Source: Sporopachydermia quercuum
Taxonomy: Eukaryota; Ascomycota; Sporopachydermiomycetes; Sporopachydermiales; Sporopachydermiaceae
Assembly: GCA_001599295.1 (NCBI GenBank)
Contig: BCGN01000007.1
Span: forward strand, 1,167,791 to 1,231,790
Direction of reading: 5' to 3'
DNA length: 64,000 bases
Position 1 is the stretch's first letter, and each line of letters starts with the position of its first letter. The position numbers and the translations under genes are program-made. The notes beneath the pieces are model-generated. The model made no database searches, was not told the origin of the DNA, and saw only the letters and a list, made by a program, of their open reading frames with translations. Positions 1-64,000 of this stretch are shown piece by piece.

Positions 1-2959
1 TGGTGCTAGCGGTGTTACTATTATTTTTGTTGCTACTAGCAAGTAATCCAAGTTTCGCCAATGACAGTTGCAGAATCCTGTTATCCAATCCTTGCTTATT
101 GTTCTTCCCACTCTGGAACAACCCTTTGATTCCATTTTCATATTCTCCTGCCTCTAGTCGATACTCGATGATCCATCTGATAGGTCCCACTACATCAGTG
201 TATTTGGCCAGAAGCTCATTCCGCAACGCCTTTTCTTCAGGGAACTCCATCAGCAGATCATACAATTTCCCCTGGTTGATGAAATAGACACAGTACTGTT
301 CAAACAGTGGTTTCCCATACAGTTTAAACAGATTACTCATAGTGCTTTGAAAATGTTGATGCTCCTCTGAATTAAATCCAAAGTTTGCTATAATGGACTC
401 TCTCTTGATGTTGGAGATGGAAACGATAGCCGGCAGAATAGCAAACTCCTCAGCTAGAAGGAAAGCTATACTATGGTTGTTGGTAGTTGTAAGAAGTTCC
501 AGCCAGTCATTTTGAGCTGTTTTGATCGTTTTCCAATGGCTGATAGCTCCATCTCCAGATCTATTGCTAGTACTAGTGAAATCATCACTAATCAAACGTG
601 TCTTTTCACAAGAGACTTTCAGCATAAATCGAACAAGTTCTGGCAGCTTCTTAACCAGATTTTCATCTACTGANGTGCTACTTATTCGTTTTCTTACCCC
701 TTCATATAGTCTTCCCAGCTGTTTGAACAGATCTATACTACTAATCCATGTTTCGGTATTCGCAACAAACTGTTCTTCGTACTCAGGAAACACTTGAGGA
801 TAGAAAAAGCTTCTGAAGTCTCCAATAGCTTTGCTCAAACACTCAGCCAGTTTCAGCCCAATAGAAATATTGTCATTGGTCTTATTATACTCTCCTATCT
901 CTCTATCATCTGTTTTCCTGTCTAGTACTAGTTTTAGCATATCAACAATGAACAGCATGCAATCGCTAAGCCGGAATTCAATCAGATCATCAATGGACAC
1001 TCTGCTGGACTCGTTTATATAGGAAAAAATATTGCTCAGATCGTTGTCGGCTTGGAATAAGGATAGAAGCTCCTTCAGGACAGTGACTTGTTCTAAAGCT
1101 GTAATAGCGGTCAGTCGGGAAGATGCATCTAGTTGGAACAGCAGTCCGGTGCTCTTAAGGAAATAAACCAGTCGCCACAGGGCTACTTCCTTAAACAAGG
1201 CAATATCGTCAATAGATTGCAATAATGGTGCGAAATAGATCCAGGAGCCATCGGAGATAGAAGTGATGATTTGCAGAGTTGCAGTGGTGAGCTCCGCAGG
1301 CGATTCTATCATCAGGGGGATGTTATCAAAGCGTAGGATGTTTCCTGGCTCCATTCCGTAGATTATAGCTTGACTGATTTTGCTTTTAATAAGAGAGAGA
1401 TGAGATGAGTTTGCCGGAGATGTAGTGATAGTGGCTCTATCTGTCTTGGTTGTAGAAGTACTTGTTGTAGATCTGGTGGAATCAGTTGGGTTAGTGAACC
1501 GTTCAATCTCCATGATACCGAAGCCCTGAACAAATAGCAGAACAGTGGAATTAGTAGAGCACATGCCTATAACACTAGTACCACCATTAACACTACCATT
1601 ACCATAGCTGCCGCCGAAAACCATCCCACTGTAAGCATCCTGAGCCCCAATGCCTACAATTCGAACTGAAGAATCAAACAGTACCAAATCCTCCCAACGT
1701 AGCTTTGAACCTTCGTCTGCTGAATTGCCATTTACTTCTGCTTGCATTCCTATGCTTGGTGGTAGAGCATCGATAAGAACTACACCGTATTCAAATACAA
1801 TATAAGCTGTGTTCCCAGGAGCAGGAAGCACTATCTGAGGAACCACTGAACCTCCAATTGCCGCTACGCAGCCTTTCAGTTCATGAGCACTACGGATATT
1901 TGAATAGGATCCTGCTTCAGTATTAAACAGCATATATACTCTCTTGTCGTTGCTATAAGTCGAAAAAGATGTGAGAAGCAGCAGACTGTCGTCGATGGGG
2001 ACATGGCATAAATCATGGATCTCAAAGCTTTCAGAACGAATGGAAAACAACTGGGTGATATGCGAAATGAGTCTTATACGAATATCAAACGATGTTATGA
2101 GATGAGACTTGTGCTCAGTCCTTGAACAGAGCCATATGCTGAGATAGCCGTCCTTATTAACAAACAGTACTTCTCGCTCACCTGACTTAAGCACAGTTTT
2201 TCCTTTGCATAGGGCAACATATTCAATAGAGGAGCCCGTAGAAGGAGCCACAGAGGAACCCGTAGAACCGTTTAAGCTCTTGGTGGAAAACAAGCTGCCT
2301 AGAAAACTTTTTCTGTTGTTGAGATACACTATATTCAGGCTTGCTTTCCCTGTAACGATAAGAAATATGTTCCCTTTGGTGGTAACAGCTATAACACCCA
2401 CAGGATCAATTTCATTAATGCTAGTAACGTATTCCTTATCTGCCAGCGGAATGATATCGCAGAGACCTCCGTTTTCAACTAAGGAGTTATTGCTACCAAT
2501 GCTCATATGAACATACTTGAGAAACCTAGCTGGAGTGTATTGGATATTGCCATTAGTAGGATTCACGAGAACCAAGCCTGAGCCTTGGTTTGCGAGATAA
2601 GCAGTTGTGTAAGCTGCCAAAGGTAAAGTTTCGCTGCGGGCAAGCTCATTTCTAGGATCCAGCGAGCTGTAGTTTATTTCATTTGCAATGCTTGAGCTTA
2701 AAGATCCAGAGATGAACTCCTGGTAGTCCCATATAATCACTTGAGACAACGTTACCAAGAAAAAGAAGTTTTTCAAAGGATCAGTGAAACCAGCAATCGG
2801 GGTAGTATCTGGAGAGGAAGCTGTGAGCTGGGAAGGTGAATAAGGGAGTTCCGATATTTGATAGAACTGTGATTTAGTAAGGTCTGTTGAGTATCTATGA
2901 TTATGGTTCTGGAGGGTTATTTTGAGAATATCTGTTGAGATATTGGAGTCCTTAGTCAT
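1..2959 (-). CDS. NUP133: Nucleoporin Nup133, C-terminus cut by window edge
   Basis: Scaffold nucleoporin of the Y-complex (Nup84 complex) of the nuclear pore. The frame opens at ATG 2959-2957 (MTKDSNIS) and stays open to the left edge, so about 985 codons are seen and the C-terminus is missing. The first ~500 residues have the beta-propeller character of Nup133 (GVIAVTTKGNIFLIVTGKAS, then WEDLVLFDSSVRIVGIG). The rest is alpha-helical and holds FEQYCVYFINQGKLYDLL, which matches the S. cerevisiae segment FEYLIKHKKLNDLI by eye. One undetermined base near 674 leaves the frame intact. The next genes are RPF2 and MTD1, the same order and relative strands as YKR082W-YKR081C-YKR080W, which strongly supports the call. 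The S. cerevisiae protein is about 1157 aa. Confidence 0.93.
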   Translation of the reverse strand, partial: MTKDSNISTDILKITLQNHNHRYSTDLTKSQFYQISELPYSPSQLTASSPDTTPIAGFTDPLKNFFFLVTLSQVIIWDYQEFISGSLSSSIANEINYSSLDPRNELARSETLPLAAYTTAYLANQGSGLVLVNPTNGNIQYTPARFLKYVHMSIGSNNSLVENGGLCDIIPLADKEYVTSINEIDPVGVIAVTTKGNIFLIVTGKASLNIVYLNNRKSFLGSLFSTKSLNGSTGSSVAPSTGSSIEYVALCKGKTVLKSGEREVLFVNKDGYLSIWLCSRTEHKSHLITSFDIRIRLISHITQLFSIRSESFEIHDLCHVPIDDSLLLLTSFSTYSNDKRVYMLFNTEAGSYSNIRSAHELKGCVAAIGGSVVPQIVLPAPGNTAYIVFEYGVVLIDALPPSIGMQAEVNGNSADEGSKLRWEDLVLFDSSVRIVGIGAQDAYSGMVFGGSYGNGSVNGGTSVIGMCSTNSTVLLFVQGFGIMEIERFTNPTDSTRSTTSTSTTKTDRATITTSPANSSHLSLIKSKISQAIIYGMEPGNILRFDNIPLMIESPAELTTATLQIITSISDGSWIYFAPLLQSIDDIALFKEVALWRLVYFLKSTGLLFQLDASSRLTAITALEQVTVLKELLSLFQADNDLSNIFSYINESSRVSIDDLIEFRLSDCMLFIVDMLKLVLDRKTDDREIGEYNKTNDNISIGLKLAECLSKAIGDFRSFFYPQVFPEYEEQFVANTETWISSIDLFKQLGRLYEGVRKRISSXSVDENLVKKLPELVRFMLKVSCEKTRLISDDFTSTSNRSGDGAISHWKTIKTAQNDWLELLTTTNNHSIAFLLAEEFAILPAIVSISNIKRESIIANFGFNSEEHQHFQSTMSNLFKLYGKPLFEQYCVYFINQGKLYDLLMEFPEEKALRNELLAKYTDVVGPIRWIIEYRLEAGEYENGIKGLFQSGKNNKQGLDNRILQLSLAKLGLLASSNKNNSNTAST

Positions 2960-4500
2960 TTTGTAGGATACCTTAGGAGAAAATTTTGGGCTACTGCAAA
3001 TCTGTTAAGATATTGTATTATTGTAGAATGAANGATCTGTAAGAGCGTTGATATCTGCTATTAGGTATACGATATGCAGATGTGGTAAAATGCTATTGTT
3101 CAAGTAGTTGAATCTGATATTTCTTTTGATGATCTTTTTCCAAAATAAAGTTGCAAAATAGCTCAAGCCAGCTAAGTTGTCTAATTATCTCTATAGATTG
3201 TGTTATTAAAATATCTACCGATTGCTTGCTTGATTAGCTGACTGGAATCTATGAGCCTCTTGAAAAAATATTGAAACGTCACAGAGGTAATTCAGTCTGA
3301 TTTGTCCATCAACTTCCGAGCTCTGATAAATCTTTATATGTCAATCATCAAATAATCAATCAATCTGCTTGCTGCTTGATATTTTCCTGTTGTTCCCTTC
3401 GAAGCGTTCCTCAATGGACCGTTTGGCGCTCAGCACTGTAACAATTAGATACAATAATCAATGACTAATCTAAGGGTTTCCAATTGATTGATCTTTCAAT
3501 TGTTTTAGGACCAAAAAAGGCAAAACAGTAGAAATAGCTGGCGGCAGGTAAATTCTGACTAATTGTTGGTTTCAATGAGTACTTCAACTGTATAAATATA
3601 AAAGAAATGACGATTCATCGGCTGAACAAAAGGATAGAAGAAGTAAACATTAATAAAAAACGTCTTTGAGAATTTGTGGTTGGGAAATAGAATTTGGTGT
3701 AAAATAAGGTTTGGGCTATACTAGGAAGGTATTTCTGTTTTGGATGCTCAGCTTTTGGATTAGGAAGCTATTGCAATTGAAAAAGTCATGTGAGTCTCAC
3801 ATGATCATTATTCTGAATTCAAAAGTCCAAATTTGTCCGGGTCGCAGCAAAAGCAGTTGCAAGCGGTTCGAATTTGCTACGTCCTTTTAACCCTTCCTGA
3901 TTTTAAACTGGTGAATAACCGGGCAACTTATATATATTTAACTGACAATTTATCTCATCAAACTCTTCCCTTATTTTTAAACATACTTTCATGATTAAAC
4001 CAGTCTGACCATTTTCTGAACCAACCATCTAATATATCTTATGTGCTTACTTTCAAACTAATCCCTATACAGACAGAGAGGAACAAAAGTCCGGGGAACC
4101 GTAACTATCCGGATCATTTTACATCACATGAAAAAAAAATGTTTTTGCTGAGAAGAGAAGTGAAATTTTTTGCATATTATATTTACTAGCAAAGAGTCTT
4201 CTATCTGACGAAAGATAATTAACTGAATGATTAACAAATTGAATAGCTATTATTGCCAGAAGATACTATTATACCTTTTGATATAAATCTGCTGTGTTGT
4301 TGAAAGCTTGATTTGGATATTTTCATATATTGAACGCTATTGTTGATTGATCAGCTGGTAGAAGATAAGATAGCCGATAATCAATTGAATATTAATAAAC
4401 TGTTGACTATCATATAGAATCAGTATTGTTGCTATTNCTGAAAGGTTGATAGAGCAAAAGGATTAGACGAATAACGAGAATACCGGTTAGAAATATCAGG
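2960..4500. other. Divergent intergenic region NUP133/RPF2
   Basis: 1.5 kb between two divergently transcribed genes. It must hold both promoters. I see no further ORF with homology and no splice pair. AT-rich throughout, with two undetermined bases (near 3033 and 4437). Confidence 0.6.
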
Positions 4501-5725
4501 ATGATTAGAACAGTGTAAGTATTTGATAGTCTTGAACGATTGTGCTAGGAGTTATGAGAACACCACATAGGATTGGTGATATGTTATGGGAAACAGCTAT
4601 CATGTGAGATAGACCGTNTGTTATTGGGGTATGCTCGGTACTATCATACGTAGGTTTTCTATCTCACATGATAGTAACCTATCTTCTAAGTCATATCTTA
4701 TAAACTAATACCAATCCCTTTAACCCATCCAACCTTCAGAATCATGTACTAACAGCTGTAGGAAACCAAAAAACGCAAGATCCAAAAGGGCCTTGGTTAA
4801 GAAGGAATCCAAGATCATCGAAAATACCAAACAGGCACTTTTTGTCCCCGGCTCAACTTGCAATAAAGTTCTTCATGATGTAATGGTCGATTTGGGTGCT
4901 TTGAAGAAGCCTGATATGAAAAGATTCCAAAGAAAGAACGAATTACACCCTTTTGACGATATCTCACCATTTGAATTCTTTTCTGAAAAGAATGACTGCA
5001 GTATTATTGTATTTGGAAGCTCAACAAAGAAAAGGCCGAACTGTTTAACATTTGCAAGGTTCTTCGATTACAAGTTATTTGATATGATAGAACTATTAGT
5101 CAGCGATTATTATCTATTAGCAGATTTTAAGAAGAAAACTTTCACTATTGGTTTAAAACCAATGTTCACTTTCAATGGTACTTTATTCGAAAATAACCCT
5201 ACTTATAAGCATATAAAATCCCTATTTTTGGATTTATTCAGAGGAGAAACAACTGATTTACAAGACGTTGCTGGTTTACAATATATCATTTCAATATCTG
5301 CTTCTGAGCCTGAAGAAGACAAGCCATTACCTCAGATTTATTTCAGAGTGTATTCATTGAAAACGTATAAATCTGGCCAAAAGATGCCAAGGGTGGAACT
5401 AGAAGAGATTGGACCAAGATTTGATTTCAAAATTGGCAGAACACAAGAGCCTTCTTCAGATATGTTGAAGGAAGCTATGAGAAAGCCTAAACAGCTTGAA
5501 CCTAAGACCAAGAAGAATATTAGTACTGATATACTTGGTGACAAAGTAGGACAGGTGCATGTGGGTAATCAAGATTTGGGCAAGCTTCAAACCAGAAAGA
5601 TGAAGGGTTTGAAGAGTCGATATGACCAAGATGGTGGTGAGAATGAGCAGGAAGAAGAATATGAGGAGGTTGACATAATTGAGGAAAACATTCCCAAGAG
5701 CAAGAAGCAAAAGGTTGATGGTTAA
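4501..5725 (+). CDS. RPF2: Ribosome biogenesis factor Rpf2 (Brix domain), two exons
   Basis: Rpf2 works with Rrs1 to bring the 5S RNP into pre-60S particles in the nucleolus. Exon 1 is 4501-4514 (ATGATTAGAACAGT) and exon 2 is 4762-5725; the joined protein is 325 aa. The intron (4515-4761, 247 nt) has donor GTAAGT, branch site TACTAAC at 4747-4753 and acceptor TAG at 4761. Splicing restores the N-terminus MIRTVKPKNARSKRALVKK, which agrees with the S. cerevisiae protein; without splicing no in-frame ATG precedes this conserved part. The Brix core is clear: KKPDMKRF, HPFDDISPFEFFSEKNDCS, FTIGLKPMF and FRGETTDLQDVAGLQ. The tail is acidic and then lysine-rich. S. cerevisiae RPF2 is intronless as far as I recall. 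It converges on MTD1. Confidence 0.97.
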
Positions 5726-6670
5726 TATTATGGAAAAGTAGTATATGATGGGATATGATAGTATCTGAGCTACCAATGTAGTATTCTATTGAATATTCAA
5801 AAGTTAATTCTATAAATAACAATGTGAAGATTTCATCTAGTAAGTTATAAGTAGTTTTACTAATTAATAGCTATCATTATAGGACATTTCACTTGCTCTA
5901 TGATTGTTCTATCGAGATTGATACTTTTAATAGTATATAAGTGTATTATACGAATATAATGAGTTTGCCTACACATTATATATGATTATATTGTAGTATA
6001 TGAAATCTACATATGTTCAATAGCGAATGAATTCTTATATCAAATGAATAGTTTCACTGTATTGTGGAATCAACAAATAAGGTAGATATTAATTAGTAGT
6101 AACTTCAGAAAAATGTTTTATGCTGTTCATTTACTATACTATACAACAAGTATAAGATTAGAAGTGACAACTGTGCAGCAGAAACGTATGATCCGAGATA
6201 CTATCAATTGAAGTGATTGAATACTATAAAAATATCAACTGAAAGTTATCTTATAGTAGTCCATTTATTGGACTACTAAGATCACAACAAACATTCATAC
6301 AAAATATGAAATATAAAATATGAATCGATCTAATGGTATTATTTTCAAATAGTTAACTGCTGCTCATTCCACTATCTGATGGTTTTCGGTTGTTCACAGC
6401 AATCAAAGCAAAACATTCAATCTCCTTTACACTTTTTGTATCTAGATGGTTCAACTGATTACACTAGAAGTATTTATAGATATTTGAAGAGTATCTTGTA
6501 TACGATCATGAACAAATATAATCCATAAATCATCATAAATACTGTTAAATACTGTAATCTGAGTTAATCTGAATCAATTCCAAGAACGTATAATAACAAC
6601 AACAATCAATGTACAATTCTTTTCTCTTATATATCTCTATATGATTTCTGTTTTATTTCCTACAGCTATT
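5726..6670. other. Tail-to-tail intergenic RPF2/MTD1
   Basis: 945 bp between two convergent genes, very AT-rich. It holds the two 3' ends; short antisense ORFs overlapping the RPF2 end are shadows. No gene seen. Confidence 0.6.
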
Positions 6671-7606
6671 CTAACTCTTATCACGTTTCTCTCTATTATC
6701 AATCAATCTCAACAGATTTCTAAGCAACATAGCAATTGTCACTTTTCCTATTGATGGTACATACAACGCAGCCTTTTCCTTAATATCATCATTGAAATTC
6801 TTCTCACTACTAAAATTAATGCAAACTGCTCCATGTTTAACATATTCAGTAGGTAACTTATAACTGCTAGTAGGTACCCCAGTAATAATAACATCTGATT
6901 CTAAGCAAACATCTTTCAATTGAGCATCAGGCAAATCCTCAACATGGTGCTTCTTCAATTTCAAACCTTCTCCACGAGTGAACTTCTGTATACCTGTAAT
7001 ATCAACAGAATACACAACAGCACCATCATTAGCAAGTAGTGCTGCTAATGGTCTACCGACTATCTCTGACCTATTAATGACTGTAACTGTTTTACCATAA
7101 AGACGATTTCCATAAGGAATCAAAGAATTATAAACCCCTAGATATTCCAATATCTTCACATTTGCCAAAGGTGTGCATGGTAAAATAGATTTCTGTGTTT
7201 CTTCTTCATCTAGGAATCTAACGTTGTGATAGAGATTTCTGATGTATGTATGAGACAGCCCTTCAACGTCTTTACCATCAGACAAAAGCTGTTGTAGATA
7301 CTGATCTTGGCCCCCGCCAAAAACAGGGAAATACACCATAATTCCGTCAACGGAGTTATCTTCGTTGGCGTCAATAATAGCTTCTTCCAGGTTGTCTTTT
7401 TCTACTTTTCTAAGCTCGTAGGTGAACCCGGCGGCTTGAGATGTCTTGGCTGTCCATTCTGCATACATTTCTGCTGCAGGGTCATCGTTGGCTAGAAAGC
7501 CAACAATCTTTGGTGATCTTCCTAGAGCCTTCACGCCCTCTTCTATCTCTGTTATAAATGGTTTGGCGATGGTTGAGGCCAAAATGGTTCTTCCCGGCTT
7601 AGACAT
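6671..7606 (-). CDS. MTD1: NAD-dependent 5,10-methylene-THF dehydrogenase
   Basis: Cytosolic enzyme that oxidises 5,10-methylene-tetrahydrofolate with NAD+, supplying one-carbon units for purine synthesis. It has 311 aa against 320 in S. cerevisiae. The start at 7606 gives MSKPGRTILAS, identical to the S. cerevisiae N-terminus. Family signatures are MVYFPVFGGGQDQYLQQL, KSILPCTPLA, the Rossmann segment VINRSEIVGRPLAALLANDGA, YSVDITGIQKFTRG, and the C-terminal GKVTIAMLLRNLLRL. It is the monofunctional folD-related type, with no synthetase domain. The position next to RPF2 matches YKR080W. No intron is needed. Confidence 0.98.
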   Translation of the reverse strand: MSKPGRTILASTIAKPFITEIEEGVKALGRSPKIVGFLANDDPAAEMYAEWTAKTSQAAGFTYELRKVEKDNLEEAIIDANEDNSVDGIMVYFPVFGGGQDQYLQQLLSDGKDVEGLSHTYIRNLYHNVRFLDEEETQKSILPCTPLANVKILEYLGVYNSLIPYGNRLYGKTVTVINRSEIVGRPLAALLANDGAVVYSVDITGIQKFTRGEGLKLKKHHVEDLPDAQLKDVCLESDVIITGVPTSSYKLPTEYVKHGAVCINFSSEKNFNDDIKEKAALYVPSIGKVTIAMLLRNLLRLIDNREKRDKS

Positions 7607-9187
7607 AATGAATAGGTTGTATTATCTCTTTAGCGTACCTGAGTAAAAGCTATAGAAGCTATGTAGCCAGTGGTGGAATTGGAGAGTCAACACAAGACTG
7701 GATTGCATAAAAAGATGTGGAAACTTTAGAAAACAGCTCAAAAGTTGTTGTCACTAGATTTAGTAACTTATAATGAATTATTATGTAAAATAATAAAAGA
7801 TAAGCAGAATGCTCGATGATTTGTTTATCGGATGAATTTTTTTAGGTTTTCGAAAAATTTTCGGTTTAGTAGGAAAGCAAACTTCGGAGACGATTAAGGG
7901 AGATTTGGAGTTGATTTCGGAGAAGGTAGTGGCTGTGCGGAAGGGGTTGGGAGTGTGAAGAGAGAAGAGATTTCAGGATTTGGAATGATGATTTAGATCT
8001 TTGAGTAATAATTAAATATATTCTGCTAGAATTATCAGTGTTTAAGTTGCTTCTACAAATTTGTTCCTATCTCAAGTGCAGGATTAGAAAGTTAAGATGA
8101 CAGTTACAGTAAGAGGGAAACAACTATAAATTCCGAGATTTTGTCAATATCGGAAATTATGTAGCATGTGGGATGAGCAGACTGAGAACATATTTGGAGA
8201 TGATAAAGAAAGAGCATAACGATATTAGAGTGCAATGTATATCAATTGCTGGCTTAATACGATCAGATACACTATGCATGCCGAGACTGTAAAATAGTAC
8301 TTATTAACGATTTGCTCCAACTTAAGCAGCTTGTAGAAGCATAATGGTGAAACAGTATTGAAGCTTGTTACCAAAAAATAGTCTTCTGAATTACCCCCGA
8401 ATTATGAAAAGCAAAAGGAAAACTATTGCTTCCGAAATTTAGTTTTATCCTCGAAATGGCTACTAATCAACAGCTGGATGATAATCTACAAAACGCTCAG
8501 TTGAATCGCTACAATATGCTATTGATGATTTTATGCAAACAAATGCTATTGCTAGGAATGTGAACATAATCGTGTATGAACTACCGAATACGATCGTCAA
8601 CCATAAAACAACGAAGATTAGCAAGAAACAGTACCAATTAATTCCAGAAATAGAACGAAAGCTTCTATATGAATGTGCAGAAATAATTTAACTTATAGAT
8701 CAAGTAGCTCATAAACAATTGTACCCCGTTGACAGAAATGCAAAGTTGCGGCAATTACTCCCATTTTCAGTATTCCCAAGTAAGAAAGTCTGAAGAATGA
8801 CGGGTCAACAACGTAATACGTCAATGTTATGGGCGTACGCATAGTGAAGAGCCAATAATTGTCTATCCTTATACTCAGAGGTCCGAAAATAGTCAGCAGT
8901 AGTAGTTAAAGTAGTCCTGATTCACCCCCGGAATTGTCTGTCCAGAACTTCTTGGTTCCATATCATAGCTCATCTATTACAGGATAAATGTATGTCATTC
9001 AACCTTCTGAACAAAAAGTCTGTATTCTTTGTATTCTCCAGGTAATGGTTAGCTCTAATAAACGTTCACCAGGAATTGATACAACGTTCTTACACATCGA
9101 ATTGGCCTTCCAATACTAGAAACTCATTATCGTATAAAATAAGCAACTCTTTTTTCAATTATTTGCCCATCATTTACATATCGCCTA
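7607..9187. other. MTD1 promoter side and SPC97 3' side
   Basis: 1.6 kb between the MTD1 start and the SPC97 stop. A purine-rich stretch at about 7,880-7,970 could be promoter. No ORF with homology and no convincing donor/branch pair was found. Confidence 0.55.
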
Positions 9188-11665
9188 TCACATTTCCACA
9201 TCTTCTACACCTGTAACAGTAGCCAACGCTAAATCCAATCGTTCTGACAGATTAACAAACATTGACGACTCACTCTCTGAATAGTAGTCCAAACTCTCGA
9301 CAAGAACCCTGACATGATGATCAAAACTACCATTATACTCTCCCAAAAGATTCTCCATCTTAGCCAGCCTTCTCTCTGTCAACTCTACAGAGTAGTGGTC
9401 CTTTTCCAGCTCAAACTTCCCACTGTGAACTTCGAACAGCACTGGATCAACCAATACCAATGTTTTCTTCAAAGAAGAAAGAAAGCTTGAAAACAAGTGA
9501 ACTGTAGTCAGTAGTTTAGACAATACTTTGATCATTTTCTCATTCATCAGCATACAGCCTTTCATAGTATCATCAAGAAAAGATTGTACCCTTTGACTCA
9601 GTTCTTCCACATTATTACACTTCCTGTACTCTATTATCAATTCCTGCCATTTAGTTTCAATTATGTCCACAGCAAAAAAATAGTAGATTATTGAGACCAG
9701 ATACTGCATTTTATATCTTAGGGCGTAAGCCTCATTTTTCCACTGACGGATTCTTCTTTTAATGCTTCTATGACGCCAAATAGTAGATTTTGTAAGCTGT
9801 TCCCAAGAATCTCCTAACGATATATCAACATATTTAATAAATAGTAAATGTCGGAAAAGGAGCTGGAACTGGAGGAGCATTGTTCTGGAAATAATAAGAG
9901 ATATCGGAAATGATAATGATAGGTCAACGTTCAATAATAGTACTAAGGGGTGATTCGGAAGACTGGTGTTTTTGTTAGCTTGTTCATCATCTTCTCCGGT
10001 TTCTCCCAAATTCCTCTTTAAGTTCTCCGCTATCATATCTCTCAGTTCAATGCCATCCTTCGCCTTTAATGCTTCATCAGCATCTATCATTTGAATCCTT
10101 ATTATTTCCAATACATATTCATAGATACTCTTCTTTTCAACTATAACTTTTGTCGTGTTCAGCATTTGCATTACTACTGTAGATACTTTCTTTTCTCTAG
10201 CTAATAACAGTATGCAATCATCGTATCCATTCTGTATACTAGCTACTGTTGTAGGTTTTATATTGCTTCTGTTTGCTCTCAGCAAATGACCCGCTTGACG
10301 AATAAACTTGGTGATACCATCGGCATGGTTCATTAAGTAAGTTTCCTTCAGTGTATTCAACACAGCATTGAAGTGGAAATAATTGTTCAGAATACATAAT
10401 AGCATCTTGTTAGCCCTATTATAGTAATTTTCCACATGGATGTAAATGTTATTATGATTGTTCAAATTGTTAGCAAGAGTATCAACGTTAGATGGCGGCT
10501 CAAAACTTTGATCAATCTTAATTCCCTCGCATTCTTTGATGATATTTAGGTATTTCCCCGTTAGAAGTACTTTATTCTGAACATCGCGATCACGAAATAT
10601 ATTCCAAGTAGCATCTTTTCGTAGAGTATATCGTTGAGCCCAGTACTGATCTAGAAAATGTAAATAATTCAAATTGGTAGTACTGTTGCCATTGTTGTCA
10701 TTGCTGTTATTCTTATAATTGTTCTTATCATAATATCTATTCTTACCGACATGATTGTGAATCATAAACTCTCCATACAAATCATCAATCTCTCCAGCAA
10801 GAAGCCATTTTTCCAGCATTGTGAAAAAAGGTTTGCTAGCCTCGGCAAATAGTTCGCTCAACCATTCATGTGCAAGCGGATCTCCCATCATTTCCGCTAA
10901 ATACTCTTGAATCACTCTCAAAGTCCTACCTCCATTGCACACAGGTATAGTTTTTACGTCAGAAATCAAATCAATCGATCCTGTTTCTTGTAGATCTTTC
11001 TTGATAACAGCTAAAACATCGTCAAGAGGATTTGACACTGTCTGAGCTCGTGAGGCTGTGATTGATTGAATTTTCCTTATTATCCTTGTAGCATGTTCCA
11101 TCTTGCTTGCTGTGCTGTTCACTACTTTCTGGTATAACTGTCTTAATGAAAAAGTAGGATTGTGCCTAAAATCTTGCTCTAGAGAAACAACTAACTGCAT
11201 ATGTTCTTGGAGAAGTTTCCTGATATACCAGCATAAAGCCTGGTTGACCTGTCCTAAACTATGCTCAGAGTATTCCTCTGTAAATGTACTCAATCCTATG
11301 AACATTTTTCCTATCTTGGCTGTCTTTTTAGTAAGATCTTTCAGCCCAGGATCTAAATATTTGGCAATACGGAAATCAGGTCCCTCAATTCTCATAGTAA
11401 CATCCTTGGGATTATATTTCTCCGTGTATCTGACGTAGAGACCTTCTAGGCCAAGTAAAACGTATAGTATGTCATCTATGATTAGAGCTTCCTGATGTCT
11501 TATGGAAGGTACCATAGACAAAGGTTGAGGTTTGATCTGAGTAGACAATAATTTCTCCGTGGAAACGAATGAAAAGGAAGTTTTAGCGCCTAGGAAAGAT
11601 TTATCTTCGTTTGGGGTTGTGATCAGCTGAACTGTATATGAATTTGATGCCGATGTCGATGTCAT
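9188..11665 (-). CDS. SPC97: Gamma-tubulin complex protein Spc97 (GCP2)
   Basis: Subunit of the gamma-tubulin small complex (with Spc98 and Tub4) that nucleates microtubules at the spindle pole body. It has 825 aa against 823 in S. cerevisiae. The start at 11665 gives MTSTSASNSYTVQL. The GCP N-terminal (GRIP1) fold begins near residue 50 with SIRHQEALIIDDILYVLLGL; the helical signature DPLAHEWLSELFAEASKPFF, then LEKWLLAGEIDDLYGEFMI, is typical of GCP proteins. The GRIP2 half contains FNAVLNTLKETYLMNHADGI and YKMQYLVSIIYYFFAVDIIE. An asparagine-rich insert lies near residues 310-335. In S. cerevisiae the gene is on chromosome VIII (YHR172W), so its place between MTD1 and GYP1 breaks the otherwise conserved order. 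Confidence 0.92.
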   Translation of the reverse strand: MTSTSASNSYTVQLITTPNEDKSFLGAKTSFSFVSTEKLLSTQIKPQPLSMVPSIRHQEALIIDDILYVLLGLEGLYVRYTEKYNPKDVTMRIEGPDFRIAKYLDPGLKDLTKKTAKIGKMFIGLSTFTEEYSEHSLGQVNQALCWYIRKLLQEHMQLVVSLEQDFRHNPTFSLRQLYQKVVNSTASKMEHATRIIRKIQSITASRAQTVSNPLDDVLAVIKKDLQETGSIDLISDVKTIPVCNGGRTLRVIQEYLAEMMGDPLAHEWLSELFAEASKPFFTMLEKWLLAGEIDDLYGEFMIHNHVGKNRYYDKNNYKNNSNDNNGNSTTNLNYLHFLDQYWAQRYTLRKDATWNIFRDRDVQNKVLLTGKYLNIIKECEGIKIDQSFEPPSNVDTLANNLNNHNNIYIHVENYYNRANKMLLCILNNYFHFNAVLNTLKETYLMNHADGITKFIRQAGHLLRANRSNIKPTTVASIQNGYDDCILLLAREKKVSTVVMQMLNTTKVIVEKKSIYEYVLEIIRIQMIDADEALKAKDGIELRDMIAENLKRNLGETGEDDEQANKNTSLPNHPLVLLLNVDLSLSFPISLIISRTMLLQFQLLFRHLLFIKYVDISLGDSWEQLTKSTIWRHRSIKRRIRQWKNEAYALRYKMQYLVSIIYYFFAVDIIETKWQELIIEYRKCNNVEELSQRVQSFLDDTMKGCMLMNEKMIKVLSKLLTTVHLFSSFLSSLKKTLVLVDPVLFEVHSGKFELEKDHYSVELTERRLAKMENLLGEYNGSFDHHVRVLVESLDYYSESESSMFVNLSERLDLALATVTGVEDVEM

Positions 11666-13522
11666 ATTGATTGTTTATGTGAGGCTACCAAACCTTTGGT
11701 AAGGATGAGGAAAAAGAAACACGAGTTCAGGCAGCTGGCAAAATCTTAGTAATAGTAAATATTGATAATTGTCCGAGACGACGTTTAATGTTTCCTAAGA
11801 GATTACTACAATTGAAAGACTGTTTATAAATAAACGATGTATTTAGTTAGGTGATAAATGTGATAGGAAAAGTGGAGAAAATGGTGATTTGGTTTGTTTA
11901 CATTTTGTCTTAAAAAGAGATAGAAACGGAAATGATGTAAAAGAGTGTGCATGTTGGTGCATATTTATGCATATATTATACGTGATTTTACAGAAATTGG
12001 CATAAGGTAGAATATGTGACGCGTTGATAGGTGTTCCAGACTGTCTCCACTGAAAAATTAGCGATTGAAATTGATAAGCATATGGTGATTTCATCATTAG
12101 CTAATAAACTCGATGTAATTTGCTTTAAAAGCAAAGTAGTTCAGCTGAGAAATTTTGAAATAAAATTTTACTGCTTTTACTGCTTTTACTCCTCGGTGCC
12201 TCACAATCTATAACTGATAATGAAATGCATAAGTATGCAGTATCTATCATATATCATGCATGGTTCTACTTTTCTTGCAATGCAGATCTGTGAATTTATG
12301 CGAAGCAATAGAAGACGAATTGGTAGAAAAAGGAGAATAATATATCTTGTAAGTAAGTGATGATTTATACCGTAGATCCTTTGCTTTAAAAACAAAGCAC
12401 TATCTTAAAACTTTGAGCAACCTTCGAATACTAAAAAATCAGGCAAATAACTAATCATTTAGTACTTTGGGGCCTTCTGGGTATCTATGTGTTGTACTGT
12501 GGTAACATGCACTAATGTGTACTATTAACGTTTAATCATGTATAAATCATGCAAATTCATGCATACATCTGCATAAATCTGTACAGTATGTCTTCATAAG
12601 GAGCTATATAATATAATCCGAATTACTTCTAAACCATCTATTAATATTTGAGTTCAGGTACAAGAGGTTAAACCTTTAAGCATACCAGCATGCGATTTGT
12701 CCATTTTCCAATTAATTCAAGAAACTTAATTGATCCGCTTAAGGAGTAATCTTCTAAGAGGTATGTCTTTACTTTTATTCTTGTTTCTATCCTTTTCAAC
12801 TACGATCACACGTATACCCCTCTTCCTCATCTTATCATCTCCGGTATTCCCCTTCTTTCTTACTTAATCTGATCCATGTTCAAAGGGGAGATCCTAAAGA
12901 TCATATCTTCCGTCATCAAATAAGCAATGAACACCAAACGAACAGAAGAGATAAACAAATCAACAGATATTTACATGCTTTGCATAGTAAAGCAGCTATT
13001 TCAATGTACTATTTGATCTGGAACATGCCCGAAAGCCTCTTGGTGATCAATTGAGTGTATGAATGATTGATTGTGGATGTGGCTTCTTCTGGATCTGCTG
13101 AAATTCTGTTCATAGTGGATTGTTGACTGATTGATTGAATGATTGACGAACATTACACCCTTTGAAAGGAGCAAAGAACGAAGTGCTGAAGATTACAGCA
13201 AACAAAGGAGCAAATAGAGCATCTGTCGAGTTATTAGCTGTTATTGGATGGTTAATAGCATAGAAGTATTTTCTAGCTGCATCACTTAGAATAGGACTCA
13301 CTATCGAGCTGCTAAACAGCATAGAAATACAACACAATACAGTACATATTCTTTATTTATTTGATAGCATAAAGACCAACAAAAAAACCTATAAACCACG
13401 CCAAGAGAACCAACACGCTGGGCTCCAGATTATAGATGAAGTAAAACTAGTGCGACGAGACGAAATATATTTAACAAATGGGAACCAGTGATAGGAAATC
13501 AAGTAAGGGGAACTCACCAGAG
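11666..13522. other. Divergent intergenic region SPC97/GYP1
   Basis: 1.86 kb. Open frames of 60-84 codons occur on both strands (for example 11843-12097 minus and 12031-12213 plus) but overlap each other and resemble nothing known. A GTATGT at about 12761 has no branch site behind it. I call no gene here; promoters of both flanking genes must lie within. Confidence 0.5.
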
Positions 13523-16405
13523 ATGGTCCAAGTTTGTATGTGATTTTGCTATTCGCCATTGATTGCTATTTGGGATTGCTGTTTCTTTCTTTCATAAGAA
13601 AGATCTACAGTTTGGTTGAAGTCATCTCGAAAGAAGTATCTTAATATACTAGTATACTACTGAACGTCGTAGTCATGGCTCCTATCATATCACTATAATT
13701 TTGCTATACTAACATTAATATACCGTTAGATCGATCTGATTATATCTTTGATGAACATGGAGGAAAAGGAACTCCAGTGTCGTCATATTTTAAAGAAAGG
13801 TCAGTTTCGCGTGAGTTTGATAGGACTGCGAGCTCTGATGCAATGTATGTCTTTTTGTTAATACTTAGAGATTATAAGGAAGTATAGTAAGCTATAATAG
13901 TAGAATGGGATATAATTGTTTGCGAAGGTTAAAGGACATCTTCAATAGCAGTATGCTATTGCCATAGTATTATGATGGTGTTATTGATGGTATATGTTAT
14001 GAACTGTGACTTATGTGTTGTTATAATTGTTAGTATACAGGTCTAACACGCTACTGCTCACTATTGAATGACATCATCAAAATCCAAATACAATCTATCA
14101 TACAAAAGCATTATCACTATTATTGGCATTGTTATGTTTTTGATGGGTATATTACCATCCTATCATCTTTCTTGTTATACTTCCACGTTTGCATAATCTA
14201 GTTCTAACATTTATTAGTGATGAAAAAGTAATTGGTGCTTCATTTTCGCATGCTGATATTCTACTGCAATCAGGGTATGTATAGCATTGAGAGTTGATGG
14301 ATTGAAGGAATTTACGTGAAATGACAGCAAAAATAGATTTGCTTTATTTGCTGGTATTACAAGAGAACCTGTTTATTTGAAATCACAAGGAATGGTATTT
14401 CTGCGTGTTATTCGTGATCTTTAAATGATTTATAAAAAGAATGGTACCAAAAGTCAGAACATAATAGCAATTGATGTATTAAAGTAAGATGTCAAAAAAC
14501 AGAAAGCAACTGTTATAAATCAACAGTAATTTACAGAGTGGACATTTAATTAAGGAAATCATTTGTGGCGTTATTGTTATTGCTACTAGGTGTCTGTTTT
14601 GTTGATTACAAGTTTGATCTGTCAATTAATAAGAGATTTGCTAATTAATGAATACTTGTCATTTGTTAATTCTGATTAACAGTTTCTAAAAGATTCTTGG
14701 TTATGCATTGATTAGTGCATCAATTCAACAGCATTAATTCATAAAGTGAATTTATGAGAGAAAGCAACATTCAATACTGGAACAGCAACAGAAACTCAAA
14801 AGTTCGTTGACGTTGTTAGTATTTACAATTAATGCTGGCAATATGCTGTTTATGTCAATTCCTGTCAACTCCTTATTAAACACGCTCCTACTTAAATACT
14901 AACCTTCTAGGTCTCTCTCCAACAAAACCCATAAACTCTCACTGAATCCTAAACATAAAAAAGATACTTATGAAGACAGCGACGACGATTGGGACTCAAA
15001 TGTTGATCGGAGTTTGAAATCAGTGAATGCTCCTGCCAAATCAGTAGTAAATATGCCTCAGTTGAAAGACTTGCCAGCAATAACTGCAACAAGATCAAAC
15101 GAAGAAAGGAGACCAATTAACAGAACAAGCAGTGCTAGAAGCTCAAAAGAGATCCATTCTGCTAAATACCTTGTTGAGAGTAGAAGCAGCAGTCTTAGTA
15201 GCAATAACAGCTTTGCTAATAGCACTAGCACTAGTACTAGTAATCAGAATAACAACATCACTATCACCAATAATTCCAGTCCTACAGGCAATTCCAACTC
15301 TCATCCTTCTAATATTTCGGGTGTCAAAAACTCAATCGATGGTATTATCAAAGACCCTTCTTCGCGTCTACAGAAAAGCTATACTTCAATAGCATCAGCA
15401 GAAAAGAAAACATATGCAGAAGTAGAAGAACTGAATGCCAAGATCGCCAGATTCACCAAATTCAAAAATGTCATCAGCGCCAATAAAGTAGATTTAAACG
15501 AGGTTAGGAAACTTGCTTGGTCTGGCATCCCCGACGCTTTAAGACCTGTGACTTGGCAATTGCTACTTGGCTATTTACCTACAAACAGCGACAGAAGAGC
15601 GTCCACTCTTGCTAGGAAAAGGAAGGAGTATCTTGATGGTGTTGAACTGGTGTTTTCCTCAGAAATGGATCAGACAACTTGGCATCAAATAGAAATCGAT
15701 GTCCCTAGAACAAATCCTCATATTAAACTATATAGCTATCCTACGACTCAAAAATCACTGGAGAGAATACTGTACCTATGGGCTATTAGACACCCAGCTT
15801 CTGGGTACGTCCAAGGCATTAATGACCTAACTACACCTTTTTTCCAGACGTTTCTATCGTGCTATATAAATGAAGACCCAGAAAGCTACGACCCGGGTCA
15901 ATTGCCGAAAAATGTGCTAGATGCCATCGAAGCGGACACCTTCTGGTGTCTTTCCAAGCTGTTGGAAGGCATACAGGACAATTACATTCATGCCCAGCCA
16001 GGGATTATTCGCCAGGTAGCGGAGCTAAGAGATTTGGTGAGCAAGATCGACCCCGAGCTGGTGCAGCATTTTGATCAGCAAGGCATTGAATTTATACAGT
16101 TTAGTTTCCGATGGATGAACTGTATGCTTATGAGAGAGCTTAGTTTGAAAAGTAGTATTCGGATGTGGGACACGTATATGTCTGAAGGTTCTAATGGGTT
16201 TTCAGCGTTCCATGTTTATGTGTGTGCAGCATTTTTAGTTAAATGGTCTGATGTGTTGATTGAGATGGAGTTTCAGGAGATATTGATGTTTTTGCAGGCT
16301 CCGCCTACTGGGGATTGGACTGAGAAGGACATTGAGTTGTTGTTGAGTGAGGCATTTATGTGGCAGAGTCTGTATAAGAATGCGGGGGCTCATTTGAGGT
16401 CCTAG
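13523..16405 (+). CDS. GYP1: Rab GTPase-activating protein Gyp1 (TBC domain), four exons
   Basis: GAP for Ypt1/Sec4-type Rabs in Golgi traffic. Inferred exons are 13523-13535, 13730-13844, 14218-14274 and 14911-16405, giving 559 aa. All three donors are GTATGT. Branch sites are TACTAAC (13707), TTCTAAC (14202) and TACTAAC (14897); acceptors are TTAG, TTAG and CTAG; all phases agree (1, 2, 2). Exon 4 holds the TBC domain with the arginine finger in IDVPRTNPH and the glutamine finger in YVQGINDL, plus LPKNVLDAIEADTFWCL, FIQFSFRWMNCMLMREL and the C-terminal DWTEKDIELLLSEAFMWQSLY. EDSDDDWDS matches the DLDEDWSA stretch before the S. cerevisiae TBC domain. Exons 2-4 are well supported. The 13-nt exon 1 (MVQV) rests only on an ATG, a perfect donor and phase. 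The orthologue YOR070C is intronless as far as I recall. Confidence 0.9.
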
Positions 16406-17586
16406 CGTGCAGGAGATGCCGAGACCGAAACGGAGGTGCGTGCGTATGTGGAAGCGGAAGCGGCGCAGGCGGATACTATTTATCGTCTGGTTGTCTCTCA
16501 AATTCTTCTAATTAACTCTGTTTCTTGCTTGAGTGAAAGAACGAGCGAAGGTATCCTCTGAGTGTCAAGGAGCCTAAGGATCATATAGTAGGAATCACCT
16601 GTTGATATGGCATAATAATGCATATTAGAAAGAGCCAATTAGCATTCCCAGCATTTAATTGAATAGAAAACTGACTATTAATTTAATGCTGTAACGTAAT
16701 AGTGGAAACCTATGAAGACCATGAAATCCTTGAAACCCTTGAAACCCGATAATATGCTACTGCCTCTTTCTTTCTTTGTGTTGGACATTCTTGGAACGAA
16801 CAACATAAAGGTATGTTACCTTATCACCTAAAGCCTACATTCAAAGCATAATATAACACAGGAATTGGATAGGCAAAGGAAAAGGTAACTTTGGACTACA
16901 ATCTTTCGTCAGAACAGTCTATACGCCAAGATTCGGTGTCGCATTGAACGTATCCCGTTTGTATGACATTATGTGCTATGTGGATGCTGTAGATGCTACG
17001 ACTGATGAAGGAAATGCAACATTCAGGTATAACAATCAGATTGGGATAATGAAGATAAGAAAGGAGAACAGATCAGAATTGACCCCTCTGGCTGGACTGC
17101 GCTCCGACATTTTACCTCCGACACGTCACCATCCGGATCTTTTCCCGCATTCAAATGTTCAATTGCCTCAACTGAAGAAACTAGAATGTGCTCAAATAAA
17201 TACACTTTGCCAGAATACCTCCTACGTTCACCATCACTTGTACCGTTCATAAATGTCATACATATCACATCCTTTTAGTATTCCTTATTGAATCAACACG
17301 TATTGATAACAAATTAGGATTACTTTTGCTGACAACAAAAGCTAAAACATATAACAATCTCGAGTTCCTCTGAGGATCCTCCATAAACATATAACATATC
17401 ATATATACATGCTAAGCAATAAAAGCACTAAACATTCATTATAATAAACCAATAATAAACCAATCAGTGACAACCATTTGGTAATAGTAAGGAGAATATA
17501 GTATCATTGAATATATATATAAGGAACAATAAAATAAATCACAAAAACAATAATAAAAAGATAATAATAAAAACATTGGTAAGAAA
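16406..17586. other. GYP1 3' side, with a coding-like stretch of unknown meaning
   Basis: 1.18 kb between GYP1 and the tRNA. From about 16,860 to 17,279 base composition becomes less AT-rich and long frames are open on both strands (plus 16860-17252 without ATG; minus 17268-17023 with ATG, 81 aa). None resembles a family I know, and there is no CTAAC branch site in the stretch. I leave it unassigned. Confidence 0.4.
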
Positions 17587-17657
17587 TGCGTCAGCCCGGA
17601 GTCGAACCGGGGGCTCTTCGATGGCAACGAAGAATTTTACCGCTAAACCACTAACGC
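17587..17657 (-). tRNA. tRNA-Gly (GCC)
   Basis: 71-nt cloverleaf on the minus strand. Acceptor stem GCGTTAG pairs with CTGACGC, discriminator A. Anticodon stem CTTCG/CGAAG closes the loop TTGCCAT (anticodon GCC). The T arm carries GGTTCGACTCC. Length and loop sequence match the S. cerevisiae glycine tRNA; no intron. Confidence 0.97.
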
Positions 17658-18792
17658 AGTTAGTTGGAGTTTTGAAAACATTGGAGGTTATAATTGATTT
17701 AAATATTAATTTTGAAGCTGCAGCTTTTCGATTGGGCTGTTTAGTTATTTAATTTTTGTATTTTAGACGTATCAGTATATTGATTGTTACCAAGAAGGCT
17801 TTGCCTATTTTCTTGCTATATCCTGACTGAAAAAACTAATTACTAGTAGAATCTAGTTGATGTGTCTGAAATGTCCGGTAGAAATGAAGAAGCCGCAGTA
17901 GCTGTACTGATTATTGTTGGTATTCTCTGCTCTGTTGGTGCCCCTATTTAGTTGTGCTGCGGATAAGAAAGCTGAGATGCGTTTTAAGTGATAAGTGACA
18001 GTTTTCCAGAATTCAAGAATTCAAATGCACTTGGAACGGCTTTTCTTTCTTCTTTTCATGGTATAGTCAATAAAAGAAAGGTATAGTCACGTGATTGTGG
18101 TCTCAGAATTCACATGTATCTCATTTCCCAAAAAATACTTGCATGTAATTTGCATAACCTTCTAAACTCCTCTTTTATGCTATGTCATTTATTCACCTCA
18201 CTTATCAACCAGAATCATTAAACCATTTCCTGTCTTTAAACACCTTATTAGCTTGTTTTTTAGTAATCTCCTCTCTCCTACGAACTTTTTTGTCCCCTGT
18301 ATTCTCCCCCTTTCTACGTGACCTTGGTAAAACCTTGCTCTCTCTTGCATATTCCTGCATCACTAATCGAACTCTATTTGTCTTGCTCTTTCAATAATTT
18401 TTCATTTTCTCATCTTTTCCTGTTTTTCTGTCTACATATGCTGTAGTTCTTCTTTCCCTACACCTTCATGACATTATTTCCAAACCAGAATTCTGCCTGC
18501 GATCAAATTTTTGCTATTGCGACATCTCTGTTCCAAAAAAGCTGTTTCTTCAACTCTAAAACTGTGTGTTATATCCTGTAACATAACATATTAACATACC
18601 CTCACTGACTGTTCACCACTCACCGTCAGTATAACAAATGTACCATAAAATATGAACTAGTACATCTGTAAGACTTGGAAATAGTAGAAAAACACATTCC
18701 AGGAACCATCCTGAATTTCTGCCCATTTCACTCATTTCCACTTGTTTCTACTCATTTCTCATAAGTATTCAAACAACTGCTCAGGTGTTTGA
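17658..18792. other. TRZ1 upstream region
   Basis: 1.1 kb between the tRNA and the TRZ1 open frame, T/C-rich on the plus strand as expected for a yeast promoter and leader. One open frame (18182-18397) has no homology. A stop at 18790-18792 bounds the TRZ1 frame. Confidence 0.55.
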
Positions 18793-19032
18793 TCTCACAG
18801 CTCTCATTCAGCCTTGATCTGCCTTTACTACCGAACAGGGTGTCCAACCCTCAAACGGTTCTGCCAATTTTCGCTCTGGCCCTCAAATCCCATTAGGAAA
18901 GTCTCAAACAGTGCCAGAAGCGCTAGAAGCAAACCCAACAAGTATCGGAAGCCCCAGCTATCTAGACCCAAATCAGGGTTTCCCCAACAATCTCTGCTAT
19001 CACCTGGTACCAAAACCATACCTATTGGCACC

Positions 19033-22000
19033 ATGGACTCCGTTATCAGCTTCAAGCTCTTCAACGGGACCCATCCGACAGTGGATATAAGCCATTCCTG
19101 TTTCGTTATGCAAACAGATAACGGGAAACGCCATTTGTTCGGGAAAATTCCCGAAGGAGTCCAGAGATCTCTTTCAAGGTCGGATGCGAAGATGGGGAGG
19201 ATAGAGAACCTCTTTTTGTCGGGCCAAGTCAATGTGGGCTCCATCGGCGGCCTCGCGGGGTACATTTTGACGGCTGCTGACAGGAAACTGAAGAAACTGC
19301 GCTTGGTTTCCGGCAGCAACGATATAGAATATGCCTGTGCAACCTGGCGATCTTTTGTCTTCCGCAAGGGCTTGGATCTCATAACTGACGTTCCCAGCAG
19401 GCACAGTGCTTTTATAGACGACCATATGGCCGTGGTGCCCGTGAAAACTGGTTTGCTTTCTATTGTCGATTTTAACGGTAACCACGACTCGAAAAACGTC
19501 CTTCAGAATATCCTCAGGTCCATGTTTCCTACAGACGATAATACCAATCGAGGAGCTGTTGATGTCAACGAGTTTGGTGAACTGGCAACGGTAGAACTAC
19601 GCAACGAAGAAGAAGCTATGGGCGCCAATCTACGGCATCTGCCTTTCTATCAGCCAGACGGAATATCTACGAGCTATATTATACATTTCAAGCCGGCGAG
19701 AGGCAAATTTCTGCCTGCGAAGGCCAGGAATCTCGGGGTTCCCCCAGGGCCGTTGTATGGCGAGCTTAGCATGGGAAAAGACGTGGAGTTAGCTGATGGC
19801 NCCGTTGTGAAGTCTCGCGATGTTGTCGAGCCTCCGCGGCGCTANTTGCGGGTTCTTGTCGTTGATGCTGTTGATGACGACCATTTAAAGGAAATCATGG
19901 GCATCAGCGTGTGGAATAAAGGTATTGAGATCGATTTAAGCGGTGACAGCAGCAGCAGCACTGCCAACAAAGGTTTCAGCAGTGAAAACGCATTCAGAAA
20001 CATCCAATTCACCAATACAACAGAACCTGTCGGCCTGGTATACCATTTCCTGGGGGAGAAAGTCAATATCTTCAGCCCCGAGTATCTGGAATGGATCAAA
20101 TCGTTTGGCGATGGGTGCCAGCATATAATTGCTCATCCTATATACAGTGCCAACAGCATTAACTATCATTCGGCGGCCAGGTTGTGCCAGAAGCTGAATT
20201 CTGTCCAACCAGACCAGTTTCCTGTGCCGAAATGCTCTCCCGCACGAGAGGATTTCCAGCGAAGATTAAAGGAGTTTCTGGCAGAGAATAAGGAGGAATT
20301 TGGGGAAAGCCTGTGTGAGAGAATAATGCTGATGGACTCCAGCACAGACTTTGTAGTGAATCCTGGCGGAGAGAAGGTTGGCGTCAGCTACGGGAAACGG
20401 TATTCTGACGATCTTGACGAGTATTATGACAATTTGAAGGAGGAAGAGCGAATCAAAGAGGCTGATAGAAGTGGAAATAGTAGCAGAAATGGTAGAAATG
20501 ATAGGAATAGCCGAGAAAGCAGTAGAAGCAGCGATGAGAAGGAGAAGAATGTTATGAAAGAAGCTGGCGATGCTACGACAGCTGATAGTAGCGGATCTAC
20601 TGGCAAATCAATTGCAGCTGTTAGTTCTATTATCAGCTCTTCTGCTCTTGATCCGGCTGTTGATTCTACTAATTCCACCAATCCCACTATCAAACCTTCT
20701 AATTCTCCTGCTAAACCTATTGATTCCATCGCATCTACTGATAGACAGCTAAATTCCAGTCCTGCTGAAACAACTGCCAGCGCTGTCGGACCCTTTGAAG
20801 CCTCAGAAAATCCTATTTCCTCCACTTCCCCTAATTCTGCTGCCCAATCGGAAAATCCTCTCTTCCAGCCGGTCCCCCAATCTGCGCAATCGGCCCTAAG
20901 TCCTGCTACTGACGAGATGGCGCTGGAAAACCTGGTGGAGGTCCTCACGCTGGGNACCGGCAGCGCTCTTCCTTCAAACTACCGCAACGTCTCCGGGACC
21001 ATCGTCCGGATTCCCATTGGCACTGCCGGCAAGTCTTCCACTACCGCCATTGACTACACTTCCGTAGTGCTGGACTGCGGAGAAAACACCCTGGGGACAC
21101 TCCTACGCTTCTACGGTGAATCCCAAACAGAAGCTTACCTGCTGGAAGTCCATACACTGTTTCTAAGCCATCTCCATGCCGATCACCATTTAGGGTTTCT
21201 GGGGCTAATCAAAAAATGGACAGAGGTTCACCGGAAACATAAAACGGCGAAACGGCTGTTGATGATCGGTCCGTTACAGTATAATGCGTTTTTAAAGGAA
21301 TGGATTCTGCTGGAGAAGGAAGCAGGCTTAGAAGCGGTTGACTATTTATGTGCGGACGAGCTTTTAGAGCAGAGAAATACAAATAGCAGTAGCAGCTTTA
21401 ACAGCTTTAACAGTAGCTTCAACAGGAGCTTTAATGCTCATAACCATACTAATAACCATACTAATAACTATGCTAACAACCACACTAGCTATCTCCAACA
21501 AAGACTGGCTATTAACAACCTAACAGCCATCAAAACTGTCCGCGCCATTCACTGTTTTTTCTCCTATTCCGTCACCATCGACTTCCGTGCTATCAACGGG
21601 AAGCTCTTCCGAGTCTCGTATTCTGGTGATACTCGGCCTAACATGTTTTTCTCTGCCGTGGGGAAAAACACCGATCTCCTCATCCACGAGGCCACCCTGG
21701 AAGACGCGTTGAGGAAAGATGCCATTGCCAAGAAACATTCTACATTTTCGGAGGCTCTGGCGGTAGCTAAGAGCATGCAGGCCCGTTATACGGTGCTGAC
21801 GCATTTCTCGCAACGGTACCCCAAGCTTATGAGGTGCAGCGGAGCTTCTGGCGATGCCCCCGATGCGTCAATTGCCTCGGAAGAGCTGGAATCCATGCCA
21901 CTGATGTTCCAGAGGTTTCTGGGAGTCGANGGGCGCCAGGAGGGCAAGGGCATGCAGCGGTATATCAATCTGGCGGAGGACATGAACATAGCGTATGCAT

Positions 22001-22644
22001 TTGACGGCATGAAGGTGAATTTGAACGATATCGCTGCTCAGAAGGACTGTTTGGACGAGCTGGAAGCAGCTTTGAAAGACGCCGTGCGAAGCGACAACGA
22101 GGACAGCGAAGGGGAGAGAGAGAAAGAGAAAGACCAAGAAAGAGAAAGAGGAAAGAAAAAGACGGAAAAGAAGGAAAAGCAGGCAAAGAGGGAAAAGAGG
22201 GAAAAGAAGGAAAGAACTGGGAGTGGGAATGACAATGGAAGGGTGAGGAAAGAAGCAGCTAAACACCATGACAATAAAAACATCATTAACAGCAATAATA
22301 ACAGCAATAATAACGACAGTAATAGCACTAGGATCAAGGTGAAGGAAAACAAGAATAGAAGCAATAGAAACAATGGCATTGTTCTCAGCAAAAGAGCCAA
22401 GCTGAATTCAGGCTATAAAAGCATTAATAACAAAAGCAACACCGAAACCATGTGGAAATCTCTTAACAGCAATAATGAGAATATAAACTATGGGCTGAAC
22501 GCCGGCAATTGTAGCAGTGGCAGCAATGGAAACAGCAGCAATTCTAATGACGACAGTGAAGAGATTTACTTCTCTGAGGCAACAATAATCAAATTGCGGA
22601 AATATACAGATAGGAACGCTGAAGCGGATGCTGGCAGTGTTTAA
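19033..22644 (+). CDS. TRZ1: tRNase Z, long form (3' tRNA processing endonuclease)
   Basis: Removes 3' trailers from nuclear and mitochondrial pre-tRNAs. The ATG at 19033 gives 1203 aa, starting MDSVISFKLFNGTHP at the same place as the S. cerevisiae protein (838 aa). The N-terminal half is the degenerate metallo-beta-lactamase domain of long tRNase Z. A Ser/Pro/Asn-rich linker (about residues 470-630) follows. The catalytic half has LGTGSALPSNYRNVSGT, the zinc motif HLHADHH (713-719), YSGDTRPN, LLIHEATLED and LTHFSQRYPK. The tail is Glu/Lys-rich, then Asn-rich. The same frame is open for 80 codons upstream (from 18793) with an Arg/Lys-rich, acid-free stretch that looks like a mitochondrial presequence but has no ATG. 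Undetermined bases at four sites keep the frame. YKR079C is syntenic. Confidence 0.96.
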   Translation: MDSVISFKLFNGTHPTVDISHSCFVMQTDNGKRHLFGKIPEGVQRSLSRSDAKMGRIENLFLSGQVNVGSIGGLAGYILTAADRKLKKLRLVSGSNDIEYACATWRSFVFRKGLDLITDVPSRHSAFIDDHMAVVPVKTGLLSIVDFNGNHDSKNVLQNILRSMFPTDDNTNRGAVDVNEFGELATVELRNEEEAMGANLRHLPFYQPDGISTSYIIHFKPARGKFLPAKARNLGVPPGPLYGELSMGKDVELADGXVVKSRDVVEPPRRXLRVLVVDAVDDDHLKEIMGISVWNKGIEIDLSGDSSSSTANKGFSSENAFRNIQFTNTTEPVGLVYHFLGEKVNIFSPEYLEWIKSFGDGCQHIIAHPIYSANSINYHSAARLCQKLNSVQPDQFPVPKCSPAREDFQRRLKEFLAENKEEFGESLCERIMLMDSSTDFVVNPGGEKVGVSYGKRYSDDLDEYYDNLKEEERIKEADRSGNSSRNGRNDRNSRESSRSSDEKEKNVMKEAGDATTADSSGSTGKSIAAVSSIISSSALDPAVDSTNSTNPTIKPSNSPAKPIDSIASTDRQLNSSPAETTASAVGPFEASENPISSTSPNSAAQSENPLFQPVPQSAQSALSPATDEMALENLVEVLTLXTGSALPSNYRNVSGTIVRIPIGTAGKSSTTAIDYTSVVLDCGENTLGTLLRFYGESQTEAYLLEVHTLFLSHLHADHHLGFLGLIKKWTEVHRKHKTAKRLLMIGPLQYNAFLKEWILLEKEAGLEAVDYLCADELLEQRNTNSSSSFNSFNSSFNRSFNAHNHTNNHTNNYANNHTSYLQQRLAINNLTAIKTVRAIHCFFSYSVTIDFRAINGKLFRVSYSGDTRPNMFFSAVGKNTDLLIHEATLEDALRKDAIAKKHSTFSEALAVAKSMQARYTVLTHFSQRYPKLMRCSGASGDAPDASIASEELESMPLMFQRFLGVXGRQEGKGMQRYINLAEDMNIAYAFDGMKVNLNDIAAQKDCLDELEAALKDAVRSDNEDSEGEREKEKDQERERGKKKTEKKEKQAKREKREKKERTGSGNDNGRVRKEAAKHHDNKNIINSNNNSNNNDSNSTRIKVKENKNRSNRNNGIVLSKRAKLNSGYKSINNKSNTETMWKSLNSNNENINYGLNAGNCSSGSNGNSSNSNDDSEEIYFSEATIIKLRKYTDRNAEADAGSV

Positions 22645-25366
22645 AGGACATGGCCTATTTACCTGCCTTTAAATGAGGATACTATTTTTAGAACTGATGA
22701 CTGCATGGGAGTAATAAATACTTCTGCTCTTCTCTATTCTCGGATGACTTATTGCATTCATTATATTCATTACATTCACTATATACAACTAGGCTTCTAG
22801 CTTTTCCACCAGCATACATAATATAATTTTATGATCTCCTATCTTATCTTATGTTTAATAATCATGATCGACTTCCTATTCGTAAGTTAATTATCATTAT
22901 ANCTATTAGAGAAATTACATGAGACAAGACAGTAAGAATAAATTAATAAAACTTGTAGGATTAAACCAGCAGACTTCTGAGGGCAGGAACATAATAATCA
23001 TATAGTAGAAANAGATCAAGCGATGATTGTAATAGAGTTGTAATTGCAGGAAGAGCTTTAATAGCTTCAACAACACAGAAACTCCTGGAATCAATTCCTA
23101 GAAGCAATCCCTGTTGACCTGAGTACTGAGCAGCTTTGGCAACGAAACGAGTGAAATCGTGAAACCAGAAACACCAGTGACATGCTCAATAAATGCTTAG
23201 ATGCTCAAATGCTTAAATTTGTACTGATAATATACAAATTTCCTATCTATCACCACCTCCCTGCACGTCTGAGAAAATTATGCGATGGCCATGATACAAG
23301 AAAAGATTANCAATTTTCGACAAAAGTTATGGTTCAATACATCATCTGTATACCTTGAGGACCAATATCTTGATAGACTGAAAGTACTGCTATTGAATTC
23401 GGTCAATGGTTGTGTCCTGAACATCAGGATTTAGCTTTTCAGTTCCAACCATTGTAGCTGCTTTCCTAGCATTTTGAAAGCTTTATCTTCTCTTTCGAAT
23501 GAATGAAAAATGTTCAAATAGTCCTTACTTGATAGGTTCCCGAGGTCATACTTTTTCAATCTCATTTTCAGTAGTCTGTATTAATCTGTACTATGAGTTT
23601 CTCAGTATCACCAAATGGACCAAGGAACTTAGCTGTGAACCAGCTAAGAAGCAGCAGGATTATAGGACTTGTATTCCAGTGAAAGAACAGTTCAGGCTCA
23701 ATTCTGGCTATTCTGATTAAGGATCTATTTTCAAAATCAAAACCACAACAGAAATAGAGATTAAAGGAATTACTTCTAATCATTTCTATCTGAGTTCCAA
23801 TAGAAGGAAGGATTGATAAAAAGAAACTAAACCTTTAAGGATAAAGGATACTCCGATTACTAGTGAGTTCATATTATTTCTCTTATGATGACTATAGTCC
23901 CAATAACTGTTATTGACTGAGACTGTTAATAATAAGTAACAGAATGAACGGAAAAGCAATAAAATCGAGTTCTTTGCAGTTTATGCGAAGTAACTTCAGC
24001 TGCAGTAGCTGCAGAGAGCATTCCAGAAAGTATGTTGCTGGTAAAATCAGTTCCGCTTTTGACAATAGAATCAAGTAAATATTGGTGTTGATTGGGTTCA
24101 TTGGATTGATTGGTGTGATTTGTAGCTGATCTTATCAATATATAAGGAGCTTTATATAACCCTTGATAGTTGTAGTAGTATTACTGGTACTTTGATATTG
24201 CATTGTCCATGCTCTCACTCAAATGATCCGATTCATCATTATGCCTGTTATTACGATTGTTAGAAGCTGAATCGTATTTATAGAAACAGAAGTTTAAAGA
24301 AATATTGATGAAATCATTACTACTGCTGTTGAAATAATCAATTTGATTGTTTAGCTATGATTTCTTAATATTCCTTTGCCTTCTATTTATTGGATCGACC
24401 ACCAAAAGATTGGAAACATTACAGAAAAGATTATCCAATGAAGAAGAGATTGGAGACCTAAAACAAAGGCGGAATAGGAAGGAATACGAATAATTGGGCT
24501 CTTGGAAACATTTCCACCTGATTGAGCAGCAGGATTATCTTGTGAATCGAAAGGGACGATCATATACAGACGGATATATCATTTAACTCCAGATTATTGT
24601 TCTAAAATGGTTAAAGAATCAACGATTGTATATTGAGTATGACTGAGTTTGGTACTTACATTAGTTGGCTTGTTGCTAGGATATCGATGATTTATTGCTG
24701 GGTTACATTATCGATTTGTTGATCTATGTTGATGGAGAGCTATCAATAACATGTATTAACAAGCACTATTAGTATTACCTATTGTTTCAACATTTATTAT
24801 AAATTCCATTGAACTGTAATAGTAATAATACATCGAAAAACAAGTTTTATTTATCTGCTCGGGTGTTTCTTTACTCAGTTGATTAATGCTGATGAAATGA
24901 AATAACACAGCAGAAAAGTAAATAACTGTCATGATGATTAAACAAACAAGTTTGTCTCGGTACAGATTATTCCTTTATTTCCAGTTTGATAGTTAGTATG
25001 ACAATTATGCTCTTTAACTGTTAAGCCATTTGCTCCTGAGTTCCACACTAGGTGAACTATTTGTTCACGATAGTAGGACTTCATATAATACGAGATGCAA
25101 GCGATAAAGTTGAGTATTCACATTCTATTCTCTTGATGTGGACTACGAGTGAAAGTTGGCACAGCGAATGCTATAGCAGAGCGCCCTATTAACCTTTGAT
25201 ACCCATTATAATGCTTGATGATTCCTTCGCCTGATGATGTCATCACTATACTAACAGAACTCTTCTATCCCTATTACATCCAATCAAACAGACTTCATCA
25301 CACTTCAACCATATTAAACATATCATATATCAACAGACACTCAGCAAACCTCTTCTACTCTGACTC
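22645..25366. other. Large convergent intergenic region TRZ1/VPS5
   Basis: 2.7 kb between two convergent genes, long for a region that needs no promoters. It contains the interrupted reading frame annotated at 23926-24535 and scattered undetermined bases. A TACTAAC on the minus strand (about 24,990) and one on the plus strand (about 25,249) have no matching donor. No other gene recognised. Confidence 0.5.
23926..24535 (-). pseudogene. Interrupted reading frame, unknown protein
   Basis: One minus-strand frame is open for about 60, 57 and 84 codons, split by only two stops (TAG at 24357-24355 and TAA at 24183-24181) and ending at 23926. In such AT-rich DNA stops should come every 15 or so codons. 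The translation is polar and looks protein-like (VVDPINRRQRNIKKS; HNDESDHLSESMDNAISKYQ; HQYLLDSIVKSGTDFTSNIL). I do not recognise the family. It may be a decaying gene, a gene whose introns lack the branch-site consensus, or chance. No ATG is placed to start it. Confidence 0.25.
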
Positions 25367-27340
25367 TTATTTACTGGTAATCGCCAAAGATAGATTCTGA
25401 CGATCATAGAACGTCTCCCACAACTCAATACTCTGTTTCTGACTCTCAATGCTGCTTTCTAAAAACGTTTCTACACAGTTTCTGAAATCTGCAACCTTTT
25501 CAATCTCAAACTTCACATCAAGCTCTTGTTTGATCTTCTTAGAGATATCATCAAATAGTACTTTAGCAGTCAGAACGTTTTTCTCTTCAACTACAATCTC
25601 ATCTTTCAGCATCTGGATTTTATCCTGTTGTGATTTCCCTTGACGTAATACTTTTTCCAAGTTATTTCTTTTCTTTATAAGTTCGCTTTCTTCCTTCTGG
25701 AAGTTCACGTAGTGTTTAACTCTCTGTTGGAATAAATGCCTTATAGATCCAATCATACGAATATATTCTTCAACAGTATTTCCCAACGTTAGCATATCCT
25801 GCATGTTGATACGTTCGTACAGTTCTTTGATTCTCATTTCTGTTTCAGCAAACCCAATAAGCAAATCAGAAAACTGTTTAGAAACCTCCAGCTCCGCTAA
25901 GGCAACGATGGGTTTAGAGAATTCTTCAATGACTGTAGCCAGTTCTTTTCTTTGGTTGCTTACCAGATCTAATCCCTTACTGAGACTTTTCAATTGAGTG
26001 TCCAGAGCGTCAATATAGTTCTTTTTGTTGATAAACCATTCGTCAGTCTCAACGAACTTGCCTGAGAATGAGAAGGCGCCTCCCAAAGAGCTTAGGAACC
26101 CACCGGAAGAGCTGGGCGTCTCTGATTCATTGATTGAGCCATCGTGCTTTGACGCACCACTACCAGTGACTTTTTCTCTCTCTTTAGCGTCTTGAGAGAA
26201 CTTTTCCGATTGCAAGAACATTGCCACATCCTGGTCGTTGCAGAGGACAGGGCTTCTTACTATTCTATTGAGCATTGATTCTAAGGCTAATCGACGAGCC
26301 TCGACAAAGTTCTCATCAAATCTACCGTAGGCTTGTTTTTCTGGTGGAGGGGGGATAATTACGCCAGGGTGGTTGTTTTCTAGCTGGTGATAGATCCACC
26401 GGAAGTCACGGTAACGACGTGTTACTGTTGTATCTGGTTGTTCAAATGTTGCAGAGTCTGTTCTGGTGCGTACAGTATAGACAGTATGGGCAGAAGTTAG
26501 GTCCCCTACTTTGATAGGATCTCCTACCGTGATTTCGAAATGGACTTTAGGTGCTGGTGGCGTAGACGATTCTATGTTTGGGTTTCCACTGCCAGAGGAC
26601 GTGGCTTCTGTATACGGTGCTTTAGAAGGGTAAGCTGAAGAGGCGGTATCACCAGCGGCGCCAGTAGAAACGCCCGTATTGCTGATATCAGATTCTCTAG
26701 CGGCACCAGGAACTGAAGGATCGTCACTAGTAGTATTGTCATTGGTGTTTTCTCTTGAAGAATCAACTAAACTGGCAGTAGAAGCATCAGTGATAGCTGC
26801 CAGATGCGCCAATGGATCGGAGTCTTCGGTAACGTCTTCGAATTCTGCTTGGGTCACAATTTTCTTTAAATGCGACGTTTTCTTGTTTCTTTGAGCTCTG
26901 TAGCTGGCACGGGGTTTCCCAGTCAAAGCTTTAGAGCCTTTGCTAGGAGATGGGTTTGAATGCTTGGCAGCAGCAAACGGTTTTATAGCAGGCTTAGGCT
27001 TAGCTTCGTCTAGTATCGAAAGCTCGGCGTGAGAAGCAGTAGCGGATATTCCTGTTGAACCCGGATGAGTAGACCCGCTGTGTTCCGAACTGGTTGCAAA
27101 AGATGCAATAGGAAACGTTTCCGACCCGTCTTTTTTGCTTGTAAAGCTGTTTGAGTATGGATCGTCGCCTGAGCCCGCAAAGAAAGGAGTCCCTAATTCT
27201 TCGCCAGTAGGTCCAGATATGCTTGTAGCTTTCAGAGATGACGATAGAATGTCTGTACTGTCGGAAGCAAATCCAAACGTGTTGCTTGAAGTTGAGATGG
27301 CATCTCCCCAGTGGCTGCCACTTAGATCGTCATCAGCCAT
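25367..27340 (-). CDS. VPS5: Retromer sorting nexin Vps5 (PX-BAR)
   Basis: SNX-BAR subunit of retromer, which with Vps17 tubulates endosomes for return of Vps10 to the Golgi. It has 657 aa against 675 in S. cerevisiae. The start at 27340 is MADDDLSGSHWGD. The first ~260 residues are a disordered Ser/Thr/Ala-rich region with a basic patch. The PX domain (about 266-385) has RRYRDFRWIYHQLENNHPG and the proline turn VIIPPPPEKQAYGRF, the phosphoinositide-binding region. The C-terminal BAR coiled coil runs from about 430 to 650. It stands where S. cerevisiae has the ohnologues YOR069W (VPS5) and YKR078W; a single copy fits a lineage that did not undergo genome duplication. It lies head-to-head with ALG8. 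Confidence 0.95.
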   Translation of the reverse strand: MADDDLSGSHWGDAISTSSNTFGFASDSTDILSSSLKATSISGPTGEELGTPFFAGSGDDPYSNSFTSKKDGSETFPIASFATSSEHSGSTHPGSTGISATASHAELSILDEAKPKPAIKPFAAAKHSNPSPSKGSKALTGKPRASYRAQRNKKTSHLKKIVTQAEFEDVTEDSDPLAHLAAITDASTASLVDSSRENTNDNTTSDDPSVPGAARESDISNTGVSTGAAGDTASSAYPSKAPYTEATSSGSGNPNIESSTPPAPKVHFEITVGDPIKVGDLTSAHTVYTVRTRTDSATFEQPDTTVTRRYRDFRWIYHQLENNHPGVIIPPPPEKQAYGRFDENFVEARRLALESMLNRIVRSPVLCNDQDVAMFLQSEKFSQDAKEREKVTGSGASKHDGSINESETPSSSGGFLSSLGGAFSFSGKFVETDEWFINKKNYIDALDTQLKSLSKGLDLVSNQRKELATVIEEFSKPIVALAELEVSKQFSDLLIGFAETEMRIKELYERINMQDMLTLGNTVEEYIRMIGSIRHLFQQRVKHYVNFQKEESELIKKRNNLEKVLRQGKSQQDKIQMLKDEIVVEEKNVLTAKVLFDDISKKIKQELDVKFEIEKVADFRNCVETFLESSIESQKQSIELWETFYDRQNLSLAITSK

Positions 27341-28547
27341 TGTGTCTAAGTTATTGGTATGCTGGTGTAGTATGTATAAATCTGAAAAATGTATCCAAAA
27401 AGCCAGAAATCAAATATCTGTACTGCGTTTTAGTGGTTTCACCTGTANCCCGCCGTTTTCTCCTATGAGTTTCTAAGTCGTGCTAGAACTCGATATATTG
27501 AAAGTAATCCTTGTTGCTATACATATACTCGCCGATANGCAAATAACTNGAAACAGTTAGAGGTCTCAGTTGATGAAAACAGTTTGAATCTGCTCAGTTC
27601 ATGCTACCCTTTTGAAATTGTGTTGATGTGCATAAAAACAATGTAGCAGGCCTACAACAGCTGGACTTGAACATACAAATTGGAGTTTTATTGATAGATG
27701 TAAAGAACGGTGGATTAGCACAATATAACTTGGTGATTCGATAATGACAGACCCACAAGCTGGGGTCTTTGGGGCACAATAAGAGAATTCGTTACAAGTA
27801 GGGAAATTTAGGGGCACGTATGGGGTGTTTGGATGTTCCGGTCCCCGAAATAGAGGTTTAATATTACGTAATAAATTACGGAGAAGAAAAGGGGGTGATG
27901 GAAGATCTATGANTATATTCGGAGATGATGGAGGATGAGTGAATTTCGGGAAACGATCGGTAGAGGTAGAGAAGATCCATCGACTTGTAGAAATAAGAGG
28001 ATTCTTCAGGAATTGAGCTGGAAGAAACTTAGAAAAGTTTCANCTCCTAGTAGGTATAACTTTGATACTCATGAATATATCGTTCTATCAGGTTATCAAA
28101 TATTACATCAATGACAATTGAGGAAGCTTCACATGGGTAATAATGCACATTTCTCACCTTTCTGAATATGGTAAAGCAGTCATATGAACCGCAGAATCAA
28201 TACTAATTTATCATTAATTTAACATAAAAACTCATTTATAACAAGATAGACCAAACTAACTCTATAATCGCCTTTTTTGCCTTTCTTTCCTTCGCAGCTA
28301 TTTCGGTTTTTATCATCATCCTTCTAACTTTCTCCTGTACATGAATCTGCATTTCCATTCACTCGCATCAACTCGCAGTATATTGCATATATATTGCATA
28401 TTTTTCCCAACTATATTTCGCTATACTTATTCTCATTTATTATCACCTCAATTGTCTCGGAACTATCAACTATATAAATAGTCAACAACTAAAGCAACCA
28501 CCAGCTAGTAAATCAATACTTCTACACTCGAATAACTTAATATTACA
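27341..28547. promoter_or_regulatory. Divergent region VPS5/ALG8, possible 5' UTR intron of VPS5
   Basis: 1.2 kb. On the minus strand a GTATGT donor (27676-27671), a CTCTAAC branch site (27562-27556) and an NAG acceptor (ending 27547; one base undetermined) would define a 130-nt intron, 207 nt upstream of the VPS5 ATG. No ATG-initiated frame upstream fits, so it would be a leader intron. Spacing branch-to-acceptor (9 nt) fits the confirmed introns in this window. Confidence 0.35.
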
Positions 28548-30440
28548 ATGGGGAAAACACGAAAACCTGAAATATCTAGTCATGAAACTGCTCCTACCAT
28601 CAGAATCAGCGATGTCGTGTCGTCAACACCAACACCAACACCAAAATCAAAACCATCACTAACACCAGCATCCTCAACATCTTCTACCTCGATAAAAACG
28701 CCCACCAGCTCAACGTTTCTGAAAAGAAACTTTTCCTTACTGCATGTATTTATCAGCTCAACGATATTGAAGATTCTTCTCTTCCCAGCCTATTTCTCAA
28801 CAGATTTCGAAGTCCATCGTAACTGGCTAGCAATCACTCATAACCTGCCTATGAACCAATGGTACACAGAAAATACATCGAAATGGACGTTGGACTATCC
28901 ACCTTTTTTTGCATATTTTGAGTGGTTTTTATCACAGTTTGTTCCAAAGGATGTTATCAATGATGGTGCTTTAGATATACTACCAGAAGGTAAATTCAGT
29001 TGGAAAACTGTTTACTTCCAAAGAACAACAGTAATCATATCAGAACTAATGCTATACTGGTCTCTACAATATTTCATTGACTCGTCTAAAGGAAACACTG
29101 TTAGTAGCACTATTGAGAAAATAAGGAACTTTGCAACTGCTGTCACTATTTACTTAAGTCCTGGTTTTCTGATCATTGATCATATACATTTCCAGTATAA
29201 TGGCTTTCTTTACGGTATACTAATATTTTCAATCACTGCTATGAGAAATGAAAGGTATCTTCTTGGGGGAGCTTTATTTGCTGTTTTGCTTTGCTTTAAG
29301 CACATATATCTTTATTTAGCCCCAGCCTATTTTGCTTTCTTGCTACGGGTTTATTGTTTGAACTGGGAGAACATTGTTAAGGTATTCAAGAGAGATGGTA
29401 AAACTAAGGTACCCAATGCATTTCAGATAATCAACTGGTGGAATTCTATTAAACTTGCTGTAACAATCATAGCTATATTTTCTATTGCATTTGGTCCTTT
29501 TGTTTACTTTGGACAGCTCCAACAAGTCATTTCTCGTCTATTCCCGTTCTCAAGAGGTTTGAATCATGCATATTGGGCTCCAAACATCTGGGCCCAATAC
29601 ACTTTCACTGATAAGGTGTTATCAATGGTTTTACCAAAGTTNCATTTGAATATTTTCCTCAATCCATCAGTCAAACAGGATTTGTTATCATCTGCAGCGG
29701 ATGCAAGTAGAATAGTAACAGAAGGAGTCAATTCTAACAATACTATTGAGTATATAATAGGAGCAGCCTCAGGAACAAGAGGATTAATAGGTGATGTTAA
29801 ATTCTCAGTGCTCCGCGATGTGACTCCAAGTACTTGTTTCCTTTTGACGTTATTTTATCAAATACTAGCGTTGGTACCATTGTTTATCCAGCCGAACTTC
29901 TATAGATTTGTGGCTTCTTTGACCCTATGCGGATTTGCTTCTTTTTTGTTTGGTTGGCACGTTCATGAGAAGGCTATTCTGCTTATAATAATTCCTTATT
30001 CGTTAATAGTGTCTATGGATAAAAGACTGTTGTATTCCACATATGTTCCACTAACAGTTGCAGGTATCATCTCACTGTTTCCTTTGATAATAACCAAACG
30101 CGAAACGCTATTGATTATTNTTTATTCTTTAGTGTGGTTTCTCATATCCTTTGGTTCATTACAGGAGACTGTCAGATCCTCCAGCTCATCATTAAGAAGG
30201 ATATTCTTGCTGGATCGTACTTTTACATTGTATTTACTAGGATTTATACCATTGGTGTTGAACTGGACTCTGTCGTTAGTACAATCTCTTACAACTGGCA
30301 CCAGATTTGCTAAATATGAGTTTTTAGGCCTTATGGTGTTTAGTCTATACTGTTCATTTGGAGTTGTNAGTAGTTGGTTTGGTGTATCCTGGATGTATTT
30401 CTTTGACGAGGACTTATGGGTTGATGCAGCTGATGAATAA
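28548..30440 (+). CDS. ALG8: ER alpha-1,3-glucosyltransferase Alg8
   Basis: Adds the second glucose to the lipid-linked oligosaccharide in the ER lumen before N-glycosylation. It has 630 aa (577 in S. cerevisiae) and is polytopic. After a Ser/Thr/Pro-rich N-terminus the luminal loop of the ALG6/ALG8 family is clear: [20 protein letters not shown], then [18 protein letters not shown], with the acidic residue expected for a dolichol-phosphate-glucose transferase. [49 protein letters not shown] and [20 protein letters not shown] are further family motifs. Three single undetermined bases do not break the frame. The alternative, ALG6, is less likely because the gene stands between VPS5 and CYT1, as YOR067C does. 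It converges on CYT1. Confidence 0.95.
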
Positions 30441-31251
30441 ACAGAGGAGAGGCAGTATATATTATGGCGATAGTATGATAGATGAACTAGATATATAATA
30501 AATGGTTAACAGAAGACAATGACGAAGCACACGTAGATACAATTACTGACAATGGNAATCAATGTAGAAAGCCCAATATATTTGCTGTGGGCTAACAATA
30601 ATTGCAATCAACATAACTAGCACATCTACTCCTATGGAACATAAATAGCGTAATATAGCCAAATGTTTTATTCAATCAAAATATTAACCTTTAATGCAAT
30701 AAACAAACAAATAATGAAACAAGCAGTGTTTCTATGTTGATTAGACACTCAACAAATATTCAGTCTCCCAGCCATATAAACGATGCCATCAGCGAGAATA
30801 TCAACATAAATGCAAAACAGAAACCATCAAAAATTGACAAGAAATGACAAAATCCAAATCAGTACCAAGAATGGATTTATGATAATTAATGCAACATTAA
30901 CCATCATACAGAAGTTCTGACATTAATTCAGCACATTAATTCTTCGAATTATTAATTATTGCCATTCTTATCCTAACATCAACTACCAATAACATAGACA
31001 CACTAGTAAATGAGTTTCATCATATATATATTCAAATTACTTGGTTATTTGCTTTGTTTATAAAGAATAATAATAAAATAAACTAAATTCAAAGAATAAG
31101 TAGAGGGGGATCAATAGGTCCAGATAGTAAGGCCCCAAATATAAAAGATGAAGAATGAAGTTTCTCCTTAGGTCACTTTCATAATCAAACCCTATCAAAT
31201 TCTCAATCCTCAATTCGTTTCGTTTTCTCTATTTCATTCATTCTCTATTCT
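30441..31251. other. Tail-to-tail intergenic ALG8/CYT1
   Basis: 810 bp, very AT-rich, between two convergent genes. Nothing beyond 3' ends seen. Confidence 0.6.
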
Positions 31252-33053
31252 TTAGTTCTTAGGAGGATTATAAAAGATCTTTCTAGTCTTTATTGGGGCC
31301 CACTTCCACTTCTTGACAGCAACACTAAGACCATAGAGAACAGTTAAGACAATCAATACTTTTATACCTGCTCTCTTTCTATCGTCATGTTCTGGTTCAG
31401 CTGCCCAGTTTAAGAATGTGGTAACATCCTTTGCCATTTGAGAAGTAGTAGCAGGTGTGCCATCTTCGTACTCAACTAAACCATCAAATAACACTCTTCC
31501 CATCGCAATTGATCCACCAGGGAAGTAAGGGTTATAGTTGGATCCTGGGGGTAATTGGATACCAGCTGGTGGGTCTTCAGGATAACCAGTTAATAAGGAA
31601 AAGATATAATCACATGCACCATGACGAGCTTTAACGATAAGGGATAAATCTGGTGGGAGAGCACCTTGGTTTGCAGCTCTAGCAGCTTCTTCATTAGGAT
31701 AAGGTCCTGGAATGTAATCAGACAGCTTACCAGGTCTCTTATTGATGTTACCTTCATCATCAGGATCATCGTCATATTCGAATTCTTCGGCCATGGCACG
31801 AACTTCAGCGTTAGTGTGGGAAACACCAACCAAAGTTCTCCAGGCGACTCTGTCTAACGAATGACAAGCAGCACAGACCTCTCGGTAGACTTGATATCCT
31901 CTTCTGATTGATGCATGGTCAAAGGATTCAAGCATACCGTTGTGAGGCCAGTCGTAGCTAGGAGGATGCAATCCGTGTTCAGCAGCTGTCATGGCATCAG
32001 CTCTGTTTTCCATGGCAGTGAGATAGTAGTAGTAAGAGGTTAAACCAGTTAATGCAACACCTGTTCCTACCATCTTTTTGGAGAGCTTTGATGCTTCAGC
32101 GGCATTTTTGGCGCTGGTTGAGAAGGCTCGCTTTGTAATGTTAGTATAATCAAAAAATATAATATTTCATTACTGTTCTTTTAAGCATGAGCAAGGTATT
32201 AGTAGGTAGCGTATATGTAGTGCTGAATGAATGAGAACTGTTGCTGAAAGGGTTTTGTGAATTGATAAAATCCATATACATTGCTGTAAAAGTGTTTTTA
32301 TAATTTTTTGTCTTTGTAGGGTATAGTTATCTGACATAATTACATTCATATTCGGCATAGAGGTATCATAGGTATCCAGGATGTTTATTCAGTCGAATTA
32401 AATCCACCGAAAATGTACCAAATAGAAAAAAGAAATAATGATGCCGTAGAAGAAAACCATAATGCATTTATCGAATTCAGTGATGTTCTCCATATACTAC
32501 ATTTGTTGATGTATCGGTTTGACGCACTAATTAGCACATGGGCAGTATCAATTCTTTAAGTACCTCTGTCATTCTATCATTCTGTCATTCTGTCAAATCT
32601 CGTCCCTGGTTACTTTGAAAGACTTTTTTTTATAATTGATTCAATTATAAACGTAATAAATCATTGAGCATTACAGTTGGATCATTACAATTCACCTTAT
32701 TACATTTCTAAGCCTTCCAATCATCATTTCATCTTTCAAACACTGTAGTAATCATTACTGCCCATAACTGTGTATATCATAAAATATTCTCAACAATTCG
32801 AATTTCCAAAGAACAACGCTTGCTGAAATAATTCCCCTTTGAATGCCATTATATTCTGGCTTGCTCATCGTCCTTGCTGACAGTCAAACACCAATCGTCA
32901 ATACATTTGTCTACCATCCTCAACCACAGACTCATTACCTATCCTTTTTCACAGTTCTACCACACCGCTACTACGCTCCACAATGCACCTTCTTATTGAA
33001 CAACAATTACTTACTGATGAAGCCTTCAAAGCAGAAAAAGTATTCTTGAACAT
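31252..33053 (-). CDS. CYT1: Cytochrome c1 of respiratory complex III, two exons
   Basis: Haem subunit of the bc1 complex in the mitochondrial inner membrane; passes electrons to cytochrome c. Exon 1 is 33053-33015 (MFKNTFSALKASS) and exon 2 is 32130-31252; 305 aa in total (309 in S. cerevisiae). The 884-nt intron has donor GTAAGT (33014), branch TACTAAC (32146-32140) and the unusual acceptor AAG (32131). The join gives a classical presequence, ALKASSRAFSTSAKNAA, then a hydrophobic sorting signal. The haem motif CAACH is at 99-103, followed by SLDRVAWRTLVGVSHTN; PPGSNYNPYFPGGSIAMGR holds the axial methionine; one C-terminal membrane helix follows. The gene is YOR065W in S. cerevisiae, without an intron as I recall. 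Confidence 0.96.
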
Positions 33054-34663
33054 AATGCCTATTCTATCACTTCACTTAACAAATCCAGTACCAAGCCCAA
33101 AGGAAGAAAGTAAAGCAATCTCGAAATCGATTCTACTCTATGCAATGAATAGAAAGAAAACAAGAATGAAATAATGTAATGTAACAAAGTTGAGTACGAG
33201 GGAAGTGTCGTGGTGTAGATACCATAAACATATAATATATTTCAGTAAATCGAATAAGAAAGAAACAGGTTTGATTGGAATGGAATGAATGAATGAAAGA
33301 TCCAATAGTAAAAGCTTTCGTTTCGTTTCCGAGAATGAAAAATGGAAACAGACGAACCACAGGGTATTGATTGATATAGATAATAAGGAGACTAGGGTGT
33401 TACGAGTGTACTTAACTAAATGGGTAGGGTGTATTAGTTCGGTATGGATGAGAGACTTGGGGTGTTCTAAAGACAGAGGACAAGAAAGGGAATCTCTGGG
33501 GAAAAAAGGATGATGGGGTAGAACGAGGTTACCATAAACTGTTGGGAATTTGAGATAAACTGATAGCACATTTAATTTCTTTACTGGGAATTAAATTAAT
33601 AGAAAAATTGGTTAAAACGCACTTAGAAAGAAAAAATAAAAGGAACCAAATGCAAGGACCAAATGTCTTATAACCCATGGTCTTTGATTCAGTCTTTAGC
33701 TCGAATTGATTATACTAACTCCATCCCATTGGTGAATAAATACATTGTAGAATACCCTGGGTTCCGTACACAAGTTTGTACGAGCACAAACGGCCATTGC
33801 GAACATTTCAGATTCCTCTGATTGGTCCTGTTACTAGGAGTAATCATAGTTGTCAGACCACATGCTAATATCTTTTGAGAACCCCCCAGTGATCACATCA
33901 ACATCACTTTTTCTGAGGTGAAAAAAAGAGGGATATAGAGAGTTATTGCTTACGTAAACACACATTACATCTCTGTCCGCCTCTACATTCATCAATTTCT
34001 GTAGAAAGTATTTAAAGTTTGGAATTTCATTTATTTTGTCCGGTATTGAGGGAGATTTGTCAGGAAAAGTATTAACATGTACGTAGAATATTAGACATTC
34101 CCATCCAAAAAAAAAAATTAAAGTCAGCCACAAATCTAAATGTTTATCACCCTAATTAATTACACTAAGACACTTTTATATTTTGGCGGCAAACAGCAAA
34201 ACTGAAAAGATGGCTATGGAAAGGAGAATCGTACATACGAGTTAACTTCTTATACATATTTTTATGACTTGATATATGCTATTCAGAAGATTTGTATATC
34301 AGTTCTTCGAACTGAAAGTGGGTTTTGTTTTATTCTCAGTATTGTCCTATAAGCAACTCAGATATATATCTTCACTACATGAAAAGTATTTGGATAGTGC
34401 AGCTACTTCATTGACACGTCTTGTATGCAGTAGTTATATGTCATTCAGATGAAATTCACTCTTGATTGTCAATATTAACATATACATTACAAGTCGAAAC
34501 TGCTAATATTTTGACACCACCAATATCACACAGTGAAAAGAATCTAGAAGAAAGATTAGCTATCTTACCAGCATTGACAGAAGGAAGAGATAGTTGGTTT
34601 AGTATAGCTAGTTAGTATTGAAAGAACATGAGTTTGATTTGATTGAATTTCATCGAAAGAAAT
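33054..34663. other. Divergent region CYT1/YNG1-like
   Basis: 1.6 kb holding both promoters. A minus-strand frame 34133-33834 (no ATG; ends DVDVITGGFSKDISMW...) looks protein-like and is preceded by about 150 nt without any AG, but I could not place a donor or homologue. Copies of CCAAT occur on both strands near 33,275-33,305, which could serve the Hap2/3/4 complex at CYT1; this is inference only. Confidence 0.4.
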
Positions 34664-36916
34664 ATGAACACAACCATTGCTACTGGGACAAAAGATAGTA
34701 CTTGTGGATGCAATGGAGAGAGCGAGGAAGAGATTCGTGCTAGAACTGTGAATTCATTCATATCCGTTACTGATCATTTGCAATGTGATATTTTCCGTTC
34801 ACTATGGTTTATCCGTTGTTTGGATAAGCGTTATAATGAAGGTATTAATAGGTTACACCAATTGCTCTCACTATATTTAACTGCAGTCAATAACAGTGAC
34901 CCGACCAACGGAAACGGGAAAAGTGATGAATCAGCGGGTCCTAGTAGATCCAGTCCTAGTAAATCCAGCCCTAGTAAATCCAATGCTAATAAATCTACTA
35001 TCTCCTCGCCTTACAGGCGGCAACGAAGCAGTGCAAATACCAGTTCTACGCCCGATTCAAAAGATGAGTTCATAAATGAACGAAATGAGCTCATCAAACA
35101 GCTACTACTGGAGAACGAGGGCTCTAAAGGTCTACTAGATCTAATCAATATAACGATCAACGACGATGTAGCAGCAATTCCGGCCGAGAATCTTAGAAAG
35201 GAAATCAAGAAACAAGCGGAAAGGTTGAAAACTCTGCGACAAACGTGCTATAAGCGCACAGAATATTTAAAGAATCTAGTGGCGTACGAAAGAACACAGC
35301 TAGAAGATGATTTGAGAAATATTGACTCTAACGTGGAGTATCTAGATAAATCCCTCAAAGGAAAGTCAGTCGAGAAAGTGGAGGTTGATGCTACTAGTAA
35401 TAAGCTGCTAGTACGTTTCAGGCGTAAGCAGGGTTCTATCGGAGGTACAAGCATTGAAGGCCAAATCCAAAAGAATGCTACCTTCAATACTACGAATAAG
35501 TCACCGCTCAAGATAAGACTTCCTGGCAGGGCAAGTGTAGAACAACATGTTATTCAGGCAAATCCTATTGATTTATCAACCATAAGAATTCACAGCGGTT
35601 TGAAACCCTCACTGAAACAACAAGCTGCAGTTGGAAGGGTATCTGAGACTGCTATTGCTGGCAAAATGCCAGTTGATATCGACCACTCAGAAGCAGAAGC
35701 AGAAGCAGAACTGTTCTCCAATGATGAAATACCGTCAGCTAGCACAACACCAACAGTCGCATCACCAGCTGCCTCTCCAGAGGATACTAGTGTGGGATTT
35801 AAACCGGAATTTAATGATAACGATGCTGTGCTGGCGGACAAGCTGCCGCTGACACCAGCAGATACTCACGATCTTGAAACTGAAAACGCAGACGCAGAAG
35901 TGTGCATAGAAAGCGAGAAGCTTCGGAGGAAAGACAAACATGTCCGATTTGTTGTTGAAGAAGGATCCGAGATAGTTTTACCACGCACAAGACGTAATAG
36001 CGATATGAGCATTCTCATCAATAGCAGTGATGGTTATAGTAATCGTAATAAACATAGAATCTCCGAAGACGATGGGAATATTAGGCGCAGTAAACGACTA
36101 CGCCATGATTCTGATGATAGTAAAGAGTTCGTCGCTCTAGACTACTATAAGACTAGGAAAATGGGTTCTAAGCAACTGCCTGTTGTTCCTATACGTGATG
36201 AACAGTACAGCGATTTGACTATTCATGCTTACGCTTTGCCTTCTCCACCACCAGAGAAAGATCATCTACTAGAAGAAGAACACGAGGAACACGATTACCA
36301 TCAAGAGTATGCGATTGAGAGTAAAGATTCTGTTATGCATGGGAAGCAGGTACACGAGAACGAGAGTTCGATTTCTGTTTCTCCAAAGAAAGAAGGTGGA
36401 GCAGAGAATGAAACAGAAAACTTTGAGACACCTGTTAGAAGAACTACAAGATCATCGAATGCCAAAATTAATCCCACAGCAATTAAAGGGGAAGACAAAG
36501 AAATGTTCAAACCAGAAAGGAGAGTGACTCGGTCACTTCGAAAGAAAGCAAGTAGGAATGCCGATATATTTTTCAAGGCAAAGGATGGAAGAACAGCTTC
36601 AAGCTTAGTCTCAAGTTATAGAACAAGATCTAAATCTACAGTCAAAGCTGATACAAATGATAAAACTCAACGGAAAGCAAAAAGGGGTGCTAATAATAAA
36701 AGTGTTAATAAGTATTGTTTCTGTAAAAAAAATTCTAAAGACGAAATGATTGCTTGTGATCATGAAGAATGTCCTATTGAATGGTTCCATGTTGGATGTG
36801 TTCTGGGTAAGAACTACAGCTCATTTGACTACAAAAGACTTATGAGACCGAGTGCTAAGTGGTACTGCAATGATTGCCGGAAGCAGCTTTTCCCTGCTCG
36901 TAACCTTCGTCATTGA
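34664..36916 (+). CDS. YNG1: ING-family chromatin protein with C-terminal PHD finger, Yng1-like
   Basis: ING proteins recruit histone acetyltransferases to H3K4me3; Yng1 is a NuA3 subunit. The ATG at 34664 gives 750 aa, much longer than the 219 aa of S. cerevisiae Yng1. The N-terminus has the ING pattern (SFISVTDHLQCDIFRSLWFI, like SFLSTLDHLPCELIRSLRLM of Yng1). The middle ~450 residues are low-complexity, acidic and Ser-rich, with basic RRTTRSS/TRSLRKK patches. The PHD finger (about 683-741) is C4HC3: YCFC, then MIACDHEECPIEWFHVGC, then WYCNDC. Its aromatic YCFC start is the one that binds trimethyl-lysine, but the loop before WYC is longer than usual. YOR064C neighbours CYT1 in S. cerevisiae, which favours YNG1 over PHO23 or YNG2. 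Confidence 0.8.
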   Translation: MNTTIATGTKDSTCGCNGESEEEIRARTVNSFISVTDHLQCDIFRSLWFIRCLDKRYNEGINRLHQLLSLYLTAVNNSDPTNGNGKSDESAGPSRSSPSKSSPSKSNANKSTISSPYRRQRSSANTSSTPDSKDEFINERNELIKQLLLENEGSKGLLDLINITINDDVAAIPAENLRKEIKKQAERLKTLRQTCYKRTEYLKNLVAYERTQLEDDLRNIDSNVEYLDKSLKGKSVEKVEVDATSNKLLVRFRRKQGSIGGTSIEGQIQKNATFNTTNKSPLKIRLPGRASVEQHVIQANPIDLSTIRIHSGLKPSLKQQAAVGRVSETAIAGKMPVDIDHSEAEAEAELFSNDEIPSASTTPTVASPAASPEDTSVGFKPEFNDNDAVLADKLPLTPADTHDLETENADAEVCIESEKLRRKDKHVRFVVEEGSEIVLPRTRRNSDMSILINSSDGYSNRNKHRISEDDGNIRRSKRLRHDSDDSKEFVALDYYKTRKMGSKQLPVVPIRDEQYSDLTIHAYALPSPPPEKDHLLEEEHEEHDYHQEYAIESKDSVMHGKQVHENESSISVSPKKEGGAENETENFETPVRRTTRSSNAKINPTAIKGEDKEMFKPERRVTRSLRKKASRNADIFFKAKDGRTASSLVSSYRTRSKSTVKADTNDKTQRKAKRGANNKSVNKYCFCKKNSKDEMIACDHEECPIEWFHVGCVLGKNYSSFDYKRLMRPSAKWYCNDCRKQLFPARNLRH

Positions 36917-37080
36917 GATGGGGATTAATTATGACGATGAATGTATGGGATGAGGAGAAGATCATACTCGGTTCTTTTGTATTGCTACTTATTCACTGCC
37001 AATGACCTGTATTATAGTTAATAATGATAATATATATATTTATGTATAAGTGGCGGTATAGTAGGAAAAAAATTTGGGAA

Positions 37081-37890
37081 TCACCAAGCGTCTTTAGGAT
37101 TCTTCTTGTATTCATCGTAATCAGCTCTGTTGAACGCTGATAGTTCAGTTTCGTTTTCGACACCATAATCGCGTAAAGTCTTATTAGGATCGGAAAGAAT
37201 CCATTCTTCGTCATTCTCAAAATTGATAATGAGGTTCATAGACTGTATGATAAGTTAATATAGGTTTATAGTAAACGATAACGATGTATGTATGATGCAC
37301 ATAACTGTAGTTCTAATGTGATACACAATCACCAGCTCCCAATCTATTACATACCTTTGTTCCATGTGCCTTGGTATATATTTTAATAGTGTCTAAGTTC
37401 ACATTCCTGTAAGGCCTATAAGCAGCTTGCGTTCGAATAACTGGTATGGTTTCGCTCGTTAGTAAAAAAAAGTTCCAACATATTAATACTCCCTACATAA
37501 TAGAACCAAAAAAAAAAAAAAAATCCTGAGAATCATTTCCTCTCCTTCCTGCGATATCAAAACATACTGTATTTCACTTTCTCCAATAATTCACCTGCTG
37601 TAGTGTCCAGTAAATCAATGTCTTTCAACACTATATTCTTTTCGTTTCTGAAGTGAAAGGATTTGATAATCCGCACTGTAATGATAGCCATAGAAGCTAT
37701 GATGAGTTAGTTTCTGCTCGGAGATTCTTGGATTAAATGTAGAAATACAAAATGGTGATGCTGCTACCAACATATACGGTAAATAAGATACCGTCTGTCT
37801 AATATCTGCCTTTTGATTCAACTTCTATCACATACCTGGTCTTACAGTAGATGTAAGTGGCTCCTCCAAGTTCATTTCTAGATCAGCCAT
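37081..37890 (-). CDS. UPF0538 family protein (human C2orf76 homologue), four exons
   Basis: Function unknown; a small ubiquitin-like-fold protein family. Exons on the minus strand are 37890-37836, 37696-37568, 37440-37355 and 37242-37081; 143 aa. All three donors are GTATGT. Branch sites are AACTAAC (37712-37706), TACTAAC (37464-37458) and TATTAAC (37260-37254); acceptors TAG, CAG, CAG; phases 1, 1, 0 all agree. The joined protein matches human C2orf76 from memory along most of its length: ITVRIIKSFHFRNEKNIV (human ITVRLIRSFEHRNFKPVV), YRPYRNVNLDTIKIYTKAHG (PPPFRNYKYDALKIIHQAH), and DYDEYKKNPKDAW at the end (DYKNYKANPISSW). No single exon gives an ORF long enough to be noticed. I know no S. 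cerevisiae orthologue. It lies between the YNG1-like and alpha-actinin genes. Confidence 0.92.
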
Positions 37891-38708
37891 TGTTGCGTTG
37901 TAATTTGAGAGCGATAAAGAATAGTATCAATAGTCCAAAGAAACGCTACTTATAACTAATAAGTATAGCATCAAATACGTCCTTGCAAATAGCCAATTAC
38001 TAAACTTTTGCATAATCATCAACAGCCTATAATATCAAATGATGTGATCTTCTCATCTCTCCCACATGCTCTTTTTCTAACACATCTTTTCCGTCTATTC
38101 CATCCCTCTCTTTTCTTTCTTGTACCAGTTCAAACTAACTTTACACAAATCACAGAAGGAGACTCTATGTATTATCTTGTGATTCGACCCCAAACCACAA
38201 GCCACAAGGGTCGAGAGTTAAAGTTGAATCTATTCACTTTTACTATTTTCGGAAATTGACCCAAACCTGTTGACGTTGCGATGCGATGTCTCCTCGAAAT
38301 GAACAACTTTTCCACTGTTGATATTATCTCTTTTATCTATGAATACTATATGAAAATGTACCTTATTCAGCTATATACACTTTGAAAGCTATAGACAGAG
38401 TGGCTAGGAGTTTCCTGACAGAAATCCTAGGCTCTCTTTTCCACGTTATCTGACATTGAGACTCCCTCTCCGTTTATGCTTCTAAGCAAGATCAACATCA
38501 AACGATAAGGAATAGAGAATGAATTGACATCCCACACTGGATATATCTTACTGAATAACCTCCAATTGATGAGTATCTATTCCTTTTCTCATTCTTTTCT
38601 ATTCTTACTTATTGCTGATATTTACTTTCAGCACAATTGCTAGATATCCAAGCATTTCTGTACATACCTTTATCCTACCTCAGTCACTCTTTGGCTTGCA
38701 TTACATAT
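37891..38708. other. Divergent region UPF0538 gene/alpha-actinin
   Basis: 818 bp containing both promoters. A short frame ending at 38259 follows an AACTAAC but has no donor. No gene called. Confidence 0.55.
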
Positions 38709-40775
38709 ATGGATGGATTAGTTGATCTAGAACCAGTAGGGGAGCATTGGGTAGATTCCCAATATCGGATGTGTGTACGGTGGGTGAACGTGCAGCTTGC
38801 TGGAATCAAAGACTATGAGCCTGTCGAAGACCTCAAAAACCTGAGTGATGGCGTAAGACTAATACAACTCCTAGAGGTTCTTTCGAAAGAACGATTAGGT
38901 AAATACAATACTAAGCCCAAGCATAGATTCCAGAGAGCAGAAAATATAAACATTGCTATGGAATTCATGAAGTTCAAAGATATCCACCTTTACAACATAG
39001 GTACTGAAGATATAGTGGAAGGAAACCTGAAGCTCATCTCAGGAATGATATGGCTGTTAATCCTGCGGTATACTTTGAACGATATAACCAACAATACTGA
39101 TGGAGATTCTGCTCGCNATGCACTTCTGTTATGGTGTCAAAAACAGGCTGTTGATTATAAACCTTTGGTGGATATCAAAGACTTTTCAGTGTCTTGGAAA
39201 GATGGTCTGGCGTTCTGTGCCCTATTAGACCATTGTAGGCCTGATCTCATTGATTTCAAAGCACTGGACCCAAAAGACGTGAAAAACAACTTGGAGTTGG
39301 CTTTTGACATTGCTACCAAACAAATAGGTGTACCAAAACTGATAGAAGCCAAGGACATCTTTGATGTTGATGTTCCAGACGAGAGAATGATAATGACATA
39401 TATTGCATATTGGTTCCACGAGTTCTCGAAACCAAAAGTGATAAACACGTCAGCGAAGATGATTGAAAAGTTCATGGAAGGCAGAAAAACTATACTGGGC
39501 ATGCAATCAAACTTCGAGCAGAAAATAAGGGACCTGATGGAAGAAATCAATCAAATGATCATTAAATGGAACAGCATATCTTTGACTCAGGACTATAAAG
39601 AAAGCAAAGAGATAGAAAACGAATTGAAACACTACAGAGCTACTGTGAAAAGAAGTTGGGTTAATGGAAGAAGCGAACTTATTTATCTATATACAAACAT
39701 TCAAACCAAGCTGACCACGTATGAGATAAAACCTTATCAACCACCAAGCGATGCCAATTTAGACGTTCTGGCTGATTCATGGAAGACTCTTCTTGCCGAG
39801 GAAAGAAACTTTTCCCATGTGATCAACGAGACTCTGAGAGTGATTAAGGAAGAGCTGAAAGTGGAATTTGCATCGCTGGCCAATGAAATAGGTGAATCTC
39901 TTGAATCATTCATTCAAAGAACAAACCAACTGAATGGAGACCTGTCTGAACAGCTGGAGATGGTTGATAAGTTCAACGGAGAACTACGTCATTTCGGCCA
40001 AATGCTCAAGGATCTGAAAACAGTAGATAATAGTTGTAAAGATGCACATATTGAAGACAACGACTATACGATATATGAGTATGAGGACCTGGAATATGAA
40101 TACTCTTTGGCTAAACAGTCATTATTAAGGAAAGTGCAGTTCATTGAGAACCAAATGATAGCAAGAGATATAACAAGTTTGACGCCTGCGCAGTTGGAAG
40201 ACTATGAATCTAGCTTCAGATACTTTGACAGGGATAAGAAGAACTCGTTGACTTATGCTGAATTCCTAGATGCTTTACGAGGTTTAGGAATTATTGGAAC
40301 TGAGGAAGAATTACTGGAAATGTTCCTGATAGCATGTTCAGAAGAAGGCGGTGACGAAGGTGGTGATAATAGTAGCGCCAACAATAGTGCTGATGATGCC
40401 ATCAATGATTCTTCTAACAGTGTTGCAGAAGTTAGTACTGAAACAGAAGAGAATTCACTCAAGGACGCCTTACCCTCGGAAGAAGAGGTTGCTGATATGA
40501 TAAAAAACAAAACGGTAAGTTTCGAGCAGTTTATCAATCTGATGATAGATCTGCATGAGGATGATTTAACTGTGAGAGGCATAAAGGCGTGCTTTGTAGA
40601 GCTTGCTAAAGGAAAGCCATTCATTACAGAGGTAGAACTGAAGAGTAGTTCAGTGCCAGAACCTGTGATTGAAGCTATAAAAGAAGTTACACCAGTACTA
40701 AAGGATTCTTCTGGTGACGAAGGATATAACTATGTGAGCCTATTGGACCAGCTACAAAGAACAAGTGTAAATTAG
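38709..40775 (+). CDS. Alpha-actinin (two CH domains, short rod, EF-hand region)
   Basis: Actin-filament cross-linker, the counterpart of S. pombe Ain1. The frame is open from upstream, but the first ATG is 38709 (MDGLVDLEPVGEHW); 688 aa. CH1 (about 15-125): MCVRWVNVQLAG, LSDGVRLIQLLEVLSKERLG, then GTEDIVEGNLKLISGMIWLL. CH2 (about 135-245): LLLWCQKQ, VSWKDGLAFCALLDHCRPDL, PDERMIMTYIAYWFHEF. This is the tandem, spectrin-type CH order, unlike fimbrin, which has four. The rod (about 250-490) fits one or two spectrin-like repeats. The C-terminus is calmodulin-like: FDRDKKNSLTYAEF, whose loop lacks the usual glycine and may not bind calcium, then an acidic insert and a second EF-like pair. S. cerevisiae has fimbrin (Sac6) but no alpha-actinin. 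One undetermined base near 39116. Confidence 0.93.
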   Translation: MDGLVDLEPVGEHWVDSQYRMCVRWVNVQLAGIKDYEPVEDLKNLSDGVRLIQLLEVLSKERLGKYNTKPKHRFQRAENINIAMEFMKFKDIHLYNIGTEDIVEGNLKLISGMIWLLILRYTLNDITNNTDGDSARXALLLWCQKQAVDYKPLVDIKDFSVSWKDGLAFCALLDHCRPDLIDFKALDPKDVKNNLELAFDIATKQIGVPKLIEAKDIFDVDVPDERMIMTYIAYWFHEFSKPKVINTSAKMIEKFMEGRKTILGMQSNFEQKIRDLMEEINQMIIKWNSISLTQDYKESKEIENELKHYRATVKRSWVNGRSELIYLYTNIQTKLTTYEIKPYQPPSDANLDVLADSWKTLLAEERNFSHVINETLRVIKEELKVEFASLANEIGESLESFIQRTNQLNGDLSEQLEMVDKFNGELRHFGQMLKDLKTVDNSCKDAHIEDNDYTIYEYEDLEYEYSLAKQSLLRKVQFIENQMIARDITSLTPAQLEDYESSFRYFDRDKKNSLTYAEFLDALRGLGIIGTEEELLEMFLIACSEEGGDEGGDNSSANNSADDAINDSSNSVAEVSTETEENSLKDALPSEEEVADMIKNKTVSFEQFINLMIDLHEDDLTVRGIKACFVELAKGKPFITEVELKSSSVPEPVIEAIKEVTPVLKDSSGDEGYNYVSLLDQLQRTSVN

Positions 40776-41158
40776 AAGCTATCAAAGTTTTTGATAAGGT
40801 TGGTTAGAATATCACATGGATGAGCGAAAAGATAAAACACTATTACCTACTCAGCCATAGAGGCGGAATCAGAAATCAGTAGGAAAGAAATTTAACGACA
40901 TACGATTGAATGTGAAATCAAATAGATTGATACGAACCGGCACGAAAGAAGTAAATACTCAAACCAGATGGCATGAAATAATGACATTAATGAAAATCAA
41001 GAATCAGTCGTAATAAATAATAGTAATAGTAGTAAATTAATAAATAATAAATAATAAATAAAGATGTATGGCAAATAAGCTAACTATCAGCCTGAATAGG
41101 TATTACAACAATATAAATGATAATTACATTAAGTTAAGTTGATTTAGAATGAAGGCAA
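40776..41158. other. Tail-to-tail intergenic alpha-actinin/CKA2
   Basis: 383 bp between convergent genes, including a TAA/TAG-rich low-complexity run at about 41,010-41,060. No gene. Confidence 0.65.
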
Positions 41159-42270
41159 TCAAAGCTTGCGTGACTTAATATACTCATGCTCCATTGCTTC
41201 TTTGGCAGTCATTCGCTCTTGATGATCGTATCTCAATAATTTATCGACAAAATCAATAGCAGTAGGTGTTGCTAGCTTCATATTGGATTCAGTGATAAAT
41301 CTTTCCCATGGTTTCCTTGCATATGCACCTAGAACATCGTCATATTCATCACTCAAGGTCACATTATACTTCTTAATATACTTATATAAATCATCTGTCC
41401 CTAAAACCTTGGCAATTTTAACTAACTGATCTGTGTTGGAGTTACCCCGAAAAAAAGGTTCTCGTTGGAAGATTATAGCTGCAACCATTGCACCTAAGGA
41501 CCATAAGTCTAAAGAGTAATCGTATTGTTGGAAGTTAACCAAGAGTTCAGGTGCTTTATGATATCGAGATGCAACACGAACATTATACTCTGTTTCAACA
41601 TGATAAAACTCAGCTAGGCCCCAATCAATCAATCTTAGTTTCTTTTGTTCTGGGTCAATCATGATATTCTGGGGCTTAACATCTCTATGCATGATCCCCA
41701 TAGAATGACAGAAGTCTAGTGCGACCAATAGCTCATGAACATAGTATTTGATATCTTCAGCTGTGAATTTGGGATATAGAACTCGGAAATCAACGTTGTT
41801 TACTTTTTCGAATATCAGAGCAGGGATTTTACTTCCGGGGTCTCGTACTATATCGAGTAGTTCAATGATATTGGGTCCCCCCGATAGATTTTGAAGAATT
41901 TTCACTTCTCTGAGGATTTTCTTACTTTTCACTGGCTTGAGGACTTTTATTACGCACGGCTCATCATCTAAAAGATGAATTCCTTCAAACACTTCGGAGT
42001 ACTTTCCCCTGCCTATCTTTGACACGATTTCGTAGTTGGAAATGGTTCCCCAATCAATTATGCAGTCGTCTATATTCGTTAGCATATCATACTTTATTAA
42101 ATAGTTCGTAGAGTTGTAGTCACAGCATGGAATGAATACTTGGTACTTCTAGAGCATAAGAGACAGAAATACTTACCATAATGCCAATAACTCTTGGGTT
42201 TCTTTTCGTTAGCATCAGCATATATCCGAGCTCGAGAAGCAACTCTCCCGTTTCCTCCACCTCCAGACAT
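41159..42270 (-). CDS. CKA2: Casein kinase 2 catalytic subunit, two exons
   Basis: Ser/Thr kinase CK2 alpha' with broad nuclear and cytosolic substrates. Exon 1 is 42270-42177 ([20 protein letters not shown]...) and exon 2 is 42069-41159; 334 aa (339 in S. cerevisiae). The 107-nt intron has donor GTAAGT (42176), branch TGCTAAC (42084-42078) and acceptor TAG (42070). The join gives [20 protein letters not shown], matching EYWDYEQGVTIDWGKISNYEI position for position, so the junction is firm. Kinase motifs: GRGKYSEVF, catalytic [17 protein letters not shown] (DWG instead of DFG is the CK2 hallmark), RYHKAPELL. The basic substrate-binding cluster VKPVKSKK is present. CKA2 (YOR061W) next to SLD7 (YOR060C) is the S. 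cerevisiae order, which favours CKA2 over CKA1. Confidence 0.96.
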
Positions 42271-43554
42271 ATTTTTAATGGGTTTCTGTCGTGAAGATAA
42301 CAGCACTATAAATACACTGAATGGATCTCAATGTCCTTCTGTTTCGTTAAGTATCACAGTTGGAGAGCGTAGGGTGCATTTAACTGTTCTCAGTGATAGA
42401 TCAATTAGTTGGTTTAAGCAAATAATAAACACAACAGGTATTTGCTTGATTTTATACAATTTCCCGTTTCTGCAATTATTTAGTTAGTAAATCTAATTAT
42501 AATGATTTAATACTATACTGTGAGCACGATACACCTACCTAGCCAGTAGGTATAATGGCAAACAGAGTGATAGATCTCCTAAATTTCGGCCTAGAGCTAT
42601 TAAGAAAATCTGCATTGCCCTTGTAACATGTCCTACCTACCAGCAATTCTCTGATCTAGTATTATATTTACTTACCTATTAGCAATCTATAATACACGCT
42701 TGATCAAATACCTGAGGCTGCACCTGTCACCTGTCAAAGAACCTGTATTCTCTAAGAACCTGGTAATTTAGGTAGAGAAACTGTGCTTTTATTAGCCCTG
42801 GCTAATACAAAAGAACTACTAGTATCGAATTAAACACTTGAGCTGTAAATACTGCTATTTTGATAGCAAACCAAAAGATATTTGTATATTTGATAATTGA
42901 TTATTAATTGATTATTGATTACACTAGAAGCACTGCTCCTTGAGCCATTTAGTAAGAGAAAAGAACGATGCTGATTGTAAGCATTCCAGCAGCTTTTTCG
43001 TTTTGTTTTTGTAGTGTTTTTCTTATTTCTTTTGTTTTGCAGTTTGTGTGAGAAGGGCTTTAAACCGTGGGGGAGTCACATGAGATAAAGATGAGATAAT
43101 TTCCGGTTTTTAGTTCTGTTTGCTGAGGATGGTTTGTCATTTATGATTACGTAACGTGTTTTGAGAAATCATTTTTTCGATTAGCTAATCGGAAAGTAGT
43201 TATAGAACAGTTCAGTAGAATGATTGTGAGAGTCGGATAGAAGATCCAGTACCGGCTGACTTGCAATGATCATTCATCTGATAGAAATGAGTGGGAAGAT
43301 CAAGATGGTCTAATTAATGAATATACTAGCAGGATATATGCTGTTATTTGACTGTTTTGTTGGACGTTGAGGGAATTGGCAGTGTGGGTTTTCTCTCGGT
43401 TGTCATATGAAAGATTTAGTGATTCTGTGTCGCGTCTGGACAATATAATGTCTATACTATGATGAACTTGAATAAATTGTAATATATTAATTGCGGCAAT
43501 CATAGCACTATTGGTTTTCTGTTATTTGGCTATTAGTCTAACTGATAAACCCCA
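42271..43554. other. Divergent region CKA2/SLD7
   Basis: 1.28 kb with both promoters. Contains several repeats of ACCTGT near 42,720-42,760 and a GTAAGT on the minus strand (about 42,690) with no partner. No gene seen. Confidence 0.55.
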
Positions 43555-44711
43555 ATGACTCAAAAGAGTCAGTGGGTTTTACAAGGTGAAGTTTCCATTG
43601 TGTTCCCACAGACGTTTAAGCAAATAGATGCTAATATCCAGACTGAAGCTTTGAAAGGTAAGTGCTCGCTGAAGTGTCTTTTACTCGGATTTATTTAAAC
43701 AAAAGAAGTTCATTCTAACTGGTGAGTATTAGGTATCAAAATATCAACACGACAAAAACGACATGCAGGTTTGGAGTTCCTGAAGGAAGGTTATGGTGAA
43801 CTGGAAGCACTATGTTACGTGAATCCATTGAAAATCCCTATATGTACCATGGCAAGTGGTCCTATTTTAATGTAAGTGCTAGATTTCGTGAATGAATAAG
43901 GAGTGGCTATATATGAGCTGGTTCTAACAGCAGATATTTTACTAGTGATTTGGAAAGCGAACACAGCAAAGACTACTTTGAAACCATGATGGAGTTCGCC
44001 GATGTTAACGACGACTCGGATATTCTCACGTTGGCTCTTTTAGTGAGAGAAAGAGCCGCCGCTAATGACAAGAAAGTAAACTCGTTGCACCATTTTGTTT
44101 TTTATATGGAAGTAGATGAAGAAATGGTTGTGCGGGTGATGGCATTTATATTAGGAATTTCTAAGGAAGTGAGTGATATAGCAGCCGATGTCCAGGAAAC
44201 GAAAGATGTTAAAGTGAAAGTGAAGAAAGAGGAAGTAGAAGGATCAGATAGAATGTTGTTTGGACAGTCACAGAGATCTTTTTCGAGGTCCCAATCATTT
44301 TCCTCTCAGTTGCCGTCAAATGATATACCTGAATCCAATATCAATCCTAAGACAAAATACTCAATTCAACAGCTAATTCTAGGAGGGTTACGGCTACAAG
44401 GTGTTACTAGCGAAGATCCAGACTATAAAGGATTATATCATAATACATATCGATCTGTGCGTTTTGCATTGGTAAGTTGTTCTCTTTTTGCTGTTATATG
44501 CAGACTATTCTATCGTTCTGTTTAAAGAACGTAGTGCTAACGTCATGATTAGAGAAAGCGCATCAGCCAACCAACAGCAATTCCTATATCTGATCTCCAA
44601 GAGATCGTGGAGACATTTCTCTCTCTTTTCCTTGGTACTGAGACCGATCAGCAGCTATCTACCTATGAGCTTGGTCCTGATAAGAAACGAACACTTCCAA
44701 GGCCATCTTAA
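43555..44711 (+). CDS. SLD7: Replication initiation factor Sld7, four exons
   Basis: Sld7 binds Sld3 and helps load Cdc45 at origins. Exons are 43555-43657, 43733-43871, 43946-44471 and 44553-44711; 308 aa (257 in S. cerevisiae). All three donors are GTAAGT; branch sites are TTCTAAC (43713), TTCTAAC (43922) and TGCTAAC (44535); acceptors TTAG, CTAG and TTAG. Introns are only 74-81 nt. Phases 1, 2, 0 agree throughout. The conserved C-terminus appears only after the last splice: YSIQQLILGGLRLQGVTSED (yeast LSKLILGGLRLRGISNS), then SDLQEIVETFLSLF (yeast SLQETVETLLKLF). The N-terminal part is more divergent. YOR060C beside CKA2 is syntenic. An upstream CTAAC at about 43,533 hints that a further 5' exon is possible, but the ATG at 43555 is sufficient. 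Confidence 0.93.
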
Positions 44712-44726
44712 TTACCAACTAGAAGA

Positions 44727-44927
44727 ATGGGCCGTTTACTCTGCTTCCAGGCATTCCAAGCAATCCTTTGGCCCGTAGTTCTACTAATAGTTTTTTTCCT
44801 TGCCTATATCCCAATTGTTGGTACTATTTTACCAAAAGTTTTGTTCGGATTCCAAGATGTATGCAGATTATTAAGACTAAGTAGTAGTAACTATACTGCA
44901 AAAAGATCTTACATGTGTNCCAGATAA
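44727..44927 (+). CDS. Short hydrophobic ORF, doubtful
   Basis: 66 codons from a true ATG, 15 nt after the SLD7 stop. One strong membrane segment (AILWPVVLLIVFFLAYIPIV). It contains a GTATGC after GFQD that could be a donor, but no branch site follows. One base is undetermined near the end. No family recognised; may be SLD7 3' UTR read by chance. Confidence 0.2.
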   Translation: MGRLLCFQAFQAILWPVVLLIVFFLAYIPIVGTILPKVLFGFQDVCRLLRLSSSNYTAKRSYMCXR

Positions 44928-45179
44928 AGTTAGTGCACAAATATGCAATATATACATTCATGTTACTGTTATCTACAGACTTCCTCTCCTCGTCTCGTTT
45001 AGTTTTACTGCTGAAAGACAATTAATTAGACATAGTAAGAAGTCGTAAACAGGAACAAGTATCTTCACCCTCCTCCACAAGATGATAATGATGAACAATT
45101 GATTTGTTGAAAAAATTAATATGATTCTATATAAACTTGGACAATCAGATGTACATCAAGTAATAAAACCTCTAGCACA

Positions 45180-45419
45180 ATGGTTGAAACTGACGCCGAC
45201 AGATACGTTATTTTGAACGAACAAGTGAAAGAGTTGCACGCGCGCTTGGTATTACTGTGTGAGAAACACGAAAAGCTGCGCCAACAGCAACTAGACATCT
45301 ATAAACTTGGAGTGTCTTTGAAATCATTAGATTTCCTCATATCAAGAGGAATGGATCTTGAATTTGTTGAAAAAAAGAAATCACCTGCAGCCACGAACGC
45401 ATTGACTATATCAAAGTAA
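45180..45419 (+). CDS. HSK3: Small coiled-coil protein, possible DASH subunit Hsk3
   Basis: 79 aa from a true ATG. It is mostly helical: LNEQVKELHARLVLLCEKHE, then DIYKLGVSLKSLDFLISRGM. The last stretch resembles, from memory, the Hsk3 family end (IRKLG.LHASLFMAA), and the length fits a DASH/Dam1 complex subunit that couples kinetochores to microtubules. In S. cerevisiae HSK3 (YKL138C-A) is not near SLD7, so there is no synteny support. Other tiny coiled-coil subunits (for example Dad or BLOC-1 types) remain possible. The neighbour on the right is a long gap. Confidence 0.45.
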   Translation: MVETDADRYVILNEQVKELHARLVLLCEKHEKLRQQQLDIYKLGVSLKSLDFLISRGMDLEFVEKKKSPAATNALTISK

Positions 45420-47250
45420 TCAATCAACTTCAATAACTTCATCCGTCACTTTTATCTCGTCAACGCATCCCCAACAATGGAATCAATCCTCTTAGCAAAG
45501 GAAACCACTCATTCATTTTGTATTGGGTTAGTCCCTGTATCAAGAACACCCCTCTGTTTTGTCACGTTTTCCTTCGGATACTTGTCCCTATTCGGTATAA
45601 GCGTGACAAGCTAGTTTTGTGACACGGGTATCATAATCCGATGACACCCGTGTCATGGGATCGGATTAATTCTAATGCTTACTTAGTCCAATTACATTAT
45701 TTCTAAAGTCATAATAGTGATACCCCAATTTCGGAGAACTTGAGTAACTCTAGATGAGATGAAATGGGAGAAGAGACAGCATCAAAGACGCCTTTTTGAC
45801 AATGGGCTTAATGGAACCCCACACTTAAGAATAAGCTTCTGAACCCTTAGAAGTGGCCTCCATTATACCAAATTTGTATCTTAAGAGCCATACATATATA
45901 TCTTACAATATTTGATACTATTTGATACTATTTGGCATTAATATTTTTCTGATGGCATATCTATCGATTAAATCGAAGAACGACTACAGTAAAAGTTCGT
46001 GCGTGGTTGGTAATGTGGTAGGAATTCTTCTGTTGTGAATTAGCTGTGGGTGCCCCACAGTTATTAAGATCCTTCGTTACTTTATATGTAGTTTATCATA
46101 GCTCTGAAATCAACTGGATCCTCCTCTAACTCCAGAAAGAATGTGCTTATTTTGGTCAGTTTTTAGACCGATTTAGCTCATATGACAGTCGATTTGTTCA
46201 GTTTCTATTTATTTAACGGGAATTTGGTTATTGCATTTTAGCGCGGAACCACTCACGACCCTGGTTGCAATTTCATGGTGTAGAGAGAATTTGAACTCAA
46301 CGACCCCACGATGTTTTCATTACTGTATTAAGTTGTATGTGGGTTACTATTTACATAATTAGTTTGCTAGTTATAATGCAGTTGTTTGTATGTCGTAGTG
46401 AAAATGGAAATAATATGACGATAGACTTTGAATCATTGGACCACTATTACGATTACATACATGATGGATAACATCCAAACTCATTGATGTAATACCTTAA
46501 ATTTCAGTGTAGTACGGCGATCAAGTAATATTTATCCGTGTTTCCATATTTTCCCCTTACTTCCTTTTCCATTTCTTCTGCTAAAAAGTGCTCTATCATA
46601 CATTTCATATCTACATCCTATTACTCTTAAATAAATTCATTCAATCATTAAATATATAAAACATAATAAAACAAGATGACTGATTTATACGAAAGTAAGC
46701 AAATGCTAGCAAAAAAGAATTATAACCAAACTTTTCTTTTCCTCTTTTCTCTTCTCTTCTCTCCGCATTCCTCTTAATGGCCCAACTAATCCGTTACTTC
46801 CTTCCTCCTTCGTTACTTCATCTGTAGTTTCTTTCCCTATGACATGATAATCAATCCATCCATTTCCTTTAAATTCCAAGTTGTTGCTATCATAAAAAAG
46901 AAATAAAAAAAATAGAAAAAAAAATAAAATAATCCATAGTAATTAACAGGTTTTGATAACCAAAGAGAAAAACAGGTATAAAACGATACACAACAAAAAT
47001 AACATAAATCAATAGATGAAACAAAACAAAAAAAAAAATTAAAAAAATAACCCCAGTTCATAAACCTTTGAAACCGTAAATGAATAACCAAATAAATAGA
47101 ACAAAAATTAACATAACCAATCAAATAATAGCTGCTGATAGCCATAGCACCTTTAGAATGTCCAAGAGGCCCAAGGATAAATAAATAGATAACTAACAAT
47201 GACAAACAAAAATTCCTTTAATCTTCCTCCTTTGTCATGACATTATTGAG
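45420..47250. other. Intergenic region between possible HSK3 and REG1
   Basis: 1.8 kb. It holds an interrupted palindrome (45620-45655), a perfect 7-bp hairpin near 46,035-46,052, an ATG followed by GTAAGC at 46676 with no usable downstream exon, and an A-rich run near 46,900-47,050 that would be the REG1 3' flank. No gene called. Confidence 0.5.
45620..45655. promoter_or_regulatory. Interrupted palindrome TGACACGGGT / ACCCGTGTCA
   Basis: Two perfect 10-bp inverted arms (45620-45629 and 45646-45655) around a 16-bp spacer. The arms contain CGG/CCG triplets in the inverted arrangement favoured by dimeric zinc-cluster regulators. It lies about 200 bp after the small ORF at 45180-45419 and far from any start codon, so its target is unclear. 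Confidence 0.4.
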
Positions 47251-48969
47251 TTATCTGACCACATATTCTTTATCTTCTGTACCATCTCTAATGAAACAAT
47301 TGAAATATCCACTAACATTGGCGTTAGTTACTTGAGGAGGAGCAGTTGTTGATGGCGATGTTACATTACTAACAGCTGGAGGTAATTTATTATAAGTGAC
47401 ACCAATACCGGTATCTTTAGTAGGGACTTCTTTAACCTCTTCTCTTCCTTCTTTTTCGCCGTACTGTTCATCGACGTCAGAGTCTCTATAAACAGTGTTA
47501 TAGTCATAGTGATATTCATATCCACGATAAGTCTTGGTATTATGTGACTCAGCGGCTGTATTCACAATGTATTCATCTTCGTCACCACCATTGCCATAAT
47601 TCTCACCATTATCCCGTATTCCATCATTTGCAATCGCCGATCCGTCATTATCATTATAGTAATAGCATTCATCTTCTTCGTTATAAATCATATTATTGTC
47701 ATACTCGTAGTTATAACCATAATCATAATCTTCTTCGCCATAGCCATGCTTTAATGTTGTTGACGGCAAAAATGCAATAGTACGAGCATTGGAGCCACTT
47801 TTCCTCTTGACGGCACTATCCCTGCATTCTAATGCTTTTTTTATATGATGGATTCCTAAAGCATAGTCACCATCTTCTTCCTCCTCTTCTTCCGCTTCCT
47901 TCCTGTTTTCTGACACATCATTATAATTCAACGATATGCACTGTTCTACGACCTCATTGAAATGTATCCTTCTCTCTCTGTTGTTGATGGAATCAAAAGA
48001 TTCATTCTTTTTTATGCTCTCGCCTTCTTGTTGGTGAAGGTCTTGAATCCTTTCTGGTTCAGACAAGCTATTCGTTCTTTCGCTGACTGATAAGTAGTTG
48101 TCATTCAATGAAAGAGTTCGTCTACAGGGACTCATATAACCAGCATAAGCATTGGCTGATGCTTGCTCGCGAATCTTCATTTCCTTTAGTTCTTTCACTC
48201 CATCTTCGATCAATGACGAACGAGCAATCATAATCTGCGACAAGCTTCTTCTTTTCAAAATAGGCTTGTTCTTCGAATAGAATGAAGCATCAATAGAATT
48301 TCCTCTACTTGGAGATACGCTGTTTGTTCTCAACGACTGTTGATATCTANCAGAAATCTCCTCGTCAATAGATGAAAAACTGGTACAGGGTGGTCGCTTA
48401 GTGGCCTCCTTCTGTTCTTTCTCCTCTTCTTTGATGATTGGTCCGTAGAGCCAAGTGACATCAGAATCTTTCAACCAGTTTACAGATTCTGGAGAAATTG
48501 TTTTCAGATTGAACTTGCTTTTCATCCAAATTCTCCAGGATGCGTTTTCCAGTCTTGCTGCATTGGCGACATCTTTTCTGCAAGATGTGACGTATTTCCA
48601 ACAATTTAGAAGTTCCTCGTCCTTCCACTCATGTGAGAAATAATCAACATGCAGAACAGGTTCAGCTGTTAATGCACAGTCGTCGTGAGACGTCAGTAGA
48701 GTAGAATCAGATAGTGAGTAGCTGGAGCTGGAAGAGAAAGATGATGTTGATGAGTATCCATCAGGTTCTACCTCCTGTTCTTCTTCGTCTTCATGACCAA
48801 ACTCATCTTCTTCTGCTTGAGAAGCTTGATGGTATATAAGATCTGCAGCAGCTGAGTCGATCATTTTATAATAATCAATAAGGCTGTCAGCTGTGGCTTT
48901 AGTTGTGCCTGGGATAGGTGTGTCGTATTGGGTGCTGATTTGAGGATTAAGTAAAGTTTCCTCAATCAT
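47251..48969 (-). CDS. REG1: Glc7 (PP1) regulatory subunit, Reg1/Reg2-like
   Basis: Reg1 directs protein phosphatase 1 to Snf1 and Mig1 to maintain glucose repression. It has 572 aa, between Reg2 (338) and Reg1 (1014) of S. cerevisiae; the single gene probably represents the pre-duplication form. The conserved core is ENASWRIWMKSKFNLKTISP, followed by WLKDSDVTWLYGP. The PP1-binding stretch RRIHFNEVVEQCISL corresponds to RHIHFNDRVEQCMAL. The N-terminus is acidic and Ser-rich; the C-terminal third is Asp/Tyr/Asn-rich (many Tyr in acidic context). The start at 48969 gives MIEETLLNPQIS. One base is undetermined near 48350. Not in the conserved block: REG1 is on chromosome IV in S. cerevisiae. Confidence 0.9.
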   Translation of the reverse strand: MIEETLLNPQISTQYDTPIPGTTKATADSLIDYYKMIDSAAADLIYHQASQAEEDEFGHEDEEEQEVEPDGYSSTSSFSSSSSYSLSDSTLLTSHDDCALTAEPVLHVDYFSHEWKDEELLNCWKYVTSCRKDVANAARLENASWRIWMKSKFNLKTISPESVNWLKDSDVTWLYGPIIKEEEKEQKEATKRPPCTSFSSIDEEISXRYQQSLRTNSVSPSRGNSIDASFYSKNKPILKRRSLSQIMIARSSLIEDGVKELKEMKIREQASANAYAGYMSPCRRTLSLNDNYLSVSERTNSLSEPERIQDLHQQEGESIKKNESFDSINNRERRIHFNEVVEQCISLNYNDVSENRKEAEEEEEEDGDYALGIHHIKKALECRDSAVKRKSGSNARTIAFLPSTTLKHGYGEEDYDYGYNYEYDNNMIYNEEDECYYYNDNDGSAIANDGIRDNGENYGNGGDEDEYIVNTAAESHNTKTYRGYEYHYDYNTVYRDSDVDEQYGEKEGREEVKEVPTKDTGIGVTYNKLPPAVSNVTSPSTTAPPQVTNANVSGYFNCFIRDGTEDKEYVVR

Positions 48970-49863
48970 TATTGGTCGTGCTGTGTTTTGATGGATTAAT
49001 TAATCACTGATGTGAAATTGGGTATTTGTTTCTGTTGTAATAAATCTGCAGCTTACCAACTGTCAGATCCTTTTTCTGGGGTTAATCTCAAGAGTGTATT
49101 CTTGAATAACAGAACCTCTCTGTTGTTTGTTTGTTTTACTGTAGTAGATGTGAATTTGAATGTTTTTTCTCTTTCAAATCTCGCTGTTATAATGCTTAAA
49201 ATAGTTCGACTTTCCAAGCATTTTCTTCCTAGTTAACAATACTCCCTTCCTGCTTCCTTTCTAATGTCTCCTACTAGAAGCTCATTCAATCCTAAGCAAA
49301 TAACTACCAAGTAATCTGACCACTATTATCTGAGTATTGTATACCTTCTGATTTACAATGTGATGTGCGTGCGAGTGTGGGGAAGAATAAGCAAGCAGAC
49401 TTCTCTTTCTAGCATCAAAGGTTTGACTTANAATAGAAAATATTAATAACGGGCGATTTCCTCTATATAAATGAATTTGAAGATTAGAATAAAAGCGGGC
49501 AAATGAAAAGAGTAACAGGAATGAATGAAAAGCGTAATGGTTTATAAAAAGAAATAAAATAAGAAAATATAAAAACGTTATGGAAGAAACGTTTTCCGAT
49601 TGAAATTGAATAAAGTTAGAAGATTATTGGATGTACTGGATTGAATGAAATTGGTCCACTAGCGGAATATTTTTATTTAAGTTTAGCGGGAATAGGGCGA
49701 GACAGAAGAAATAATAAAAAAAGAAAAAGAGAGACAGAAAATTGTCATGACAATCAAGTGAGGTTATTTGATCGCTATTTTTGACCGGGGTTAATGTTAC
49801 TGTCGTAGAAACATGTGGGGCAAAATAGACATCATGTGAATGTGTTGGATGAATATGACAATG

Positions 49864-49911
49864 AATGTGAAGGTGAATGTGGAGGTGAATGTGGAGGTGA
49901 ATGTGAAGGCG
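49864..49911. repeat. Four 12-bp tandem repeats (AATGTGRAGGYG)
   Basis: Direct copies at 49864, 49876, 49888 and 49900, differing only at one or two purine/pyrimidine positions. Non-coding as far as seen, about 0.9 kb upstream of the REG1 start. Confidence 0.85.
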
Positions 49912-52391
49912 TCCGTTGGCTGAATTAAATGGATTGACTAAACTGCTGTAACAGTAATATGTGATTACGATGGTGTGTCAATAGGATGCGTGAATGTGAT
50001 AAAGGAAAATATGAGGCACGGATTAATTCCTCACTCGGATATGTAACTCGAGATTATTGTCAAACTCTAAATGGCTCCTGAACCTACTACAGTCGATGTG
50101 GACTGTATATGCATATAGATAGAGTAGAGATAAAAAAAAATTAAAAAAAATAGAAAAAAAGAATAAAGAATAAAGAATTGGGACCATTAATAGATTAAGT
50201 AAATACCTTATCATTAAAATCGAAGTTTTTGATGGAGGTGGGTTTTCGATCGAAATACCCATTACTTTGTCTGATGTCAAAAGTAGCACACATATTCACG
50301 AGTTGAAATGAGTTGAGTATTACTTAACTCATTTTACCACAAAATAGCCTTGCCATGGTGATAGAAGTTCATACGAATACAAGAGTTTACTTTATAATGC
50401 AATACCTGTTCATTAGCAAATCGTTCATTTCAACTAGAATCCAGCCTCGCTAACGTATCCTAAGATCATAGAAGCTCGAGAGTAGTTCACAGGAGTGGAT
50501 TCAAAAGGTTTTTCCGACCTTTTTCACTGGTGTTCTTTCTTTTCTTTTTTTGCCTGTAACTCACAATTTCGAGTAACCTATTCGTGCTATCATAATAACC
50601 AATGTAATGGCACCTTTCGTTTTAATTTCTTTTCCTAGCTAGGTTTTCAACTGCTCAAATCGTTTGAATCATTCATTCTTTTTACAGTTCTCTTAGTTTC
50701 CCTGACATATTATTGACATAACCTAGTCTAGTCAATCGAAATTAGTAATGGTTTCTAAAGAATCTGAGACTACCTAAAGTCTTATGTCTTGGTGAATGAG
50801 GCTCTTTGTCATGACTTGGCATTAATCACACTTAAGATGACATTGCTGTTTACTTCATTTGATAGAGTGCACTTCAATCTCCAAGTATATTATAGTATGG
50901 ACATGTTTCATCGACCACTTATTGCATGGGTTAACAAGGTAAAAACAACGACAGAACGTAAAATAGATAAACACTAGTTGACACTTGTTAAGATGACTTT
51001 TTCCCAACAATTCACTGCCGTAAGTATGAGGATAAACGATCGGTACTGAAAAAATTTGTCTATTGTTTGTTCATTTGACTTTCTAAATCGAGTCAGGGTT
51101 TATCTTCCTCATAAAGCGGGACAGACAATGAAAGCTCCGGCCATAGTAATGAATAATGAGTCTTATGTGAAAATGAGTGTTTCAATAGATTCAAAATTGG
51201 ATAGAATTGAAATTGGAAATCTCCTGGAGCACATAGCATAGCTAGATTAATAGAGGTACTGATAACAAATATGATAAAAAAAAAAGCTCTCCCTCCTTAT
51301 GGGGTCTACAAATAATTCTAGTCGGAAGTAGGAACATTGTGCGTGTGCTAATAACTTATTTGAGGTCTCGGATTTGGAGCATTGGATTGTGACCTCTTGT
51401 TAGATNCACACTTTAGCACATTGCGTGTATTTGTNAATCCAATAAATGCCTAGTAAGATCTAATTGAATTCTCATTGTTTTTCTGTTGTATTTGTTCTAT
51501 TCTTTTATCAGTTTACTACCTTAGCAATGAAAATATTAAAATACCCCGGCTTTCATTCAGTATTCTGGTAGGAAGGAGTAAGACATTATCGAGTTCCACT
51601 TCTCCGCATTTTCCAATTTTCTTATTCTATCATTCTTAATTGAATCAACTTCTATTTTTCTAGCCGGTTTCGGTTATTTATCTCACATGTAGCAATATGT
51701 CATCTCTGTTGTCAATTGTCACCCGATGAGTCCATGTCTCACCTTTTATGCGACTCATGACATGATCTTAATTCTGTGATGAGTTCTTATCCTTCAGTTC
51801 TACCAGGGATAGCTGACTGGATGAACTAGATCATGGTTAAGGGTCCGTTAACGAATGTTGCAACTTCTACTGTTTAAATATCTTGAGTTTCTATTGTTAC
51901 CCACTGAAGTCACTTACAACTGAGACAAGTAGATGGATACTTCGTGGACCTACATAGTATAAATCTTCGGCTCTCCTTACATATCGGTTACAAGTACAAC
52001 ATATACTATTGACCTACAGGGCTGACTCCAGCAGCCATGGATGTTCACACGGCTGTAGATTCAAGTGTCTCTGGAGATTCATGCACTGAGTAGCGGTTTC
52101 AATCCTGTTATATGATTGATAAATCAATCACTATTAATGAGAAGTAAACCAAATACATAGTTGCTCATAAGAAAAATCTCAACCTTAAGTCACGAGCAAT
52201 CGACACCCAGTTTGGACTTGACAAGTTCTCATTAAATACTTCAATATCTATCTTTCTTTGATATTGAATGAATGAATGAACACGATTTTGATTCAAACTC
52301 GAATTTTCGTTTAACTTTGAAGAAATTTTCTTCATCATAGTGGAAAATTTCCTCTTCCTCTTTTTTTTTCCTGATTCTTTTTCAGCTAAGG

Positions 52392-52673
52392 ATGAGATTC
52401 ATGTCGTCTTCGTTGCCTGTTTCAGAAATAAACCTTAATAAGTTTTTCCGAAACTTTAACTTTAGCGGATTATTTTTTTGGTTTTTTGTTCTCAGCATTC
52501 GAAGAAGGAAAGTTATATTGAGGGAATTTTTTTGGGAAACTATTTTGATCCTGGAACAAATAAATCAAAAAATGGTGAGATTATTATATCACGGTAGAAA
52601 GAGTTTAAGACATGTAGGAAATATTGCCTTAAAGTCGATGAATTGTAATATTTCTTTTGGTATAATTAAGTAG
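52392..52673 (+). CDS. Hypothetical small ORF (93 aa)
   Basis: Starts at a true ATG (MRFMSSSLPVSEINLNKFF). A hydrophobic stretch (FSGLFFWFFVLSI) is followed by RRRK, as in a type II membrane anchor, and the rest is basic. A long pyrimidine run with CAG stands just before the ATG, like a splice acceptor, but no CTAAC precedes it. No family recognised; may be chance. Confidence 0.22.
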   Translation: MRFMSSSLPVSEINLNKFFRNFNFSGLFFWFFVLSIRRRKVILREFFWETILILEQINQKMVRLLYHGRKSLRHVGNIALKSMNCNISFGIIK

Positions 52674-54094
52674 TATGTCATGTCATATTGTCACTAATAT
52701 ACCATGATGTCGAGATATGCTCTTAGATACGCATGTGAAAATATTGGTAATAATGCATTTTATATTTAGTACGCGATAATAAAATGAAGAAGTAGTAGTG
52801 TAATTATTAATCATGTCCTAGAAACTTTGCATGTGACAGAAGGACCACAGGCAAAAAACACAGGTAAGAGGTGTGGGTATAATTGTTGGCCATCATGTGC
52901 TTATGATGTCAGTAGCAGAGGAGTGTGATTGTTGGCTACTACATGTTTCCCACAGGAAAAGGCTCGCCAACAGTATTTACTGCTTGATTGAAATCAGGCT
53001 CATGTCATGAAATCCAGATGATCTTGGTTAGGATCAATTGTACTCTCTGCTTCATCGGTCCATTTCGCATATATTCAAAAGGGAGACAAAGAGAAATAGT
53101 ATTTTTTATGTCAAGAATTTTTGATCCTTATTTTCTATTCATTTTTCACTATTCCAATCTACATTATTAACGGCGAGCGAATTTTTTATCTCTCTTTGCC
53201 TCCTGTCTTTTTCCCTTCATCTTCTGGCCCTTTGTTCACACCTAACGCTTTTGCACTCATTTTTTATTTCGTTTTCATCTTGATTTAATTTAATTCCTTA
53301 ATTCGTCTTCGTAAAGCATTTCCTCCCAATCGAAAATCACATGAGAATATTTCCAAATGACTTTAAGGTTTCATTGATAACTAATTTTTCTATTTTTCCT
53401 TTAATGCAGAATGTGAAAACTGAAATTGTGAGGAAATCAACAAATACTAAAGTGAGAAATTATTTATAGTGTTAACTGTTGTACTTGTAGATTATTCAAA
53501 TGTTGAGTTGGATGATTGGCTTAATTTTACTTGGTTTAATTCTTTTGATGGTAATTTAATTAATGTCAAGGTTTCATGGGGAAAGATTACAGTTGAGTGA
53601 TACCATAGCACAATGTATGATGAGTGAGTGAAACATAGTTGGGAGGTATAGTTTTTATTAGTATCGTTAACCTGAACTTTGAATAGTACTAATTTCTAAT
53701 GCACTTAATTGGTATTTTATTGTTGATAGTTGTCGTAAATACTATTGACCTGAATACGTAATATTCTGTCGATATGTGTGATTATAATTTTTATAAGCAC
53801 ATATCACTTGGTAACTGTTCATATGTAAATGAAACGTACACACCTAAAGGAGACAAAGTGTAGTCTCAGTTCGCAGCACTTCGCTCCATACTTAGTGCTA
53901 ACTACTTATTTCTTTCCAAAATGAATTCGAAAAAAAAAGTATCATTACTTTATACAGCCTGCCACAATAAAACAAGATAATATTCATAGACTACACTCAG
54001 AAAAAGAAATAAATTAAATCCAACATACCATACCTTACCCTGAAATTCATTCCGTAGTGTTCCTGAATATGAAAACGGGAATTCATTTCAACAG

Positions 54095-54189
54095 GCGGAC
54101 TTAGCTCAGTTGGGAGAGCGTCAGACTGAAGTTAATTCGGTCATATGCAGTTTATCTGAAGGTCCTGTGTTCGATCCACAGAGTTCGCA
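54095..54189 (+). tRNA. tRNA-Phe (GAA) with intron
   Basis: Exon 1 is 54095-54131, intron 54132-54153 (22 nt), exon 2 54154-54189; mature length 73 nt. Acceptor GCGGACT pairs with AGTTCGC, discriminator A. Anticodon stem TCAGA/TCTGA with anticodon GAA; the intron sits one base 3' of the anticodon, the standard place. T arm CTGTGTTCGATCCACAG is identical to the S. cerevisiae tRNA. Confidence 0.97.
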
Positions 54190-55096
54190 TGTTATTTTTT
54201 TCATATTTCATTTTTTTCTTTTCTCTTTTCTCAGTGTATATTCCACTCAACTCCTAGACTGGTTGGTTGTAAAAGTTGGACTCATTCAATCCTTTTATTT
54301 AGTGTTCTCAAGATACAATAGTAATGCATGATTCGCTGGGTTTAAAGTGTCTTTTCTGATCGAATCAAATCAACCTAGGATAATTATATATTGGATCAAT
54401 TGTATGAAAATCAGCCATCACCATATAATATATATAATATATATCCTTTAGAATCATATAAAGAAGATTTGACGGCTTACATTTTGTGTGGTCGCTAATT
54501 GTTTAATTGTTTCTTTATTACAGTCACTGCCCACTTTCTGGCTGATTTTTCTACGTAGCAATGAAATGGAAACTAAACAGAAATCATAGTTAGAATTGTA
54601 CAAGCTTATACACAGTACAGTTGAATCTATAGTAACGTCACTTATCACAACGATTGACAAATTACTGATAATAAATATTCAAACAATCCTATACGGTACT
54701 TTACCATAGGGATCATATAAATTATGTCTCACCTCTGCGAAAATTCCAGCCGACGAGAACTATATGATCATATTTGAATCAGATGTTTCTCTATTATTTA
54801 GGAATAAACAGGGCACTTAAGAGAAAAGCTAGAATAAATGAGCTTTCCATGCCAAATCCAGACAATTCTCAGGTTCTCTGGGCCAGTCTAACTACCCTTT
54901 CAAGACGTGTCTACTTATGTCTCGTTTTGTACGTTTAGTGATAACCAGAGTCAAACTATAACCTGATAACATTCGTCAAAACGTATAAGAATATATAGAA
55001 CGGTCAAAAATCTTCCACGTACGATTCTTTCTCTTGTCATTTGAACAGGATATGTAAAGTACCTTCCAATAGACAGAATAATCAACACCAAACAAG
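54190..55096. other. Intergenic between tRNA-Phe and NAM7 3' end
   Basis: 0.9 kb. A minus-strand TTCTAAC (about 54,590) with a TTTAG acceptor 16 nt on opens a 35-codon frame to 54454, but no first exon can be placed. Otherwise AT-rich, with a TATATA run near 54,425-54,445. Confidence 0.45.
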
Positions 55097-57952
55097 CTAA
55101 TGGATACCCAGTTGTGTGGCAAATGCAGTACTCATACTCTGAATGTCGTCATCCAAATCATTTCTTTCAAACTTTGTTGATTGAACGTACTGATTCAATG
55201 TACTATCAAAATTGACGGGCCCAGAGCTAAGTTTATCACTGTTAGCAATACCATTGAATTCCTCATAGTCAGGAACAAAACTCATCAAGCTCTCAGTATC
55301 GAAATTCGAAGACACAGCGGATGAGCCAAAATTGGTGCTATTGAGTCCATACAAGCCGCCAGGACGTCTTGATCTAGATCTATGATCCTTCGTAAGTTTC
55401 AAAGGACTTACCTGTAAATTATCCAATAAACCTTCAACCAAACAGCCATTTTCTTTGAAATGCAACAACAACTCTCTCCATAAAGTGTTCTTAACTAGAG
55501 AATTGGGATTGCCAATAACGATCAGCCCAAATTTAGCTCTTGTTAAAGCAACATTCAAACGNTTAGGATCTTTCAAGAACCCAATCATATTTTGATCATT
55601 AGAACGAACACATGAAAGGATAATGATATCTTTTTCTCTACCCTGGAAAGCATCAACAGATGCCACCTCAATTCTCTCGTATAAATCTTTTGACATCAAT
55701 CCACTAAACTGCATATACTGTGAAATATATTCCCTTTGGCCCTCATAAGGGGTAATTACACCAATTTGTTCGGGTTCAAATCCATCCCTTAAAAATTTCG
55801 AGATAGTCTGCTCAACATTAGCTGCCTCACTACGGTTGAGATAACTAACGCCATTCTGTGAAAGCTCTTCTTTTCCATAGGTACACCAGAACATCATAGG
55901 AGTCGATCGAACAGGCCAGGGAAATGAACAATGAGAGATAGTTCTGTTTCTTTCTGTGACACCGTTCTGTAGACTTCCTTCATAGAAAATGTTACTAGAA
56001 AAAGCACTGAGCTTAGGATGCATTCTATATTGAACAGTCAATCTGATTGGAATATGTCCTAGAATAATCAATCTTTCGAACAGTGAACGTTTCAATCCTG
56101 CATTGGCCGCTGGTTTACTCAGTATAACAGGTCCCAATTGCTGATGATCACCTACAAGGATGACTTGTTTACAACCTTTAACTAGAGGAATCAAACATTC
56201 AGGTTCAGCGGCTTGAGCAATTTCATCAATCAACACAGTGCTAAATCTCATATTCTCTAATCTTCTGTCACCAGCCCCAACACAGGTGCAACAGATAACA
56301 TCAGCTTTCTCTAAAATGGTCTTTTCTTGGTTTCGCAAAAGACTTCTGTACTTCTTCAAATCCTTAGGAGACAGTTCACCAGTCAAACTTTTGAGCTCAT
56401 CTAGCTTGGAAAGTTCTTTATTTCCCTTTACTCTGCTATGCAACGTAATAGAAGTGCTACTCTGGTCTAAATCCTCCTTACTCTTAGCCATAACCCGCAC
56501 TACGTTCAACTTCATCTCTTCAAGCTTCGAAGCCAAATGATCAACTGCCACATTCGATGGAGCACATACTAAAACACGAGGTCTATCTTTTGATCTCTTG
56601 GATTCTTTCTCCATCAGTTGAACTAAATGATACACAATAGTAGCAGATGTAACTGTCTTACCAGTTCCTGGAGGTCCTTGAATCAAAGACAAAGGACGCT
56701 TTAAAACAGCTCTGACTGCATTTGCTTGAGAAACATTCAGTTCAGGGAATCCTGGAACAGAGAATGTGTCTGGTAGCTTACTGTTCAGTGTTATAGGTTC
56801 AACCTCGTGGCCCATAAGATTATGATATATGTAACCAGATACAGAAAGATTATCAATAGCGAAATCTTTCATAGCCTTCTGCATTCTCTTGAAAGTAACG
56901 CCCTTCCAAACCAATCTTACGATGAAATTATTCTTTTTATCAACTGGTATTTCTTCCTCTTTATATCGACCTTCTGGACATCTACCATTAAGCTCTAATA
57001 CGACCTGAAAACCAATACCATCAATAATCTTTGTAACGAAACCAAAACCCATCCAAGAATTATTGTAATCACCATCGTACTCTAGTAGCATTTCATCACC
57101 AACAGAAACTTTCAAACGACCCTCATATCTTGGTAAGGAAAAAGAAACCAAATGTTTCCCATTTAAACCAAGATCCCACGATACAAATACATTTCTAAAA
57201 ACTAAAGACTCAGTTTCAATTCTATTGCAGTCATCTTCTAACTTCACCAAAGGACCATAAGATCGTTGATATTCATAACCATCAACAAATCTTATAGGGA
57301 TTGGCTCAATATCTTCTTCCTGTCTTTCAATAGTCTCCAACTCTTCAAATGTAATGTCTTTTTTCATTCTCCAAGCATCCTCCAATAAGGAAACTTGATT
57401 CAAGTCGATTTTTCTTGCACCGAAAACTTCGTCCTCAGTAGGAATTGCTGTTACCCAGCTTAATAGCTGCTTGTCTTCAATCAAAGATTGCCATTCATTA
57501 GTATCCCAGTAGGAGCTGTTGCCCTTGATAGAGCATGGATTTCTGCAGAGAATGACCAACACGGTTTCTGATTGTGCCGAAACAAATCCCAATGTGAAAA
57601 CATTTTTGCCGCCACAGTTATAACATTGCAAGATATTATCACCATAGTCTGAATAAGGATGCAATGATATCGTTTTATGCTTGGAATAAACCAAATGTGT
57701 TATGATGTGTGATCCCCGGGTACCAGCATTGGAATTACAAAACCACTTCTCACAATCAGCGCATTTAGCTAAGCATGCAGGATTATTGATCCCACAATAG
57801 GAACATGATTCTTTACAAGTTTGGTGTGATGTTTCACCGGCTTCAGTTAATTCTTCTTCAATGAAAGCATCTAATCTACTGTCGTCAGATAAATTATCGT
57901 CTGAATACTCAGAAGCATTTACCTCTGATTGATTCTCGTTAATTTCCTGCAT
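55097..57952 (-). CDS. NAM7: RNA helicase Upf1/Nam7 of nonsense-mediated decay
   Basis: ATP-dependent SF1 RNA helicase that, with Nmd2 and Upf3, triggers decay of mRNAs with premature stops. It has 951 aa (971 in S. cerevisiae). After an acidic N-terminus comes the Upf2-binding CH zinc domain (CSYCGINNPACLAKCADCEKWFC, given here in part; about 45-170). Helicase core: motif I QGPPGTGKTVTSATIVYHL (about 425-440), CAPSNVAVDHLASKL, CCTCVGAGD, Walker B region VLIDEIAQAAEPECLIPL, VGDHQQLGPVI, VQYRMHP, ITPYEGQREYISQYMQ, EVASVDAFQGREKDIIILSC and LNVALTRAK. The Walker B box reads DEIAQA where S. cerevisiae has DESTQA. The C-terminal tail is divergent. One base undetermined near 55562, at the arginine of DPRRLNV. 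Confidence 0.98.
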   Translation of the reverse strand: MQEINENQSEVNASEYSDDNLSDDSRLDAFIEEELTEAGETSHQTCKESCSYCGINNPACLAKCADCEKWFCNSNAGTRGSHIITHLVYSKHKTISLHPYSDYGDNILQCYNCGGKNVFTLGFVSAQSETVLVILCRNPCSIKGNSSYWDTNEWQSLIEDKQLLSWVTAIPTEDEVFGARKIDLNQVSLLEDAWRMKKDITFEELETIERQEEDIEPIPIRFVDGYEYQRSYGPLVKLEDDCNRIETESLVFRNVFVSWDLGLNGKHLVSFSLPRYEGRLKVSVGDEMLLEYDGDYNNSWMGFGFVTKIIDGIGFQVVLELNGRCPEGRYKEEEIPVDKKNNFIVRLVWKGVTFKRMQKAMKDFAIDNLSVSGYIYHNLMGHEVEPITLNSKLPDTFSVPGFPELNVSQANAVRAVLKRPLSLIQGPPGTGKTVTSATIVYHLVQLMEKESKRSKDRPRVLVCAPSNVAVDHLASKLEEMKLNVVRVMAKSKEDLDQSSTSITLHSRVKGNKELSKLDELKSLTGELSPKDLKKYRSLLRNQEKTILEKADVICCTCVGAGDRRLENMRFSTVLIDEIAQAAEPECLIPLVKGCKQVILVGDHQQLGPVILSKPAANAGLKRSLFERLIILGHIPIRLTVQYRMHPKLSAFSSNIFYEGSLQNGVTERNRTISHCSFPWPVRSTPMMFWCTYGKEELSQNGVSYLNRSEAANVEQTISKFLRDGFEPEQIGVITPYEGQREYISQYMQFSGLMSKDLYERIEVASVDAFQGREKDIIILSCVRSNDQNMIGFLKDPXRLNVALTRAKFGLIVIGNPNSLVKNTLWRELLLHFKENGCLVEGLLDNLQVSPLKLTKDHRSRSRRPGGLYGLNSTNFGSSAVSSNFDTESLMSFVPDYEEFNGIANSDKLSSGPVNFDSTLNQYVQSTKFERNDLDDDIQSMSTAFATQLGIH

Positions 57953-60900
57953 GGCATAGCATGTGTTATTCTACATAGAATGTGTCAATTTCGCCCTCCC
58001 GTGTAAAAGTCTTCTTCACAGTGCTTCAACAAATTAACCCCTATGACTTTATACCAGTATGTAAACTTTTTGTCCATTTAGATTGTTTACCCCCCAACAC
58101 ATAGATTCTATCAACAAAATAAGAATAATGATTGCTACTTCTCCTTCCTCAAGTTTTTTTTCATTTTCATTTTTCATCGGCACTCTAAATTGAAAATATA
58201 TGAAAGGAGACGTAAAGTATTCATTTACTCAGAAACATGGAGCATGTGATGTAGAAACACTGGGGGAAAGACAGAAGATAGAAAATGTGAGGAAAATGTT
58301 CTGGTGCTCTTAAAGAAAGATGGAAACGAATGGTGGCAGAATGAATAGCTAGTGAATATCAATGGGTACTAAAAATTTGAGATTTTGAGAATAATTGTGG
58401 GAATTTAATTGTATATGATGAAAGAATAGAAGTCGGAAATGAAGTTTGATCGAACGAAAGAAACACCTCTTGAAACAGGTCGATTATTTTGCTCCCCTTT
58501 CTTGGCCATTACTCCGTCGAGTCTTCTATTATCATGAAGTACGAATTAAGTTTCAATAGGCTTAAGGTTTTCCTAAAAGAGGTTTAGGGTTAACCATATG
58601 ATGTAACTTTTCTTAAGGCATCCTTACTCAGCTTTCTCTTTCTGCTCGGTTACGGAATCAACGACTAGGTGAACAGCTTAATAGTAGTGGACTTCTGGTT
58701 GTAATTCTTCAGAAGTTTGTTGTTTTGACAGAGTGAGATAACTGGGGGTGATCGAAGGGGTGATGGAAGTTGTTTTCGATATGAAAATCTTGATGTTATG
58801 AGAAATGGGACGGAGGGTGTTATTGGCTTCAGTACATCTATGGTGTGTTGTTAGAGTTGTTACAAGATGAGGCTGAATAAGTTGTAATATACAACTCTTC
58901 ATTGAACAGCTTTAAGAAACTAATTGGTTATAGATGTCAGAGATCTAGAGGGCAAACGGAGTGGAGGAATACTGCTTGTGGTAGATTATGAAGTGTTATG
59001 AGCAACTAAGAATCCTATCAATTAATATCACTTCTACAGTAGTATAATTGAAGTTGAGAACCTCCCAACTGAACCCAATTCACAGGTTGTGTTTTCTGAA
59101 GATATTTCTATCGTACTTAATACTACATTTCCTATCCGAACATGGCTATCTATCAACACACTTACAACTCTGTAGTTTCTCTATGATTTACACTACATAG
59201 TTTTCCTACATTTCTCCTCTTACACTCAGAATGCCACTCCTTTCTCTCTAAAATAATCTAACTAAGACTTTCTAGGCCACTTCAGTTTTGCTCTCTCCAC
59301 ACTTTCCGAAGCTATCTATACCTTCAAACGAATTGTTTTTCTCTTCTCTTTCACTTCTTGCTATTCAATTGATCGTGGGCTTAGAAAAAAAGTAGTATCT
59401 TTTGTCCTCTTTTCGTTCATTAAGCGATTTCACTTGAGCATTTCCCATTTGGATAACATTTAATTGAATTGATACAAATGCGGGTGAAAAAATGGAACTT
59501 AAGGTACTAACTTTAAATTTGGAAAAGCTCAATTTACGAGTTTAATGAATGAAATAAACGATTGAAGCCAAAGCGAAAAAGACAAGAAGAGCTGGGAGAT
59601 GAGATGAATATTCTATTGATTAGTGTGTTAGCTTACAATGCTTAGCTGCAAGATGATAATTAAGACTCATCTGTAATGGAAAGTTATTGATTGCCATCAA
59701 TCAATCCAGTTCCTTGTACAAGATGTAGAAATTTCAATGTATATGGTATGTTTTGGTACGACAATTTTGGAACAACGATTTCATGAGATCGACAAGTATA
59801 TATATAGTATGAAAGGTCGGTAATAAATTTGTATATTGTAGAGCACATATAGAATTGAATAAATGACAGTACCTCCATGATGTAGGATATGGTTGTGACT
59901 AGAAAACTGTTCAAAGCAATTCCATGAAACAAAGCTTTAGCAGTGTCTGTTCAATATTCTTTGACAGCAACAAATGTTGAAAAGCAGTATCCAGAGAGAC
60001 TTTCACCATTGGCGATTTGAAGATAGCCAACAGTATATGGTATGAACAAAATGATGAAGAAGTGAAATACCACTTATTACCAAGCTTTCTCTCTCGACGA
60101 AAAGCTACCCTACATATCTGCCAGAGGGCATAATGACAAGTAAGTTTACCCCTGGATCTTGATGAACAAACGGTCTCATCTCATCTCCACTTCCATCACT
60201 GAAGACAAGGTGATGATTAGGCAAGATCTACATAAAACTGAGGACACAATCAATCACCAAAGAAGGTTATGTTCTTGTCATTTGTCATTTAATATACAAG
60301 AGTTTTCAAAGGCAACCCATTAGCAGGGGTTGGATATCTTGCTTATCCGTATTACCCCCTTCCTGCATACACAACTATAGATTACTTGAAAATCATCAAC
60401 CATCAACCATATTTTACCAATCTTTCTTTGTTCTTTTCGTTTCCTTCAACTTCAATGTTGTGGAGCTACTATATACAAATGAGTATTCTTGTTCTTAGCG
60501 GATTGTTCCTCTCCAGTTTCTTATAGCTTTATAGAGACTTTATAACTGACTAACTTGTAGCTTGCAAATGAGTTGAGTCCGTAGAGATATAAAACTTTAA
60601 CAAATTGTCAATAGTTTTCTTCTCTCCACTATTCACAGTTAATCCATCTCATTCTTCTCTTCGAATTGAGTATTCTACCTTCCTTTATTCGTTCTTCTGA
60701 AGTATTCCACATTATATCATTACGGAAGCCAAGGCATTTAAGCATAGACATGCATTACTAACTCTTAACTTTAATCCTTTGTGAACCATCCTATGCACCA
60801 GTTTTGGAAGAGTTAGTAAATCTTTGATCTCTTAGTGCACTCAAATTTGAGACACCTAACTTTGTTATACCAGAACGACTTATATTATTAAACTAAGATA

Positions 60901-62374
60901 AAACCTGTATATAGGAATATACGATTTTACAACGTTGACAAAAATCTTTTTCTTTACCAGGGTTCAAGTTTTCCTACTTGTTTAATTCTAACAGACTTCC
61001 TTTGAACTGTACCGTGCTAGTTTCCAACCTCATTCATTTTTTTATAATCGCCCATCTACCAAGTCAAAGTGTGCTTCTTTCTACGCAGGTACTTACATAT
61101 TCTAATTTTAATTAAAGTTAAGCTCAGAGCCTAGCTATTAACCTAAATAGTGAAGGTTACAGTTTATATACTCTTCCACTTAAACCTTATACAGCTACTA
61201 GGTAACCAATCTTAAACTTTCAACCTTAACTGCTAATCAGTGCATTTTTTGAGCTTGTATTCTTTGCATTCCATGCCCGCTCCGTCTTTCTTTCGTTCCC
61301 ACGATATAATTAAAATTCAACTAAGACCCACTTTAATAATCGAGCAATTGATCAGAATCTTCTTTCTGTTAATCTATTCATATCGGTGTTTTAATAAACA
61401 ACCAGTTCAGTTCGCTTTAATCTTTACAAAATTTCAACCTACTTCGGTTTCCAATTTGACAAAATTAGCTCAGCATCGAACAAATATATACAGTGAATCA
61501 AATCTTAATCCTGTTTTGCATCTGTTTTCCATTGGTAACTTGTTCGTTAGTAAGTTAACTAGTTGTCACCCTGAACTAAAAAATAGCAGACAAAAATATC
61601 ACGTACTTCAAAGACGCACCGAAGCAAATGATGATTGTAAAGTCAGTGTTGAATTGATCTGTATTTGCTTTGAATATATCTGGGTCACTTAATTTTTTTT
61701 TTATTTGATTTGATTTCATATTCACTGAAATAGGAGGGGAATACTTTCATTGGGAGCGAAGAACAAGCACTTTTTATGAAAATATTGACGACAATATTGC
61801 TAAGAGACGGATTGGAGTGAACTAACAAGGAGTTATCAGTCGTGAAGTTGGTTTCAGTAGTGTAATTTTATTGAAAGAAGGAGTAGAGAGAGAGATAAGA
61901 GAAAAGACAGGAAAAGAAAAGAAAAGATAGAAAGATAGGAGCAATAAGACAAAGGAGATAGTTGTTACCGCCAGGATAGTCGAGGTACTCAGATCAAAAT
62001 AGCTGTTACATTGTCGATTGGAACTCCTAAGGTATTCGCTGAGTTGAGTTCCGGATACCAGAAAGATAACGACGGGAAGTTTTCTCAATAGTTTATCATA
62101 GTAGTCGATATCATTCTTCTTTGACTCGAATCCATTTTGAAGAAGAAGGAAAGAAAACAATTAAAACCGCAGAAGATATACGGCCTGAAGGTCTTGTAGT
62201 ATGGTAAAGCTTGTGATTCCTATAGCATGGTGAATATCATCTAGAAAAAGAGAACCTCTTGAATCGCCAGATACAAAACTCACAGCTTATCTATCGAGTG
62301 ATTCTGTAAGAAAGAATTACGAATATACTCTAATTTGTATTTATATCAACTATTGGATAAAGCAGCCACAAAAA
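57953..62374. other. 4.4-kb divergent gap NAM7/WSC
   Basis: Contains both promoters. Features seen: an ATG-ACA-A/GTAAGT donor at 60133-60145 with a GACTAAC branch and TAG acceptor at 60548-60560 but no open second exon; ORFs 58678-58902 (minus, ATG, 74 aa) and 61273-61692 (plus); and a purine-rich run at 61,870-61,960. Nothing with homology. Confidence 0.45.
61273..61692 (+). CDS. Hypothetical ORF (139 aa), possibly spliced
   Basis: The longest ATG-started frame in the gap (MPAPSFFRSHDII...). No recognised motif; a hydrophobic IRIFFLLIYSY segment near residue 30. A GTAAGT inside (after GNLFV, about 61,552) together with GAACTAAC at about 61,820 and an AG just after would join in frame to a Glu/Lys-rich tail near 61,830-61,930. 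Neither form can be confirmed from sequence alone. Confidence 0.25.
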   Translation: MPAPSFFRSHDIIKIQLRPTLIIEQLIRIFFLLIYSYRCFNKQPVQFALIFTKFQPTSVSNLTKLAQHRTNIYSESNLNPVLHLFSIGNLFVSKLTSCHPELKNSRQKYHVLQRRTEANDDCKVSVELICICFEYIWVT

Positions 62375-63688
62375 ATGGTTGAGGTCTATAAAAATTTCAT
62401 CCACAATATGATTTGGTGGAGCTCGTTATTAATTTTGTTCTCGGGTGTGAAAGCGTTTGAACAAAGTGTCTGCTCATCAGACAATACCTCACCGGAGGAG
62501 CCTGTATCGTATGAATTTAATTCAAATGGTTATTGTCGAGACCGTTGTGCATACGAAGGCTATGCACTAGCAGTTGTTCAAGGAGATGATTGCTGGTGTA
62601 CGAATTACCTACCTGCTGCTTCGACAAGCGTAGGTTCTTGTTCAGATACTTGTCCAGGGTATCCAGCAGAACTATGTGGTAATGTTGAACAAAATCTTTA
62701 TGGTTATATCGAAATAAGTACCCCCAGTGGCACACAAGGTTCAGACACAGTTTCCACTTTAAGCTCTGATACAAGCTCTGATACAAGCTCTGATACAAGC
62801 TCTGACACAAGCCCTGATACAAGTTCTGATACAAGTTTAGATTCAAGTTCAGAATCAAGTTCAGATTCTAGCTCAACTTCTAGCTCAACTTCTAGCTCAA
62901 CTTTTAGCTCAAGCTCAAGTGAAACCCCAAGTTCTAGTGATGAAACGACTTCTCCTTCTCCATCTCCAACATCTACAAGCGATATTGAATCCACATCACC
63001 AACGGAAGAGGTGACGTTATTACAAACATCCACGCAACAAATAGTATACACAACAATGATAACAGGGTCAGTAGAGACGATATTTGTTAGTGAAAGCGGT
63101 AGTGGTGGTCCAAGTGGGACAACTCAACAGCCAGGTGAAACATACATAATGACGTCACTGGTAACATCAATAGTATCGATTATATCCACAGCATCTCCTA
63201 CGATTGACAGCGAACCCGCATCTTCTTCATTGTCGTCAAGTACATCACAAGACTCCCCAAGCGCAAAGCCAAGCTCCAATTCCTTTTGGTCAGATGGTGG
63301 TAAAGTTGCTGGAGTGTTTGTCGTGGTGGGGGTTGTTGTACTAGCCCTAATAGGATTGTTGTTATGGTGGTATTGTCGTCGAAGACGTAATGGAAGTGAC
63401 TCTACAAAACAACCTGAAATGGAAGAACGGCTAAGAGTGAATCCTGCATTCGCTGCTTCTTATGATAACGAACCTTTACCATCAGGTTCTGATGACGATC
63501 TAACGATTCCACTACCAGCAGTTGAAGTAGACCAAAGACTTGATCCTAATCATATATACATGCGTTGGTATCAGAATGAGTCCAAACGATCATTACAGGA
63601 TGATCATGATTATTCAAGAAGGGTTTTTACCGTTGCCAATCCAGATCCTGACAGACCATCGCTTGAGAAACAACACAGTAAATCTTGA
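62375..63688 (+). CDS. WSC-domain cell-wall stress sensor
   Basis: Plasma-membrane mechanosensor that signals through Rom2/Rho1 to the cell-wall integrity pathway. 437 aa. A hydrophobic signal segment (IWWSSLLILFSGVKAF) is followed by the WSC domain (about 30-112) with eight cysteines, including GYCRDRCAYEGYALAVVQG and DDCWCTNY, then GNVEQNLYGY. A Ser/Thr-rich mucin-like stalk (about 115-305) begins with repeats of SDTS and acts as the nanospring known for the family. One membrane helix follows (VAGVFVVVGVVVLALIGLLL) with a YCRRRR stop-transfer and a ~95-residue acidic tail. SLG1/WSC1, WSC2 and WSC3 cannot be told apart from this; no synteny helps. Confidence 0.93.
   Translation: MVEVYKNFIHNMIWWSSLLILFSGVKAFEQSVCSSDNTSPEEPVSYEFNSNGYCRDRCAYEGYALAVVQGDDCWCTNYLPAASTSVGSCSDTCPGYPAELCGNVEQNLYGYIEISTPSGTQGSDTVSTLSSDTSSDTSSDTSSDTSPDTSSDTSLDSSSESSSDSSSTSSSTSSSTFSSSSSETPSSSDETTSPSPSPTSTSDIESTSPTEEVTLLQTSTQQIVYTTMITGSVETIFVSESGSGGPSGTTQQPGETYIMTSLVTSIVSIISTASPTIDSEPASSSLSSSTSQDSPSAKPSSNSFWSDGGKVAGVFVVVGVVVLALIGLLLWWYCRRRRNGSDSTKQPEMEERLRVNPAFAASYDNEPLPSGSDDDLTIPLPAVEVDQRLDPNHIYMRWYQNESKRSLQDDHDYSRRVFTVANPDPDRPSLEKQHSKS
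62762..62916 (+). repeat. 12-bp coding repeat in the WSC stalk
   Basis: Six near-perfect copies of AGCTCTGATACA (62762-62833), then seven diverged copies to about 62916. Each unit encodes four residues (Ser-Ser-Asp-Thr and variants), so copy-number change keeps the frame and alters stalk length. Confidence 0.85.
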
Positions 63689-64000
63689 TTGCACATCTCT
63701 GTGAAACATTAGGTATGTTTTGCATTTTATTTTTAATTTGACTTCTATGATCATAATTATAGTATTGTATTTATCTNTCTCAAGCAACGAAAAAGAAGAA
63801 AAAAGAGAATAAAGTAGTTATAATCCATTCTATTCAGTATTTTTTCATCGACATGGAGCTCAAAGGATTCCACGCTCTTTACCTGATGCGTTCGTTGTGT
63901 TACAATATTTATATTGGTCTATCCTCACGGCAATATATGGTAGATTATTTTAGATCTGTTCACTTGATGATGAATCTTTTTATGACTTGGAATTTGGTAG
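63689..64000. other. WSC 3' flank to window end
   Basis: 312 bp, AT-rich; no feature seen. Confidence 0.6.

Follow-up and report, generated by a model that had tools for sequence, protein, structure and literature searches.

Among published budding yeasts, the share of genes split by introns is reported to be 3-5% in Saccharomycetaceae and 10-15% in methylotrophs, and Lipomyces is credited with about three introns per gene. In S. cerevisiae, 287 of 5,769 genes are listed as split, and in Yarrowia lipolytica 984 of 6,580 (15%), with 1,119 introns in those 984 genes (PMC4479816); the total of coding sequences given elsewhere for Y. lipolytica is 6,449 (PMC13130702). For Trichomonascus vanleenenianus, 1,706 split genes out of 6,306 correspond to 25-27% (nearly 25% in the wording of the paper), and both this yeast and Y. 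lipolytica are intron-rich Saccharomycotina with spliceosomal introns and a GC content of about 49% (PMC13130702). Geotrichum candidum CLIB 918 has 2,415 split genes out of 6,804 (35%), an average of 0.56 introns per gene, a density of 2.7 genes per 10 kb and 44.9% coding sequence, and its 5′ sites and branch points are reported as poorly conserved (Morel et al. 2015, PMC4479816). Since intron-rich Saccharomycotina have already been published, S. cerevisiae is the wrong yardstick for the locus described here.

The window, i.e. the whole stretch of 64,000 nucleotides analyzed, has an intron share far above that of baker's yeast, yet within the known range of published yeasts. Twelve candidate introns are placed in six rebuilt genes, RPF2 (one), GYP1 (three), CYT1 (one), DUF2340/C2orf76 (three), CKA2 (one) and SLD7 (three), whose models all have open frames without internal stops. 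Split genes make up six of the 17 protein genes counted (35%), with 0.65-0.71 introns per gene, and four of 17 when only genes with a homology-demanded junction are retained. A share of a quarter or more, as in intron-rich early-branching yeasts, is found in this one window with the count of six, four being the strictest figure. The preliminary description had given the same number of introns in the same genes and had put the spliced fraction at about a third, and the rebuilt models bear out both statements. It had also presented the density as far above that of S. cerevisiae, a contrast that is real (P about 1e-4) but whose surprise was overstated, six of 17 being typical under the Geotrichum share. 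This count has P = 1.2e-4 at the S. cerevisiae share, 0.03 at that of Yarrowia and 0.60 at that of Geotrichum, and the strict count of four gives P = 0.0087 for the excess over S. cerevisiae, all values being uncorrected for the choice of a window picked for looking intron-rich.

Geotrichum candidum is the closest published counterpart in intron density. The window resembles it in split share (35%), in the number of genes per 10 kb (2.7) and in coding fraction (47%), the last two values being those of a less compact, intron-rich yeast, but differs from it in GC content (37% versus 48%) and in median intron length (133 nt in the window versus 71 nt; PMC4479816). Splice sites are reported as loose in Geotrichum, whereas donors and branch motifs are strict here and depart from the relaxed consensus of that yeast. 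Twelve introns from one intron-rich-looking window may misrepresent the genome. An intron-rich local patch in a genome with a middling split share (e.g. 10-15%) is possible although somewhat unlikely; it would be compatible with the explanation preferred below and would lower the genome-wide density. Under shares of 13-15%, six of 17 has P = 0.017-0.031 in a window selected for its introns, and the strict count of four fits well (P = 0.17-0.24). Up to three introns in each of three genes would nevertheless be odd in a genome where split genes mostly carry a single one, as in Yarrowia with its 1,119 introns in 984 genes (PMC4479816).

The most probable reading is that the candidates are ordinary spliceosomal introns of the U2 type in a budding yeast with a CUG-Leu code, and that its lineage retained more ancestral introns than S. 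cerevisiae. All 12 models start with GTAAGT (half of the donors) or GTATGT and end with AG, a count that is independent evidence only at the five homology-fixed junctions, because the other donors were selected for consensus. The branch motif is CTAAC in 11 introns and TTAAC in one, at a median of 6 nt from the acceptor triplet; the acceptor is found 2-14 nt past this motif in 11 of the 12 introns, and at 46 nt in SLD7 intron 1 if the latter ends at 43768. Such donor and AG ends with a nearby branch motif are those of U2-type Saccharomycotina introns, and intron removal restores the conserved protein at the five junctions on which homology is informative. We infer splicing from these signals, from the reading frames and, at the five junctions, from protein homology. 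In the pre-mRNA, GTA(A/T)GT would be the cleavage site and CTAAC the branch site, and the exons would be joined at a close AG a few nucleotides downstream of the branch, a short spacing that may reflect acceptor choice of the U2AF1 type. The TACTAAC-type branch motif and the GTATGT donors are shared with Saccharomycetaceae (Hooks et al. 2014, PMC4202332), and the location of introns mainly in the 5′ part of coding sequences with S. cerevisiae. Differences from Saccharomycetaceae concern the 3-5% of split genes reported there and, in the window, the GTAAGT form of half the donors and the position of the branch very near the acceptor.

Five of the 12 junctions are demanded by homology, six are supported by open-frame continuity and one is optional. 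The first group consists of RPF2, CKA2, DUF2340 introns 2 and 3, and the last intron of SLD7. The RPF2 intron (4515..4761, + strand, 247 nt) has a GTAAGT donor, phase 2, branch TACTAAC and acceptor TGTAG, and the spliced protein aligns to the solved RPF2 chain 3jct_v from residue 1 (MIRTVKPKNAR). The AG immediately after TACTAAC was rejected as acceptor and is taken as skipped, because its use would add two residues. In CKA2, where the intron (42070..42176, - strand) has a GTAAGT donor, phase 1 and branch TGCTAAC, the casein kinase chain 12sa_A is aligned ungapped over the junction. The DUF2340/C2orf76 gene (- strand) contains intron 2 (37441..37567; GTATGT, phase 1, branch TACTAAC) and intron 3 (37243..37354; GTATGT, phase 0, branch TATTAAC). 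The spliced product matches Pfam DUF2340 with 174 bits over residues 1-120 of 120, and the last exon alone with 74 bits over 68-120. Candidate intron 1 of this gene (37697..37835 after correction; GTATGT, phase 1, branch AACTAAC) is optional because an ATG in the next exon already yields the whole domain (174.3 bits); if real, it would end at CATAG (173.6 versus 170.3 bits). The last intron of SLD7 (44472..44552, + strand; GTAAGT, phase 0, branch TGCTAAC) raises the Sld7_C score from 35.7 bits unspliced to 69.8 bits spliced.

The supported group comprises the three introns of GYP1, the CYT1 intron and the first two of SLD7; for GYP1 and SLD7, three-intron chains compared with shuffles provide an additional basis. 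GYP1 (+ strand) would be interrupted at 13536..13729 (phase 1), 13845..14217 (phase 2, branch TTCTAAC) and 14275..14910 (phase 2, branch TACTAAC), each time with a GTATGT donor. A family search with its N terminus gave no match, and an intronless 450-aa ORF starting at 15053 is an alternative reading of the gene. SLD7 (+ strand) has GTAAGT donors and TTCTAAC branches in intron 1 (43658..43732, alternative end 43768; phase 1) and in the 62-nt intron 2 (43872..43933; phase 2). Acceptors at 43726, 43732 and 43768 are all in frame in intron 1; that at 43732 is the likelier, judged by branch-to-acceptor distance, since 43768 is far outside the spacing of the other 11 introns. The CYT1 intron (32131..33014, - strand, 884 nt; GTAAGT, phase 0) would lie within the mitochondrial presequence. 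Exon 1 brings no alignment score (516.9 versus 516.8 bits), and the first ATG of exon 2 is at 32073. A permissive Rfam scan of this gene and its intron returned one sub-threshold snoRNA match (E = 0.16).

It is very improbable that several of these introns are false and that translation starts downstream, at 15053 in GYP1, in the second exon of DUF2340, in the third exon of SLD7 and at 32073 in CYT1. Downstream in-frame ATGs are present, and 4-18% of shuffles across the six genes produce a single-intron chain, so that phase alone is little proof. Codon-usage scoring of short exons is also uninformative, as even long certain exons reach no more than 0.02-0.10 per codon and a number of real ones fall below 0. 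However, the real sequences of GYP1 and SLD7 each contain a chain of three introns whose signals and phase agree, against 0 of 200 shuffles of each, and chains of two or three introns in GYP1, DUF2340 and SLD7 likewise in 0 of 200 each. Moreover, the five homology-demanded junctions are required regardless of the start, and a CYT1 start at 32073 would lose the presequence. The earlier claim that each join restores conserved residues or keeps phase therefore stands at the five junctions where homology speaks, and is weak proof where it relies on phase. The gene ends it had proposed are reproduced, although for GYP1 a start at 13478 is possible in place of 13523.

Twelve introns in six genes may have been retained or gained, the two options of the preliminary description, of which retention is favored by indirect signs. 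Scans of collections of viral and prokaryotic contigs with CKA2 exon 2, RPF2 exon 2, UPF1 and alignments of CKA2 and CYT1 retrieved no relative, a result that carries no weight for yeasts. Nine of the 12 are located in the first third of the coding sequence (P = 0.004; the count is the same with corrected acceptors), and eight of 11 when the optional DUF2340 intron 1 is left out (P = 0.009), a bias that may come in part from how introns get noticed. It is the pattern expected if cDNA-mediated loss spared 5′ introns, and published work reports that loss far exceeds gain in these yeasts. The introns share only matches of 12-25 nt with one another, on which ground introner copies were rejected; in comparisons with the rest of the window, no match was found except at their own hairpins. 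The microhomology at the flanks of the 12 introns amounts to 0-4 nt (0-5 nt with the SLD7 acceptor 43732), the mean maximum for 12 random pairs being 2.7, and insertion of the repair type was rejected as well. Together, the 5′ bias and the lack of intron-intron similarity speak more for ancestral retention combined with partial loss than for recent gain.

That the introns are real yet mostly recent gains, through introner-like copying, tandem duplication or break repair, appears improbable. Up to three introns in each of three of the six genes would agree with such gains, as would secondary gain in four saccharomycetous yeasts, which one survey infers. The longest microhomology is found at SLD7 intron 1, with 4 nt, or 5 nt if the acceptor is 43732, and position +4 of the donor is T throughout GYP1 and DUF2340 and A throughout SLD7, a sorting by gene (6 of 924 arrangements) that could mark a gene-wise origin. 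Yet the +4 pattern was spotted post hoc, the shared matches and microhomologies are as short as stated above, and in Saccharomycetaceae losses are reported to outnumber gains by two orders of magnitude (PMC4202332).

CTG corresponds to leucine at seven of eight sites aligned by eye in UPF1, CYT1 and CKA2, and to phenylalanine at the eighth; a CUG-Ser or CUG-Ala code was rejected on this basis. CYT1 is 82% identical over 253 columns to the S. cerevisiae chain and 79% to 7rja_D, which we take to be from Candida albicans, these two being 82% identical to each other; phmmer scores are 517 bits for the S. cerevisiae chain, 496 for 7rja and 475 for Yarrowia. The SPC97 protein scores 261 bits against 9h9q_C, presumably from Candida, versus 187 against the SPC97 chain 5flz_A. 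Gene order in the window is largely that of two S. cerevisiae blocks, YKR079-082 and YOR060-070. Exon junction complex genes are reported as unexpectedly kept in Phaffomycetaceae; these genes, CTG as leucine and the S. cerevisiae-like gene order would be pointers to a possible branching near Saccharomycetaceae. It is conceivable, though unlikely, that the yeast branches there, e.g. among or near Phaffomycetaceae, with a Geotrichum-like split share, so that deep intron loss in Saccharomycetaceae and in other crown clades would be separate and late. Were this so, the lineage would help to date intron loss in budding yeasts.

The finding matters mostly for annotation. Gene finders set for low intron density are likely to truncate RPF2, CYT1, CKA2, GYP1 and SLD7, and to miss or split the DUF2340 gene. 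Our literature search found no relevant paper joining introns with RPF2, CYT1 or CKA2 in yeasts, and none on alpha-actinin in Saccharomycotina. The ORF at 2-3004, presumably NUP133 from its position, gave nothing significant in Pfam, NCBIfam and solved-structure searches. A codon-usage scan, weak enough for genes to have been missed, indicates six segments of coding character, up to 255 nt long, outside known genes, and Rfam at gathering thresholds identifies two tRNAs only.

Rebuilt gene models place twelve introns with clean frames in six genes (RPF2, GYP1, CYT1, the DUF2340 gene, CKA2 and SLD7), as the preliminary description had proposed, and its estimate that about one-third of the protein genes are spliced agrees with the 6 split genes found among the 17 counted in the window by Pfam scans and gene models. 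According to PMC4479816, S. cerevisiae has 287 split genes among 5,769, Yarrowia 984 among 6,580 and Geotrichum 2,415 among 6,804. The binomial probability of at least 6 in 17 is 1.2e-4 at the S. cerevisiae share, 0.031 at the Yarrowia share and 0.60 at the Geotrichum share, and a stricter count, the 4 of 17 genes in which homology demands a junction, gives 0.0087 and 0.24 at the first two shares, all these values being uncorrected for the choice of a window picked for its introns. Introns per gene amount to 0.71 (0.65 without the optional intron 1 of DUF2340, which is unnecessary for the domain), compared with 0.05 in S. cerevisiae, 0.17 in Yarrowia and 0.56 in Geotrichum. Split-gene shares of 3-5% in Saccharomycetaceae, 6-7% in the CTG clade and 10-15% in methylotrophs, together with about three introns per gene in Lipomyces, are stated in passages of one review, and 1,706 of 6,306 genes are given as split in T. 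vanleenenianus (PMC13130702). Since published yeast values extend up to those of Geotrichum, T. vanleenenianus and Lipomyces, the intron density lies within the known range, and the window is ordinary for an intron-rich budding yeast.

Support differs from junction to junction. Protein homology demands five of them (RPF2, CKA2, DUF2340 introns 2 and 3, SLD7 intron 3), and at these the joins do restore conserved residues, as the preliminary description stated; for CYT1, GYP1 and SLD7 introns 1 and 2 the basis is start codons, presequence and frame continuity. When upstream sequences were dinucleotide-shuffled with the last 40 nt fixed (200 shuffles per gene, the acceptor rule taking the SLD7 chain via 43732), chains of two or three introns never arose for GYP1, DUF2340 or SLD7 (0/200 each) and a two-intron chain arose once for CKA2 (1/200), but single-intron chains appeared in 4 to 18% of shuffles across the six genes.

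Donors are equally divided between GTATGT (GYP1 13536, 13845 and 14275; DUF2340, minus strand, 37835, 37567 and 37354) and GTAAGT (SLD7 43658, 43872 and 44472; RPF2 4515; CYT1 and CKA2, minus strand, 33014 and 42176), a uniformity partly built in, as donors were chosen for consensus except at homology-fixed junctions. The +4 base is uniform within each gene; all three multi-intron genes would be so in 6 of 924 arrangements, a pattern spotted post hoc. The branch motif is CTAAC in 11 of 12 introns and TTAAC in the other, and the acceptor triplet follows it at 2-14 nt in 11 of 12. A perfect 17-nt inverted repeat in the RPF2 intron (4597-4613 and 4658-4674) could allow folding that brings the donor and the branch site closer together. 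Isolated single N bases occur at 28 scattered positions (e.g. 674, 4618, 19801); one (4618) is intronic, in RPF2, and none falls at a junction.

The intron-rich pattern in the preliminary description is real and was correctly seen, with a few junctions that need refining for annotation. In RPF2, the AG immediately 3′ of TACTAAC is skipped and the next AG yields MIRTV-KPKNAR, identical to the solved RPF2 chain. DUF2340 intron 1, if used, would end at CATAG (173.6 bits) rather than CATTACAG (170.3 bits). For SLD7 intron 1, homology does not discriminate 43732 from 43768, and 43732 is the more likely end because 43768 would sit 46 nt past the branch motif. A start at 13478 is possible for GYP1.

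Indirect signs point to ancestral introns thinned by loss rather than to gain, namely their 5′ bias, their dissimilarity and their short flanking microhomology. The first third of the coding sequence holds 9 of 12 introns, a count unchanged with the corrected acceptors, and 8 of 11 when the optional intron is left out; matches among introns reach 12-25 nt at most, and no resemblance to the rest of the window was found besides internal hairpins. Flanking microhomology spans 0-4 nt, or up to 5 nt with SLD7 intron 1 ending at 43732. Published accounts of fungi overall describe a bias to loss with few inferred gain episodes, which mostly agrees with ancestral introns thinned by loss.

Besides the six split genes, DUF2340 being also labelled C2orf76 or UPF0538, the window contains an unassigned ORF (2-3004), MTD1, a gamma-tubulin complex gene of SPC97 type, TRZ1, VPS5, an ALG6/ALG8 gene, a gene that matches a PHD finger weakly and below the cutoff, an alpha-actinin gene, a gene encoding an AreA-type GATA-like domain, UPF1/NAM7 and a WSC-domain gene; names going further than domain labels are in part putative. 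The alpha-actinin-type gene (38709-40775) encodes two CH domains and EF hands, and its top solved-structure matches are putative calponin-homology proteins, followed by alpha-actinin-2 and alpha-actinin-like protein 1; S. cerevisiae is not known to have an alpha-actinin. The TRZ1-like gene (19033-22644) has about 1,200 codons, long low-complexity stretches and a GC content above the window average. No protein gene was recognised in the long stretches 48970-55096 and 57953-62374; the former includes a tRNA at 54095-54189, called tRNA-Stop by ARAGORN, whose sequence looks like that of an intron-bearing tRNA-Phe (GAA).

Judged by eye, 7 of the 8 aligned CTG sites read as leucine, an argument against placement in the CUG-Ser or CUG-Ala clade. 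CYT1 is roughly equidistant from the S. cerevisiae chain (82%) and a second chain, presumably Candida (79%), and the SPC97 protein is nearer to one solved chain, also presumed to be Candida, than to the SPC97 chain 5flz_A. In 1-48969 the genes presumably run for the most part in the order of two combined S. cerevisiae blocks, YKR079-082 and YOR060-070; SPC97, alpha-actinin and the DUF2340 gene are interspersed. Coding sequence makes up 47% of the window and gene density is 2.7 per 10 kb, both in keeping with less compact yeasts. The yeast may belong to one of the intron-rich families that branch early; a less expected candidate placement is near the Phaffomycetaceae, in which exon junction complex genes are reportedly retained.
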